Of a stretch of DNA of 64,000 bases, positions 1 to 64,000 are shown piece by piece (position 1 is the stretch's first letter; every line of letters begins with the position of its first letter). The position numbers were made by a program, and so were the translations under genes. This DNA is from Antitrichia curtipendula (Eukaryota; Streptophyta; Bryopsida; Hypnales; Leucodontaceae), in the NCBI GenBank assembly GCA_951230915.1, contig OX579635.1, positions 13,020,001-13,084,000 on the forward strand, given 5' to 3'. The notes under the pieces were generated by a model, which searched no databases, was not told the DNA's origin, and saw only the letters and a list, made by a program, of their open reading frames with translations.

Positions 1-3000
1 TCGGCCTGTACTCCCTCCACGGCCTGCAGCTCTACCATGGCCTCTCGTCCATCCACGGGCTTGTTGATATTGACCTACTTCATGATGAACGGAGGGCCAA
101 GGGGCCACAGGTGGTCTACCACGTGAAACTCTTTGCAGAGTCAAATCAACATTTCCCACTGAGCCTAATCCTTCTTGAGAAGGTCTTTGGATGGCATTGG
201 AAATTGTTTCTGAAGATGGATCTAGGGAATGTGGCACTTGTGTACCATGTTCAGAAATAGCAGGATGGCCCGCAACTGGAGCCGGTACAGGGGCAATGTC
301 TTCGGGTGGTTCTACAAAAGCAAAAACATCATCATGGTCCACATGCTCTGGATCAAAAGGCCTTCTCATGTTACCAGCCGGTTGATTTTTTGCAAAAGGG
401 CGTGGCATTCTTGCATTTCTAACGTTTCTATCATGCTGTCTTTCTAGAGCTCTAATGTTACGAGTTGCTGGTTCCACTCCCGTAGGGCGTGTATTGCCAT
501 CTCGATTGTGAGAAGATCCTCCATGATTTGGATTTGCATTCCTCCCCCTGTTTCTCTCGCCATTTTCATGTCCACCACCATTTCCATTTCCACCACCATT
601 TCCATTTCCACCGCCATTTCCGCCGCCATTTCCTGGAGGGAGGTTGTCATCATCGTCATTGTTGTTGTGGGAAATACCATCATCAACGTTATCGTCATTT
701 GGATTGTCGGTCTCCAAAGAAGACGACAAAGCTGGGACTTCTACAACCCCTTCATTTTGAGGAAGTGGAGGTGAAAGACTACGACGAGGATTTGGTGGTG
801 GTGGTCCCCTACGAGCACGAAGGAGTTCCTCCTCTCCATCATCAGCATCTCCATAGTAGTTCCGCGCTTCTTCGAGGTGATCGGCTCCTTGCCTCCAAAG
901 ATCTGGGTTTGCCGGATACTCTTGAGCTCCTCGGTTGGCTTCCCCATCAACCTCTTCTTCTTCCTCTGATTGTAGTGCGTCAAATTCCCGATTGCGTTCA
1001 TTCACCGGGATCGGTCCAAAGGCATCTGGATCAGAATCCTCTGAGTACATATTCGCATCATACCAACGAACTGGATCGGCTCTTGGTCGTTGGCGAAGTA
1101 CACGGCTATTGGTATAAATATATACCAAGGACTTTGCCTTTTCAGGGGCCAATCGATTTCGGATCTTATTGTGAAGAAAGGAATACATACTCCAATTCCT
1201 TTCACAGGAGCTGGCAGAACACGTAAGGGATAAAACACGCACGGCAATTTTTGAAAGAGCCCGATCTCCAACCCTGTGCCACCATTGGTGGGGAAGCATT
1301 TGTGTCGCACGGATGTTGGGTGTCTCAGCTGGACTGTAGGGTCCAATACCCTCCTCGAATTCTGTTAATTCCGCCATCACATCATCAAAATTGACACGCA
1401 GGTTCCCCATCATGTTGCGGATGACTCTGTACAATGCACGTAGGGCAGTTCGATCTTCCCTGAGCGCCACGTTATCCAAGAGGTATGGATTCAAAAGGGC
1501 CGCTGCGTAGTGTGTATCTTCAAAAATCATGTGCCATCTTGCACTGAAAGATTCTTCCAAAATGACTGCTTTGTCATCACGTAAGCTGAAAGGTGGTTCT
1601 CTTAAAGAAAACACATGCCCTCGCAAATTGTGCATTACGAGCCACGCCCGACCCATGGCTGGTTCTCGTCCATCAAACACACGCAAAGCCTTCAATACGT
1701 CTTCAGTCATGTACACGTAATTCACACACTGTTGCCAGAAAGCCACATCTTCAATGGTTCTTTTGACATTACGTGAAGCGGTAGCTGCTTGCGGTCCATT
1801 TTGTTCATTCCTTAGGGTATCAAAGAAATTTAGAACACGTGGGTGGTTATTCAACCGCTCCAAGACTCCTCTGAGTTTCACCAATCGCTGCAACATGAGG
1901 AAATTACAAGCGAAGCGGGTTTTGCTAGGCACTACGAGTTGCAGATTCAGACTCAACTCGCGGAAAACCGACATGGTCGCATGATGGTTTCGAATGTGTT
2001 GGCACAATCTTTTTGCCCTGGCAATTAAATCGGAAAATTCTTGGACTTTGGCCCAGTCTTCCAACATGAGATCTAGTGCATGTGCCATGCAACCTTGCGC
2101 AAAAATATGCGGGTATGTGTTAGTGATGTCCTTCAATGCGCCAAGCATGTTTGCTGCATTATCTGTGCACACTTGTGTTACATATTTGGGACCCACCTTC
2201 TCAATGTACACGTTCATTTGGTCCGATATGTAGCGCATGGTTTTCTTTTGCGAGGTAGTATCAATTGACCTCAAAAATACATCACCTGTGGGGCATGACA
2301 TCATCACATTCATGAGGGGTCTCCGATTGACATCATCCCAACCATCGGTGCATATCGACACCCCGTAGTGCTTGACAGCAAATCCAACCTTCTCTTGAAT
2401 CTGCTTCTCAATTTGCAATCTCCTCGGTTCACTCAAATTAGTCCTAAATTGATGGTAAGAAGGTGGACTGTATTCAAACTTCGCCACTGAGGTTGCCCTC
2501 ACCGCTTCAATGAAGGCTGGATGCCTTGCCACATTAAATGGCACATTCGCTTCATAGAAAAAACTTGCCCACTTCTCATCCAACTCCTTCCTCTTTGCAA
2601 TGTTGAATGCGTCCGCCATGCGTTGTTGACGTAATGATCCAGATCTCGTAGAATTGGATCCAGCAAGACTATTTGACGTTTGTAGAATATCAATTCCTTC
2701 TGAAACGTTTGCCCCTTCTTTCGCTCTTCCACCATTGATCCCACCCGTCACCTCATTTTCAGTGGCTTCACTTGAACTTGCAAGAGGAGTTGCTCTAGAA
2801 GGCGCACTTTGAATTGGTTCTCCTTCATACATGTCCCCGACATCGATTCGTAGCGGGACAAATCCTGCACAATTGGCAAATCTATGTCGCACTGGACGAG
2901 GCATACTTCGACAAATTGACCTCTCCGATTTGGAGCCATATCCAAAGTGTGCAAAAGCACGCTCACGTTTGTAACTGAAGGTCCCAGCACAGAAAACACA

Positions 3001-3075
3001 AGTCACTTTAACCCCATTCTCCGTAAACTGAAGCCACGGCTCCCATTCCTTGGTCTGCTTCCTTTGACTTGCCAT
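1..3075 (-). CDS. hAT-superfamily transposase, intact, C-terminus beyond window
   Basis: Read codon by codon from ATG at 3075 to base 1, this frame has 1025 codons and no stop, so the C-terminus lies outside the window. Residues 11-45 form a BED-like zinc finger (WEPW, then CVFC at 26-29 and a histidine at 43). The DUF659/RNase H-like core carries ICTDGWDD (241-248) and QVCTDNAANM (302-311), whose aspartates match hAT catalytic positions. The hAT dimerisation region starts near 606 and contains CSASSCERNWSMYSF. After about residue 690 the protein is acidic, then glycine/asparagine-rich (roughly 790-900), and ends in an RG-rich tail, which is longer than usual for hAT proteins. Expected role: a nuclear cut-and-paste transposase. 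No frameshift or stop was seen, so it may be young or active. A second, decayed copy lies at 19816-22937. Confidence 0.93.
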   Translation of the reverse strand, partial: MASQRKQTKEWEPWLQFTENGVKVTCVFCAGTFSYKRERAFAHFGYGSKSERSICRSMPRPVRHRFANCAGFVPLRIDVGDMYEGEPIQSAPSRATPLASSSEATENEVTGGINGGRAKEGANVSEGIDILQTSNSLAGSNSTRSGSLRQQRMADAFNIAKRKELDEKWASFFYEANVPFNVARHPAFIEAVRATSVAKFEYSPPSYHQFRTNLSEPRRLQIEKQIQEKVGFAVKHYGVSICTDGWDDVNRRPLMNVMMSCPTGDVFLRSIDTTSQKKTMRYISDQMNVYIEKVGPKYVTQVCTDNAANMLGALKDITNTYPHIFAQGCMAHALDLMLEDWAKVQEFSDLIARAKRLCQHIRNHHATMSVFRELSLNLQLVVPSKTRFACNFLMLQRLVKLRGVLERLNNHPRVLNFFDTLRNEQNGPQAATASRNVKRTIEDVAFWQQCVNYVYMTEDVLKALRVFDGREPAMGRAWLVMHNLRGHVFSLREPPFSLRDDKAVILEESFSARWHMIFEDTHYAAALLNPYLLDNVALREDRTALRALYRVIRNMMGNLRVNFDDVMAELTEFEEGIGPYSPAETPNIRATQMLPHQWWHRVGDRALSKIAVRVLSLTCSASSCERNWSMYSFLHNKIRNRLAPEKAKSLVYIYTNSRVLRQRPRADPVRWYDANMYSEDSDPDAFGPIPVNERNREFDALQSEEEEEVDGEANRGAQEYPANPDLWRQGADHLEEARNYYGDADDGEEELLRARRGPPPPNPRRSLSPPLPQNEGVVEVPALSSSLETDNPNDDNVDDGISHNNNDDDDNLPPGNGGGNGGGNGNGGGNGNGGGHENGERNRGRNANPNHGGSSHNRDGNTRPTGVEPATRNIRALERQHDRNVRNARMPRPFAKNQPAGNMRRPFDPEHVDHDDVFAFVEPPEDIAPVPAPVAGHPAISEHGTQVPHSLDPSSETISNAIQRPSQEGLGSVGNVDLTLQRVSRGRPPVAPWPSVHHEVGQYQQARGWTRGHGRAAGRGGSTGR

Positions 3076-3334
3076 TGCGTTCAACGATCCAAGGATATTT
3101 TCTTCCGTCTTCCTCCTCCTTTATATTGAAGTTAAAAGGATCCAAGATATACCAAACACAGTATCAGTAACAGCAGTTAGCGCTACTCCACTGCTTGAAC
3201 TGATTTTGACATCACCTCAGCAGCAAACTAGGGCCATCTGCCACCCAAGTAGACTTACAAGGAGCTCAAAATGAATTGAAGTCCAAGAAATAGAGGCCAG
3301 GTGACAAATGTGGGGAATGCTGGGTCTTCCTTTC

Positions 3335-3344
3335 CTTTATATAC
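3335..3344 (-). promoter_or_regulatory. TATA box of hAT transposase
   Basis: The minus strand reads GTATATAAAG about 260 bp upstream of the ATG at 3075. It sits between the coding region and the GC-rich array starting near 3350. The same array-TATA-gene order recurs at other genes here. Confidence 0.6.
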
Positions 3345-3351
3345 TTAGCGG

Positions 3352-4607
3352 TTTAGGGGGCGCGGACGTCTTCGTCACCAAAGTATAAGGCGCGGACTTG
3401 AAGTCAGGGCGGGGACTCTAGGGCAGGGACTCGAAGGTAGGGCGGGGACTTGAAGGTAGGGCGCGGACTCCAGGGCGGGGACTCGAAGGGAGGGCGGGGA
3501 CTCCAGGGCGGGGACTCGAAGACAGGGCGGGGACTCCAGGGCGGGGACTCGAAGACAGGGCGGGGACTCCAGGGCGGGGACTCGAAGACAGGGCGGGGAC
3601 TCCAGGGCGGGGACTCGAAGACAGGGCGGGGACTCCAGGGCGGGGACTCGAACGCGCGGACTCCAGGGCGCGACTCCAGTACAGAAATGCAGGTGTGCTC
3701 ACGGGGATGCATTGAAAAGTACGTTGACCTTCGCCATCCTTAATGGTCTGGGAAGATTGTGTCCCTCCTTTTCATGGAAAAAGGGGAACATTAAATGTCG
3801 TCACGCCTCCAAATTTGTGGGCAAAGAAAATGGCTTTCACTCCCCAATGTTTTTGCTCAATGGATTGTGCTAGGGCGCGGACACAGGGCGCGGACTCCGA
3901 GGCGGACAATTCACACAAATGGAGGAACTTGAGAGAGCGCAGCTCAATCTCAGACTCCATGGAATGGACTCAAAGTCAGGGCGCGGACTCTAAGTCAGGG
4001 CGGGGACTCTAGGGCGGGGACTCAAAGGTAGGGCGGGGACTTCAGGGCGGGGACTCGAAGGCAGGGCGGGGACTCCAGGGCGGGGACTCGAAGGCAGGGC
4101 GGGGACTCCAGGGCGGGGACTCGAAGACAGGGCGGGGACTCCAGGGCGGGGACTCGAACGCGCGGACTCCAGGGCGCAACTCCAGTACAGAAATGCAGGT
4201 GTGCTCACGGGGATGCATCGAAAAGTACGTTGACCTTTGCCATCCTTAATGGTCTGGAAAGATTGTGTCCCTCCTTTTCATGGAAAAAGGGGAACATTAA
4301 ATGTCGTCACGCCCCCAAATTCGTGGGCAAAGAAAATGGCTTTCACTCCCCAATGTTTTCGCTGAATGGATTGTGCTAGGGCGCGGACACAGGGCGCGGA
4401 CTCCGGGGCGGACAATTCACACAAATGGAGGAACTTGAGAGAGCGCAGCTCAATCTCAGACTCCATGGAATGGACTCAAAGTCAGGGCGCGGACTCTAAG
4501 TCAGGGCGGGGACTCTAGGGCGGGGACTCGAAGGCAGGGCGCGGACTCCAAGGCGGGGACTCGAAGGCAGGGCGGGGACTCCAGGGCGGGGACGTACTCG
4601 TCCAGCC
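3352..4607. repeat. GGGCGGGGACTC minisatellite array
   Basis: Tandem units contain GGGCGGGGACTC alternating with CGAAGACA or CAG. The clearest period is 33 bp (3480-3650). Blocks lie at about 3400-3680, 3965-4170 and 4480-4605, all in the same orientation. Long repeat-encoded proline/arginine or glycine frames through the block are by-products of the periodicity. The array lies immediately upstream of the hAT promoter and is a candidate subterminal repeat or promoter-proximal element. Confidence 0.85.
3660..4500. repeat. ~506-bp tandem duplication
   Basis: The segment starting with ACAGAAATGCAGGTGTGC at 3681 recurs at 4187, a 506-bp offset. The copies stay nearly identical through the non-array sequence (for example TTAATGGTCTGG and CAATGTTTT) and into the next array block. 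This is a segmental tandem duplication containing both array and unique sequence. Confidence 0.85.
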
Positions 4608-4800
4608 TAGGAAGCATGACTTTGAAATGCGCTTGTGCTTGACATCCTTCAATCGCCTTTTCCTTAGAGCGGGGGAAGCATTAATTTTAGCCTCAACAAA
4701 TTCTGACAAGACAATGAAAGCAAGATGCCGAATAAAGAGCTCCACGGCCTAAGATTTGGAAGAAACTCCATGGAAGAGCATGTCCCCTTCGTTGTGATGA
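4592..4800. repeat. 200-bp segment duplicated at 7268-7490
   Basis: Sequence after the array (from CTCGTCCAGC through AAGCAAGATGCCGAATAAAG to the start of the T-rich satellite) recurs at 7268-7490 with small indels. The two copies bracket a T-rich block and the Tc1/mariner remnant, so a unit of array, unique segment and T-rich satellite has been duplicated. Confidence 0.8.
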
Positions 4801-4839
4801 AAGGTATTAGGAAAACTCTCCTATCCCAAGTTTGTGCCA

Positions 4840-5860
4840 TTCATTCGAGGTCGGATCTTTCTCTCTCCTTTTTTTTGGGCTTCATTCCTAGAACTCTCCC
4901 ATTCCAACTTATTCTAATTTTTTTTCTTTTGGTTGAATCATTCTTTTTTCTATTTTGTTCCTAAAACTCTTCCATCTCAAATCAAAGCCAAATGTTCATT
5001 TTTGGTTCCATCATTCCTTTCCCTATTTATTTGGATCATTCCTAAAACTCTCCCATCCCAATTCATATTTTTTGGGTTGTTTTGTTGAATGATCTCCTTT
5101 TCTAATTTGTTTTGCTTCAAAACTTAGCAAGTCTCTTTTGTAGTATTCTTCCAACACCATGCCGATCTTTGTTTGTTGAATCATGCCCTTTCCTACTTCA
5201 TTTTTGTTTATTTCTTGAAGTTCTACCACCTCAATTCAAAGCCATAATTTATTTGTTCCATCATTCTCTTTTTTTTCGTTTTTGTTTCTGCTTCATTTCT
5301 AAAATTCTTCCATTCCACCTCAATGCCCCTTAGTTTTTTTGGCTATATGAACTCCTTAAGCACTTTGTTTTCAACTCAATGCCATTTTATTTTTGTTCCA
5401 CCATTCCCTTTCCTATTTTGTTTGGCTTCATTAATTCCTAAAACTCTTTAATTCCATTTGCATGCCAATAGTTATATGTAGAATCATTCGATTCTCTATT
5501 TTTGTATACGTTCCTATTTTTTTCCTTCTTTAATTCCTAAACTCTTTTATTCCAAGTCTATGCCAATCTTTTTTTATTTAGTCATTCCCTTTCCTATATT
5601 TGTTCTTTGCTTCGTTCCAAAAACTCTTCCATCCTAAATCATTGCCATTCTTGATTTGTTGAATCATTCCCTTTTTTATCACTTTTGCTTCATCCATAAA
5701 CAAATTCTTCCATCCGAAGTTCCGAACTCAATGCCATTTGTTTTTTAATCCATTATTCATATTCCTATTGATTTTTTATTTCATTCTTGTCTTAGAACAA
5801 TGAGAAGTTACAAGTTATAGTTTGTTCTTCATGTAAAGGGATTCATTTTTTGGAATACTT
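4840..5860. repeat. T-rich degenerate satellite, block 1
   Basis: Imperfect repeats of roughly 70-90 bp share the motifs CATTCCCTTTCCTATTTT, GGCTTCATTCCTAAAACTC and CCATCCCAACTCAATGCC. All are in the same orientation. There are no convincing genes; short frames here are repeat artefacts. Confidence 0.75.
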
Positions 5861-5887
5861 GGCACAAGGGACTCTTTTTTAATTGAA

Positions 5888-7130
5888 TGTACAGTACCCT
5901 CCAAGAACTCTTGCAACCCCATGTCTAGTTCTCATCCGAGTAGTTTGATTACAAATCAAACTCATGGTAGGTAAATTTAGATATTTGATTGAGATTTTTT
6001 GCCCCAAACTAGGTGAGTCATGCACCTTGTTGTAACTCATTCCACTTCTTAGAAAAATCTTTCTTTGTGAAAGGTGGTTGATTTTGAAAACACTAAGCTA
6101 AATTTAAAGGGACAATGCTAATTTGAAAATTTCATTGTAGAAGATCATAGGTAGTGGATTTCAACCGGTTTTGCGGTTGAGAGGATCAACATTAGTGCAT
6201 GCATGCTTCTAGTGATTGTTGCTTGTAGACATAGTCTAGAAGTTTTGTGAGAAAAAATTAATGTTTGTCTAAAATATTGTATATATGATGTTGCTAGAAG
6301 TTCTATAAGCAAACTTGTGAAGTTCTAAGCAATGTTGGTCAACTTTGCACCATGACATAATGTAAAATTCATTGAGTGGCCACCAAATTCTTTTGACCTT
6401 AATCCTATAGAGAATTTATAGAAGCAAGTCAAAGATCGAGTACAAAAAAGATGTAGATCCTACAACAATGACTAAATGTGGACATTAGTGAATATGGCAT
6501 GCAAGGATATACCTCAAGAAAGTATTCAAAAGTCAATTTCTACGATGCCAAACCAAATCAAAGCTAAGGTAGCAGCTCAAGGTGGTAGTACTTGATGGTA
6601 GTAGGTGTAACACTTTGTTGCAAAGTCGTTGCTAGTCAGCGAGACATACTGTAAAATTCATGATATAGTAGGCTTCTACAATACCATAGCTTCCTAATGA
6701 TATCCTATTTGACAATATTTATTCAAATGTTTTTGAATACATGACCTTTGCCTTGAACATGTATGAAAGGAAATTGCAAAATACATTAAAGCCAAATAGA
6801 CAAAAAATTTACCTACATAGTGTGCATCTTTGTAATATGAAAGATGTGAACAATAATGTTTCCTAAATATATACGCAATCAGATCTTAAAAAATCATCAT
6901 ACACATTTTCTAATTAATTATTATGTAATATCGTGAAAAATAAATAAAATAATTCACCAAAAATGGAGTTTCTATTTTTAGACATTGAAATTTCATATGT
7001 TGGTGAAGGTTCCATAAAGCAATAGATTTAATAGGATACTTTTCATAGTATGTTCTTAAAATGGAGTTAAAAAGGAAAATTTGAAGGACTTCATAATGGG
7101 GTTGCAAGACTTTTTGGAAGGTACTGTACA
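5888..7130. mobile_element. Degenerate Tc1/mariner element with terminal inverted repeats
   Basis: The ends form an inverted repeat: TGTACAGTACC plus CTCC at 5888-5902 matches the complement of 7116-7130. Similarity continues inward for about 36 bp to CTTGCAACCCCAT. A TA dinucleotide lies at each CAGTACC end, as expected for this superfamily. Internally, the + strand at 6377-6418 encodes WPPNSFDLNPIENL, the hallmark around the last catalytic residue of Tc1/mariner transposases. The next codon is TAG (6419-6421), where the family usually has Trp. The rest of the transposase is too decayed to read. It is inserted between array or satellite sequence on both sides. Confidence 0.85.
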
Positions 7131-7283
7131 ATAGGGCGGGGACTCCATGGTGGGGACTTCAAATAAGGGTGGGAACTCGAAGTCAGGGCGGGGACTCTAG
7201 GGCGGGGACTCGAAGTCAGGACGGGGACTCGAAGTCAGGGCGGGGACTCGAAGGCAGGGCGGGGACTCCAGGGCGGGGACTAA
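7131..7283. repeat. GGGCGGGGACTC array, displaced block
   Basis: About seven GGGCGGGGACT units follow directly on the right end of the Tc1/mariner remnant, in the same orientation as the 3.4-4.6 kb array. They are followed by the copy of the 4592-4800 segment. Confidence 0.85.
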
Positions 7284-7730
7284 CTCGTCCAGCACAGGAA
7301 GCAAGACTTTGAAATGCGACATCCTTGAACCGCCCTTTTCCTTGGAGAGTGGGAAGCATTAATTTAGCCTCAACAACTTATTTTGGATTCTGACAAGACA
7401 ATGAAAGCAAGATGCCGAATAAAGAGGTCCATGGCCTAAGATTTGGAAGAAAATCCATGGAAGGGGATGTCTCCTTTGTTGTGGTGAGAAATGTTTTTCC
7501 TTACTTCTTCTAACACTTTAAACTACTTTGAACAAACATATCATTTAGGTTGTAAAAAACAATGTAAATTCTTTGATTTAGGAAATGTTTAGGACACTTT
7601 GAGGAAATATTTAGTAAATGTTTAATCAATATTTTTGAAATGTAGTGTACTAGATAAAAGGATAAAACTGCATTGTATTTGAAATGAAAGAAATAGTAGG
7701 GGAGTTATTTAAAATTCTAGGCCTTCAATA
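7284..7730. other. Duplicated segment then AT-rich DNA, no gene seen
   Basis: 7284-7490 is the second copy of 4592-4800. The remainder is AT-rich with no open frame of interest. Confidence 0.7.
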
Positions 7731-9300
7731 TGCAACTGCAATTTTTAATTCCATCATTTCCTTTCCTAATTTTTCGGGCTTCATTCCTAAAAGTCTTCCA
7801 TTCTAAGTCACTGTCCTTTTTTGGAGGGCATCATTCCCTTTCCTATTTTTTTCCAGGAATTAGCACAGGTCTCCCATCCCAACTTGTCAATTGTATGGCA
7901 TTCTTTTTGGGTTGGATCATTTTGTCTTCTTTTTCTGTAGATGCTTCATTCGTAAGACTCTCCCATCCCAAATTATATTTAATTTTTTTGGTTTAGTTGA
8001 ATCATTCCTTTTTCTATTTTGTTCCTAACAATCTTCCATCCCAATTTTCAATTCATCTTTTTTTGTTGAATCATTTCCATCTCTATTTTGTTTTCGCTTA
8101 TTTCCTGAAGTTCTCCCACCCCAAGTCCCCAACTCAAAGACACCATTTTTTTCTTCATTAATTCATAGAACTCTTTTATGTGAACTCCATGCCAATATTT
8201 ATTCATCCAACTCACTTCTTTTCCTATTTTTTTTCTTCATTAATTCCTAAAATTGTTCAATCCAACGGTAAGCATTTTTTTTTTGCTTATTTCCTTTCCT
8301 ATTTGTTTTATTTATTAGCACAATTATTCCATCCTAAGGGATTCCCTAAATTTTTTTCTTTATGGTACGAAATTGAAGTCTATCCATTCACTTCCCATTT
8401 TTCATATGACATAAGAGGTAATGTGAAACAATATTTCTTTCATATTTCTTTCTCATTTGTTTGTTTTTATTAGCAACATTTAAAATGCACTTACATTTCT
8501 TTCCCTTCCTAATCTTTGTAAAATTCATTAGCAAAATGCCAAAATGGCTCCATTCCATCATGAGCCCGAAGGCCATTTAAATAATTTAATTTTTGTATTA
8601 CCTAAGCCCTTCTTATTTTTTGTTAGTGATTTGCAAGATTATTGTATCCCAAATAGATGCCTTTTTTTTGGGTATATCATTTACTTCCTAATTTTATTTG
8701 AACTTCATTTGCAACATTATCCCATGCCATCCCAATGGCCAATGCCCTTTATTTTTTGTATATCATTCCCTTTCCTATTTCTTTGGGATTCATTCCCTTA
8801 TCAAATGTTTCTTGGGATTCATTCCCTTTCCTTTTTGGGGGGGATTCTTTCCCTTTCCTAATTTTTTGGATTCATTTCTTTTCCAATTTTTTTAGATTGA
8901 TTAGCAAAATTGTTACATCCCAAGTTATATAAAAACTAAAAGGCATTATTATTCTCTTCCTAATTTTTCTCCAACTCAATGCCAATTTTTGGCATTCAGT
9001 TTACCTTCCTACTTTTTTTGTGCTTCATTAGCAAAATTGCTCCATCTAAAATTCTCAATCAAAGGCCATTTAAATTTTGTATTCTCTAAATCCATTCTAA
9101 TTTTTTTGGGCTTCATTTGTCACGTTATTCTATCCCAACTAAATGCCATTCATTTTTAAGTAGGTAATTACTTCTCTATTTTTTGCTTTTCTCTATCATT
9201 CCTTTGCCTATTTTGCAAGTGAATTTTACCTATTTCAATCCCTTTTGGGGGGGAGTTCCATCATTCCTTTGCATATATATATATTTCCATCAAGGCATTA
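7730..9300. repeat. T-rich degenerate satellite, block 2
   Basis: Same repeat family as 4840-5860, with recurring CTCCCATCCCAA and CATTCCCTTTCCTATTTTTTT. Units are 70-90 bp and all in + orientation. Weakly open frames rich in Phe, Leu and Ser are repeat artefacts. Confidence 0.75.
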
Positions 9301-9696
9301 ATGACATTTGAAAAGCGTTTTTTCCCCTAATTTCAAGTTCGGGCCACTTCGTGCCTTCGTGGTCCGTCCAACCTTCCCTACTTCTATTCATTGAGTGGAA
9401 ATTGGGAATGAATTGTACTCCAATTCAATGACATTTCATTTCATGGTATAAATAATTTTAATATGTATGAAGTCCACAAGTCCATTCAAATTTCAAATGA
9501 GTACGTGCAAAAAATAAATGAAGTCACTTTGGGCAAAATCATTCAAAACAAAATCAAATATATTTCATATGCATAGTGTAATACAAAGTAGGAAAGTATA
9601 TAAGCCTATATAATATTATAGTGCTAGGAAAATAAGTCTTCTAAGAAAACCTAAGCTCACTAGCTAAAACACTCAAAACTATACTCAAAACTATAC
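9301..9696. other. AT-rich 3' flank of coiled-coil/RING gene
   Basis: No coding signal. It lies downstream of the minus-strand stop at 9697 and probably includes 3' untranslated sequence, with AATAAA-like motifs only. Confidence 0.4.
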
Positions 9697-11994
9697 TTAG
9701 TCCATGTTCATTGGACTACTTGCACTGCCACTTGGTCCAGCCTCATTGTCATGTGTCCCGGCGCGAATTGGAAGGTCTTCATCTGTTCCCAAACGAAGTC
9801 TACGAACTGCGGATCGAGTTCTCCTCGCTGGTCCGTCTTCCTCTAAAAGAGCCTTCAATATTTGTGATTGCTTGAGGCTTTGAAGACATTGGAGAGTTCC
9901 CGGGCTATGTTGTTCCAACAAGAAGTCCATCCCATCATTTCGAAAGGTTTCTCGCCACTCTGACTCCGATAGTTGTGCAAGTTCAGCAGGGTCTGGCATG
10001 TCAATGTCTTCCCCCCTCCGCATCCCCTGGTCGTCAGTAATGCGAACTCCATCAACGTCCCACAACCATCCAAGAGGATGAGGTTCAAATTCGAAGTATT
10101 CTTGTGCCTCATTCCAATGCCCATTGAAGCATTGGAAGAAGAAATTCCGTTGTCCTTGGCTAAAGTTGTCCTTCAATGGAACCAAGTGGTGGCACACCTC
10201 CACAATTTGAGCCGGATCTTTTTCCCAACCCCATTCGGTACAAAGTTGTTGTTTGCCCAACGAATGGATGTTCAATTTCCAACTCCACACCAAGTCTGTT
10301 CCCCACTTCTGAGAATGATCAGGGGCATTTTCAGCATTGAATTCCCAATGCGGTGGCATGTAGGGAACTAATCCAAACAACTCATACAAGCGCTTATGGA
10401 AAGGAGCCTTGCATAGTGAACAACGTCGGCGGACAATCATCAAGCTAATTAGGCAGAATGGGTGGTACAAATGTTCACACGTGCCTAAGTACATTCCACC
10501 TTCCGGGCCAAATGGATTAAGGCAAATGGGACATGTAGTTCCATCGTGTACAAAGGTTGAAGGATTTGGCCACAGTAGTAATGGATTGCCTTCATGGTCC
10601 ACGGCAGAGCCAACTTCATTCTTGAAATCCCAATCATGTTTGGACCAGTCGATGGTTGTTTATCCACCAGCAATGTCAATGGTTGCCATTTCATCCATGT
10701 TGAAATGATCATCCACCAGGGCCCACGATGTCAAACCAAAAACCCTCTCTTGATTGTGTGCGCCGTAATTGTGGTCAATTTTTTTGAATTCCTCCACCAT
10801 TTGCCTAGTCCTGTCAACACTGAAGACACATGCTAGCTTCCATTGGTAATACTGCTCCATCAATGCATGCAATTGATTTTTCAATGTCAAATTCATTGCA
10901 AGCGCGTCCGTCAGTTGGATGCTTTGGTCCACTGGCCCTGCTGCACCTACATTTGCGGGTAATTCTCCAAAGGACAAAGAATCATCCTGAGTATCCATTG
11001 TTGCACCAACTTCTGTAGGTTCCAGTGGAATTTGAGAATTATTTGAAGGCCCTTGCGCTTCCCCTCGTGGATCTTGACCACGATTGGCCAATGTTGCTGC
11101 CTCAAGAGCGTGCCGAAGTACCTCCATCTCACGTTGTTGTTGATTGATAATGTTGTCCTTCTCTTGCATGTCTTCTCTCATTTTGTTAACATCATTATAC
11201 AAAGAATGCAATTCCTCATTCTTCTCATTCACTTCAATCAACAAACCCTGGATTCGGTTTGTAGCAGCTGTAACATCCACAATTCCTACCACTGGTTCGT
11301 CAATAGGTGGCACCTGTTCCTCCACAACATTTTCGTGTAAAACCTCAGCAGTTTGACGCGAAGCCCTCCTCTTTTTAGCTCGTAGTAGTTGAGTTCTATG
11401 GCTGACTACAATTGGTACACGAGATCCATCTGAGTCGTCGTCCGTAGATGAGTCTTCAGTGTCATATCTTTGTGGTGCTTGAACCTGCGTATTTGTTTTC
11501 CCTAGACCACCTTCCGGGTATCTTTTTACCCCCCTTGGAATGAATCCATTTGCTGGAGTAGGAATATTGACATTTTCTCCCATTTGCTTCAAAGTTGACC
11601 AATCCACTGTCTTGTTCAACTTCAGCTCCGCATAGACCCCTCGTGCAAGGAAAAGTTGCACTTCATTGCGTATGACGTTTGAGAGAGCATACAACACTTG
11701 GTACACCTCAATGCATCGGTTTGTAAACTCTTCGTCCAGGCAGTATTTTAAATTTGCCTTGTGGAAGCGTTTGTGACAGTTGTGTCGCTCTTCCGGGAAC
11801 AACTTGTCTATGTGGCACCACTCAATGTAATTGGCGCAGTCATCATATGTCCATGGTTCAAGCACGCCCTCCCACCCCCTGAATGCAAGCTTGTCAGGGT
11901 TTCGTAGAACATGTAGTCACTTGCGATGTTTGTTTCCGGCTCGTGGTCGGGTCCTATCTCGTTCTTCCTTGGTCATTCTTGGTGGTGTATCCAT
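9697..11994 (-). pseudogene. Coiled-coil plus RING-H2 protein, copy 1, broken by in-frame stops
   Basis: From ATG at 11994 a single frame of 766 codons runs to the stop at 9697, interrupted by TGA (11917-11919) and TAA (10660-10662) with no frameshift. The N-terminal part contains a conserved WxTxxxxxxxYIEW region, then a long heptad-rich coiled coil around 11100-11280 (codons about 240-300). The RING-H2 finger follows the TAA: CPIC, then C-x-H-x2-H-x2-C (CEHLYHPFC) and CSLC. That pattern is typical of E3 ubiquitin-ligase RING-H2 domains, so a ubiquitin-related or protein-binding role is inferred. Copy 2 (32213-34507) has nearly the same total length (765 codons) and stops elsewhere, so the ancestor was one polypeptide. 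Alternatively the two halves may be expressed separately. Confidence 0.8.
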
Positions 11995-12092
11995 TTTTGT
12001 AGAAAAAAGCGAAATCCTCCACGTGGCAATCAAGTAGACCCCGCACAACGCTCACAACCAGCTCAATGAAGAGATGGAAGGCTGAGAGTATG

Positions 12093-12311
12093 CAAGGCGG
12101 GGACAAATGAGGCGGGGACGGCCTTATATAGTTGCAGCTGGGGGACGCCAGGGCGGGGACTCCATCGAGTTGGGGCGGGGACTCCTCCAAGTGGGGGCGG
12201 GGACTCCTCCGAGTGGGGGCGGGGACTCCAGACAGTGGGGCGGGGACTCCAGAGAATGGGGCGGGGACTCCAGAGAGTGGGGCAGGGACTCCAGAGAGTG
12301 GGCGCGGACAT
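12093..12311. repeat. 21-bp GGGGCGGGGACTCC array
   Basis: About nine units have the form GGGGCGGGGACTCCAGAGAG. The same 21-bp unit appears in reverse complement at 15840-16010, so the two arrays form an inverted pair around the kinase-like gene. The left edge overlaps the promoter region of the coiled-coil/RING gene. Confidence 0.88.
12124..12130 (-). promoter_or_regulatory. TATA box of coiled-coil/RING gene copy 1
   Basis: The minus strand reads CTATATAAGG about 130 bp upstream of the ATG at 11994, embedded in the edge of the GC-rich array. Confidence 0.55.
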
Positions 12312-12789
12312 GATTTAAATATACGAAGTTAATGTGCTTAGACATATTTCCATTTCCTAAGGTAGAAGGCTCGAAAAGAGTTTTGGCATTAAGAACTGCC
12401 CCTATAAGTGGTTGTAGAATGGACATGATGCAGTTTTCAAATTGACCTCAAAAGACAAAAAGGAAGGAAGGAAAAAAACATTCTTTATCACAAGAGCCAA
12501 TCATTGTCTTTGCTATCCCCATTTTTCTTTAGAATTGCAATATGAAGGACGTAAAAATATAAATAGGGACCTAAGACACATCTCCTTTGAAAATTTATAC
12601 TTAATTCAATAATGTTTAAAAAAATATGAAACCGATTGGGCTACATTCCTCATCAATTTTTCTTGGTTTCTAGGATGAGCTTAAAAATATTCCCATGTAA
12701 AGAAATACTGTAGAAATGCGAAATCCTAAAATAAATTGGTATGCTTTTCTAAAGCTTTGGTCACTCCATCTCCCCTTTTAGACATTGAT
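12312..12789. other. AT-rich DNA, no gene seen
   Basis: No coding frame, RNA gene or clear repeat was recognised. Confidence 0.5.
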
Positions 12790-13700
12790 TTTTAAAGCAC
12801 ACTTCCATTTCAAGTGATTGCCATAATTTTTCTGGTGTTTTCATTCTCTTCCCTATTTTGTGGGCATCATTACCAAAAAAAATTATTTGAATTCAATGCC
12901 ACTTGTGTAAGGTGGAATGATTTTTTTTTCCCGCTATTAGCAAAATTGTTCCATCCCAACTCGAGGCCATTTATTTTTGAATGATCATTCCTATTAATTT
13001 CATTTTTTGCTTTTATTAGCCAAGCTCTTTCATCTAAAAGAAATTCCATTTACTTTTTGTGGTAACGCAAATCTATCCAAACTAAATGGTAAATTTTCTG
13101 GGGTGTTAGTTGAAATCACTTTGACACACTATTTTTTGTGGGTCTATGTCTCTCACAAAATTATTCCATACCAACCCCAAGCCATTTCGGATTTGTTCCA
13201 TGATTTCCTTTCCTATTTTTTTTTTCATTAATGAACAAAGGAGTTCCCATGCCAACTCTATGCCATTCCTTTTGGCTTGGATGATTATCTTTTTTTGTTC
13301 GCTTCATTCCTAAAACTCTCCCATCCCAACTCATAGTTATTTTTTTTTTTTTTGTTCAAACATTCCATTTTCTATTTTGTTTTCGTTCATTAAGTGAGAA
13401 GACTATTTTATTCGAATTCATAGTTTAGCTTTATTCGTTCAATCTTTCCTTTCCCTACTTTATTTTTTTCTAATTTACTAAAGTTCTTCCACCTCAACTC
13501 AAAGCCATTAATCTTATTTTTGGGTTCCATCATTCCCTTTCCTTTTCTTTTTTTCGTTTTATAATTTTTAATTTTTTTGAACCTTTTTTTGTGTTCATGA
13601 TTAAAATTATCCCAATGTACTTCAATGTTATTCTTTTTTTTATTGGATCATTTATTTTATTTTGGAGGGGCTTCATTAACTTCTAAAACTGTAAAACATA
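12790..13700. repeat. T-rich degenerate satellite, block 3
   Basis: Third block of the CATTCCCTTTCC / CCATCCCAACTC repeat family, + orientation, very degenerate. The following 290 bp up to the kinase-like gene are AT-rich 3' flank. Confidence 0.7.
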
Positions 13701-13992
13701 GACATAGTGAAAAGATAAAGTGTATGTATTTTTATACCAAACTATTGCATTCACTATTTTTATAAAAGTTTTATCATCAATTCATAGAACTCATAAACAT
13801 GCAATGAGAAAGAACAATGACATAGCAGGTTAATATATTTACATGAGATTTTGAATGTACAATGCATCCGACTTCATATATATTTGAGGTGTTCGGCAAT
13901 TGCGAAGTACATACACATGGTCCTCTATGAGGATGATTTACCTTCTATGCCTGAACTATATGCTAAGCTACAAAAAGTAAAAAAACTAAATA

Positions 13993-15573
13993 CTATATAC
14001 GATAACAACATTCTGGCATAGTCCAACAGTGGGGGGCCTTCTTCAGTGCGTCGAGAACATCTGGCACTGACGCCCTTTCACTCACATCCTCTTTTACGAG
14101 GCTTTCCAATTTGATCCTGAGGTTCTGATACTGCTCTGGATTCTTCGTTGTAAAGTATTTGGAGTCCCACTCTTCCTTCCAAATTTGTGCTGCTATCCAT
14201 CCGGCCGCATATGCATCAGCTGCCATGGAATACAAATGCATTTTTTGCATGGCCTCAATTGAATTTGCCGAACCTTGCTCTCCGTATATATAAAACAATT
14301 CAGGGGTTGCAAACCTTCGCATTCTCTTCTCCTTCACTAGGATGTCCTTGTTGGGAAAGCCATATCTTGACGGCTCCTTCTCTACAGCTCGACTAGAAAG
14401 TCCCCAATCACATATCCCTATATACACCGTGTGCTCTTTATAATCATCAAAATGGAGCAAAATATTGGATGGAGTGATGTCGTTGTGCATGTACTGCGCA
14501 TCGTGGCATTTCCCCACAATGACAAGCAAAGAGAGTGCCAAGTTCACTCGGTTCCATCGGTAAGTTGCAACCCATGTAAGCTCCTCTTTTGTCAACCCTG
14601 TACCTTGTTCATGCTTAATCTCATCAACATCCAATATTTCGCTTACTTTCGAATTGTATTTGGATAAGAAAGAAATTAGAGAGCCTCCATTCCACCATAA
14701 CGTGTAGCCTTCCATCGTTTTAGGGTGGAGGTACGCAATTCGAATGATGCCAGGATGTCTCACTGGACACCCGCCCGCCTCATTGATGATTCCTTGGCGC
14801 TTCTCCTTTTCATTCGTGGTTTTCAAGCTCTTCCTAGCAAAAAATATCCAACTAGGAATGCTCTGAAGTTTTGTAAGCATCACCTTCTTCACGGTCCCAT
14901 ATGAACCAACGGCACTCTGTTCCGGCATGGGGATGACTTTTACTGAACTTTCAAGCCACTTGAATGTTCCACTAACACAATGAGCTGTTATGGTGTCTTC
15001 AATTGTCGCTTTCCAAGGTGCTTGCTTTTTCTTACGTGATGAAGAAAATTGTTGAGCAAAGTTTTGAAAGATTTTCAACTTTGCAACCACCTCTTTATTT
15101 TGTGTGTCCCAATCGCTACCATCTTATTTCTTCCCCATGTGGTAACACCAATTTGACACTATATTGGTTGTGAAGGCAACCATCTGTTTATCCAGCCAGT
15201 CTTGGTGCAACCAATAATCGGAGAAATTGTTGAATTTCTCAGATGCTTCAAACTTTGACTCCAGCTCCGTTCGCAAGTCCCTCGTGAGTTTGTGGTACCC
15301 TTCTTCATTGAGCGCCACATACTCCTTGGTCAACATAGTCGTACTGCGACGAGTGTAGAACACCACAACTATTGCTCTCCCTTCAACTATGAATTCATGT
15401 GGAGGCATATGGGGATTGAGTGCTTTCTTGCGTTTCTTTTGGCTTGATGAAGAAGGGTTCGATGAACCTGAGGCCATCAAGTTGTCCGTGGATGGAATTA
15501 CCATCTCACCGACATCATCTAAATCTACAAACATAGGACGTTTCTCCGCCGATGCACTCCCTTCCCCCGCCAT
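13993..15573 (-). pseudogene. Protein-kinase-like gene, copy 1, one in-frame stop
   Basis: ATG at 15573 starts an N-terminal region of 149 codons ending at TAA (15124-15126). The same frame continues without shift into a 376-codon kinase-like part. In the ORF that begins at 15090, visible motifs are the glycine loop AVGSYGTV (about 60-67), the VAIK-type lysine in FARKSL (about 87), an alpha-C glutamate in INEAGG, the catalytic loop MHNDITPSNILL (HRD replaced by HND, with Asp and Asn kept), CDWG replacing DFG, and ATPE in the activation segment. This is the eukaryotic protein kinase fold; the substrate is unknown. Both copies begin with Met-Ala-Gly, which supports this start. The TAA may be a nonsense mutation, or the two parts may be separate proteins. 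Confidence 0.82.
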
Positions 15574-15757
15574 AACGAAAAGAAATTGTTCAATGGGCCT
15601 CTGCAAGCACAAAAGCCCCGAAAATTTGAAAAAAACCGGGTCACATATGAGGGCCAAGCCCACCACCCACCAAACTCACTCACATAGGCCGTGGGGACGA
15701 ACTAGTGTGTGAGGCGTAGGGCGCGGACTTGGCAAAGAAATGAGGGCGGGGACTCGC

Positions 15758-15766
15758 TTTATATAG
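15758..15766 (-). promoter_or_regulatory. TATA box of kinase-like gene copy 1
   Basis: The minus strand reads CTATATAAA about 190 bp upstream of the ATG at 15573. The flanking GGGCGGGGACTC resembles that around the TATA box at 12124. Confidence 0.55.
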
Positions 15767-15774
15767 TTCCCCCG

Positions 15775-16018
15775 CTCCTCAAGTACCCGCCCCGACACGT
15801 GCCGTCCACGCCCCGACCTCCTCACGTTCCCGCCCCAGTCGCTGGAGTTCCCGCCCCACTCTTTGGAGTCCCCGCCCCACTCTCTGGAGTCCCCGCCCCC
15901 TCTCACTGGAGTCCCCGCCCTCCACTCACTGGAGTCCCCGCCCCCACTCACTGGAGTCCCCGCCTCCACTGTCTGGAGTCCCCGCCCCGACTGGATGGAG
16001 TCCCCGCCCTGCATGTTC
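15775..16018. repeat. Inverted-orientation GGAGTCCCCGCCCC array
   Basis: Units of about 21 bp (GGAGTCCCCGCCCCACTCTCT) are the exact reverse complement of the unit at 12093-12311. The pair suggests inverted subterminal arrays bounding an element of about 3.9 kb (12.09-16.03 kb) that carries the kinase-like gene. Confidence 0.85.
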
Positions 16019-16023
16019 CTAAA

Positions 16024-16186
16024 TCCACGTGGCGTCCCCGTGGCGTCCACGTGGCGTCCTCGTGGCGTCCACGTGGCCTACTTTTTTGGTTTCATAAAGT
16101 CAACTTTGTGTTGACTGTATCGGGCGGGTGAGACCTCTAACGGACGTCCCGGACGGACGGACGGGCGAACCGGACGTCCGTACAGT
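16024..16186. repeat. CACGTGGCGTCC minisatellite and GACGG tract
   Basis: CGTGGCGTCC repeats with CACGTG palindromes lie at 16024-16078. A short stretch rich in GGACGG/CCGGACGTCC follows at about 16140-16186. It marks the junction with the CACTA remnant. Confidence 0.7.
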
Positions 16187-16331
16187 ATGACAACCATAGA
16201 ATATACAGGTAATACGTTAGCATAGACTTTGTAAATTCTACCTTCAGTGTCAAGACTCAGAAGTACGTTGCTGTGAAATCAGAATCCATCCAACTCATAA
16301 CTGACTTATGTATCTGTTGATTTCATCCCAG

Positions 16332-17754
16332 ATTCTTCCGGTGGCAGTTCGGAACATTCTGGACGAAGAAGTGCGTTTGGCAATTATAAAATGAGTAGAG
16401 TCTTCTAGAGATTATGTGAGAAGGACATAAGGAAGGCCGACAAGGCCGACCTCATGCAGGACGTCATCATGGCAACATGCTTAATTGAGAAAGAGTTCCC
16501 CACGACGTTTTTGAATATCATGACACATCTGCCGGTGCACCTTGTAGAACAATTGTTTGTTTGTAGTCCTGTGCATTGTAGGTGGATGTATCCCATAGAG
16601 CGGTATATGAAGACTTTAAAGGACTATGTCCGGACATATGCACGTCCGGAAGGAAGCATAGCAGAGGGATACATAAATGAAGAGACATTGGGCTTCTGCA
16701 CAGAGTACATGAGAGAGTATGAAGGGACAGCAGAACGCGTCTGGGATCCAGACAAAGACCCAGTTATGAATGACGAGGTGATACGGTGTAGGGCACCTCA
16801 GCAACGTCGAATGTTGGACGAAGTGCGTTCACATGCTCATGCATTTGTCATCGACAGTGCCCCATGTTTAGAAGCTTGGCGGCAGTAAGTCATCCGATGA
16901 CCTGAATAATGCCTTCGAAGACATGAAGTGTATGTCTGTGCATGTACATCTGTTGCAAAGTACATGCCCTTGCTGCTTTGACATACATGAGGAAGATAGA
17001 GCTCCTAGACCCTAGCACGCACGTGAGCCATAGTCTGCTGCAGAAGTTCTACATTTTTTTGGTGAAAAGCCCACCTTTTTTCTCCTTGTGGTGCAGGGAG
17101 TACATTGCAGCAAAGAGCCAAAGGTGGGAGGCACGCGAAGCTTTTCGTCAACAGTCAAGGCGCTCTCATCCACGTCAACCCGTTAGATACCCTCCCGAAT
17201 TGAGCGACATAGCCCCTTTTGCAGAGTGGTTGACTATCGTCGTCAAGGAAGCGGAACGTACCAGACGTGTAGTGGAAGATGACGTCATGCAATACTCCCA
17301 GCCTCCCAAACGTCATGCAACATGTCATCGTCAAATGTATAGTCATGGTATGCACTTCCGCGTCCGCAGCTCTGAACAGGGGCTTGTCACACGCGACTCA
17401 AGTGTGGTATCAAGCTTCACCCGTCAACTTTGTTGGGGTCTTCACAACGGGAGGCCAGTGGAAGCCAAGCAAGACTATGTAGGGTACATAGAGGAAATAT
17501 TGGTTTTGGACTATCAAAACCATTGCGTTACAGTGCTTTTGTGTGATTGGGTGAGTGGGACACGTGGTGCTTGATTTCCAAGCATTGAACGCGATAGATA
17601 TGGCTTCAGCTTGGCAAACTTCAATCACTTAGACAAGAAGGTACACGCCGATTCATTTGCCTTTCCCCTGCACTACCAACAAGTTTTCTTCTCCGATGAT
17701 CCACATCAACGTGGATGGAAGGTGGTATGCCGAACAGATATCCGTGGGAAATGA
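16332..17754 (+). pseudogene. CACTA (tnp2) transposase 3' fragment: DUF4218 and DUF4216-like regions
   Basis: An exon starting after CAG at 16331 encodes LPVAVRNIL, shifts frame near 16390, then reads MSRVF, TAG (16406-16408) and RLCEKDI. It continues with FLNIMTHLPVHLVEQLF and RWMYPIERYMKTLKDYV, the DUF4218 signature of En/Spm-type transposases. A donor GTAAGT follows at 16885. The next exon from 17097 encodes EYIAAKSQRWEAREAF and a DUF4216-like domain, with TGA at 17572-17574 and a final TGA at 17752-17754. The catalytic tnp2 core is absent, so this is a 5'-truncated, dead copy. It is related to but distinct from the copy at 49816-53557. Confidence 0.85.
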
Positions 17755-18549
17755 AGAGTGGTAGGTGCTGCACAGAACACACCAGACATAGTTCAGTTGC
17801 ATAACGACAACAACTACGCAAGCCTGCATCAACAAGTGTAAGAGATGGACCCTCGTTGGCATCCCGTAGAGAACGATACGGACTACAGAGCCGTGCTAGG
17901 CAACATAGCTGGTTCAGACGATGAATTCTAGCATGCGCATGCCTGCTAGAAGTGGCCACGGACATCCTTGCGGCCAGTAGGATGTTAGTAACGGGGTTCT
18001 TCATTGTCAATGTCAATGTCTGATGCTCGAAGCAACATTGTCTTGTAAGTTGAGGACAACGACACTCGTGACTAATGATGTCCACGCACATGCTTCTCAT
18101 GTCATAGATGTGAATAAGGTTTCTTGCATGAAGTATACATTGCCATGTTAGGTGACTATGCATACATAGAGGGTCCATGCCGCTTTTGCATGTCTCTTAA
18201 CCACATGATGATATGAAGCACTGGAAGGCATTCCGTACGTTGTGAGGAATTCATGACACCTATAGAGTGTATGAAGTAGCGAATTATTTATTTGAACACA
18301 AACTTCAAAGATGTGACAACATAGAGGTTTATAGGGAAGGAAATCACACTTAGTTCAAGAAGATTGCTATCAAATGTGATAACACCCTTGAACTTGCATT
18401 CGTCAGGTGCAACATCCACAGAAATATATCCAAAAATATTAACTTTGTCTGACAGACATAGAAATGTCAAAATGAACAGACAAACCTCATAGTAGACACT
18501 GGATGTCAATTTACAAACATCAGGTGTTCTGTCCAAGGCATCAGAGAAA
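17755..18549. other. Flank of CACTA remnant, no gene seen
   Basis: Probably the decayed 3' part of the CACTA element. Open frames on the minus strand (for example 17621-18178) oppose the transposase and show no family resemblance. Confidence 0.45.
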
Positions 18550-19115
18550 ACACTGTTTTCTTCTATAAGCGAAAGTGTTATAGAGAAAAAAATAATGTGA
18601 AAAAGAAGTACCCTAAACCCTAAACGGAAATGTCTTTCAAAAACAAATGTTGTGCAAAAAAGAAAGGTTGTTTTCACCTAAAACCTTTGGGATCTGTATT
18701 CCCAAAAAATTGTGATGAAGAAATACCCTTGAAGAGGTAAACCTGTGTGTAATAATAATAAAAAAAAAGATGAAACAGAAGTACCCTTTTAACACAGACC
18801 AAAGTTCCTTCATGAAAAAAATAGGGTGAGAAAAAAAAATGTGATAAAATAACCCCTTGAAGATGTAAACCAATGAATGTTAATAAATAAAAGTAAAAAA
18901 AGAAATTCATGTATCACCTAAATCAAAGTGTTTTCAAAAAAAAATTGGAGTGTGAAAACGAAAAATCTGAAATTCACCTAACCCATTGGAATCTTAAAAA
19001 GAAAAATTTGCCAAAGAATTACGTTGAAGATGTAAACCAAATTAAGGGTTCTAGCAGGAAGAGAAAGTGCAAGCAAAATTCACGAATGACGTAAACCACA
19101 GCTTTGCATTTTTTA
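18550..19115. repeat. A-rich degenerate repeat
   Basis: About five diverged units share GTACCC/CTAACCC, then TTGAAGAGGTAAACC or TTGAAGATGTAAACC, then A-runs. One unit has CCCTAAACCCTAAAC. No gene was recognised. Confidence 0.55.
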
Positions 19116-19162
19116 TTCTTCCAGTGTCAAAAAGAAACCTAATTTTCACCTAACCCATTCCA

Positions 19163-19505
19163 GGGTTGTCTATCCGGACGTGACGTGAGCTTTTCACGTC
19201 CGGATGTCATGACGCGTCCGTCCTGACGCGTCACAGCCCGTCGCCAATACTGACGGGACCATCCGGAGCGCGGATGAAGTCTGTCCATTCTGCGACGGCG
19301 TCGGTCCGTCTCCTGGACGGTAACTCCGTCGCCAAATGGACATCTGTCTCTTGGACGGAGAGCCCGTCTCTGGACGGAATTCTCGTCTCTAGGACGGTAA
19401 TTCGTCCCTTGGACGGCCTCTCCGTCCTCTGGACGGGAAACCGTCCCGTCCCTTGGACCGGAATATCACAGGACGGGACAGTCGCCGCTTGGACGGTTTC
19501 GTTGG
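19163..19505. repeat. GACGG/CCGTC array with hAT-like CAGGGTTG end
   Basis: The block opens with CAGGGTTGTC, which resembles hAT terminal inverted repeats (often starting CAGGG). It continues with dense GGACGG and CCGTC motifs at irregular 15-25 bp spacing. It lies about 300-650 bp upstream of the second hAT transposase. Confidence 0.7.
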
Positions 19506-19583
19506 CAAGGCTGCGGGTTTAGGGTCCACCCCATCAGCCGTCACTCCGTCTAGCTGGGTTTAGGGTTTTAGGGAGGGCTTCAA

Positions 19584-19594
19584 GGTATATATTA
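19584..19594 (+). promoter_or_regulatory. TATA box of hAT transposase copy 2
   Basis: GGTATATATTA lies about 225 bp upstream of the ATG at 19816, after the GACGG array and a TTTAGGGTTTTAGGG stretch. Confidence 0.5.
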
Positions 19595-19815
19595 AGGACT
19601 TCTGCCTATTCAAGTTTACTTTCCCTTGCTAATTTTGCCTTTCCTGACTTGGTTGGAGTATAACCATTGCGGTAGAGCAAAGTCCAAGAAGAGTGTGTTG
19701 TGGTGGCACTTGTTGTGAGAGCAACAAGACAGTGTTGTTTCCACATCACATTTCAAACAGAATACTAATCTTTTTTTATGGTGTAAGGGCAGGTAGAGGA
19801 GGACAAATAAAAGCA

Positions 19816-22800
19816 ATGGGTGGAGGAAGATCACAGTGGGAACCTTGGTATACACTACGGCCAGATGGAAAAGTTGTTTGCAAGTTTTGCGAAGCTTTGC
19901 TAAGCTATCGAAAAGATCGGTTGCTTTTCCATTTGGGATATAGACGAAATGACACCCTCCTTGGAGTGAGAGTGTGCACTAAAGTCAATGCAGCCGTGAA
20001 GATAATGTTTTTAATTATGGAGGACATATACCTACGGATACTTCGCATGGAACTGGACGCGACGTGGAAGTGACATCACCATCAACGATACTACCAAGTG
20101 TAGTACGTGGTGAGCAACAACATGATGCTTCAATCTCGGCAAACGATGGAGGAGAAAACACTGGGGGGCAAAGCTCTCAAGTACGATCATCAGAGGCGCC
20201 CAACCCTAGTTTGATCCACAGTCGATCGATGAGGCAACTGTCTCTACAAAAAGGAATGAACGCATCAAACAAGCAAGTACTAGACAAGAAGTGGGCTAAG
20301 TTTTTCTACGAAGCCAATATACCATTCAATGTAGTGAGGCATTCTGCTTTTCTGGATGCAGTGAAATCAACATCAAAATTGAAAGGTGGCTACAAACCTC
20401 CAGCGTACCATGCACTTCGTACAAAGCTCATAAAATCTACAAAAGACGAAGTGGCAGCAATTGTAGCAGAGAAGACGAGGGCACCAATCCACAAGTATGG
20501 CGTTACAATATGCTCTGATGGATGGGACAACGTTACACATCGACCATTGATGAATGTCATGTTGGCATGTACAAGTGGAGTGGTTTTTCTTGGATCGATA
20601 GACACAACAGGCGAATGCAAAGATGCTACTTACCTGGCTAATTGCATGGGTGATTATATTGACGAGGTAGGGGCACAGAATGTGGTACAAGTTTGTACAG
20701 ACAATGCAGCAAACATGTTGGCCGTTGACGCTCTGTTACTTCGTAGATTTCCACACATATATTTTCAAAGGTGTTCAGCACATGCACTTGACCTTCTACT
20801 TGAAGATTGGAGAAAACAAGATTGGATTACAAGTATGGTCAAGAAAGCCAAGTCAATTGTGAAATACATTCGAACGCATCGCATGCCACTTGCAATCTTT
20901 CGACGACATTCTCCTAATCACGTTTTGAAAAATCCCGTTTAAACAAGCTTTGCTACCATGTTCCTCATGATCGAACGTTTGGTGGAGTTGAAGGAAGCGA
21001 TAGAATCGACAGTCCATGATCCGCAGTGGAATGAGTACACGCGGAGATTGGCATCCAATCAAAAGCAAAGAAAAGCTAACAATGTGCGACGATATGTGCG
21101 AACGGATGAATTTTGGAGGAAATGTTTGAACTTTGTGTACATAGTGGAGCCCGTGTTGATTGCTCTTCAAGAGTTTGATGGCAAGCATCCGTGCTTAGAC
21201 AAGGCATGGCTTGTAATGAAAAAGGTGGAAAAGCATGTTTTATCTTTGGAGGATCCACCATTTTCATTAGAGCGGAGATATGCAATTTCCGCCACCGATG
21301 ATTTCTACATGCGCTGGGACATGCTTAGGACAGATTTGCATTACGCTGGGGCTCTATTGAATCCCTTTTTACTTGACGAAGTCATGCTAATGGATGATAA
21401 TGAGGCAAGAGAAGCCATATTGAGAGTTTTGCGCAAATTGGCTGTTGGAGATCAAGCATTTGCTTCAGCTTTGTCTGAGTACCAAGCATTTAGAGATCAG
21501 CTAGGCATTTTCGGTAGACTTCCTGATGTTAATACCTTGAATTTGCAGCCTTACAAATGGTGGGACCTTCTCGGAGCCGGTGCTCGTACACTTGCACCGA
21601 TTGCCAGAAAGATCCTCGCGCAAGTGTGTTCTGCATCATCTTGTGAACGCAATTGGAGCATGTATTCGTTTGTCCACAACAAATCACGCAATAGATTGAC
21701 ATCAGAGCGTGCTGAGGAATTGATTTACATTTATACCAATTCCAAGACTCTTAGAGAAAGGGCTGCAGCAAATCCGACAAGGTGATATACTGAAAACATG
21801 ATGTCAGAGGATTTCATGACATATGAATCTGATGGTCTAGACCGTGGTTCGGTTCTCTCTGATCCCAATGATGACGATTCAGATGATAGTTCCAATGACG
21901 ACGATAAACCACCGTTTGATAGATTTCATGGGGCAGGAGGAGTGCGTCCTCTAATTGATGCATCCGTATTTGATTTTGAAGAGGGGGATAACAACGACAA
22001 TGTATACGAGGGACATTAAGGAAGTCCACCACGAATGCCACAAACATGGAATGCTGGGGCAGTTCGGCCAAGTGGGGGCAATACAAATGAGGACGTTCTA
22101 GCACCGAGACCACTAAGTCCAGACCCTATGGATGTACAAGTTGATGCCACAATAGAAAGAGATGGTGTTGACGTTCAAAGAGGACGTGAAGAAGACGTAG
22201 TAGTACCACCGTCATTGCCCATGAGGACCACCCGCAGAGAAGGGCCCCCTCAAGGTGGAGAAGCACATATGGCCCCTCCAAATCGAGTCTCGGTTGCACA
22301 AAGGCAAATGCCAATATTGGAAAATCTACAAATCCAAAGTTCATCAAGGCCGTTTAGTTCCGACATCCGTCCACACGAACCAACTTCGTCGATAGGTACA
22401 CGATTGGCTGGTATGGTGTCACAGCGTGCGACTAGAAATACGACTTCATTGCGGCCACCTGTACATGCCAACGATCGAGGGAAGCATCCACGACCACAAG
22501 GTACTACTAGTGAACGTGTGAGTAGTAGAACGCGTAGAAGGCTGAGGATGGAAGAAGCGGCTTCCCAACCATTTTTAAGAGAAGTTCAAACAGGAGGACC
22601 CAATATAGATGGCATTATGGACGCAATGGGCCAACGACCTCTTCGGACATTGTCTTCTATAGCTCGACCACAACAAAAACGCAATTCCGAGGCTTCCAGC
22701 GAAAGTGGTAGAGCACCATCCAATGATGATGGTGAATCCATCGGTGGTACTATAGGTGATGATGGTGAATCCATCGGTGGTACTATAGGTGAAGATGGTG

Positions 22801-22937
22801 AGGTTCCAGGAGATAGTGATTACAGGGGGCCGGTGCCTCGATAAGGTCCACTCGAAGAAATTGGTGGTAGTGAACCAATAGTACAAGAAGCAAATGCAAA
22901 TACTTCTGTGCGCATTCTTAGGCATGGAAGACGTTGA
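19816..22937 (+). pseudogene. hAT-superfamily transposase, copy 2, decayed
   Basis: Co-linear with the intact transposase at 1-3075. A BED-like finger (QWEPWYTLRPDGKVVCKFC) starts at ATG 19816. One frameshift lies near 19980-20000. The core then follows with TICSDGWDNV and QVCTDNAANML, and the dimerisation region CSASSCERNWSMYSF at about 21625-21670. In-frame stops are TAA 20940, TGA 21783 (the intact copy has TGG there), TAA 22017 and TAA 22842, with the final TGA at 22935. After 22020 the C-terminal part is serine/arginine-rich and contains a duplicated DDGESIGGTIG motif. The protein is inferred to be non-functional but could have been mobile recently. Protein identity to copy 1 is clearly moderate, so this is a separate lineage and not a recent duplicate. 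Confidence 0.9.
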
Positions 22938-24263
22938 ATGTTTTTGAAAAGACAATAGGGTCTTCATGTTTTCAAATGCAATGGTTTTAGCGGCTCAATA
23001 CCTTGCATATTGAAATCAGCATTAATATGAAATATGACTTTTGTTCCTTTCATTCTCATAGAACTGTTTACCCCTAAAGTCCCGAAGTCATTACACAAAA
23101 AAAACGCAAAACTGTCTTTTCTCTTGCATTTGCCTCAACATACGAAAAAAATGTTTTTTACAACATCTAACCGTAAGATCTTATACTTCACATGTTTTTT
23201 ATCACGTGGTAAAAATTTCATGAAATTTGACCGAATAGATTGAAAGATATTAGCATTCAAACTTGGAAAAACTAGTTTTCTGAATGCTAGCTTTGCAATT
23301 TCAGATTAACTTTCACTGAGTGTGATTTATGGAAAATTGGGCCTTCGGGACACTATTGTTTTTGAATTATTTTTTTGAATATTCAAGAATCGAGGTCAAA
23401 ATTTGAAAGAATTATTGCAATTGGAAACTATATTTGCAATCCAAATAACACAGTGTGGTGTTTTTTTCATGTATGTTTTCTTTTTTTCAAATTTCATTAA
23501 AATTAAAATTATAAAACTATAATTTGTGTTCATTCATTCATTTATGGCCCCAGTTTCAGATTATTCTCATACATATTATAATTGATAAAATCTGATTTCC
23601 ACGTTTAGCTTTATAAAATCACAATAAAATCAATTTTCCATTGAATTTTCTGGAAAAAAAAAGCATAAATAGAAAATGAATTCTTACGTATGTTGAAAAA
23701 TATTAAAATATTATGCTGATTTTCAATAAAAATATAAATTTGGTTTGATAGTCAAATTTGACTTCAAGCTTTTCTTTGTGGTTGTTTACTAGTTTGGGGC
23801 ATGAAAAATTAAATAAACAATTGAAAAATTTCCTGACTAGAAACCTCTATTGATATTTGTACCTCTTGTAAAGAACTAAAAATTTAGAATCTCTTGAATT
23901 ATTTTTTCTATTTTTACTTATTTATGGCATGAAGTGCAACAAAAATGTTGACAATTACAATTTTGCACAAAACTAATTGAAATTTCTTGTAGTGATATAC
24001 AATTCAAAGTTTTTAGTACGAAAGATATAAGATGTGTGTTTACACGCAATTTAAATGATAAAGTTAGGGAAGACAAGAAATTTTTTACAACTCAATGTTT
24101 AGGTAAAATACGTTTATAACTTTATATAAACCAAAATGAGTACAAAATGCATTGAAGCCACAAAGTGTGCTACATTGCTATGGATGTCCTCAAGCCCATA
24201 CTATAATAACCGCATGTACTAAGTAAACACTAATTTTGCAACTACATGGTAATACACTATTAT
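22938..24263. other. AT-rich 3' region between convergent hAT and kinase-like genes
   Basis: No gene. 23070-23290 is related to non-coding sequence at 34770-34990 and, inverted, at 37110-37335 (shared ACCCCTAAAGTCC, TTTGACCG and GATTGAAAG.TATTAGCATTC). Confidence 0.55.
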
Positions 24264-25924
24264 CTAATCTTCATTGCGCGCCTGCTCTTCTTGAAGGTCT
24301 TGTTCTTTGCGGGCCTCGCGGTAGCAATCCATGGGTGGTGTCCAAAACGTTGGAGCACCACTTAGACGTTGCACGACTCCAGTCACCGAGCGTCGTTGTA
24401 GTGGCTCCGCCTTGCACAATTCACCCAACATGGTTTGAAACGTACCAAATGCCGTAAGGTCCGGAATCATATCTACATTTCCGCGATCTTTTTTCCATAC
24501 CTTCATAGCCAATTTCCCTATGGAGTATCCGTCCGTGTGTATACTAACACACGGTGGCTTAACCCTGCGAGTAGGAGATGATGAAGTTCCTGTCCCTCCA
24601 GTCAAGTACATCAACTTAGGAGCCACCCACCAACGTTGCGCTCGGGTTGCCTGAAACTTCCTTGGACAATTGAATTGGTAAAGAGAAGGGGTTTCTTCGT
24701 TGATGCGGCTACCCATTCCCCAATCACATAGACCAATCCACACGGTTCTTCCATCATCATTCGGAAAATGAAGCATAATGTTCTCCAGTGTGATGTCGTT
24801 GTGCAATACAGAGCACTATTGCACTGCATCCACAATGCAAATCATCGCCCACGCAAGTTCAGTGCGCTTGCGTCTATATGCCATGAGTCGTTTGGCTTCT
24901 TGCATTGATTGGGGAGTTGCATGGTAAGCCAACTCCCCAATTTCATCTGGATCTCGGTTCTTCTCATCAAGGGTAAACATGGCGCCGAGAGTACCGCCAT
25001 TCCACCATTGCGAATAACACTCCATGGTCATGTCATTTATAGCAAAGAATTTGATGACCCCTAGATGCTCGCACGGACATACCAATGCCTCGATGGACAA
25101 CTTCTCTCTAGACTTCTTCAATTCATCCACGCGCAAGGCTGACTTCCCAGCTAATTCCATATTCTCGGGAATATGTTTTGAATTTTGAACACATATTTTG
25201 CGCACCCTCCCATGCTCCCCTTGTTTGCTATGACTAGACAAAGGAACCACCACCACTCTTCTTTAAAGGAAAACCACTCCTCCTGCAGCTTGTTGACCAA
25301 AGGCCAAGTTCTAACTTCGTTGAAACCACGGAGCGGAACGGATGTTGCTTGAGGACAATCCACGCACTGCTTCATGCCACCAATACACCTTCTTGTGCAA
25401 CAAATTCAATGCTTGTTGTCTGGGCACTACACTCTTCTCAAAGCCTTTTATTTTTTCCACAACTTGGGCAAGGTTGAAGATACACGTTTGCACTTGTGAC
25501 TCCAACCAATGATCGAAGCATTCTTTCGTGCGGTCTTCATGCCACTCATCCGCGCTCATTGTTGTCCAGAACATGTGGTGGAACTTTTGTTTAATGATAT
25601 CCACTCCCTGTAATCCGCGTGAGACGTATGTTGAGTTCAACTGCAAAATCGAATACTGATCAAAAAATTCCAACGCCACTTCATGCAGTTTTTGCGTTGC
25701 ACCCTTGCTTGACCACTTCTCTGGATTTGTAGCCTTATGCCTCCTTCGTGTTTTTTTTTCCCCTTCGAAGACTCTCCGCTCCCCACAGCAGCTATGGACT
25801 CTTCTGCAGCTACGGCCTCTGAAACGGGCTCTAGTGATTCCGCATCCGGGTCCATAATCAGTGCATCTCCAACACCTGTCCACCAATAATCAACCTTTCT
25901 CTTCAAGAAATCGCGACCAGCCAT
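24264..25924 (-). pseudogene. Protein-kinase-like gene, copy 2, decayed
   Basis: ATG at 25924 gives Met-Ala-Gly as in copy 1. The frame shifts in an A-run at about 25752-25760, then continues through an N-terminal domain alignable with copy 1. In-frame stops are TAG 25311-25313, TAA near 25265 and TAG 24816-24818. The kinase motifs after the last stop are LHNDITLENIMLHF (HND catalytic loop with Asp and Asn), then LCDWGMGS (DWG in place of DFG). A conserved lobe ends in FWTPPMDCYREA, matching CWTMPECCYRI of copy 1. The same two substitutions (HND, DWG) in both copies mark a distinct kinase-like family. An ATP-dependent role is inferred only from the fold. Confidence 0.8.
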
Positions 25925-26111
25925 CGTGACAGTAAAAAGTAACAAATAATCAAAATGAAAGGAATTAGGAATTCGGCTTCCACCGCCCCCCTTATTCCTC
26001 AAAATAGCCTCTACCCAGCACCCGTGCTCGCAAGCAAGGACTGCAATCAATCCAAGACAAGAGAGCACCGTCAGAGCAGGAGAGATTGTGGCGAAAGTAC
26101 CCTAAAAACAG

Positions 26112-26121
26112 TCTTATATAC
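26112..26121 (-). promoter_or_regulatory. TATA box of kinase-like gene copy 2
   Basis: The minus strand reads GGTATATAAG, about 190 bp upstream of the ATG at 25924. This is the same spacing as in copy 1. Confidence 0.55.
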
Positions 26122-26251
26122 CCATTTCACGTTGTCATGTTGTAAATTTGTTCATAGTATAAAAACATATTATAATATGTATTGTTGAGTAGCTTCATGG
26201 TGACGCTATTTTGTTGAATAACTTCAAGATGACGTTTCGTAGAGGTTCATG

Positions 26252-26262
26252 TTATCTATTTA
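26252..26262 (+). promoter_or_regulatory. TATA-like box of small gene
   Basis: CTATTTAAAAGG lies about 75 bp upstream of the ATG at 26333, divergent from the kinase-like promoter at 26112. Confidence 0.4.
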
Positions 26263-26332
26263 AAAGGACGGCTTTGCTTTAGAGTTTCATTGAAGTCCAT
26301 TAGTGATATTAATTTTCCACTTTATAGTCAGA

Positions 26333-26791
26333 ATGTCGAACTGGAGGGTTTTTTCAGAGTCCCAAGAGGAAGAAGTAGAATCGGAGCCTGGATTTGAATT
26401 TTCATTGTCACAACTACCGGATCAACCTCTTCTGCCACTAAGTCTTGCGCCGCCGCATGAGCGTCTACAAGAAGAAGCTGGGCCTTCTCGTCCGCCAAAG
26501 CAACCTCGTGTGGAGCGGCGATGGCACGAGAATCTTCAACGTGACGCTCGGGCACTGGTGATTTTGTTGCAAGTTGGATGTGTTGAGCCTGGCAGTCGAG
26601 ATGTGACATTTGAAGGATGTTTCGAAGGTCTCAACATTGATCAATATTACTGTATGATGAAGCCTACTGAAGGAAGTCGTGGTCACCATCGTTGGTTAGA
26701 AGGGCCAGTGAATCCTTTAACGAAGGCGGGTCGTGTTGATTACATCGCTGCGACTATCAAGCGCATTCTCAAGTTCTTGCAGATGGAGTAA
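26333..26791 (+). CDS. Small unknown protein, divergent from kinase-like gene
   Basis: ATG at 26333 (after TCAGA) starts a 152-residue frame ending TAA at 26789-26791. An upstream in-frame ATG at 26303 is less likely. The N-terminal third is acidic and proline-rich (EEEVESEPGFEF). A basic segment PPKQPRVERRWHENLQR follows, which could be a nuclear localisation signal. The C-terminal half (GCVEPGSRDVTFEG to AATIKRILKFLQ) looks globular. No family was recognised. It shares about 400 bp of intergenic sequence with the kinase-like copy 2 promoter. It is intact while its neighbours are broken. No counterpart was seen near kinase copy 1. Confidence 0.6.
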   Translation: MSNWRVFSESQEEEVESEPGFEFSLSQLPDQPLLPLSLAPPHERLQEEAGPSRPPKQPRVERRWHENLQRDARALVILLQVGCVEPGSRDVTFEGCFEGLNIDQYYCMMKPTEGSRGHHRWLEGPVNPLTKAGRVDYIAATIKRILKFLQME

Positions 26792-27785
26792 AAAATAGTC
26801 TTGGAATTCTATTTTTTTACCTCTAATAGGCATTGGTTTAATGTTAGTACTTCAATCCATATTTGAAGTATTTTGTTGAAACTATTTTGTTTGGTTATAG
26901 TTGTAGAAGGAAAGAATGGAAATAGTTTGGACTTTGAAGTGATTTTCTTTCTAAGTTAAAGATAAAGATTTAGATGTGGGGCCAAATATGAAGGCCATTA
27001 GGTGTAAGTTGACTTTAGGAGGGAGTTAAGGGCTGATGTACACTTGTTTAGGTGGGGCAAAAGGTGTTGGAAAAGGGGAGAAAAAGATGGACACTATTCA
27101 TCTTCTCTCCCAATGTTGTTTTGGGGGAACCGAGTGTTTGGAAGTTCATTGTGTATTGGGTTTTTGGAATTTGGTAATGAAAATTGGAGGAGTTGTTTAT
27201 CATATTGTTAGCTTTCCAAATTGTTCTCTCTTGCTTTATTTGAAGTTGTGAGTTGAGATTTGTGCTTGTTTGAGTGGAGGGAGGTCTGCTGCCTCCTATG
27301 AAGAGGGGCTGAGACTTCGACCGACCATAGAAAACAGACAGGTCTTTTGTTTAGAATGAAACTTTGATGGAGTGTAGTACATGTTGTTAGCTTTCTATAA
27401 AGCTATCATTCATTCAATTTGGAGCATTTATGAGTGAGTTGTGAGTGTGAGAAGGTGAGAGAGTCTCTTGTTTTTACCATATATGGACCGAAACTTTGAG
27501 AGGTCATAGAAGTTGGACAGAGTTTTGGAGTGACTTGAAAGTTGTAAGAGTGATAGTAAAATTTGTTAGCTCTCAGAAAAGCTATCAATCTTTTAATTTG
27601 AAGAAGAAATGCAAAAGTTATGAGTATGGAAGCATAGGAAGGTCTGATGCCTTTTCTTTTTGAGTGGAGTTTAGGTAGTTTGAGGGTGAAGTTGGAGTTC
27701 TTTTAGAGTTTTGAAGATATTTTTGAAGATGTGAAGGCTTAAAGACTTGAAGATGAAAGATTTGAAGAGCTTTGAAGGTCTCCAG
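26792..27785. repeat. Degenerate ~180-bp repeats, no gene seen
   Basis: Units recur around 27140, 27360 and 27540 with TTGTTAGCTTTCTATAAAGC or related, GAGTGAGTTGTGAGT and AGGTCTGATGCC-like motifs. The DNA is purine-rich on the + strand. No credible coding sequence. Confidence 0.5.
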
Positions 27786-28295
27786 TGTGTTGTGGCTTGT
27801 GGTTCGTTTTCATTTCTGTTATTCCTAGCCGGATTTGGAGGCTAGTTGCAATTCAATTTCTGCATTGTAAACTTGTTGCGAGCCGTGGTTATCCAGTAAG
27901 CGCTCCTTTTTGTGTTTGTGGCAACGAAGTGGGGTTAATGACCCACATGGTCGATCTTATTTGTTGTTCCCACCGGTGAAAGGCGCTTCCTGGTCACCGT
28001 GGGTTTGATTTTAGGAGTCAATCTTTCGGACGGCCAACTCGTGGTTTGGCTGTCCCGTTTTACCCGTCCGAGGCCTTGTTTCTTATAACACACCTTTACC
28101 TTTGGCCCTATAGAACCACCACAGGATAGGTCAACGGAAGATTGAAGTGAAGATCAAGCGAAGGTTGAAGAAAAGATTAAGTGAAGATTCAAGTTTTGTT
28201 ACTTAACTTTCATCTACACTCACAACCTGCAGCCAGACACCTCGTGTGTTCCCTAAGCGCGCTCCTCTCTACACGACAACGTGGCCGGGGTGAAC
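27786..28295. other. No gene recognised
   Basis: Mixed-composition sequence with GACGG/CCGTCC motifs near 28030-28065. Nothing coding could be supported. Confidence 0.4.
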
Positions 28296-28473
28296 TGACC
28301 CCCTCGCTCGGCCCTCCGGGTCGACCCTGTTTTCCGCACCATTGTTTTTTTGCAAATTATGAATTCATAAAGACCCTTAATTAGTTCAATCACATTAATA
28401 ATAAACCTGGATCGGCCGAAAATAGAGGGCTTTCCTATACATGCACCCCTGGTAAGGCCGAGCGAGGGGGTCA
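28296..28473. repeat. 18-bp perfect inverted repeat
   Basis: TGACCCCCTCGCTCGGCC at 28296-28313 is the exact reverse complement of 28456-28473. They are separated by about 142 bp and sit just left of the GACGG array, so they could be element ends or a hairpin. Confidence 0.75.
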
Positions 28474-28496
28474 ATCCACCCCAATCATTCACGTCG

Positions 28497-28806
28497 ACGG
28501 ACAGGCTGTCGAGAGGACGGACAGAGCGTCCAGGGCCGTCCAAGGCGTCCAGAGGACAAGCCATCCAGGGGCCAAGTCGTCCAGCCCGCGGACTGGCCGT
28601 CGAGAGGACGGGAAGGCCGTCCAGGGGGGGAGACCATCCAGCCTGCGGATTGCTTGGCCTGAGGACGGGAAGGCCGTCCAGCCCGCGGACTAGCCGTCCA
28701 GCCCGCGAACTGGCCGTTGAGAGGACGGGAAGACTTTTGAGAGACGGGAAGGCCGTCGAGAGGACGGGAAGGCCGTCGAGAAGGCGGGAAGGTCGTCGAG
28801 CGGGCC
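28497..28806. repeat. GACGG/CCGTCC array
   Basis: Units of roughly 20-30 bp combine GAGAGGACGGGAAGGCCGTC and CCGTCCAGCCCGCGGACTGG. Frames through it are artefacts. It belongs to the same motif class as 19163-19505 and 31313-31935. Confidence 0.8.
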
Positions 28807-31312
28807 ATTCAAAACAGTGCTGGCCGAGTGTAATTCATTTCTAATCCTTGTTCGGAGAATTTTTCATTTATGTGGTTTGGCACTCTCGGACTTGTCAGGA
28901 CAGGTGTCCTCCCTCTCAATCGGGCATTAGACTACGGTGGCGGGTAGTTTAAGAGTGCTAACTTAATGTTCACACTTGTTTCAATTAGAGGACAAATAAA
29001 TACCAGAGATGACATTCAAATGCTCAAAAAACAAGGTTTATTGCTCATTTAGAATGGAATTGTATTTTGTTGCACGTAAATAATGGAAAAAACATAGAAA
29101 AAACTATAGAAGGTCAAATTGAAAACTTCTTAATGTCGGTCCTAGAATGTTCTATTTGGATGTTCATGTTAACATTTGATTCATTCTAATTGCACCCATT
29201 TTCATGAAAGTTGTTGGCATTGGGCAATGTTTTTTTTACAAAAATCCCAGAATCTCGCAATCCCTTAAAATAATTTATATTCTGTAGGGCTCAAATTCGA
29301 ATTCAAATGAATTTTATCAATTATAACTTGTACAATTTCACCTTTGGAATTATTGTATTTTGATTCCATCCTTCCCTGCATGTAAGTGCACCTGATAATT
29401 TAGTATTTTGTTGAATTTTAAACCCTGTCTACACTAATATACTAAACTCAAAGTCTCAAACGTACAAACATTCAATAACTTACTAAGCCCGGATCAAATA
29501 TACAAAGACCAAGACAAAAAACACCCTCTAAATGCTCTAGTTAAAGGTAGTAAGATTAAAACTCTGAAATGGTTAATTATGAAATAAGTGAAAGACCTCC
29601 TAAACAACATATGTCATATGCATATCATTGATTAATGTAAAACATTGTTTTGGCTTTCCATTCATACATTACAGAAAAAGAATGTAGCCCTATACATCTA
29701 AACTTAAGAATGTTTTACCTTCTAAAGATATTGTTATGCCGTTTTTTGGTGTCTTCAATATGTTTTATAAAACTTTGATTTTAAATCATTAATCTATTTT
29801 TTTCCAATTCAAACTTCAAAGACTACATCTCGATCAAGTTTTGCACTTGTAATGCCAACTAAAAAAAAGAAGGACATTTTTTGTAGTTTCCGGTCCATGC
29901 TAGGTTTTGAAGAAAACCCTATAGGCCAATACCCTAAACCCTAAACCCTAAACCCTCTTCATTGTTGCAATTTTAAGAGTATTTGATGTTCAAGTTTATG
30001 TAACTATAGCAAATAAGAGTGGATTGGTTTCCTAAAATTGAAATGCAACATTGAGTACATGAACTTCACATTTTTGTGGTCTCTATATTTTTTTTATGGC
30101 TTCTAAATTATAAAGCAACTAGCGGTGAATTATTATAGTTTTTCATATGGATTGTTTATTAATTGCTTATGTAGTACCGTATGTTAACCACTAAACTGAC
30201 TAAAGTCCCAAGGCCTCTTTTCCATCCTATATCTGAAATAAATTGCCATTTCTATAGTAAAGAATGTAAAAAAAAAAATGAATGTGTTTAGGACTTTAGG
30301 CCTTTAAGGTGCACATCTACTTGTAGTATGTAAGATCTCATACTAGAGTACTAGAGTAGTGTTCAATTGACCGGAAGAAATTTCACAAACTTTGTCTATA
30401 TAGAATTGTAGATTGCAAGATATTTACAATAAACTTCAACCTCTGAACGCTCAACGACATCATTTAGTGCTAATTTGATGGCAATTCAATCACTTCAATG
30501 AGATGGAAAGATTGTGGAAGCGTTTAATTCATTTTTTGAGGACCTTCCATGTTGAGTTACAAAGTGTATCCAAATGATTTTGTAGTCTTTCCGATATTTG
30601 CCTCCGCGTAATTTAGAGTTTAGGAAAAAAAAAAAAAAAAAAATGCTACTTTAGTGTATCTTGGGAAGTTGTTGCTCCTTACTCTAAATCTGAAATTTCT
30701 CCCCCAAATTGATATTTTCTGAGTTTGAGTCTAACTATCAAGCAAAAGTTCATTTTCTCTAGTTCCTATTTTATGTAAAATCCCCCAACACGACCCTAAA
30801 AATGAAATTTCATTATTGCGATTTGCACTTCGAATGTGTTTTTAATGTCTACTACATTTAGTACATTCTAAATAAATCATGAAATGGAAATTAAGTTTAT
30901 GCTATGATGGATTCTAATGTCATTATCCTTGTGATATAAGGTAAACCTGCCTCTGACAGGCAGAATGACTGATTTGTTGTATTGCCATTAGCAAAAATAA
31001 TCAAATTTTTTCCATACAAAGACACATGTGAGAAATGAAGAACGCAACTGGAATTTTATTTTTTGGATTAAAAATGATTTTTTTTAAAATTTTTGAAGTG
31101 TACTGTCCAGTATGCCCAAAAGAGTTTGTAGACTATCCCAAAGCAGTACAAAATTATTTCCATGATGGTCATCTTCCCACCTAAAACAGACATAACATCT
31201 TCTAAGATGGCTACAAGACTTTCTAACATGGACATGGCATGAAGAAATAAAAAAACTGCTTTTTACTAAAAATAAAAAATCAATTTTCAAAAAAATAAAA
31301 ATAAAAATTTTA
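28807..31312. other. AT-rich DNA, no gene seen
   Basis: 2.5 kb without a credible frame. It includes an A-run at about 30625-30645 and the interstitial telomeric repeat listed separately. Confidence 0.5.
29931..29957. repeat. Interstitial telomere-type repeat (CCCTAAA)n
   Basis: Nearly four units of CCCTAAA follow each other. This is the plant telomere heptamer and is a weak organism clue, too short to be a telomere. Confidence 0.85.
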
Positions 31313-31935
31313 AAGGGCTGTCCAGGACGTTCGGCAGGCCATCGAGAGGACGGGCAGGCCGTCCCAGACCACGAACAGGCTATCGAGAGGATAGGCGGGC
31401 CGTTCCCGACCAGCGACAGGCCGTCGAGGAGACGGGCACCCCGTCCTTTTGGACGGCCTTTCCGTCCGAGAGACGGGTAGGTCGTCTAGAGGACGGGTAT
31501 CCCGTCGAGGAGACGGATTTGCTGTCCATGAGACGGGTATTCCGTCGAGAAGACGGGTATGCCGTCCACGAGACGGGTATTTCGTCGAGGAGACGGGTAT
31601 GCCGTCCAGGAGACGGGTATTCCATCCAGGAGACGGGTATGCCGTCCAGGAGACGGGTAGGCCGTCCAGGAGACGGGTAGGCCGTCCAGGAGACGGGTAG
31701 GCCGTCGAGGAGACGGGTAGGCCGTCGAGGAGACGGGTAGGCCGTCGAGGGGACGGGCAGACCGTCGAGAGGACGGAAAATCCGTCCGTCCAAGTCTCGG
31801 GCGGCGGTGTAATTATTTCCCGAACCTGTCGACGGCGCCCCGAACCCATTGACGGCGTCCCAACCTTGTGTCGGACCTCTGTGGACGTATCGGCCGTCCA
31901 TTCCAGGGCTGTCCCACGCCCTAGACGGTCTGGAT
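31313..31935. repeat. ~20-bp GGAGACGGGTAGGCCGTCC array
   Basis: A regular array of about 20-bp units (GCCGTCCAGGAGACGGGTAG) occupies 31440-31760, with diverged GACGG/CCGTC motifs on both sides. It begins with GGGCTGTCCAGG and ends near CCAGGGCTGTCCC (31901-31913), a CAGGG-like end. It lies directly upstream of coiled-coil/RING copy 2. Confidence 0.88.
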
Positions 31936-31999
31936 TGGGGGGGGGGGACGGGCTGATGTTATGTTAATTACCCTGCCTAATCGGGTCGGTAATTGGGGG

Positions 32000-32007
32000 G
32001 TATAAGT
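32000..32007 (+). promoter_or_regulatory. TATA box of coiled-coil/RING gene copy 2
   Basis: GTATAAGT lies about 210 bp upstream of the ATG at 32213 and just downstream of the GACGG array. Confidence 0.45.
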
Positions 32008-32212
32008 GAACTTTATTGGACAGTTTACGTGCTTCCTCTTTTGAGTTGCACTGTCCGAGCTTGAGAAAGCTTCGCTCTGCAATTTGAGGGGAAGTGTTAT
32101 ACATTTGACATTGTTTTGCCACATTTCAGTTGCCTTCACGCAACAGAAGGCAAAGCAAATTGTCATTGTATTCGCATACAGTATCGTGTGTGTCATTTTC
32201 CAGGTATCAAGA

Positions 32213-34507
32213 ATGGACCCAGAGGATGTAGCAGGAGGTTCGGGCCCTGAAGGTGACCCTCCAGGAGGTTTGGGACCTGGAGGTGCCCCCCCAGGAGGTT
32301 TGGGACCTGGAGGTGAACCCCCAGGTAGAAGGAAGAGATGAAACAGAGCAACCTTGGATTGGGGCACACTTAATGTCGAAGAGGTTATGGCAAAGCTTGG
32401 GTGGTTGGAGGCAGATGGCCCATAGACAAGAGTGATATGTCGTCAATATATAGATTGGGCCCACATCAACCGCCATTGGCCACACGACCGGTACGAGGTG
32501 CACGTGAAATCTGGCGTGGTAAATATTGACCAGTGCCAACATCCGCACTTCAAGAAGAAGATGATTGAAGTATCATTGGCACTTTGGGGGGCAAGATCCA
32601 AGAAAGACGGGACACTTTCATTGTGCCAAATGGCATATGCGGAGGTTTTTCTTGGCAAAGATGTGGACTGGAGCAGCTTTTTGGGCAAATTGCGGAATAA
32701 TGCATTTCCAAATCGAACTCGCCACATTGCACCAAATCCTGCTGTGCCATTGGACAATGTACCAAATCCTGCCGTGCCATTGGCTGATGTCCAAAATGTG
32801 CAAATGAACATGGTTCCGCTGGCGGAGCGTCCAAGGACGGAGTTGATGGAGGTAGAAGTTGGTCAGGGCAACGGTCCAGATGTCAACCAACAAGCTGTGA
32901 TTGGTGGAGTGCAAGCTGACGGTGAAGAAGTAATTTGCTTGCGCCAATTAGTACAAACACTGCAAGCAGAAAAAGAAGAAACACTACGACAATATGCTGC
33001 AGCGTTGGAAGTTCACCGTGCAAGGATGCGGGCCGTTCTAGATGAAAATGTGTGCCTCATCGCACGTGAAGCCGAGCTCGTAGAGCATGAAAGGCGGGTC
33101 AGCATAGACTCAGTTCCACCACTCGATCTTGTAGTGGAACATGCTACATACGGTGCAGATGAAGACACACCAGGCCCGAGCAATAGATCTGAGTTTGTGC
33201 AGCGATCACGATCCACTTTTCCAAGTGCAGAAAGTGCCACATTGGATATTATGCGTGCACGTGCTGAGCGAATTGAAGCAGAGCTTGGAAGTACTCGCAC
33301 AAACATGGAAAAATTAACAAACACCATGCGTGCTTTGGAACTTTGTGCCAACAACGCTGAGGCAGAGGTGGTGGTGGTTACTGCAGCTCGAACAACCTTG
33401 GAGTAGACCATGACCGCATTGAGTGTTGAAAATATGCGGTTGGTTCAAAATCCTCAGAAGGAGCAGAGGCTGCTTCAAATGTGCAACATGAAGTTGACAT
33501 GCAACTTAGCGCTAAAAGAGGCTGAGCAAATGCAACGTGAAGTGAGGAGAGTGGCTGCAGAATTCAATGATGGCGGTCAACGTTATTTTGGCTTGACCTC
33601 GTGGCCTCGGGTGGCAGAAATGTTCACCGATGATTTGCCAGTGTATAGGGATAATTCAAGCATCGATTGGAATGCCCGTCCAAACTTGGAATTCCAATAT
33701 AATATCGATTGCCAACGGTACGAGCCACCCAACCACAATGGCATTACGCCACTAGTGTGGCCTTCCGTTCCAGATTTTGTACAAGATGGAACAACATGTA
33801 TAATGTGCCAACAACCGTTTGGCCCCGAGGGTGGATGGAATCTTGGTACATGTGGCCATCTATACCACCCTGTGTGTCTTATTCCATACATGGTCACCAG
33901 AAAGAGATGTGCGCAATGCAGGGCACCATTTCATGCACGACTGTACAAAACGTTTGGCCTTCAAGACCACATGCCTGAACATTACGAGTACAATGAAGAA
34001 AATTTACCGGGCATCGGTAATAGAGTACATTGGGGGTCCGACATGACATGGCTTTGGAAGTGGGGCCACCACAATCGACACCTCCCGGCAGGAACGATGG
34101 CTGGCATACCATGGACGAGTGATGCCCAAGTGATAGAGGTGATCAGGAGGGTGTTTGGAGACAGTGATTCAGGGCATCGACTATATTTTGGTTAGATTGC
34201 CGGTGGACATTGGGACCCAGAGCGCTTAATTTTTGTGCGCGCACCACATCCACAACGCATCATGTTTAACTCTCAAGGCCAGCCAGTCGGATTTGAGGGG
34301 GAATTGGGTTATGAGGAAGAAATGGCGTACATTGCAGACAATACCTTCCATGAGCCAGCCCTCGTGAATGACATTTTTTCCCACTTACATGATAGATACA
34401 ATATAGAAGCACTTAAGCTTCTGAGGACTTTCGAATCGCAACAAGAACTGCAGCGATTTTTGAGAAATAGCATAGCAAGCGGCGTTGTAATCGAAGATGT
34501 AGACTAG
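32213..34507 (+). pseudogene. Coiled-coil plus RING-H2 protein, copy 2, broken by in-frame stops
   Basis: ATG at 32213 opens a single frame of 765 codons ending TAG at 34505-34507. It is interrupted only by TGA 32339, TAG 32423, TAG 33404 and TAG 34193, with no frameshift. The leader is glycine/proline-rich (PPGGLGPGG repeats). The conserved YIDWAHIN region and DVDWSSF follow, then two coiled-coil stretches (about 32930-33090 and 33240-33400). The RING-H2 finger is at about 33790-33920: CIMC, CGHLYHPVC, CAQC. TAG 32423 aligns with TGG and TAG 34193 with CAA of copy 1. A RING-H2 E3-ligase-like role is inferred. The C-terminal 100 codons after TAG 34193 remain clearly coding. Confidence 0.82.
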
Positions 34508-37109
34508 ATTGTGTATAACTAGATAGATGTATAGAATTAAATACCGGAAGTTGTACAAAGCGAACGTATGTAATTATGTAAAGCCTTTATTAATTTACCA
34601 TGTACTTCAACGGATTTATAAAATATGTACATTTATTGTTTTCTTTCCACCTCGTATATTGTTGCTTCGCCTTTGTCAATTTTTGTAATCTATTGGACCT
34701 TTTTGTAATAGTATAGAAGAAGCTTGTATGCTTAGATGGTAGGTAAAAGAGTGTTCTATTTTATTTTTGGTGAAGCCCTAAAGTCCGAAGTCCATTTTTT
34801 GGCCCAAAACACCCTAAACCACCACTTTTGCTATGTTCACCTATGAATTAAATTTTCCAATTTTTTTTTAATCGAACCAAAGGATCTTGTTCTCCACTTG
34901 TCTTAGATGACGTGATAAAAAATTTGTAATGTTTGACCGTATGGATTGAAAGTTATTAGCATTCGAAGTGAAAGAAACAAATTTATTTTAAGAAGTTGCT
35001 AGGATTGCCCGCTCCACAAAAAACCCATAACTTTTCCATTCCTAATCCAAATGGGATGAATGAAAGCCTCCCATTTAAAAGAAAATATAATCCAACCGGA
35101 AAAAAAATATACAAATTTGTATTTCATTTTTTTGTGGATTTTTTTGTCTACCCGGAGTCTTGGACCACCCGGTGTCCCGATCTCCCCTGTTTGAGGTTAT
35201 TGTGGCATACCCTGTGCTCCTAGGCACCGATTGAAATAGAAATTGTATTATGAATAAACTCATAAGTTTATCTATCATTCCATGTTATCATTCTTATGAA
35301 AAAGTTTTCAAAAGTTTCAGTAAAAAATGAGATCATAGGAGCCTATCGAAAATCCATTTTGTTCCTTGCAGAAAGGACAATGAGAGTATGTTACTTTAGG
35401 GGCTAAGAAATAAAAACAATGGAAATTCTTTACCAAAGCAAGAAATAAGTAACAAATTATTTGATTGCTTCATATTTGATGAAATCTCCTTTAAGTCTTT
35501 AGAATTAAACCAAAAAATAATTCACGTTTTGTAACTTTTGTTCTATTAGTTTTAATGTTTTTTTAGTTGGACTATTGATTGACTACTCCCTCATGTTTAT
35601 TTTTAAATCCAAAGTTTACAAATTAAAGTATTGAACGTTTTCCATTTTTTCTCAAATGGCATTATGGAAATCAAATGATCAAAGTCTAATATCTTGCAAT
35701 TGCTAACTTGATAAGGTCAAGCTCCATGAAATTTATTTGAAAATCAATTGAAATAAATGACTTTATGAATGGCGATCTTATACTTGAAAGTCTTAAATTG
35801 AATAGATTCTAATTTTTTCTTTTCATTTCATTTCAAGATGAACATGGTGAAATGACAACTTGGAGTTTTTTTTGGCAATAATTAGCATAGGGCCTACATG
35901 GATTAATATTTTTGAATTTCTTGCCATATAGTCAATCTGTCAATGTAAAATCAATTTAGCAACTTCTCTAATTAGAAATCCAATAACAAACTTTAATCCC
36001 TAGAATCCTAGATGCCCAAGTCATGTTTTGAGCTCCTACGAATTTGCTCTAAATTGAACAAAATGTCAACATTTTGATTAGGTGACTAGGTGTATCAATT
36101 AAAAAAAAAATGTAACCGTATAAATTCAAACAAGACATGTTACAAATCTCATAGGTTGCTAAAACACAAAAATATCACTTATAGAGTAAAAGATAATAAT
36201 GTTTGAACATGAGGGTGTTAAAACTACAAAAATGATGTGAAGTCTTCCAATCCTCTTTTTAGTTTTCACAAGTCAAATTGAAAAGTTTTTGACCCAAAAA
36301 ATATGAGTTTAAATTGCCTAGCATATATAACCTCAATCAATTTGTGGCTTTTCAAAATATATTATATATATATTTTTTTAATTTTATTTAACCCCTAAAG
36401 GACCAAACACCGTTTTTTGACAACATAGCGTTTTTGGGCAGCTCACGACGAATGGAATTTTTATTTTTTTTCTTTGAAATGTTCACACAAGATGTGCCTG
36501 AGGAGTAGCTTTAGGGCCCAATAATTTTTATAACTTTTGTCGACATGGTTAAAAAGTTATGGTATGATATGTAGTTTTCATTGTTCGGCGGGCAGCCCAG
36601 GCAGCAAAAAAAACTTCTTTAAAAATCATTTTTTAGAGAAATAAAAATTTGAAATTGGTTCTCTAGATTTATGTGCACAAGGAAAGCTTTAAATCATTCC
36701 ACTTTGATTTATGAGATGAAAGTTATGAGGAATTTTAGTTGTAGGTAGTTTGCGGGTAGTTATAGAATCTCTACTCTAAAATAAACTTTGAAGTCCTTTA
36801 TTTAACTCAATTTTCAATATTTTTGGAAAAAAATATGAACAGAAGGTGTAGATTGTTTATTACAACATTAAAATCGTTTGGATTGGCATTTTTCAATTTC
36901 ATCATGAAATCCTTAACAATTTAGTGTTTTGAATCATTTTCTACTTCTTTCTACTTACTATTTTTTTCCTATATGTTGTACAATTCTAAATGATCTGAAA
37001 TTTTTCAAGCATGTAGCTAACTTGCTTTGAAGAATGAATCCAAAGAGTTACCACCATTTTGGACATTTTTTCATACAAATGTGACCATGTGAAGTGCAGC
37101 TGCCCGGTT
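34508..37109. other. AT-rich 3' region, no gene seen
   Basis: No gene recognised. 34770-34990 matches 23070-23290 downstream of hAT copy 2. The rest is AT-rich and frame-poor. Confidence 0.5.
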
Positions 37110-37335
37110 TTTCGCAGGGACAAAAAAAGGGTTTTTGTCACTTCAAATGCTAATATCTTGCAATCTACATGGTGGAAATTTCTGAAATTTTTTCCACATC
37201 TTCTAAAAGTAGTTTACTACAAGAATCCTATGGTTACATGTGTCCAAAAATGTTTTTCTTCCAAAATTTGGTACTTGTACTAGAAATGGCAGTTTGGGAG
37301 CGATTTTTGTGAAAACATAGTCAAAAACCTTTAGG
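37110..37335. repeat. Inverted copy of shared 3' non-coding segment
   Basis: The reverse complement (containing GATTGCAAGATATTAGCATTTGAAGTGAC) resembles 23215-23260 and 34925-34975. It lies beside the array at 37345 and may be part of an element end. Confidence 0.55.
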
Positions 37336-37344
37336 GGTTAATTT

Positions 37345-37665
37345 TAAAGGTCGCCCGTCCATCGCCCGTCCAATGCGGCCGTCTAGCTCGGCCGTCCAGC
37401 TTGGCCGTCGACGAAAGGTCGGCTGTCCAGCTCGGCCGTCAACGGAAGGTCGCCCGTCTTACTTGGCCGTCGACGAAAGGTCGCCCGTCCAGCTCGGCCG
37501 TCGACGAAAGGTCGCCCGTCCAGCTCGGCCGTCGACGGAAAGTCGCCCGTCCAGCTCGGCCGTCGACGGAAAGTCGCCCGTCTAGCTCGGCCGTCGACGG
37601 AAAGTCGCCCGTCCAGCTCGGCCGTCGACGGAAAGTCGCCCGTCTAGCGCGGCCGTCCAGGACGA
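37345..37665. repeat. 31-bp GGCCGTCGACGGAAAGTCGCCCGTCC array
   Basis: About nine to ten units of 31 bp, each with two inverted GACGG/CCGTC motifs around GTCGAC. This is the same motif class as the other GACGG arrays but a different unit. It is a candidate right-hand subterminal array for the element carrying coiled-coil/RING copy 2. Confidence 0.88.
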
Positions 37666-37759
37666 ACTTTCATCCATTTCCATAGTTTTCATCCTCTGTC
37701 AACAGTTCTCGTCTAGATTTCATCCTGACGGACGCCGAGGTTGAATCCTGACGTCCAAA

Positions 37760-37981
37760 TCAACAAAATTTTGTCAAAATTCCTGCGTTTTCTACTAGTG
37801 ACATTTTGGAGAGGTGCGTCATTTTGACGTACTTTCTGCACATTATATAGTCCCAAACCTTCTTGGGCTCTTCTTCCCATCCAGGTTCAGCTACACACAT
37901 TGGATTTGTCCAATCTCCCGGGCAGTTCATGTCTTGGGATTTGCCTTTGTTACTAGACCTTGAACTACTATTGCGAGGCAT
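37760..37981 (-). other. Possible N-terminal coding fragment
   Basis: ATG at 37981 gives a 73-residue frame beginning MPRNSSSRSSNKGKSQ, with two cysteines and the segment EEPKKVWDYIMCRKYVKM. This is weakly reminiscent of the N-terminal BED-finger region of transposon proteins. No continuation was found on the minus strand, where the 31-bp array follows. It may be a first exon or a fragment. Confidence 0.3.
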
Positions 37982-38209
37982 GATAACCTTGATTAAAATG
38001 AAATGATTTGATGACGAAGTTCACATGAATCTTTAGAACAACTGAATAAAATGTTTGACACTTGCCAATGAAATGGGGTGAAGTTGTTAACAAGGCCTTC
38101 AAAACCAAGTAATCACCAAAATAATTTGGTGCAATTCAGTATCCAAGCACAATCGTTCACGCACCAAAACGAAAGGGGCGCCCAGAGCCACTGAGAGGCA
38201 CTGGATCAC

Positions 38210-38542
38210 CACTATAACAAAACATGGTAAAAAAAAAACCGCACTCAAAATCGAGAGTGGTTCTTTTCGCCACGTTTTTGTGCAGACCCACTACGCGCGC
38301 AGTCATCTTCTTTTGCAATTTTCCACTGCAATTTTGAGAATTGGGGAATGTGTAATATACCATTGGAAAGGTCTTAAAAATACCTTTTCAACGGTCTATT
38401 ACACGCTTTCAAATTTCAAAAATTGCAATGGAAAATTGCAAAAGAAGTTGACTACCCACTACGCGCGCCTACACAAAAACGTGGCAAAAAGAACCGCACT
38501 CGATTTTGAGTGCGATTTTTTTTACCATGTTTTGTTATAGTG
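38210..38542. mobile_element. 333-bp palindromic MITE with CACTA-type ends
   Basis: The element starts CACTATAACAAAACATGG and ends with its complement. The near-identical inverted arms are at least 75 bp each (38210-38285 and 38468-38542), including GCACTCAAAATCGAG and GCCACGTTTTTGTG. The internal part also folds back around CCATTGGAAAGGT / ACCTTTTCAACGG. CACTA starts suggest mobilisation by a CACTA transposase. Target-site duplications are not clear. Confidence 0.8.
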
Positions 38543-38574
38543 CAACCACTCCGCAAGGGAAACGATTGTGAGGA

Positions 38575-38888
38575 ATGAGCCGTCCGCCGTGCTATTTATG
38601 GCGTTCAAAGGCGGACCAGGCAATGCGGACGCGTACATGCGAATCGGACGCCCCAGAATCGGACGGGCAGATCGTGAGGACGGAATCGCGTAGACGTCCC
38701 ATTCGCACGATCGCGTCCGCGAGCCCGACGCCCTGTCCGCTCGAGGGCCCGTCCACGAGATCCTGTCCGCGAGCCCCCCGACGCCCTGTCCGACCGTTGG
38801 GCCGTCCGCGCGGACGGCCCGTCTAGGGATGTCAAAAGATGTCCGGGGGTCAACGCCCACGTCCGCCGGACGTCCTGTCAACCCTGGG
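38575..38888. repeat. GACGG/CCGTCC array ending in CAACCCTG
   Basis: Diverged GGACG, CCGTCCGCG and CCCTGTCCGCGAGC motifs end at CCTGTCAACCCTG (about 38874-38886), the complement of a hAT-like CAGGGTTG end. Flanks of this end and of 19163 do not show a shared 8-bp duplication, so they are probably not one element. Confidence 0.6.
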
Positions 38889-39739
38889 CAAGCAGGCAGC
38901 CAAATGAGCCAATGAACTCCAGAAACTTAAAAACAAAATGCCATACTTGCCCTAACTTATAACTAGAAATAGCTTGGACATCCAAGAAGCTAGGTAATGC
39001 TAATCAATGCATCAGTGTAGATGCAACTTCCCTGGTTATTGCAGCTCGATCTGGTTGGGTATAAATTCAAAATTTGAATGCAATTTCCTCTGAGATAGCT
39101 AAGGATTTTGGAATCTAGACTACAATGTTTAAAAATGCAAGTTCGGTGCAAATGTGAGAAATAACCCACTACATTCAGCCATATAAGGGATCTAATAAAA
39201 CAAAAGATACAAATTATGCAAGCGATTAAAAGTTAATTTCCACTTCAATGGAGGTATCCAAAATTATTAACAATTACTTTGTTGCTATAACGTGACTTAG
39301 TTTTCTACAGGTGTGGGCGCAAGATTATCCACCCTTGGTAATCGGGCGAACACCGACCAGGTTCTATGCCTTTATCCACCTTTTTAAATATAGGGGGGTG
39401 TTGTGAGCACGGTCCACTGTGCCTTCCAAGCAATGGATCTTTTTGTACTAACGTTTTCTGAGTGTTGTGGATGGCAGCGAATACTACTAAAATTGCATGG
39501 GTAACTAACAAGCTGACTGTGATAAGCAAAGGTGATTGCTAATTCCTAACTCCCTAACTGTCTATCCTATGTATAGGGTTAGCTGGGTAGTTGGCGTCAT
39601 TTCTAACGTCTCTAACTACGTGAGCGGGGAACCTTTACGTTCCTTCCATGAGTGTTGAAGACTATTTTTTGGAGGTTTGACACTTCTCTCGGAAGTTTCA
39701 ACCCTACGGCTAACCCTAAGCTTAAGCTTTTCCTCTAAT
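38889..39739. other. No gene seen
   Basis: Mixed sequence without a supportable frame, RNA gene or repeat. Confidence 0.45.
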
Positions 39740-40075
39740 TCCTAACTTCTAAATATAACTCTAGATTTTTACTCCTAAATTTAACTCCAGATTTTATTCC
39801 TAAATTTAACTTTGGATTTTTACTCCTAATTTTAATACTAAATTTTTACTCCTAAATTTAACTCCAGATTTTACTCCTAAATTTAACTCTAAATTTTTAC
39901 TTCTAAATTTAACTCTAGATTTTACTCCTAAATTTAATTCCAGATTTTACTCCTAAATTTAACTCCAGATTTTACTCCTAAATTTAACTTTGGATTTTTA
40001 CTCCTAATTTTAACTCTAAATTTTTACTCCTAAATTTAACTCTAAATTTTTACTCCTAGGTTTATCCTGGGTCAC
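39740..40075. repeat. ~27-bp TTACTCCTAAATTTAACTC tandem repeat
   Basis: Roughly 12 units of TTACTCCTAAATTTAACTCTAGATT with small substitutions. AT-rich minisatellite, non-coding. Confidence 0.9.
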
Positions 40076-40840
40076 TATTCACTTGAACGGCTAATTAAGG
40101 GAAAAAAAATCAATGCTAATAAGGAGAAGCACCAAGTTTGATTCAAGGACTTACCTCGTCACTACCGGTGTTGGAAAGGCGCTCGTCTGCATCTGTGCGC
40201 CCATTTCCATACTCCATGGTGGTCCTTGGGTCGTGGGAATTTTTCTCCAAGTCTACTGCTTATGTTATAAAAAAGGTGTGGATACCGTGTGATCTAACCT
40301 CTTTCTTTCTTTTCTTCCTTCTTTCCTTCTCCTTTTCTTTCCCTTTCTCTCTTTCTACACTAACACTATTCTACCTAAGCTTTGATGGGGTGTCTTACAA
40401 CTATAGATTCAAACCCCAAGAAGTTTTAATGTCCCTACTAACCTCTTACACAACCTTGTCTTCGCGTCATCCTAATCCTACCTCCTAATGGTTACTATGA
40501 ATTTTTGAGATTTCCTTTCTAACACCTATTTAGCTAAGCCTAGGGCACTATTTATCGTCTCTCTCCCCTTTCTCCTATTTAATTCTATGACTCACTAACC
40601 TCCCTCCATTGTGTGTAGTTGTGATTTTGGTGAGAGTTGAGAGTTGTTTGATGCAGGTATGGAGGTGCGACTTATCCCTTCTTTCTCCTTCCCCCTATTC
40701 TCCTTCCTTCTGTGTTTGCTTTCTTTCCCTTGACTTCAACCCCTTTAACCTTCCCCTAACCCCCACTAATCCCAACCTTTCTTTTTTCCTCTCTCACCCA
40801 AGCCTTGGACTCCCTGGACTCCCTGGACCAACGCTGCTGT
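40076..40840. other. Pyrimidine-rich DNA, no gene seen
   Basis: Contains TTTCCTTCTTTCC-type tracts at about 40305-40360 and 40680-40800. The open frames are low complexity. Confidence 0.45.
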
Positions 40841-40844
40841 GACC

Positions 40845-41080
40845 AGCGACCTGCCCAGACCCCCTTGCGACCTGCTGGAATCCCCCCCCAGCGACTATCC
40901 CGACTCCCCAGCGACTATCTCGACTCCCCAGCGACCTTCCCGACTCCCCAGCAACTGGCCCGACCCCCTTGCGACTTGCTGGAACCCCCCAGCGATTGGC
41001 CCGACCCCCTTGCGACCTGCTGGAACCCCCCAGGGACTCACCCCGACTCCCCAGCAATTGTCTCGGACCCCCTTGCAACT
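40845..41080. repeat. GCGACTATCCCGACTCCCCA minisatellite
   Basis: Units of about 20 and 40 bp alternate CCCCAGCGACT and CCCCTTGCGACCTGCTGGAACC. It is GC-rich against an AT-rich background. The glycine- or proline-rich frames are artefacts. Confidence 0.85.
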
Positions 41081-41297
41081 GAATCCACTTTTTTGGGTTC
41101 TTTAAGGGAACCCACCCAAGCAAATCTAAATTGGACTTTTGATAAACTCTCTCCGGTTTTTGGTGTGGTTTCTTGTTTTACGGACGCTGGCTCACAAGGG
41201 GTGGGGTGACTCTTAAACTTAGACTTAATCTCGGACGCTAAACCTTGGACTTTTCCGAGAACGTCTCGGACTCTAGACTTTGGAACGAAAGTACATA

Positions 41298-41450
41298 GGA
41301 GTTCAAAGCTTCGCCGTAGAATTGGCTTTAACACCAACTTTAGGACTTATGATACCCCTACGTTCAAAGCTCCGCCGTCTAAGGCTTGTTTTTAATATGT
41401 ACTTGAGGATTGGGGCTGGTCACAGGTTCAAAGCTACGCCGTTCCCCGGG
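41298..41450. repeat. Three copies of GTTCAAAGCTNCGCCGT
   Basis: The 17-bp motif occurs at about 41300, 41362 and 41430, spaced near 65 bp. Function unknown. Confidence 0.7.
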
Positions 41451-43285
41451 GGTGGGGCCCACTCACAACCAACAACGGAAAAGACAACTCTGGTTAGGAC
41501 TCAATACGGGGGCACACATGCACACAAGGTCAATGATCACGGGTAAACTATTATAGACTAAAGGCCCCCCAAAGCGGCATCGCCAAGGTACGGTGGGGGG
41601 TGACTTTAGGATTAGTACAAGGCATAAGAAGTCACACAAGTATAGGAGAGACTCGTTCAACTCACAACAAGGATGCAAGGCAAGGTAAAGTAGAAGGACC
41701 CAAAAGGACCTTTAAAGAAATCTTGAAATAGAGCAACAAAAGGGAGCCAAAAGTGCTCCAAAAACACCGTAGAGGTTTCTTGGCTAAAACGCCAGAAATC
41801 CCAACATAAGTTGGACCCACGGACCCAAAACAAGATTTGGGGGTGTTCAAGAGAAAAAAATGAGGACCTTAAATAGGTTTCCAAGGCCCCACCTTCCCCT
41901 CAAGAGCTCTAAAGTAACCTTATCAACTTGGATTTTCATCCTCATCTTCAAAGATGTTCATCCTAATCCCTAAAAAACTACTTTTACCTATCTACGCTGG
42001 ACCAACCTCCTAACTTTTGGAGATTAACTCCAATCGTCAAACGGATTGCGCCATTGGCTCCAGATCGCCATGTTTAGTCTAAGACCCCCTTACCCCCCGT
42101 ACCGAGGACAAAAAACTATCGTAGGCTAATTTAGTTTTAAAAACTAAACCGTGGTAAAATCCTAGATATTGGGGGTCTCCTATTTTGAGAAATGTAAATA
42201 GCTTAGGGTCTCCGGTAGGTGTGAGGGAGTCGGAAAAGACTCTTGGTTGACTTTGTTCCGCCGTCGTATGGTCCCAGAATGCCGGTCAACGTGGCGGGGA
42301 CCCCGCCACGTGATTAATTCTCGAGGAATCTTGCTGGTTCGGGTACTTGCTGCTATCGGAATGTTGCGAAACTTCACGGAGCGCATTATTAACATAAAAC
42401 AAGCTAGTCTAATTTTTAGTGAGATTTTCTGGCAACCTGGATAATTTCCATGAAATTTCTGTTGGAGGTTACCAGGGTTGACCACCTACAAAAGGTTCTT
42501 CTGCAAGTCAGAAGATGACAGGATTTTTCACAGGACCTCTCATGGGGCCACATGAAAGATGTGCAGGTGCGTTTCCATACCTGGCACAATTGGTCAGTGG
42601 AGATAAATGGGCCATGTCCTTGAATTAGCGATGATGCGGGAATCTTTTGTAGATAGAGGAATCTTGGCGAATCGATTTCGTCGTTGGACTCCTGGCATGG
42701 GATTTACCCTAGGACACCATCCTTGAGCTGTAGATTCCTCCACGGGCCCGGTCTTGCGTTAGTGGCTCCTACATGCTAACGATCGGGGTTTTGGGGAATT
42801 TCTAAACCTAACTCTAGGACCCAACCTAGTGGCCTCATTGTGGATCCCTCGGACCGACTTAGCCATGAATTGCCACATTCATGGTGGGATTTAGTCCTTT
42901 TGGGCCCATGTGACTTGAATCCTACAAATGTAACCATTTTGCTCTTTCTACCTATTTTTGGGCCAGGTTTGGTGGGATTCTAAGTCTAAACACAAATCTA
43001 GACCAAATACTATAATGTGTCCGTTACAACCCTATTTTGGTTCTACACTCTTTTTATGGCTTTTTGTATATTTTTCTTAACTTTAAATTGCAAATTTCCA
43101 AAAAAATAATTCTACAAGTCCCAAGTGACAAATTGGGAGCTCACAACAGGCTATAGCATATAGAGGCAAGAAGCCTTATTGCAGAAATATGCAAGTAACA
43201 GAATTGTTCTACAAAGAGGGCCGCTGCAAGCATTTATCAAATTCAAATCCCTATTGTAATATGAGGCAAATTCTGATGCACTCAA
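41451..43285. other. No gene recognised
   Basis: Long mixed-composition stretch with no supportable coding region. It includes a 23-bp palindrome at 42289-42311 (ACGTGGCGGGG, A, CCCCGCCACGT) and a CCAGGGTTG motif near 42471. Confidence 0.45.
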
Positions 43286-43289
43286 AACA

Positions 43290-44405
43290 AAGGCACTATG
43301 AAGAAGCTACAGATCAGTGGCAAGCAAGCCCACCCAAACAACCCTCACTCAAGTAGCACCCTAATCAGATTCTCATGCACTCAAAACAAAGGCACAGAGA
43401 GGAACTACGGATCAAAGGCAAGCGATAAAACTCAAACAACCCCGTTTCATCATCATCGGCATCCTAATCAAATTCTAAAGCACTCAAAACATGCGGTGGT
43501 GGTGGCAAGCTGGGGACCAGTGGCAAACGAGCCCACCCAAACAACCCCGTTTGATCATCGGCACCCTAATCAGATTCTAAAGCACTCAAAACAGAAGGCA
43601 ACCAGAGGAAGCTGCGGATCAAAGGCAAGCGAGCCCACCCAAACAAACCCGTTGGAGGATTGGCACCCTCATCAGATTCTAAAGCACTCAAAAAATGCGG
43701 ATTCACTAGCAAACTGGGGATCAGTGGCAAACGAGCCCACCCAAATAGTCCCGTCTGATCATCGGCACCCTAATCAGATTCTAAAGCACTCAAAACGTTG
43801 TTGCAAATAGAGGAAGCTACGGATCAAAGGCAAGCGATAAAACTCAAACAACCCCGTTTCATCATCATCGGCACCCTAATCAGATTCTAAAGCACTCAAA
43901 ACATGCGGTGGTGGTGGCAAGCTAGGGATCAGTGGCAAACAAGCCCACCTAAACAGCCTCGTCTAATCATTGACACCATAATCAGATTCTCATGCACTCA
44001 AAACAGAAGGCAACCAGAGGAACTACGGATCAAAGGCAAGCGATAAAACTCAAACAATCCCATTTGCTAAGGAGCACCCTAATCAGATTCTCATGCACTC
44101 AAAATGTTGTTGCAAACAGAGGAAGCTGCGGATTTAGGGCAAGTGAGTCCACCCAAACAACCCCGTTTCATCATCGGCACCCTAATCGGATTCTAAAGGA
44201 CTCAAAACATGCGGATTCAGTGGCAAGCTGGGGATCAGTGGCAAACGAGCCCACCCAAACAGCCCCTCTGATCATCGGCACCCTAATCAGATTCTCATGC
44301 ACTCAAAACAGAGGCACGGAGAGGCAGCTGCGGATTTAGGGCAAGTGAGCCCACCCAATCAACCCCGTTTCATCATCGGCACCCTAATCAAATTCTAAAG
44401 CACTT
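43290..44405. repeat. ~105-bp tandem repeat array, about 11 units
   Basis: Each unit contains GGCACCCTAATCAGATTCT, AAGCACTCAAAAC and GAGCCCACCCAAACAACCCC. The CTAATCAGATTCT motif recurs near 43350, 43460, 43564, 43668, 43770, 43878, 43982, 44082, 44185, 44281 and 44388. Frames across it repeat the same peptide with variations and are taken as artefacts. Confidence 0.92.
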
Positions 44406-44449
44406 AAAATTGGACCCAACCAACGAGAAGGCAATTTTTTTACCTCCTG

Positions 44450-44889
44450 CCTCAGCATCAAAGTCGGAGGGTGTCTCCTCAGAGGTGCTAAAGTCTTCAC
44501 TGCTCCTCGCCATCTGATGCGTCGGCTTTCCCACCTCCAAGTGGCCGCTGCTGTTCTGCAATCCCCACCGAACTTGGAGCCATGATGAGCGACGGACGGG
44601 GTCGGCAATTCCACTGCCAAACTTCAGCGCTGGCCTCCTTCCTTGTTGCTCTTTTGCAGTACTGTCAAAACTGCAAAAATACAAGCAAGAAAGCGCACAT
44701 TCACTCCCACCCACTTGATGCTAATAGGAGACAGTAGTCAGAATGGAACTTGGCCAAAACGCAGCGCAGAAATTCCAAAACAGCGGTGGTAGCTTCTGCG
44801 AAGGAAAGAGACGAAATTCTGGCCATCTGTCTGAACTGTAGAGTGATGGAGACTAAGGCACGTGGACAGTAAGAGAGAGGACGTGGCAA
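44450..44889 (-). other. Possible short exon(s) upstream of the 105-bp array
   Basis: The minus strand encodes MARSSEDFSTSEETPSDFDAEAGG followed by a donor-like GTAAAA at the edge of the tandem array. An upstream frame (44701-44889) is also open. No family was recognised and the evidence is weak. Confidence 0.25.
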
Positions 44890-44924
44890 CGTTTTATGTA
44901 GTATTTCTAGCTATAATGACGCAA

Positions 44925-46340
44925 TCGGAACTTATAAATGACTAAGTAGATGGAAGCTGCTTCGTATATGACTCTAGAAACACACAAACAACACTTAGAA
45001 ATGACTGCCGCTGAAATTCCCGCTAAAATGTAGTAATCATTAATGCTGATATTTGAATGCCAACACGGCAGCAGGTCTTGCACTCCCAGACTTCTATGGT
45101 TTATCCTGGAAGCTCAAAAAACTAAAGTTTATGGTTAGACTCACACTACAGCTGCTGCCTCTTTCACTCACAGCCTTTTACGGTGATCCCTAGAAGCTCA
45201 AGAACCTGAAGTTCAGGATTAGACTCACAACACAGCTGCCGCCTCTTTCACTGGTCCAAATCGATTTTCCATCTCTTTGACGTTTGCATCTCTCCGGAGC
45301 TCATACTCTGATTTCTTAGGAGTGCTATTGTCTTCCATATTCATAGATGTGGTCACGGATATAGAGAACAGTGAATGTGAAGGGGAGTGGTGCATTCGAG
45401 CAGGAAAGGCTGATGAGTTTGCTGCTGAGGGAGAAGCTAGAGCTGATCGATGAGCACATGAACGCATAGAGGAGGTGGACCAGATCAATTCTAAAAGCAA
45501 CCAGCCTAGAAGGTAATGCAAAACTAAACCCTCTCTTTCAGTCATAGAAGTTTGGTGATGATGACACAATCTGATTTTGAACTAGCTAGCACTCAAGTAA
45601 TCAATCTTGCATGCTGATCTTCAGTTGCTGTAATTTCATCTCAAACTGTATATATGGATTCTAATGGAGCAGATTAGGTCGCCATACTTGTGATTACAAA
45701 ATCTCATTGATGGAACAACCACAATTAACTTAGAAAAAGATCTAGTACGTCTATTCAAAACTTTACCAACAACAAGCAATTGCTGTAAATTTGAAGCTGT
45801 ATAGTAGATCATGGAGAGGAGGACTCACTTCTTTGTATGCTGCTTTGACCTGTACACCTGTGGCCATATAGAAGTGTCATGAAACTAGAAAACAGAGTTC
45901 TTTGGTAGCCTCCATTTCTATGATGACATTTCAGCAATTATGCACTGGATTGCAGAGGAGCAACAAAGAATTGGAGAAATGTGAGTTCAATGACTTGTCA
46001 AAAGGAGAACTTCTATAATGTTGTTGGTGTGTACAGTACTAGCCTAAGAAGGGTTTGATTCAAACCAGAAGTTCAGTGAGCGGTTTAGGAAAACTGACCT
46101 ATATAATGCAGGAGTCTGTTTAGAAGTTATAACCACTACCATGCTAGAGCCTCCATATAATGAATGCGCTCATAAATGAAACCCATCGCCATCTGTAAGT
46201 AATCCAGAAGTCATTGTAACTTTAAAACAACTATTGTAGTCCTTGTTTATGACTGCTTCCAACCTTGATGTAGCAGTGAAGTGATTTTATAGTCATTTCT
46301 TGAAATATGACTGTCAAAATGACTGCGTAGTTACTCATAT
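44925..46340. repeat. Dispersed AATGACT/AGTCATT motifs, likely CACTA subterminal region
   Basis: AAATGACTA, TATGACT and AGTCATT motifs recur on both strands here (about 44930-45030, 46200-46340). They also recur in the intron and flanks of the CACTA gene (51340-51530, 52610-52700, 53850-54010). Short motif clusters at both ends are typical of CACTA elements and bracket the transposase at 49816-53557. Confidence 0.5.
45225..45338 (-). CDS. Short ORF or exon with YELRRDANVKEME motif
   Basis: From ATG at 45338 the frame reads MEDNSTPKKSEYELRRDANV and ends at 45225. The YE-x2-R-x2-N/R-I/V-x-E-pattern resembles the conserved N-terminal motif of transposon-associated plant proteins. It may be a first exon; the splice site is unclear. 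A short tandem duplication of its 3' end lies at 45136-45190. Confidence 0.35.
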   Translation of the reverse strand: MEDNSTPKKSEYELRRDANVKEMENRFGPVKEAAAVL

Positions 46341-47767
46341 TGAACCAAAATGAACAAGATATTGTTGTTGCTCATTGAATGAAGATTTTGTACAATACTC
46401 CTGCTTGTTGAGAAGCAACAATTGGAATTTTAGATTGAATTGGGTTCAATATACGAATACGCTGTTGCAAACCCCATGTGCTTCATAAGAGCATGTGCAT
46501 AGCTAGTAATTGTAATTTTGTAAATTAAAGTTGTCTTATAGAATATTTTTGGGCACAAAGCCTTTGTCAATTGTCGCAGCATAGGATAAGCAATTCCCAT
46601 GTTATACTCCCAAAAACCACTCTAAAGCATAACAAAGTGACTCTAAAAATCGAACCCACGAGATTCTGTGAAGTATCTAGCCTTATTAACGAACTAAGCC
46701 AAGTCAGTAGTAACATCCATCTTTTCCGGTCCTCTTTCTATGGCCGGAAACACAAACACCCAGAAAACAAAGGACCGGATTCTCTTTATCTTCCGATTCC
46801 AACTAGTCTTCCGGTTGTCGAATCCAACACAACCTTAGGACCCTATCTCTTCCGGTCTGGGTATCCGTCTAGACCAATCCGCTCTAGACAACTCACAACC
46901 ATTTCCTCTCCTATCCGGTTTGGTTTTTACCTCTGTTTAGCCATCAGAGGGTTCGCCGCTTGCTTTTGAGAGTGGTAGGCCCACCACACCTTCCGTGACT
47001 TATAGTGGCTGAAGACCCACTTTCCTAATCTCTTCCTTCCTAGGCTAGTACGGATCCGGTTTGGTCCTTCACAGCAATCCAGATTGCAATCCAGATTGCA
47101 ATCCGGTCCACTGGTCACACAAAGACCCCCCGTACGATCCTCTCAATACTACAACGACCATGATGTCATCCTATTCCGTGCAAAGCTAAGGCGGTTACAA
47201 GTGCACCCGTCCATTCCAACGTCAACTAGAATTCTTCCGTTTATTGTTAAGATGATGAGACCTCACAGGAGATCGGACACTCAACCGGATTTCACACCCA
47301 GGAGTTCTAGCGCGACTAAGGACTCCCTCCCTATCTGCCTAGCCTAACAACGGCTTTCTCACCCGGAATCTCAAACTCTAGACGTGCTGAGGCACTGAAG
47401 TTCACTCCCTACTCTATCCTATCCGCTCACATACACTTAGAACCAAGAAAAACACCAAGGGGAGAAATCCCAACGCATCCGCTCGCGCCTTCCGAACTCC
47501 CTCACGTACAATCCTGCCAAGACATGGGAGAACGTACAACAGAGAAGCACAAGGAGAAAACACAAAGAAAGATGCAGAAGGAAAGACTCCCAATCCTCAA
47601 CACAAGGACTGAATTATATACACTTTGAGAACTTCCAAAAATAACAAAGGCAAAAAGAGCCGTTTAAAAGTCAACCTAAATCCGGATCCTAAGTTCCGGT
47701 CCTCCTAACACTACCGGATCGGATTACTAATCCGGATCCGTTCCTATCCTATCTTTCCTAACTTATT
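46341..47767. other. TCCGG-rich flank of gag-like gene, no gene seen
   Basis: From about 46600 the sequence is dense in TCCGGT/ACCGGA and ATCCGGAT. Plus-strand frames (46571-46969, 47084-47347) lack family resemblance and probably lie in 3' non-coding sequence of the minus-strand gene. Confidence 0.5.
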
Positions 47768-49236
47768 CTACATCGCTATTCCGCGCCCCAACGAAGGACT
47801 CTTGGGCTCCGCCTCCAATTGCTTGAAGACTTCTTCCAAGTTCCTGTTCCGCTCTCCGGCCATCGGATTTGGCATGTCGGAACCGGGAGAGTCTTCGATG
47901 TTGATCGGCGCGGTCTGGGAAGGCTGACTCGGCTTTGACTGCGGAGTCTGGTCCCTTCCTTCCCTTGGGTCTGGCACTTCCGGAAACGATTCCGACATGG
48001 AGATGTCCGATAGGTGGACCCTCATCGATCCGGTTAACTTCTGTGTACACTCTTCCATCCGGTCCGCCGCTCCTCGTGCTAAGACCAAATTCTTCTCCAC
48101 CTGCTCGGAGAAGTCAGTCAGGATCCGGACTATCCGGGTACCGGATAGTTTCTTCTCCTCCAAGACCTTCTCGTCGAAGAGTCTGGCCTTGACTGCCACG
48201 CTTCCAATCTCACCGAAAGTCGCCTTTACCGATTCCGCCACCTTCTGCGTCTCGTCCGCCATTATCCGGGTGGCAGCCATGTCTTCCTTGAAGGTGGCCA
48301 CTTCCGCCTTCAACATGTCGACCTCCTCTTGAAGTCGACGGATCTCCGCTTCCTGTTTCTTGAACAGCCTACCTTCTCCCCTTCCGGTGTCTTCTGCTTT
48401 CCGGTTTTGTCGCCGAGTGGAGATCCTCTTCCGGTTGGAGTCGTCGTCTTGTGGCGCTTGGTTTGCCGCTCCGCCTCTTCTTCATCTTCTTCTTTTTCTT
48501 CGGTCTCGGATCCGGTTTCCTCTTCTTCCTCGTCCGTTTCCGATTCTCCGTATTTTAGGAGATTTTCCTGGGCCTTCCACTCCTTTTCTTCCGAGTCCAA
48601 AAAGAGCTGGTGTTGCTCATAGAGGTGGAAGAGGTAGGGACACACAGGTGTCGGCCTACTCCTTCCGACCCTCGTTGCTAACTGGGCCACCAGATCGAAC
48701 ATGATCCGGGCCCAGTCCGCTTTCCGGTTACCGCTCAGGGCACCGAAAATAGTGTTGCCGAGGGTGATTGTCACCCTTGTCGGCTTCTCCGGATGGAGGA
48801 TCAGGATCAGGAACTGTAACAGCTTCCGGTGCCGGTCGTCGATGCAGTCCTCCACCGCGTATCCGTCCTTGGGGTTGACCGCTCTTTGGAACTTGCCCCG
48901 GACATATTCGTCCTTCCGGTTTGCCATTCCATGCCCTCCTGCCCGGAACTTATAAACCTCCCTCCAGATCTCTTCCGTCCATTGCGCCGGAACACAGCGG
49001 ATTGTGTTGTCGAACTGGTTCGTCCACTTCCCCTGGATCTCCTTCACCATCCGCTTGTCCTTAAAACCCCAGGGTTTGTCGAGCAAACCCTGGCACCCCA
49101 TACGGTTGAGATCCAACCGGAGCATCTCCATCTCCTCCTCTGTTGAAGGGACAACCGGAACGACCTTTCGGAGTTTGACCGAAGCCGACGACGTGGATGG
49201 CCCTGGTCTATTCCGCATGAGCTGCGGCATGGACAC
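47768..49236 (-). pseudogene. Transposon-type protein: globular N-domain plus coiled coil, one frameshift
   Basis: ATG at 49236 gives 308 residues: a P-rich start, a globular domain (GLLDKPWGFKDKRMVKEIQG, LQFLILILHPEKPTRVTI), then a glutamate-rich segment ESETDEEEEETGSETEEKEE. The frame ends at 48310 after basic residues. The other frame across 48330-48380 reads LFKKQEAEIRRLQEEVDMLK, a clear coiled coil continuing to 47768. One indel near 48370-48380 therefore splits a protein of about 490 residues. The domain resembles gag-like or putative plant transposon proteins by general character only. It lies inside a TCCGG-rich island directly left of the CACTA gene. Confidence 0.65.
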
Positions 49237-49487
49237 AGACTAGATCTAAGAAAGTCCTTTCTGATTCTACCTCACACAATCCTAGCCGCACGTCCCGTTC
49301 TCACTTTCTCTCTCCGATCTCAACCGAAAACCTGCACAGCAATCGGTACGCTACCGGAAACCTGCCCTGCAGTACACCTCTACCGCTCACACACACACGC
49401 GCACGCTGTCGCTTGAAAACGAGGAGCGCCCAAGAACACTCTCACCAAACAGCGTTTGGAAATGGAGAGTGACTGAGGAGGTCCTAG

Positions 49488-49498
49488 GCTTTTATAGT
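49488..49498 (-). promoter_or_regulatory. TATA box of gag-like gene
   Basis: The minus strand reads GACTATAAAAG about 255 bp upstream of the ATG at 49236. TCCGGTT motifs cluster upstream of it (49535-49650). Confidence 0.55.
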
Positions 49499-49815
49499 CT
49501 CTCCTGACCTAAAAATCGTCATGATGATGTTTACCGGTCCGGTCCCACTAATCCGGTCCAACCCTAATTTGGTTCTCTAACCCCAATCCGGTTCTCTACT
49601 ACTTCCGGACAAGGATCCGATTCCAATCCGGTTCCTAGGTGTCACCGCTAAGATCGGATTCATTCCAACTATTCCACTATTTCAATGTCGTTCCTAATTT
49701 TCCGTCCTCTGCTGTTTCTAAACAAAACCTAGATACTAACGGATAGTTTCCGTTCCCTTTTCTAGACAAACAACTGAAAACCAAAAATCTTGGTTGTGAC
49801 AACGCGTTCGACACA

Positions 49816-52800
49816 GTGGACAATCCTCCTGACTTGGAAGAAAGAGCTCGTGATGTAGTCATGGATGCTTTTGAAGTTGCTGATGCTGTCCAGGAATCAT
49901 TTAGTGGCAATGCCAATGGAGGTGCACAATTTGTGTTTGCTGGTGGAGGACCAGATGCTGCTGACAAAATGGATAGTGCTGAACGTGCAGAAGATGTGGA
50001 CTTTGATCCAATGGTGTTGGAAGATGCTTTGCACGAGTTATATGTTGGAGCAAAGTGTACAACACTAGCAGCCACAATATTGGTGCTGAATCTATGTACT
50101 ATACACGGGACGAGCAACTGCTTTGTGGACGAGTTGTTAACTATACTACAGAGTCACCTTCTTCTAGAGAAGAATTCTCTTCCAAAAAATCATTATGCAG
50201 CGAAGTTGTTAATACAAAAGTTTGGCCTATCATACAACAACATTCATACATGTTCCAACGGTTGTGTGCTTTTTCGGGGAGAGCATGCTGCTGCGCTCCG
50301 ATGTCCTAAATGCAACGAAGCACGTTACAAGGATGAGCAACGGAGAGTGCACCCGGTGAAAGTGTTGCGGCATTTTCCAATTATTCCAAGATTGTAAAGA
50401 ATCTTTCGTAGTCCTGCCATTTCGAAACTCATGTTGTGGCATTCTGAAAATCAAAGCAACAAGGCAAGAGGAGACAATCTCATCAAACATCCTTGTAATT
50501 CGAAGGCATGGCACCATTTCTACAATAATGTAGACCCTGAATTCAAAGCAGACCCACGGAATGCCTACTTTGCTTTGGCTGCAGATGGAGTGAATCCCTT
50601 TAAACAGACACGATCAACATGGTCGACATGGCCAGTGTTGTTACTGAACTACAACCTACCCCCTTGGCTGAGCACAAAGAGTTTTTTTGTGTTGTTGGCT
50701 TTGCAAATACCTGGTAAATCTTCAGTTACGTCGGAGGTGTTTGATGTGTACATGCAGCCTTTAATAGAGGGGTTTCTGGAACTGTGGGCGGGCATTCCAG
50801 CGTATGATGTCACAAAGGATGTGGGGAGCAGAAATTTTAGCCTGAGAGGTGTATTGTTGTGGACCATTCACGATTATCCAGGGTACAGCACAGTGGGAGG
50901 TTTTGCCCACCAGGGGTATGCTGCCTGCCCATGTTGTGGATCTGATCTGGTGTGTGAACATTCAGTTGAGTTGGGAAAACAAACATACAGTGGAACAAGG
51001 AGGTGGCTCCCAGAAAGCCACCCATACCGAGCACATGCAATGAAAGACCACTTCAATGGAGAAATGGAGCATAGAGGTAAGCCAAGAGTAGTACCAATGC
51101 ACGAGCAGTTATAGCATGCTGAAGAGTATGAAGCATGGAAAGCAGCAATGAATCGTGCTGGTTCAGCTGGTGATCCATCTAAAGTGCATGGAGTGAAGAG
51201 AAAAAATAGCTTCTATATACTACCTTACTGGAAGGTGAGTCTCCCCTCCCAAAATTGTTGTAGATGTGCATTGCAATTGAATTCCTAAAGTTCTATGTAT
51301 TCAATTCAGGATGATGGGAGTATTGTTGACTCCTCATAAAAGTAGTTATAATATATGACTGAAGAAAGTATGAAATGGCACTCTGGAATGACTAGGAGGT
51401 GGCCACATATGAGTCATTCCTTTTTTATTGAGTAGTCACAGAGTCATTCATTCTTATTGAGTAGTCATAGAGTCAGTCATTTATTTTGAGTAGTCATAGA
51501 GGGTAGTCATTTCCGACTAGTTCTTTACATACAGACTCCACTGCTAGGAGACTTTTATTGTTTTCCCAAGAAATTGATTTGCTCATGGTATTTGTGGGAC
51601 TCTACGCAGGATTTACTTATAGGGCACACACTAGATGTCATGCATTGTGAAATGAATTTAGCCAAAAAAATTCTGAAGACAATCACAGGGAAAAAAGACA
51701 CAGTGAAAGTAAGGAGGGATTTGCAAAGAAAGAGAATACGTCCACATCTTTGGCTCTAAGTGAATCCTCGGAGGGGAGGGAAGATGATGAAGCCGATTGC
51801 CCCTTACGTGCTCTTTGACACTGAGTTTGACAAATTAGCTAGTAGAATAGAGTCCCTGAAGACACCTTCTGGTTACTCATCAGTATTGGATCAGCATATT
51901 AGGAAAAGGAAATTTGGCGGTCTGAAATCACATGACTATCATGTGTTGATGCAGCAAGTAATGCCACTGGCTTTGCGTGGCTTATTGAAACCAGGTCTGC
52001 GGATGGCCATCATGAGAATGTCAAAGGTGTTACGGAGGCTCTGCACAAATGTCTATAATCCTGAGCATTTTCGATCCTTGGAGCTAGATGTGGCAGAGAG
52101 TATGGCGCTCTTGGAGATGGAGTTTCCACCATCCTTCTTTGACATCATGACGCATTTATCGTACCATTTGGTACAGCAGCTAGATATATGTGGTCCTATG
52201 GCAAGCAGGTGGATGTATCCAGTCGAAAGGTACATGAAGACATTGAAGGGATATGTTTGAAATATGGCGAGACCTGAAGCTTCAATGGTAGAAGGTTACT
52301 TGAAGGATGAGTCCATTGGCTTTGTAACTGAATACCTACAAAGATTTGATGTCGTGCATAGAAGAGTGTGGGATGCCAAGGAGGAGTTCGGGGATGTAGA
52401 GGAGGTTCTAGAAGGTGCTGGGTGAATATATATGATGACAGGCGTACAGCGTGACCTTGATCATCAATATGTTTTGAACAATGCAGCTGTAATGCAACCA
52501 TGGGTCATGTAAGTGAAGTTGTCTTGGCTTGCTTCTATATAATATCCTCCAAATGTATGCTAATGTAACTATGCTAAAAGGTTAGGTAGGCGTGTCTGAT
52601 GGACTGAGCAATCTGTAGTCATTGAATTTTTAATGCTGATTGAGACAATACTCATAGAAATGACAACCACATTGAGTGCGTTCTTAGTCATTTGTGGAGG
52701 TTCCATAGTTAACATTCCATGCTAGGACAAACTTTTCTACGGGAACCCCAACTCCAAAAGTGTTGTTTGCTACTGATAATGAATGTAGTTTTGTAGTCTA

Positions 52801-53557
52801 GAGTGTAGACTTCATATTTTGATTTATTGTTGCCTCATTCTATGAATGTATACATAGGATGTAGAAGTCAGATCGTGAAGCAAATGGCACAATTGAATGT
52901 TTTGAAGAGTGGGTGACAAGGCATTCCACCAACGCAGTCATTGATGTCTCAAATGCAGAGGACGTCGACAGACTGTTGCTCTGTAGGAGAGCCTCTCAAA
53001 GAGCAATGCGATATAGACGTTTGAAAGCGTTTGGAAACCACTATCGAGTAGAGGATGATGCATCTTCTGTAATGTTGACATACAATAGTGGCATCGCATC
53101 TGTATTTCAGGTGCCCACAGCGGATGCACGAGATGTGGCCGTCCACTACGTTGGAGTGCTGAAGGATATTTTGAAACTAGATTACGGGCCGTTGAATGCA
53201 CCCGTGGTCCTTCTTCGTTGTAAATGGATGAAGAGATCAGATAATCGAGGAAGTGATACATATATTTGTGATGATGTAGGTTTCTTAATGGTCAATATCC
53301 GACACAAGCTTCTGTGCATGGCGGAGCCCTTCATCTTTTCAAGCCAAGCCACCCAAGTATTTTTCTCTGACATTGTAGAGAAACCTGGGTGGAAAATTGT
53401 GTTGCGGAAAGAAGCTCGCTCGAGGAGGGAGGTGGTGGAGCCACCAGATGTTTTCATCACAACGATGGTGGAATGTAGCGGTCTCACTGCTCCAGAGACT
53501 TTGCCTGCAAGGCCAATTCATGCTTCTCTAGTTGGGGCCATAGAATTATCTGCATAG
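49816..53557 (+). pseudogene. CACTA (En/Spm) tnp2-type transposase, decayed
   Basis: Exon 1 (49816-51234) carries LHELYVGAKCTTLAA, SNGCVLFRGEHA with CPKC, and the tnp2 core ALAADGVNPF, ending LPYWK. A GTGAGT intron (51235-51609) follows. Exon 2 (51610-52508) starts DLLIGHTLDVMHCEMN and contains the DUF4218 signature RWMYPVERYMKTLKGYV. Exon 3 (about 52858-53557) holds the DUF4216-like domain. In-frame stops are TAA 50395, TAG 51112, TAA 51757, TGA 52258, TGA 52423 and TAG 52862, with no frameshift seen. TAA 50395 replaces the usual Gln of PRLQR and TGA 52258 the usual Arg of GYVR. The N-terminus is cut off at about 49790 where the TCCGG-rich island begins. Confidence 0.9.
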
Positions 53558-54566
53558 AGGATCATTTATTAGCATCTGCGCAGTATTAGAGCGTTTATGT
53601 AGTCTACAGATATCTATATGGAAGTTGTCTAAACCATAGTTTTGTATTTACCTACAATACAAATAAAGGACTGTTTTTTACAAATAGAGACTGCATACAT
53701 GTTGAGTCTTACTCGTGTGGTTTGCACATGATTAATATTGCAATGAATTGCCAGAAATATTCTATGCAATTTTGACCCTAATAGCACTTAGCAAATTCAT
53801 TTCACAGTATTCCTGTACTTAGACACGTGGCTCAGTTTAATAACCCATAAATGACTAGAACGTAACCATTGGCTTTATAGAATTTAATAAAATGCCAGCA
53901 CATAAATGAATTTCCAGCGTGTCCCATCTGTAAGTCATTCATCTGTGATTTTATAGTCACAAATTGTACTGAGTATATGACTACATAACTAGAATATGAC
54001 TTCCTGTAGTCCCAGGGTTGCTATTTTGTGAGCCTGTGAGCGTGAGCGTGTGAGCCTATGAGCGTGTGAGCGTACAGTTTTTTGGGATGAAAGTTGATGA
54101 GGTACCTATTACCGTGGATGTAGAACAGATATTTATACTTCAAAATTTATAATGAAAAAACATTAATGATCTTTTTTCTAACCTTTTTAAAAAGTAATTC
54201 AAATCTTTTTCTTAAAAATTATTTATGGTTCAAGATGTAGGGTACTATATAATTGTGATTATAAAACTAATATAACCTGAAAATCCCTATTGAACTGAAG
54301 TGGTTTTAGATATTTACTATTGATTAGGACAACGCCTTCCTAATTCAACATGAAGTACTAAAATATAGTTCAGGAAATGTAATTGAGGGTTCAATTCGAA
54401 TTTTTGTATGATTATGGAATTTTAGAACTTCTAAGCGACATGCAGTTGAACTTGAACCCATTTAGTAGGCATTTGAAGTTAGAATTTACTTATAATTGAG
54501 GAACAAAAAACAACAAGAATTAAACAATAATAAACCCAACAACACATGATCAATAAAAAAAACAAG
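53558..54566. repeat. CACTA 3' flank, then TGTGAGCG repeats and AT-rich DNA
   Basis: AGTCATT/TATGACT motifs end near 54005. CCAGGGTTGC (54012-54021), a hAT-like end, is followed by a short TGTGAGCG/TGTGAGCC tandem run (about 54026-54077). No gene. Confidence 0.55.
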
Positions 54567-57500
54567 TCATATAGAATGAGAGTGTCCACTACTATCAGTG
54601 GACGAAGTCTCTATCTCTGATTCTAGGGCTGTGACATCTACAAACTGCAAAACCCTCGGATCTATAGATGTAGACTTTTTCCGGCTTGGAAAATCCCTCT
54701 GAGACGCAAATGTCAAGGCTAAAGCTTCGACATATTCAGGCAACACAAAGGACTTCTCCAGGCTCCGAAGAAAACTAGATAAAGAAAAAAATGGACGATG
54801 ACCTCCTCCATTAGAAGTCATGCTACAAGATGAAAACAAATTATTAGACATGGTTTTAATATCACTTTAAACAAACATGCAACATAAATTCAAAAGGAGT
54901 AATGAATTATAAAAATCTTCACATACACATAGGAAAACAATGCAAGCTATGGATAGACTTACTTACTGAAACAGGATTTCTTCACAATGTGGGGAACAAT
55001 AACCTCCACTACATCTTCATCATCAGAATCCGCTATGATTGCTGCGGTTGAAGGAGGGACATCTGGAACTGTACGTATCATTGGAGCCAAAATAGCATCG
55101 AAGATTGCCTTGTCCTCTTCGAGTGCAACTACATGCTTGTTCAAGATCCTACAAGCGTGGATGGAAGCCCCTAACACCAAGAAGACAAGAAAGTTAAGTA
55201 CTACAACATTCAAGTTACAGAAAATGAAAATGAAAAGTCAGAATTACCAAACATAACTTATTAAGTCATCAAAAATTACCCGTTGCAGCAGTGCAATCGA
55301 CAACAATATCATTGGGAAATGTTGATGCCTCTATCAACATCTGCAAGAAACAGGGATCCTTTTCTCGTGCCCCTCTCCAAGCATTGAAGTTGCTGTCCAT
55401 GGTCAAAGTTTCATTCTTTGTGAAATTCTGCAGAACATCATCCACAGCAACATCTATCCCTAATTCCTTCAACTTCGGACATGGGTGGAATTGAAATTTG
55501 GAAGGTCCAACACCAACCAAACTCCTCACCAATAGCATAACTCGAAAGAACTGGGTCTGCAAGAAAGAAGATAAATAAAAACAGTTTTATGAAAAAAATT
55601 TAGAGATACATACTACCAACTGACTTGAGAAACTCAAGAAATCAGAAGTGACTAAAGAGATACAGCTGAAAGAATGAGTCAACATTCAAACAAATCAAGA
55701 GAAAGAAACTGAAAACTAACTATTGAAGATTGAAAGCATTTGGATCAGAACAGAACCTTTAAAATGAGATTTATGAGAAAATGAACATACCGTGCATCCC
55801 GTAGAAACAAGTGATGCGAGATGTAACCAATTCGTTCCCCACCAATCCTTCATCTTTGTAAACGAGTACGTAGTAGCGTACTTCAGAATGGTGGCCTTTG
55901 CAACAGCGCATCGTGGATGAATAATCACAATAGCTCCATCATCATGTAAATGGCCGTCCGCAAACTCAAATACCGACTCCAACCACTCAGGTTTAGCCAT
56001 GTTCCACTTGGGAATACTAATAGCTGGCATGGACAAAGAAGGGATAGGCAATCCCTCGGGCATATCCGCAATCACAAGGTCAACGCGAGGTTTATCACTT
56101 AGTTTACCGTTAAAGTTACGCTGCTTGTCTCCTTTTTTCTACAACAACGTAGTCTCCATCAGTATAAAGACAAATGACATTCAAAAAATAGACTATAGAG
56201 AAATCCTAAACACTGGTGAAGGCTACTAACCTTGTCAATAAAACTGAGAAGGTCGTCGTAGACTTTGGGGAGAGGATCCGCCAATACATCTGCAAGAGAG
56301 TAGTTCAAAATCAAATTAGAGATAGTAATCTCTGAGTCCTTCAAGTAGTCCACAGCTGCAGGTCCATGGTGGATTTCTTCAAGACTGAGCGAAGCATACT
56401 CAGCGTCTCATTTGGTGCCACGGGAAAACGAGCGTTGGTGCTGTGAGCCCTCATCAATGGTTGATGAAGGCGGTTGTAGCTCCTTCTTCTTCTTCCCCTT
56501 CATCTTCAGAACTGTCGGGGCACCCTCCGTCTCAATCATTTTCTGTATCCTCCTAGAAATCCTCTCTTTGGCTTTGTCCACCGCCTCGGAGTTCTTTTGA
56601 GCAATCCTCTTGTCCGCCTCATCTCTCCGCTTGATAGCTCTAGCTTTTGCATCCTCATCAAGTCCAACAAACTCATCAATCTCCTCAACAATCTGATGGG
56701 AGTTGATTGATTGCTTAAGGTGCTCCTCTGGCAACAGCATGAACTCTCGTGAACAGTCCAAATACCACGCTCCCGACTTCAAGTGCAAACTAGTCCACCA
56801 CTTCAACTGCGACGGCGAGAACATGCAATGCTCAGAAGATACATCTAACCAGGTTCCCAGAAATGGAGGAAGATCACGTTTCAAGATCGCACCCTTCGGC
56901 AAAAGCTCATACTTGAAATACCTGAAACACCAAAGAGTACCCATTAAGAACTTTTACAACAGTTTAGAATCAAACAATAAAAAGTGTCAATGCCAACATC
57001 CACAAGAATGCATACCGGTAAATCACACGTTTCACCACTAGATCGGAGCCCTTGTGCTTTTTGAAATCATCGGACTTCCTGAAGACATTGTGCCCTCTGA
57101 ATTGAGTAATGAACGCGTGGTCCCAAACTCGAATTCTCCACCCCTCCAAATACTCAGCAAAACTCTCTGGCTCCAAGGGAGAATCCATGGTCAAATTCAG
57201 TTGGTCCTTCTTCACAATGTTGTCAAACATTTCTGTCCCAACTTCTTCAATCTGTACAATGAGATCACGGAATTAGCGGCATGCATTTGATTACATTCTG
57301 AAAAAGAAAAACTCCAATTCGTATAAGGCAGAGTTAAACAAAGACTTATTAGGATCCACTATGTAACAACAACTAAATCACTTACCCCTGCATACCAACA
57401 GGCTTTTGCCAAAAAGGACTTCAACTCGTTCTCCCCAACTGGCTTCAGTGGAAATCTTCTCGCTTCTCTGGTCTGAGTAGAACAATTCCACCACCGGAGC

Positions 57501-60500
57501 CACTTCACCTTTTGATTGCTGCTGATGTTGCAAGTTGCAATTAACTGCAACTTCTCCAAAGTCATTTCTGGGGTGACGTTTGAACTCCAGTGGCGCTCAA
57601 TCTGGGAAAAAGTGTAACTGTGTTAGAAAACATGTTACAACATCAAAAAGTAACTAGAAAACATGCAAATGTTAATACATACCTCAACAAGCCAATCAGT
57701 CCCAAGGCTTGGATTGGCGACGGCGGTTAACTTGCCCAACTTCTGTATCAATCTGGTTGTTTTTTCCTTTGTACCCAATCTCATTGCAGCTAGTACACCC
57801 TCCTGCGACTGCTCTTCCTCCAGTGTTTCTTCCTTATATAACCGAACTGCAAGATCAGAGGCGGCAGCAATCTCGTATTGCGGAAGCACAAGATCATTAG
57901 TGAACATGGTAAATAAAGCATTTCAAATCAACGAAGCAGGAAGCAAATAAACCAAAATTACAGGATAGAGTACTTACCCGGAAAATGAATGAGGTGAAAA
58001 CCTTAAGCGACATTGAGTACCAACTCTTTCGAAGGTTTTGATGACACTGCAACATCTCACTTTCACTCAAGTGTTCAGAGAACTTCTCAAGTGGTAACAT
58101 CCCATACTTGCGGACACGATACAATGTGTATATCAAGCTTGTCTTGATGAAGGAGTTCTCCGTGTGCCTGCACAGCATAATGAGATTGATAATCTATCTT
58201 TACTGCGTTTAACAGAACATGAAATAAAACTACAATGAGATGATCTACTTACTTGTTAATGTCATGCATGGCATGCATGACATCTCCAATTCGGCCCTTC
58301 GTCTCGAGAATGATTGAGTCCACTGAAATATGCCAATCTCTATCACGCTCATGGTGTTTCTTGATGTACGAAATCCACGCAAGTAGTCTGTGATTTCCAT
58401 CACAGACAAAGAATTTCGACCTCAGAAGATCCTGCAAGCCTAGAGTTGCACTCAAAGTGGAGTTGAAGATGTCGTTTTCTTCATTCCACATGGGCCCCCA
58501 CGCCTCTTTCTCTGCATCAGAAACCATCTCCGTCTCCCCTTGTTCATTAGTAAGTGAAATGTAGAAAACACAGGAGCCATCTCTATACCCATGAACGAAC
58601 TCTTGCTCCAGTTTAATGAGGTCACACTGCAGCGCTGGCCTGACCATCGGCATCTGGGCAAGACGGCACAATGGAATCCTCAGTCGTGAAATGGAATGTG
58701 GTTTGAGTCGCAAGTTGGTAATGGATGCAACCGAATTAACCTTTTGAGCTCTCCTCAGTGCGTCCTCGGATCTGAATTCATCATCAAACTCCTCCTCCTC
58801 GTGCTCAGTGACATTGACCATGTCGACTCTTTCGCTCACCTCGACTTCTTCCTCGGTAATGTGAGGCTGCGGAGAAATTAAACTGCCCGCCATCTACATT
58901 GGAGACAACATAATGCATTTAGGCTACAGAAGCGACATTGACAGGCAACACGGCGAGCTCACCTCTGATCAGTCCCCCGTGAGGCCCTCATCGGCGCTGA
59001 GGGGACCCAGTAGCCCCACAGCGAGCGGAGAAATCAATCGTGAATCGAGAGCGGCGAGGTGCTTACCTCAGAATCGGTCCCTGTCACGCTCCCATCGGCG
59101 CCGAGAGGGCCAGGGCAGCCCCACAGGGAGCAAAGAAAATCAACCAGAAACACGAGAGGTAGTAGGAGCTTACCTCAAAATCGGTCCCTGTCACACTCCC
59201 ATCGGCGCCGAGATGGCCAAGGCAAGCGACAGGGAGCGAGGAGAAATCAACCAGCAACATGAGAGGGGAGAGGAGCTCACTCCAAAATCGGTCCCTGTCA
59301 AGGTCCCATCGGCGCCGAGAGGGCCAGGGCAGTCGACAGGGAGCAAAGAAAATCAACCAGAAACACGAGAAGAAGTACGAGGTCACCTCAAAATCGGTCC
59401 CTGCCACCGTCCCGTTGGCGCCGCGAGGGCCAGGGCAGCCCCACAGGGAGCAAAGAAAATCAACCAGCAACACGAGAGGTAGTAGGAGCTCACCTCAAAA
59501 TCTTTCCCTGTCAAGGTGCCATCGGCGCCGAGAGGGCCAGGGCAGCCGACAAGGAGCGAGGAGAAATTAACCAGGAACACGACAGGGGCGAGAAGCTTAC
59601 ATTAAAATCGGTCCCTGCCACGGTCCCGTCGGCGCCGAGAGGGCCAGGCCAGCCGATAGGGAGCGAGGAGAAATTAACCAGGAACACGACAGGGGCGAGA
59701 AGCTTACATTAAAATCGGTCCCTGCCACGGTCCCGTCGGCGCCGAGAGGGCCAAGCCAACCGATAGGGAGCGAGGAGAAATTTACCTGGAACACGACAAG
59801 GGCGAGAAACTTACATTAAAATTGGTCCCTGCCACGGTCCCGTCGGCGCCGAGAGGGCCAGGGCAGCCGAGAGGGAGCAAAAAAAATCAACCAGCAACAC
59901 GAGAGGGGAGAGGAGCTCACCTCAAAATCGGTCCCTGTCAAGGTCCCATCGGCGCCGAGAGGGCCAGGGCAGCCGACAGGGAGCAAAGAAAATCAACCAA
60001 AAACACGAGAAGGGCGAGGAGCTTACCTCAAGAGCAGTCCCCCGTGATGATCTCATCGCCGCTGAGGAGGCCAGGCAGCCCCACAGAGCAAGCGAAACAA
60101 CCAAACCCTATGATGAATGGGCAAAGTGCTTACCTTAAGATTGGTTCCCCGTGAGGCTTCCGTCGGCGCGAGGGGACCCCTATTGCCCACACAACGAGCA
60201 GGGTGAAGAATTGAACTGAAGGTTGGTCCCCAGTGAGGCTTCCGTCGGCACTGAGGGGACCCACGCAGCCCACACAGTGATTTCGAATACAGAACGATGA
60301 GAAGATCAGAAGCGAAAGTTCGTGGGTACGTTCATTATCTGACCCCGAGGATATTACGTCGGCTGTAATTTGGAACACCAAGACAGTGCCGTATAAGGGA
60401 ATTGGTGGAAGGCATTTCTAAGTTGGCGAACCACTTCAGAGATCATGTCTTTCAATGTAGTTTCCTAATGCGCACCAAGCTGTCGAGGAGAAGATGTACG

Positions 60501-60760
60501 TGAGGAGGAGGTCAACTTTATCTACTTTGCCACCATGAAACCCTGACTCACAGCGGTTTCAACAGATAGACATGACAAACACAACTCACGATTTGATTGA
60601 TTTACAAATGAAGTTATCATACCTCTGAATCCGCGGCACTGCGGGAAGGCGTGACCTCAATTCCAACATGCTGGCCCGAGCCAGCATTGCTGTCATTGCT
60701 GTGAATATCTTCTTGTGTCTCTTTCATGGTTGAGCGCCTAGTTGCAGGTCGTCTTTCCAT
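54567..60760 (-). CDS. Spliced gene: ParB-like domain fused to beta-class DNA-methyltransferase-like domain
   Basis: Eleven exons are proposed: 60760-60623, 58893-58253, 58167-57978, 57871-57683, 57601-57386, 57251-57016, 56921-56231, 56138-55791, 55556-55280, 55170-54963 and 54822-54567. All junctions are GT-AG and phases match. Exons 2-11 total 3252 nt (1083 codons plus stop); exon 1 adds 46. Exon 2 has FVCDGNHRLLAW, the ParB/Srx-type DG-x-HR motif, after an acidic N-terminus. Exon 7 has a charged coiled coil and one in-frame TGA (56408-56410). Exon 8 has VDLVIADMPEGLP at the motif IV position, then HDDGAIVIIHP. Exons 9-10 join into DIVVDCTAATGASIHACRIL then VVALEEDKAIF, the AdoMet-binding motif I region. 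Motif IV before motif I is the beta-class order. Function is inferred: DNA binding or modification in the nucleus. Exon 1 is the least certain. Confidence 0.78.
58957..60250. repeat. ~107-bp tandem array in first intron, about 12 units
   Basis: TCGGTCCCTG recurs at about 59075, 59182, 59289, 59395, 59502, 59609, 59716, 59823, 59929 and 60035, a 106-107 bp period, with diverged end units. Each unit contains CATCGGCGCCGAGAGGGCC and, on the minus strand, GAG-GTAAGC or TAATGTAAGC, which looks like a 5' splice site. It lies between proposed exons 1 and 2 of the ParB/methyltransferase gene. Confidence 0.92.
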
Positions 60761-62299
60761 TCCCTTAAGTCGTATTGAGGAAAACAACGCAAGTCCAATG
60801 AGTAAGATTGAGCATAACAATTTTCGACACGTAGAATCCTATTGGAGTAGTTGTTTCTGCGCTGCGAAAGTCAATCTCTACTCGGGCGTACCAACGGTGT
60901 AAAGGGATCAAGAGTTTGGTGACAAGTGGTGTCTTCGCGTCGATGTTTACGATTAACGAGGCCTGTCTAGTAGTTGCGGCGCACAGGTAATCCTAGGGTT
61001 TGGGATGAGATATTAAAGTGCTTATCCACTCTTGGAAGCCCTTTCAATTTTTTTTAATTATCCAAAATGTGCAATTGAGTAGATCTAAAAAGATTAGAAT
61101 GACTAATTTGGAGCCGACTCCGCTTTTGTGTGTCACTAGCCCATCACATTAGAATTCTAAAATTCCTAGAGGGTACTGGACGTTGCAATGTATAACCACA
61201 ACACAGAGTAGCGTACGGGACTTACAATAAAAAGTGACGGTGAACCCAAAGTACAATGATTTGTCGACTCCTCCTTGACGTTGGTTACCATTCGCTCACT
61301 CCCGTCTACGGAGAACTAGAAGTCTTCATGTCCGTGATTTGGATGGACAAATGATCCCCTGTTAGAAAGTGACTCGCAAAATAGAGTAGTTTTGGTACTT
61401 CTAATCTTGGACCTCTGCAATTGCTTCCTCGATGAGTACAAGAGCTTACCTCTCTTTTTCCTCTTTCTACACTTTGGACGAGGATCAGAAGCGCCTATGC
61501 TATCTAGTGTATGCATAAGACTAAATGTACATATGCTAAAACAATACTAGACACAAACATGTGTGCACATCAAGAGACACAAAGCATGAGAGAAGGAAAA
61601 TACTCGCTTTGTGTTTTTAACATTGTTCAACCAATTGCTAATATACGGAATTTTATAGTGTAGGGACCGTAGATGTGTTTCTTGGCCTCCTCCAGACACT
61701 ATTTGGGGTGTCCTTCAAAAGTCCTAAAACGGCGGGCGTATTAGTGTTTTGTATTCAAATTGGGTTTGTCTAATACTTTTTGATTGTCTAATCCAATCTA
61801 AGTAATAATGATCTTATAAGCACATTAAAAGATATTTTAATTTTTACATTATGACCGTCATAGCTTTCGAAACTAATAATGTTGCGCCGGTAGTTTTTAA
61901 ATCTACTATGCAAGGCTATTGGTCATAATATTTCAAATCAGCCATTGCTTATGTATAATATGACGTTGCTAGTTACAATGGACGCTTACAGATTCTACAT
62001 AATATCGTACTACCTCCAAGCTTCCGAGGGCCCATATTTGATGGCTTATCACATTACTCTTATTCATGAATTAGGTGAGCTTCACTACTAATTAGTTGTG
62101 GCGGAGGCAGGATATTGTAGTTCTATAGATCTTGTTATTAATGACTACAACTATAGTATTGATGACGGTGGAGTACAATGACTTTGAATTTCAAATTCAT
62201 GTTAGTCGCATGTGTATATAGTGATTTTGGACGTTCACCCTATGTTTGCATGTTCTCTTTATCTGTATCTCGCTTTCTGTATTAGTTTCTTCTACTTCT
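60761..62299. other. Intergenic, no firm gene
   Basis: A minus-strand frame at 61316-61516 begins MHTLDSIGASDPRPKCRKRKKR and meets a GTAAGC donor at about 61450, so it could be an isolated exon. The rest is AT-rich. A TATA-like GTGTATATAG at 62212-62221 lies about 80 bp before the ATG at 62300. Confidence 0.45.
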
Positions 62300-64000
62300 A
62301 TGGCCTCCATTCGGGCCGATGGCCATGAGATTCCATTAGTAATTCGTTTAGGAGATGAGGGTTTTGCTGTACTATCGTCTCACCTTCTTCATGTTCGGTT
62401 CGGTTTTATACAATCTAGTATCTACGTTGAAGAAGAGGTCATGTCCGAGTCTGGCTCTTTGAAAGAGTCTATCCACATTCCGGAAATTGTAGTTGACCTC
62501 GGTCATGTCTGGCACCTTCGTTCCGGGAGATATCAAGCTTATGGTTTACCATGTAGCGTCACGCTATCTAGCACTCAGATTTTCGTTCGGCACTCAGAAC
62601 ATTCAACTGTGGACATGCCTTTTACCCGTCGTGAATGTGGAAACTCTACTAAGCGCAAGTTGGTGACGAACGCGAATACACCTGTTCAATCCATCCGCAT
62701 AAAGCAAGAGCATGTGGATCTTGTTGTAGATCTGTCTAGTGAGTCCGAGGGAGAATCACCTAGTCAACCTGTTTGTCAAGCAACATTTCCAAGTAGAGTC
62801 TCCAACAATGTCGTGCAGACAACATCTGATGTATTGTGCGCGCCTTCTCATAGTCCAGCTTTGTCAAGTTACTCTCGACCACCGACTTACCCGAGTTGTC
62901 CATCGTCAGTTAGTATCGTTGGATGCTTACGCAAGCTAGCAACACTTTGTAAATCTCGGAACGAGATTGCTGCTTTAAACTACAACTCTCTCAATCTCCA
63001 GAAGGTGCAGTACCTTCCTGCTGAGTTCGATGGTGATGTAGTCTTTGAATTGCCCTGTCTTCGTGGTTCATCTTCTTCATCTGCTGCTGGGAGTCTACAG
63101 GGTATGGATAAGAAATACGATGGACATGCATGGTGTCGAACCATAACCTTGAATATCAGCAACAAAGATGGCCTCAAGTTCAGAAAGTCCTCGTGTGCAG
63201 GACATCCGATTTGTAACAACTCTGACTGCAACTACTTCAAGAGATCTTTGATGCGGAATGAAACTGAGTGGTGTGGTTATACTCCTAGTCCCTTTCAGAT
63301 TGGTGGAAACCCTCCAAAGGATTCATGTCTTCTATGCAAGATATGCAAATTTCCTCCGCATTGTGTTAATATATGTGATGCTAGAATATATTACGTTTTT
63401 GGCGATACAATGCAGATGACTAGAGCATGCATTCACTTCGGGTTTCATATGCATCCTGTAGCTTCCGGAACTTGTAGAGAGTCAGTAGACACTATTTCTG
63501 GCCTCATTGCCGGCGAGGTTACTAAAACACCCTCTGCCACTAACTCTGCAATTGCTCTAGCAGCCAGTAAACAATTTCTTGACAACCACCTCATCCATAA
63601 TGGACAAGGCCCTAAAGAAATGTTGCGGGGGAACTCGCTTGAGGACGTCATGGATAAGTTTCAGATTCTGAGTTCTCCAAACATCCGAAATGTTATTTCC
63701 TCTTTTCGTACTAGCGGGAAAAGCGGGGTTATAGATAGCATCATGAATATGAAACGCAATTTGAGGTTTGAGTATATTCATGACAGTGTCTTTCCTGGAC
63801 AAGGAAAGGAAAAGGTCTATTTGTTTAAGATGTTGGTAGAAGGTCCAGGCAGTGGAGTGGACTTGGTCACTCGTATGCAACCTGGAGGAGATTTAGAGAA
63901 TGCATGGCTTATGTTTGACCATGTCAAACGCGTCAAAGATTGGACAACCATGGCTTGCCATGTGTATGATATTGGATGCAGAAAAGTCATGACAATCGTA
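62300..64000 (+). CDS. Cysteine-rich, transposase-like unknown protein, 3' end beyond window
   Basis: ATG at 62300 opens 567 codons with no stop up to the window edge. The N-terminal 150 residues look globular. A serine-rich linker follows, with DLVVDLSSESEGES, a SUMO-interaction-like acidic patch. Zinc-binding-like clusters are C299-x5-C305-x4-C310 and C343-x2-C346-x2-C349-x5-C355. The last 70 residues (YLFKMLVEGPGSGVDLV, LENAWLMFDHVKRVKDWT, HVYDIGCRKVMTI) look like the start of an RNase H-type or DDE-like core. The family name is not recognised. I infer a nuclear zinc-binding protein of transposase origin. No introns are needed to read it. Confidence 0.75.
   Translation, partial: MASIRADGHEIPLVIRLGDEGFAVLSSHLLHVRFGFIQSSIYVEEEVMSESGSLKESIHIPEIVVDLGHVWHLRSGRYQAYGLPCSVTLSSTQIFVRHSEHSTVDMPFTRRECGNSTKRKLVTNANTPVQSIRIKQEHVDLVVDLSSESEGESPSQPVCQATFPSRVSNNVVQTTSDVLCAPSHSPALSSYSRPPTYPSCPSSVSIVGCLRKLATLCKSRNEIAALNYNSLNLQKVQYLPAEFDGDVVFELPCLRGSSSSSAAGSLQGMDKKYDGHAWCRTITLNISNKDGLKFRKSSCAGHPICNNSDCNYFKRSLMRNETEWCGYTPSPFQIGGNPPKDSCLLCKICKFPPHCVNICDARIYYVFGDTMQMTRACIHFGFHMHPVASGTCRESVDTISGLIAGEVTKTPSATNSAIALAASKQFLDNHLIHNGQGPKEMLRGNSLEDVMDKFQILSSPNIRNVISSFRTSGKSGVIDSIMNMKRNLRFEYIHDSVFPGQGKEKVYLFKMLVEGPGSGVDLVTRMQPGGDLENAWLMFDHVKRVKDWTTMACHVYDIGCRKVMTIV

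What the first reader, a model, noticed from the sequence alone, without database searches (positions are those of the whole stretch)
1..34507. Two sets of the same three genes: hAT transposase, kinase-like protein, coiled-coil/RING-H2 protein
hAT (1-3075; 19816-22937), kinase-like (13993-15573; 24264-25924) and coiled-coil/RING (9697-11994; 32213-34507) each occur twice within 35 kb. The two sets are clearly diverged and rearranged, and each set has its own array motif (GGGCGGGGACTC in set 1, GACGG in set 2). hAT elements normally carry only a transposase. Repeated co-occurrence suggests either a multi-gene hAT-like element or a transposase plus satellite elements carrying a kinase and an E3-like protein. 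These could modulate host silencing or transposase activity.
Basis: partly seen in the sequence, partly recalled or inferred. Interest (0 to 1): 0.88.

Follow-up and report, generated by a model that had tools for sequence, protein, structure and literature searches.

The report
Three-gene hAT transposons with kinase and RING
Two neighbouring 16-18 kb pieces of this plant-like genome are jumping genes of the hAT kind that, besides the usual jumping enzyme, each carry a protein kinase gene and a ubiquitin-ligase-like gene, and well over a hundred copies with the same gene layout show that the three genes travel together.

Summary
Family 1 (window -1823..16198; 18,022 bp) is complete, with an exact 8-bp duplication. 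Family 2 (19161 to about 37757) lacks its last ~47 bp here, but 9 of 9 copies fetched with both ends are 15.9-16.5 kb with CAGGGTTGTC-type ends and 8-bp duplications (6 exact, 3 one mismatch). Genome-wide, scored gene copies with a scored partner within 20 kb (97 of 146, 95 of 106, and so on) agree in strand every time; cross-family pairs are at chance level, so the two sets are neighbours by accident. The proteins are only 27% (RING), 27% (kinase) and 41% (hAT) identical between families, yet the trio is kept, and RING and kinase show purifying selection between families (dN/dS 0.16-0.18, rough). Family-specific tandem arrays lie upstream of the three genes and near both ends. A contig apparently from another organism has a related RING gene with its own array and the same CAGGGTTGTC end. 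Function is inferred: kinase plus E3 act for the element, as anti-silencing or transposase control. Five literature searches on element content found no such hAT element.

The parts
1..16198 (-). Element 1 (family F1), 18,022 bp in all, running from C3:13018177 (window -1823) to window 16198; gene order along the minus strand: kinase, RING, hAT
   Evidence: Ends and exact 8-bp TSD GAATATAC on both sides; left flank fetched
1..3075 (-). hAT transposase of F1 (DUF659 + Dimer_Tnp_hAT), runs off the window's left edge; open frame 1,191 aa
9697..11994 (-). Coiled-coil / RING-H2 protein of F1 (765 aa in an intact copy, P0001); two in-frame stops in the window copy
   Evidence: copies genome-wide
13993..15573 (-). 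Protein kinase of F1 (526 aa in an intact copy, P0003); one in-frame stop in the window copy
   Evidence: copies genome-wide
16185..16198 (-). Kinase-side terminus of element 1, TATGGTTGTCATAC (CATGGTTGTCATAC in the C4 copy)
16199..16206 (.). Target-site duplication GAATATAC of element 1 (its twin lies at C3:13018169-13018176)
15829..16009 (-). GGGCGGGGACTC array: subterminal and upstream of kinase 1; TATATAAA follows at about 15765
12151..12307 (+). GGGCGGGGACTC array upstream of RING 1; TATATAAG follows at about 12130
7133..7281 (+). GGGCGGGGACTC array in the long non-coding stretch between RING 1 and hAT 1 (not next to a known gene start)
3389..4593 (+). GGGCGGGGACTC arrays upstream of hAT 1; TATATAAA follows at about 3343
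19161..37757 (+). Element 2 (family F2): left terminus CAGGGTTGTC at 19161; right terminus missing (last ~47 bp of the family replaced by other sequence)
19816..22937 (+). hAT transposase of F2 (1,026 aa in an intact copy, P0005); four in-frame stops in the window copy
24264..25924 (-). Protein kinase of F2; three in-frame stops in the window copy
32213..34507 (+). Coiled-coil / RING-H2 protein of F2 (764 aa in an open copy, P0002); four in-frame stops in the window copy
19305..19436 (+). GACGG array: left subterminal and upstream of hAT 2
28580..28800 (+). GACGG array upstream of kinase 2 (pushed away here by the 2,146-bp insert)
31333..31786 (+). GACGG array upstream of RING 2
37351..37657 (+). 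GACGG array, right subterminal
26133..28278 (.). 2,146-bp secondary insert in element 2 (ends TGTC...GACA, TSD ACGT), absent from the copy used as reference; not part of the family

Best explanation
Both sets are members of one ancient lineage of multi-gene DNA transposons of the hAT superfamily (families F1 and F2, with F3/F4-like relatives). Each element carries a DUF659-type hAT transposase, a protein kinase with intact catalytic motifs and a coiled-coil/RING-H2 protein between CAGGGTTGTC-type ends. SHOWN: the trio lies inside single TIR/TSD units in the copies read, recurs in fixed layout through the genome, and is kept across strongly diverged families; RING and kinase are under purifying selection between families; family-specific tandem arrays lie upstream of the three genes and near both ends. 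INFERRED: the arrays are binding sites for an element-encoded protein that ties the three promoters and both ends to one regulator. The kinase and the RING E3 probably act on proteins that limit the element. My first choice is host silencing factors, the kinase marking a target and the E3 having it degraded: an anti-silencing module working like VANDAL's VANC with its motif arrays. My second choice is the transposase itself. Confidence in the anatomy about 0.93; in 'acts for the element in trans' about 0.75; in anti-silencing specifically about 0.35. The figure below is for the statement without the choice of target.
For: Ends and TSDs: F2, 9 of 9 copies with both ends read show 8-bp duplications, 6 exact and 3 with one mismatch (ten were fetched, the tenth's right end lay beyond the fetched stretch); F1, window copy exact, C4 copy 7 of 8. 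Layout: RING2-kinase2 97 of 146 within 20 kb, all opposite strand, median 7.26 kb; RING2-hAT2 84 of 146, all same strand, 10.4 kb; RING1-kinase1 95 of 106, all same strand, 4.8 kb; RING1-hAT1 81 of 106, all same strand, 8.0 kb; random placement gives means of 1.0-2.6 for these four. 479 F2-type left ends within 3 mismatches, 0 in the reversed control; of the 70 exact ones, 59 have at least one scored trio gene, and 31 all three, at the expected distance and direction. Deep retention: 27/27/41% identity between F1 and F2. F3 has RING and kinase head to head. Selection between families: RING1/RING3 dN 0.241, dS 1.379; kinase1/kinase3 (170 codons) dN 0.300, dS 1.827; within F2 the ratios are 1.18 (RING), 0.75 (hAT) and 0.63 (kinase), as expected if copies decay after insertion. 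Kinase: Lys248 and Asn370 invariant, Asp365 and Asp389 near-invariant in 33 sequences; model pLDDT 82.6 matches protein kinases. RING: 7 of 8 Cys/His ligands invariant or near-invariant in 24 sequences. Arrays: 1,119 of 1,194 GACGG sites of nine F2 copies lie in the 27% of length made of 1 kb at each end and 1.2 kb upstream of the genes; a TATATAAR box follows the array at all three F1 genes. Another organism: L047 has a 39% identical RING gene behind its own 21-bp array and 0.5 kb before ...GACAACCCTG.
Against: No expression, binding or transposition data. The role of kinase and RING is inferred from domains and context only. No other genome could be tested for the whole trio on one stretch: L047 is 4.9 kb and shows RING, array and one terminus, but no kinase, no transposase, no second end. 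dS between families is near saturation; for RING1/RING2 it is 4.3 and for kinase1/kinase2 not computable, so the ratios are rough. None of the 11 F2 sequences compared is free of stops in all three genes. The array zones were chosen after seeing the histogram. An exact TATATAA box was found upstream of only the kinase in the F2 copy scanned, and F1 has one array in mid-element away from any gene start. RING scores are below Pfam's curated cut-offs. An inner 8-base end-like string lies before RING in 7 of 9 F2 copies.
Confidence: 0.85

Rival explanations
1. The kinase and RING control the transposase rather than host silencing: phosphorylation and ubiquitin-dependent turnover of the transposase set dose, timing or excision state.
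For: The three genes have the same family-specific array upstream, so they look co-regulated; the trio is kept together with a hAT that has itself diverged to 41%.
Against: No direct evidence for a kinase or E3 acting on a hAT transposase; nothing here separates host target from transposase target.
Confidence: 0.3
2. Kinase and RING manipulate cell cycle or DNA repair (for example, favouring S-phase transposition or templated gap repair), which raises copy number.
For: Copy number is high: 479 F2-type left ends, though some may be derivatives. The kinase profile's best matches among solved structures are CaMK-type kinases and VRK1, the latter a chromatin and cell-cycle kinase by recall.
Against: The sequence matches are weak and lie round the catalytic loop; Foldseek ranks tyrosine and other kinases first.
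Confidence: 0.15
3. Passive capture: host kinase and RING genes or fragments picked up by a hAT element, without function for it (Pack-type capture).
For: Capture of host sequence by plant DNA transposons is common (recalled; a passage of PMC6446971, says additional ORFs in Mutator elements are often assumed to come from the host).
Against: Full-length open frames verified in single copies (RING1 784, RING2 820, kinase1 560 aa); both genes in two families 27% identical; purifying selection between families; kinase motifs conserved; own arrays.
Confidence: 0.04
4. Transposase plus separate satellite elements that carry kinase and RING and insert near each other.
For: An inner 8-base CAACCCTG lies before RING in 7 of 9 F2 copies.
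Against: One pair of ends and one TSD enclose the trio in 9 of 9 F2 and 2 of 2 F1 copies; strand agreement is complete in six pairings.
Confidence: 0.02
5. The extra genes are cargo selected for a benefit to the host plant.
For: Purifying selection between families cannot by itself tell element benefit from host benefit.
Against: Copies decay individually (stops, dN/dS 0.6-1.2 within F2) while 89-150 copies per gene were scored, the usual pattern of element genes and not of a maintained host gene.
Confidence: 0.06

Closest known systems
Canonical hAT elements (Ac, Tam3, hobo, Hermes, Tol2)
   Same: Transposase with hAT C-terminal dimerisation domain, CAGGG-type short TIRs, 8-bp TSD (tested here; the consensus they are compared with is recalled).
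   Different: 16-18 kb and three conserved genes; a passage of PMC10175614 describes the hAT elements Tol1 and Tol2 as 4.4 and 4.7 kb, encoding the transposase. Motif arrays upstream of the genes.
VANDAL Mutator-like elements of Arabidopsis (VANA/VANB/VANC)
   Same: Multi-gene element; targets of VANC often form tandem repeats in non-coding regions, including terminal and upstream ones, that vary between related elements (PMC5735166, passages). Here the arrays differ between families and are the least conserved parts, 85-92% against 96-99% elsewhere.
   Different: Different superfamily; the accessory proteins here are a kinase and a RING protein. Homology with VANC was not tested; Pfam shows only kinase and RING domains. 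[quoted passage not shown]
En/Spm (CACTA) elements with TnpA/TnpD and MuDR with mudrA/mudrB
   Same: Plant DNA transposons with a second element-encoded protein and repeated subterminal motifs (recalled).
   Different: Other superfamilies; no kinase or E3 (recalled).
Starships and Teratorn (giant cargo-carrying eukaryotic elements)
   Same: Transposons with many genes (PMC10175614, passages).
   Different: Much larger, other transposition enzymes; Starships have variable cargo and few copies. Here a fixed trio in many copies. A review of giant eukaryotic transposons (PMC6431247) has no occurrence of 'hAT' or 'kinase' in its main text.

Membership tests
hAT superfamily | Transposase with hAT C-terminal dimerisation domain (PF05699) | tested here: met
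   E 9.4e-8 (set 1) and 6.3e-10 (set 2), above Pfam cut-off
hAT superfamily | 8-bp target-site duplication | tested here: met
   9 of 9 F2 copies (6 exact, 3 with one mismatch); F1 2 of 2 (exact, and 7 of 8)
hAT superfamily | Short TIRs of the CAGGG/CA-G type (consensus recalled) | tested here: met
   Left edge CAGGGTTGTCTATC in 11 of 11 F2 copies incl. the window's; right edge GACAACCCTG or a one-base variant in 9 of 9; F1: CAGGGTTGTC at one end, CATGGTTGTC (C4 copy) or TATGGTTGTC (window) at the other
hAT superfamily | Catalytic D, D, E residues | tested here: inconclusive
   Motifs CTDGW/CSDGW, CTDNAAN and SSCERNWS (SSCECNWS in the P0005 copy) are seen in both families, but their assignment as the triad is recalled and no structure was made
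hAT superfamily | Single-gene element of about 2.5-5 kb (typical by recall, not defining) | tested here: not met
   15.9-18.0 kb, three genes
Protein kinase superfamily | Kinase fold with catalytic Lys, Asp, Asn and Asp of the DxG motif | tested here: met
   K248, D365, N370, D389; fold; Pkinase above cut-off
RING-H2 E3 ubiquitin ligases | C3H2C3 zinc ligands | tested here: met
   C488, C491, C506, C514, C525, C528 invariant and H511 nearly so in 24 sequences; H508 is C or D in some relatives. Pfam RING scores stay below the curated cut-offs
RING-H2 E3 ubiquitin ligases | Ubiquitin ligase activity | not testable with these tools
   needs in vitro ubiquitination
VANC-type anti-silencing system | Family-specific tandem motif arrays in non-coding parts of the element | tested here: met
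VANC-type anti-silencing system | Element protein binds the motif and removes DNA methylation | not testable with these tools
   needs ChIP/EMSA and bisulphite data
VANC-type anti-silencing system | VANC homologue | not tested
   no VANC sequence was compared; Pfam shows only kinase and RING domains in the accessory proteins

The most novel reading that the evidence does not exclude
A hAT lineage has evolved its own counter-silencing system: an element-encoded kinase and RING E3 that disable host silencing (or its readers), steered to the element by family-specific tandem arrays that also couple the promoters of all three genes. It would be convergent with VANDAL/VANC but built from signalling and ubiquitin enzymes, with kinase-E3 pair and array co-evolving between families.
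Probability: 0.3. Interest if true: 0.92.

Novelty: new variant of a known kind. Interest (0 to 1): 0.78.

Why it matters
hAT elements are usually thought of as one-gene cut-and-paste transposons. A lineage that has carried a kinase and an E3-like protein long enough for the proteins to diverge to 27% identity, and that has made well over a hundred large copies, suggests that a plant DNA transposon can need signalling and ubiquitin enzymes to spread. It gives a concrete system to test how transposons fight silencing, what tandem subterminal arrays are for, and whether arrays and element proteins co-evolve. It also shows that kinase and RING genes from such elements turn up in public sets under bacterial labels (one is named a Bacilli kinase; one contig is binned as a cyanobacterium).

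Tried and rejected
Satellite-element and passive-capture readings were rejected (see rivals). A fourth gene was considered: the 165-aa frame at 26294-26791 lies in a 2,146-bp insert of the window copy, and no further coding stretch was found shared by F1 and F2: 155 frames of 35 aa or more from F1 non-coding DNA gave no tblastn match in one F2 copy at 1e-3. Virus contigs: 21 and 23 pattern matches, none confirmed as a relative. Prokaryote genome contigs: 40 pattern matches for RING, one confirmed, L047. The RING model is low-confidence (pLDDT 62.8), and its conserved N-terminal domain has no confident PDB match. A search with Pfam DUF659 returned 150 of 1,109 candidates, mostly F2 by position as far as I compared by eye; it did not locate the F3 transposase. 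Literature: seven answered searches, five on element content and two aimed at the host. I saw listings only, and not whole ones (20 of 63, 20 of 112, 1 of 1, 12 of 528, 12 of 12; 6 of 6, 12 of 29), plus passages of four papers. None of what I saw describes a hAT element with kinase or RING genes; the library holds open PMC papers only. The host species was not identified: CACTA domains that I recall as plant-type and a weak transposase match in Chara braunii (28%) only point to a streptophyte.

dN/dS: own Nei-Gojobori script, 11 F2 sequences, 55 pairs. Rows dropped before the co-location count: 19 of 125 RING1 rows (identity 87% or less) and 5 of 109 kinase1 rows (86% or less); all rows of the other four lists were kept.

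Full report
Setting. The window is C3:13020001-13084000 of an unnamed 400-Mb assembly of 303 contigs. CACTA domains that I recall as plant-type lie nearby (DUF4218, tnp2, DUF4216). The host is probably a land plant or streptophyte alga; that is inference.

Observation. The two hAT genes, two kinases and two RING proteins are present at the stated places. Identities between the sets are 41% (hAT, over 681 columns), 27% (kinase, over 504) and 27% (RING, over 762).

The sets are transposons with ends. Ten copies of set 2 were fetched as 20-kb stretches. All ten, and the window copy, share a sharp left edge beginning CAGGGTTGTCTATC. The nine whose right edge was in hand end in ...GACAACCCTG or a one-base variant. 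The eight bases outside the two ends agree exactly in six copies and with one mismatch in three. The elements are 15,880-16,452 bp. For set 1, the left flank and one other copy gave the ends: the window copy is 18,022 bp with an exact GAATATAC duplication, and the C4 copy has GGCTGGTC/GGCTCGTC. One F1 end reads CATGGTTGTC (C4) or TATGGTTGTC (window) instead of CAGGGTTGTC. By transposase domains, ends and TSD these are hAT elements. Inside, 7 of the 9 F2 copies have one CAACCCTG shortly before RING and one copy has an inner CAGGGTTG. I saw no partner or duplication for these, and take them as chance or at most fossil ends.

The trio is the element's gene content. Whole-genome searches with one exon or domain each scored 146, 150 and 138 copies of RING2, kinase2 and hAT2 and 125, 109 and 89 of RING1, kinase1 and hAT1. 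The tool scores only the best of 1,101-1,580 candidates, so these are lower bounds. After dropping 19 RING1 and 5 kinase1 rows of other subfamilies, partners within 20 kb number 97 of 146 (RING2-kinase2), 84 of 146 (RING2-hAT2), 101 of 150 (kinase2-hAT2), 95 of 106 (RING1-kinase1), 81 of 106 (RING1-hAT1) and 77 of 104 (kinase1-hAT1), against random means of 0.8-2.6. All of these pairs agree in relative strand, and spacing is tight; 71 RING2 and 75 RING1 copies have both partners within 25 kb. F1 is kinase> RING> hAT>. F2 is hAT> <kinase RING>. Cross-family pairs are at chance level (2-4), so the neighbourhood of the two sets in this window is accidental. The F2 left end occurs 479 times within three mismatches (0 for the reversed control). 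Of the 70 exact ones, 59 have a scored trio gene, and 31 all three, at the expected distance and direction; 11 have none in the capped lists. A third family, F3, has kinase and RING head to head, RING 62% identical and kinase segments 71-82% identical to F1, the kinase broken in the copy read. More diverged relatives (72-77% to F3) exist.

Copies die, genes persist. Within F2 the mean dN/dS is 1.18 (RING), 0.75 (hAT) and 0.63 (kinase) over 55 pairs. No in-frame stop was seen in 4 of 11 RING, 3 of 11 hAT and 5 of 11 kinase sequences, and no sequence is free of stops in all three genes. Between families the values are 0.24/1.38 for RING1 against RING3 and 0.30/1.83 for 170 codons of kinase1 against kinase3. 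That is what genes needed for spread look like: each inserted copy decays, the lineage does not. The dS values are near saturation (4.3 for RING1 against RING2, not computable for kinase1 against kinase2), so the ratios are rough.

Proteins. In 33 aligned kinases the ATP lysine and the catalytic asparagine are invariant, the HND and DWG aspartates nearly so, and an unusual WWNG motif is invariant. A model of the closest database relative (P0034, 88% identical over 97%) has pLDDT 82.6, pTM 0.65, and matches protein kinases. The RING proteins share an N-terminal helical domain, a coiled coil, the RING-H2 and a C-terminal domain; by sequence profile the RING is nearest to RNF24, RNF38 and Arkadia. 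Database relatives number 27 for RING, 33 for kinase and 41 for hAT. Nearly all are unnamed or 'hypothetical', mostly on contigs under 10 kb; I infer metagenome origin. Named exceptions include a 'Bacilli bacterium' kinase (73% identical, probably contamination) and a Chara braunii transposase (28%). P0065 is 57% identical to kinase 2 but 30% to kinase 1, so a kinase-2 lineage also exists outside this family of copies.

Arrays. GACGG sites in F2 cluster near both ends, upstream of the kinase and upstream of RING, with the left cluster also upstream of hAT. In nine copies 1,119 of 1,194 sites fall in the 27% of length made of 1 kb at each end plus 1.2 kb upstream of each gene (zones fixed after viewing the histogram). 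In F1, 39 of 47 GGGCGGGGACTC sites fall in the same kind of zone (24% of length); five of the other eight form a mid-element array and three lie just beyond the hAT zone. A TATATAAR box follows the array within about 65 bp at all three F1 genes; in the F2 copy scanned an exact TATATAA was found upstream of the kinase only. Arrays are the least conserved parts between F2 copies (85-92% against 96-99%). L047, a 4.9-kb contig binned in a cyanobacterial MAG, encodes a 39% identical RING protein preceded by its own 21-bp array and TATATAAAA, and followed 0.5 kb later by ...GTCCTTTTTGACAACCCTG. Its other end is not on the contig, so no TSD could be tested. The RING-array-terminus arrangement thus exists in what is, by divergence, another organism.

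Mechanism. Shown: co-mobility, long-term retention, purifying selection, conserved catalytic motifs, arrays upstream of the genes. Inferred: the arrays are read by an element protein; kinase and E3 act for the element. The nearest functional parallel I know is VANDAL, where VANC binds tandem motifs in non-coding regions of its own family and induces loss of methylation, and where targets vary between related elements (PMC5735166, passages read). I put anti-silencing first (about 0.35), transposase control next (0.3), and cell-cycle or repair control third (0.15).

Verdict. A real, high-copy, multi-gene hAT lineage; a new variant of a known kind. 'Not described before' rests on five answered searches of open papers on element content, of which I saw partial listings, and on recall, so it may be known in work I could not search.

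Noticed in passing
window 16409-17574 and 50431-53557: CACTA (En/Spm) remnants: DUF4218 (E 5.6e-33), Transposase_21/tnp2 (2.8e-59), DUF4216 (1.9e-11). Element 1 ends about 200 bp from the first of them.
   Followed up: partly
window 26133-28278: 2,146-bp insert in element 2 with ends TGTC...GACA and TSD ACGT (read); contains a 165-aa frame with no Pfam match.
   Followed up: partly
window 38210-38542 and 38560-38886: A ~330-bp inverted repeat, next to a GACGG-rich stretch ending ...CTGTCAACCCTG, which looks like the right end of another, perhaps non-autonomous, relative.
   Followed up: no
G000, e.g. C1:30077713 and C1:30079208: Many F2-type left ends carry GGGGTTTT in place of GGGCTTTT: a second subfamily or non-autonomous derivatives with the same ends. 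Whether trio genes follow them was not tested.
   Followed up: no
F2 elements, about 10.6-11.0 kb from the left end: Inner CAACCCTG before the RING gene in 7 of 9 copies; chance, or a fossil end from the time the trio was assembled.
   Followed up: partly
window 43267-44410 and 59018-60154: Two minisatellites of about 102- and 107-bp units, not related to the finding.
   Followed up: no
window 29931-29956: Short interstitial run of ACCCTAA (3.7 copies), the plant-type telomere unit by recall.
   Followed up: no
L047 (CADCWO010000051.1): Transposon contig, eukaryotic by content, binned in a cyanobacterial MAG; another relative (P0035) is named a Bacilli kinase.
   Followed up: yes
RING protein N-terminal domain, P0001 about residues 40-135: Conserved helical domain (..EWCHI.. 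and following) with no Pfam match and no confident fold match; a candidate new domain, possibly the DNA- or substrate-binding part.
   Followed up: partly
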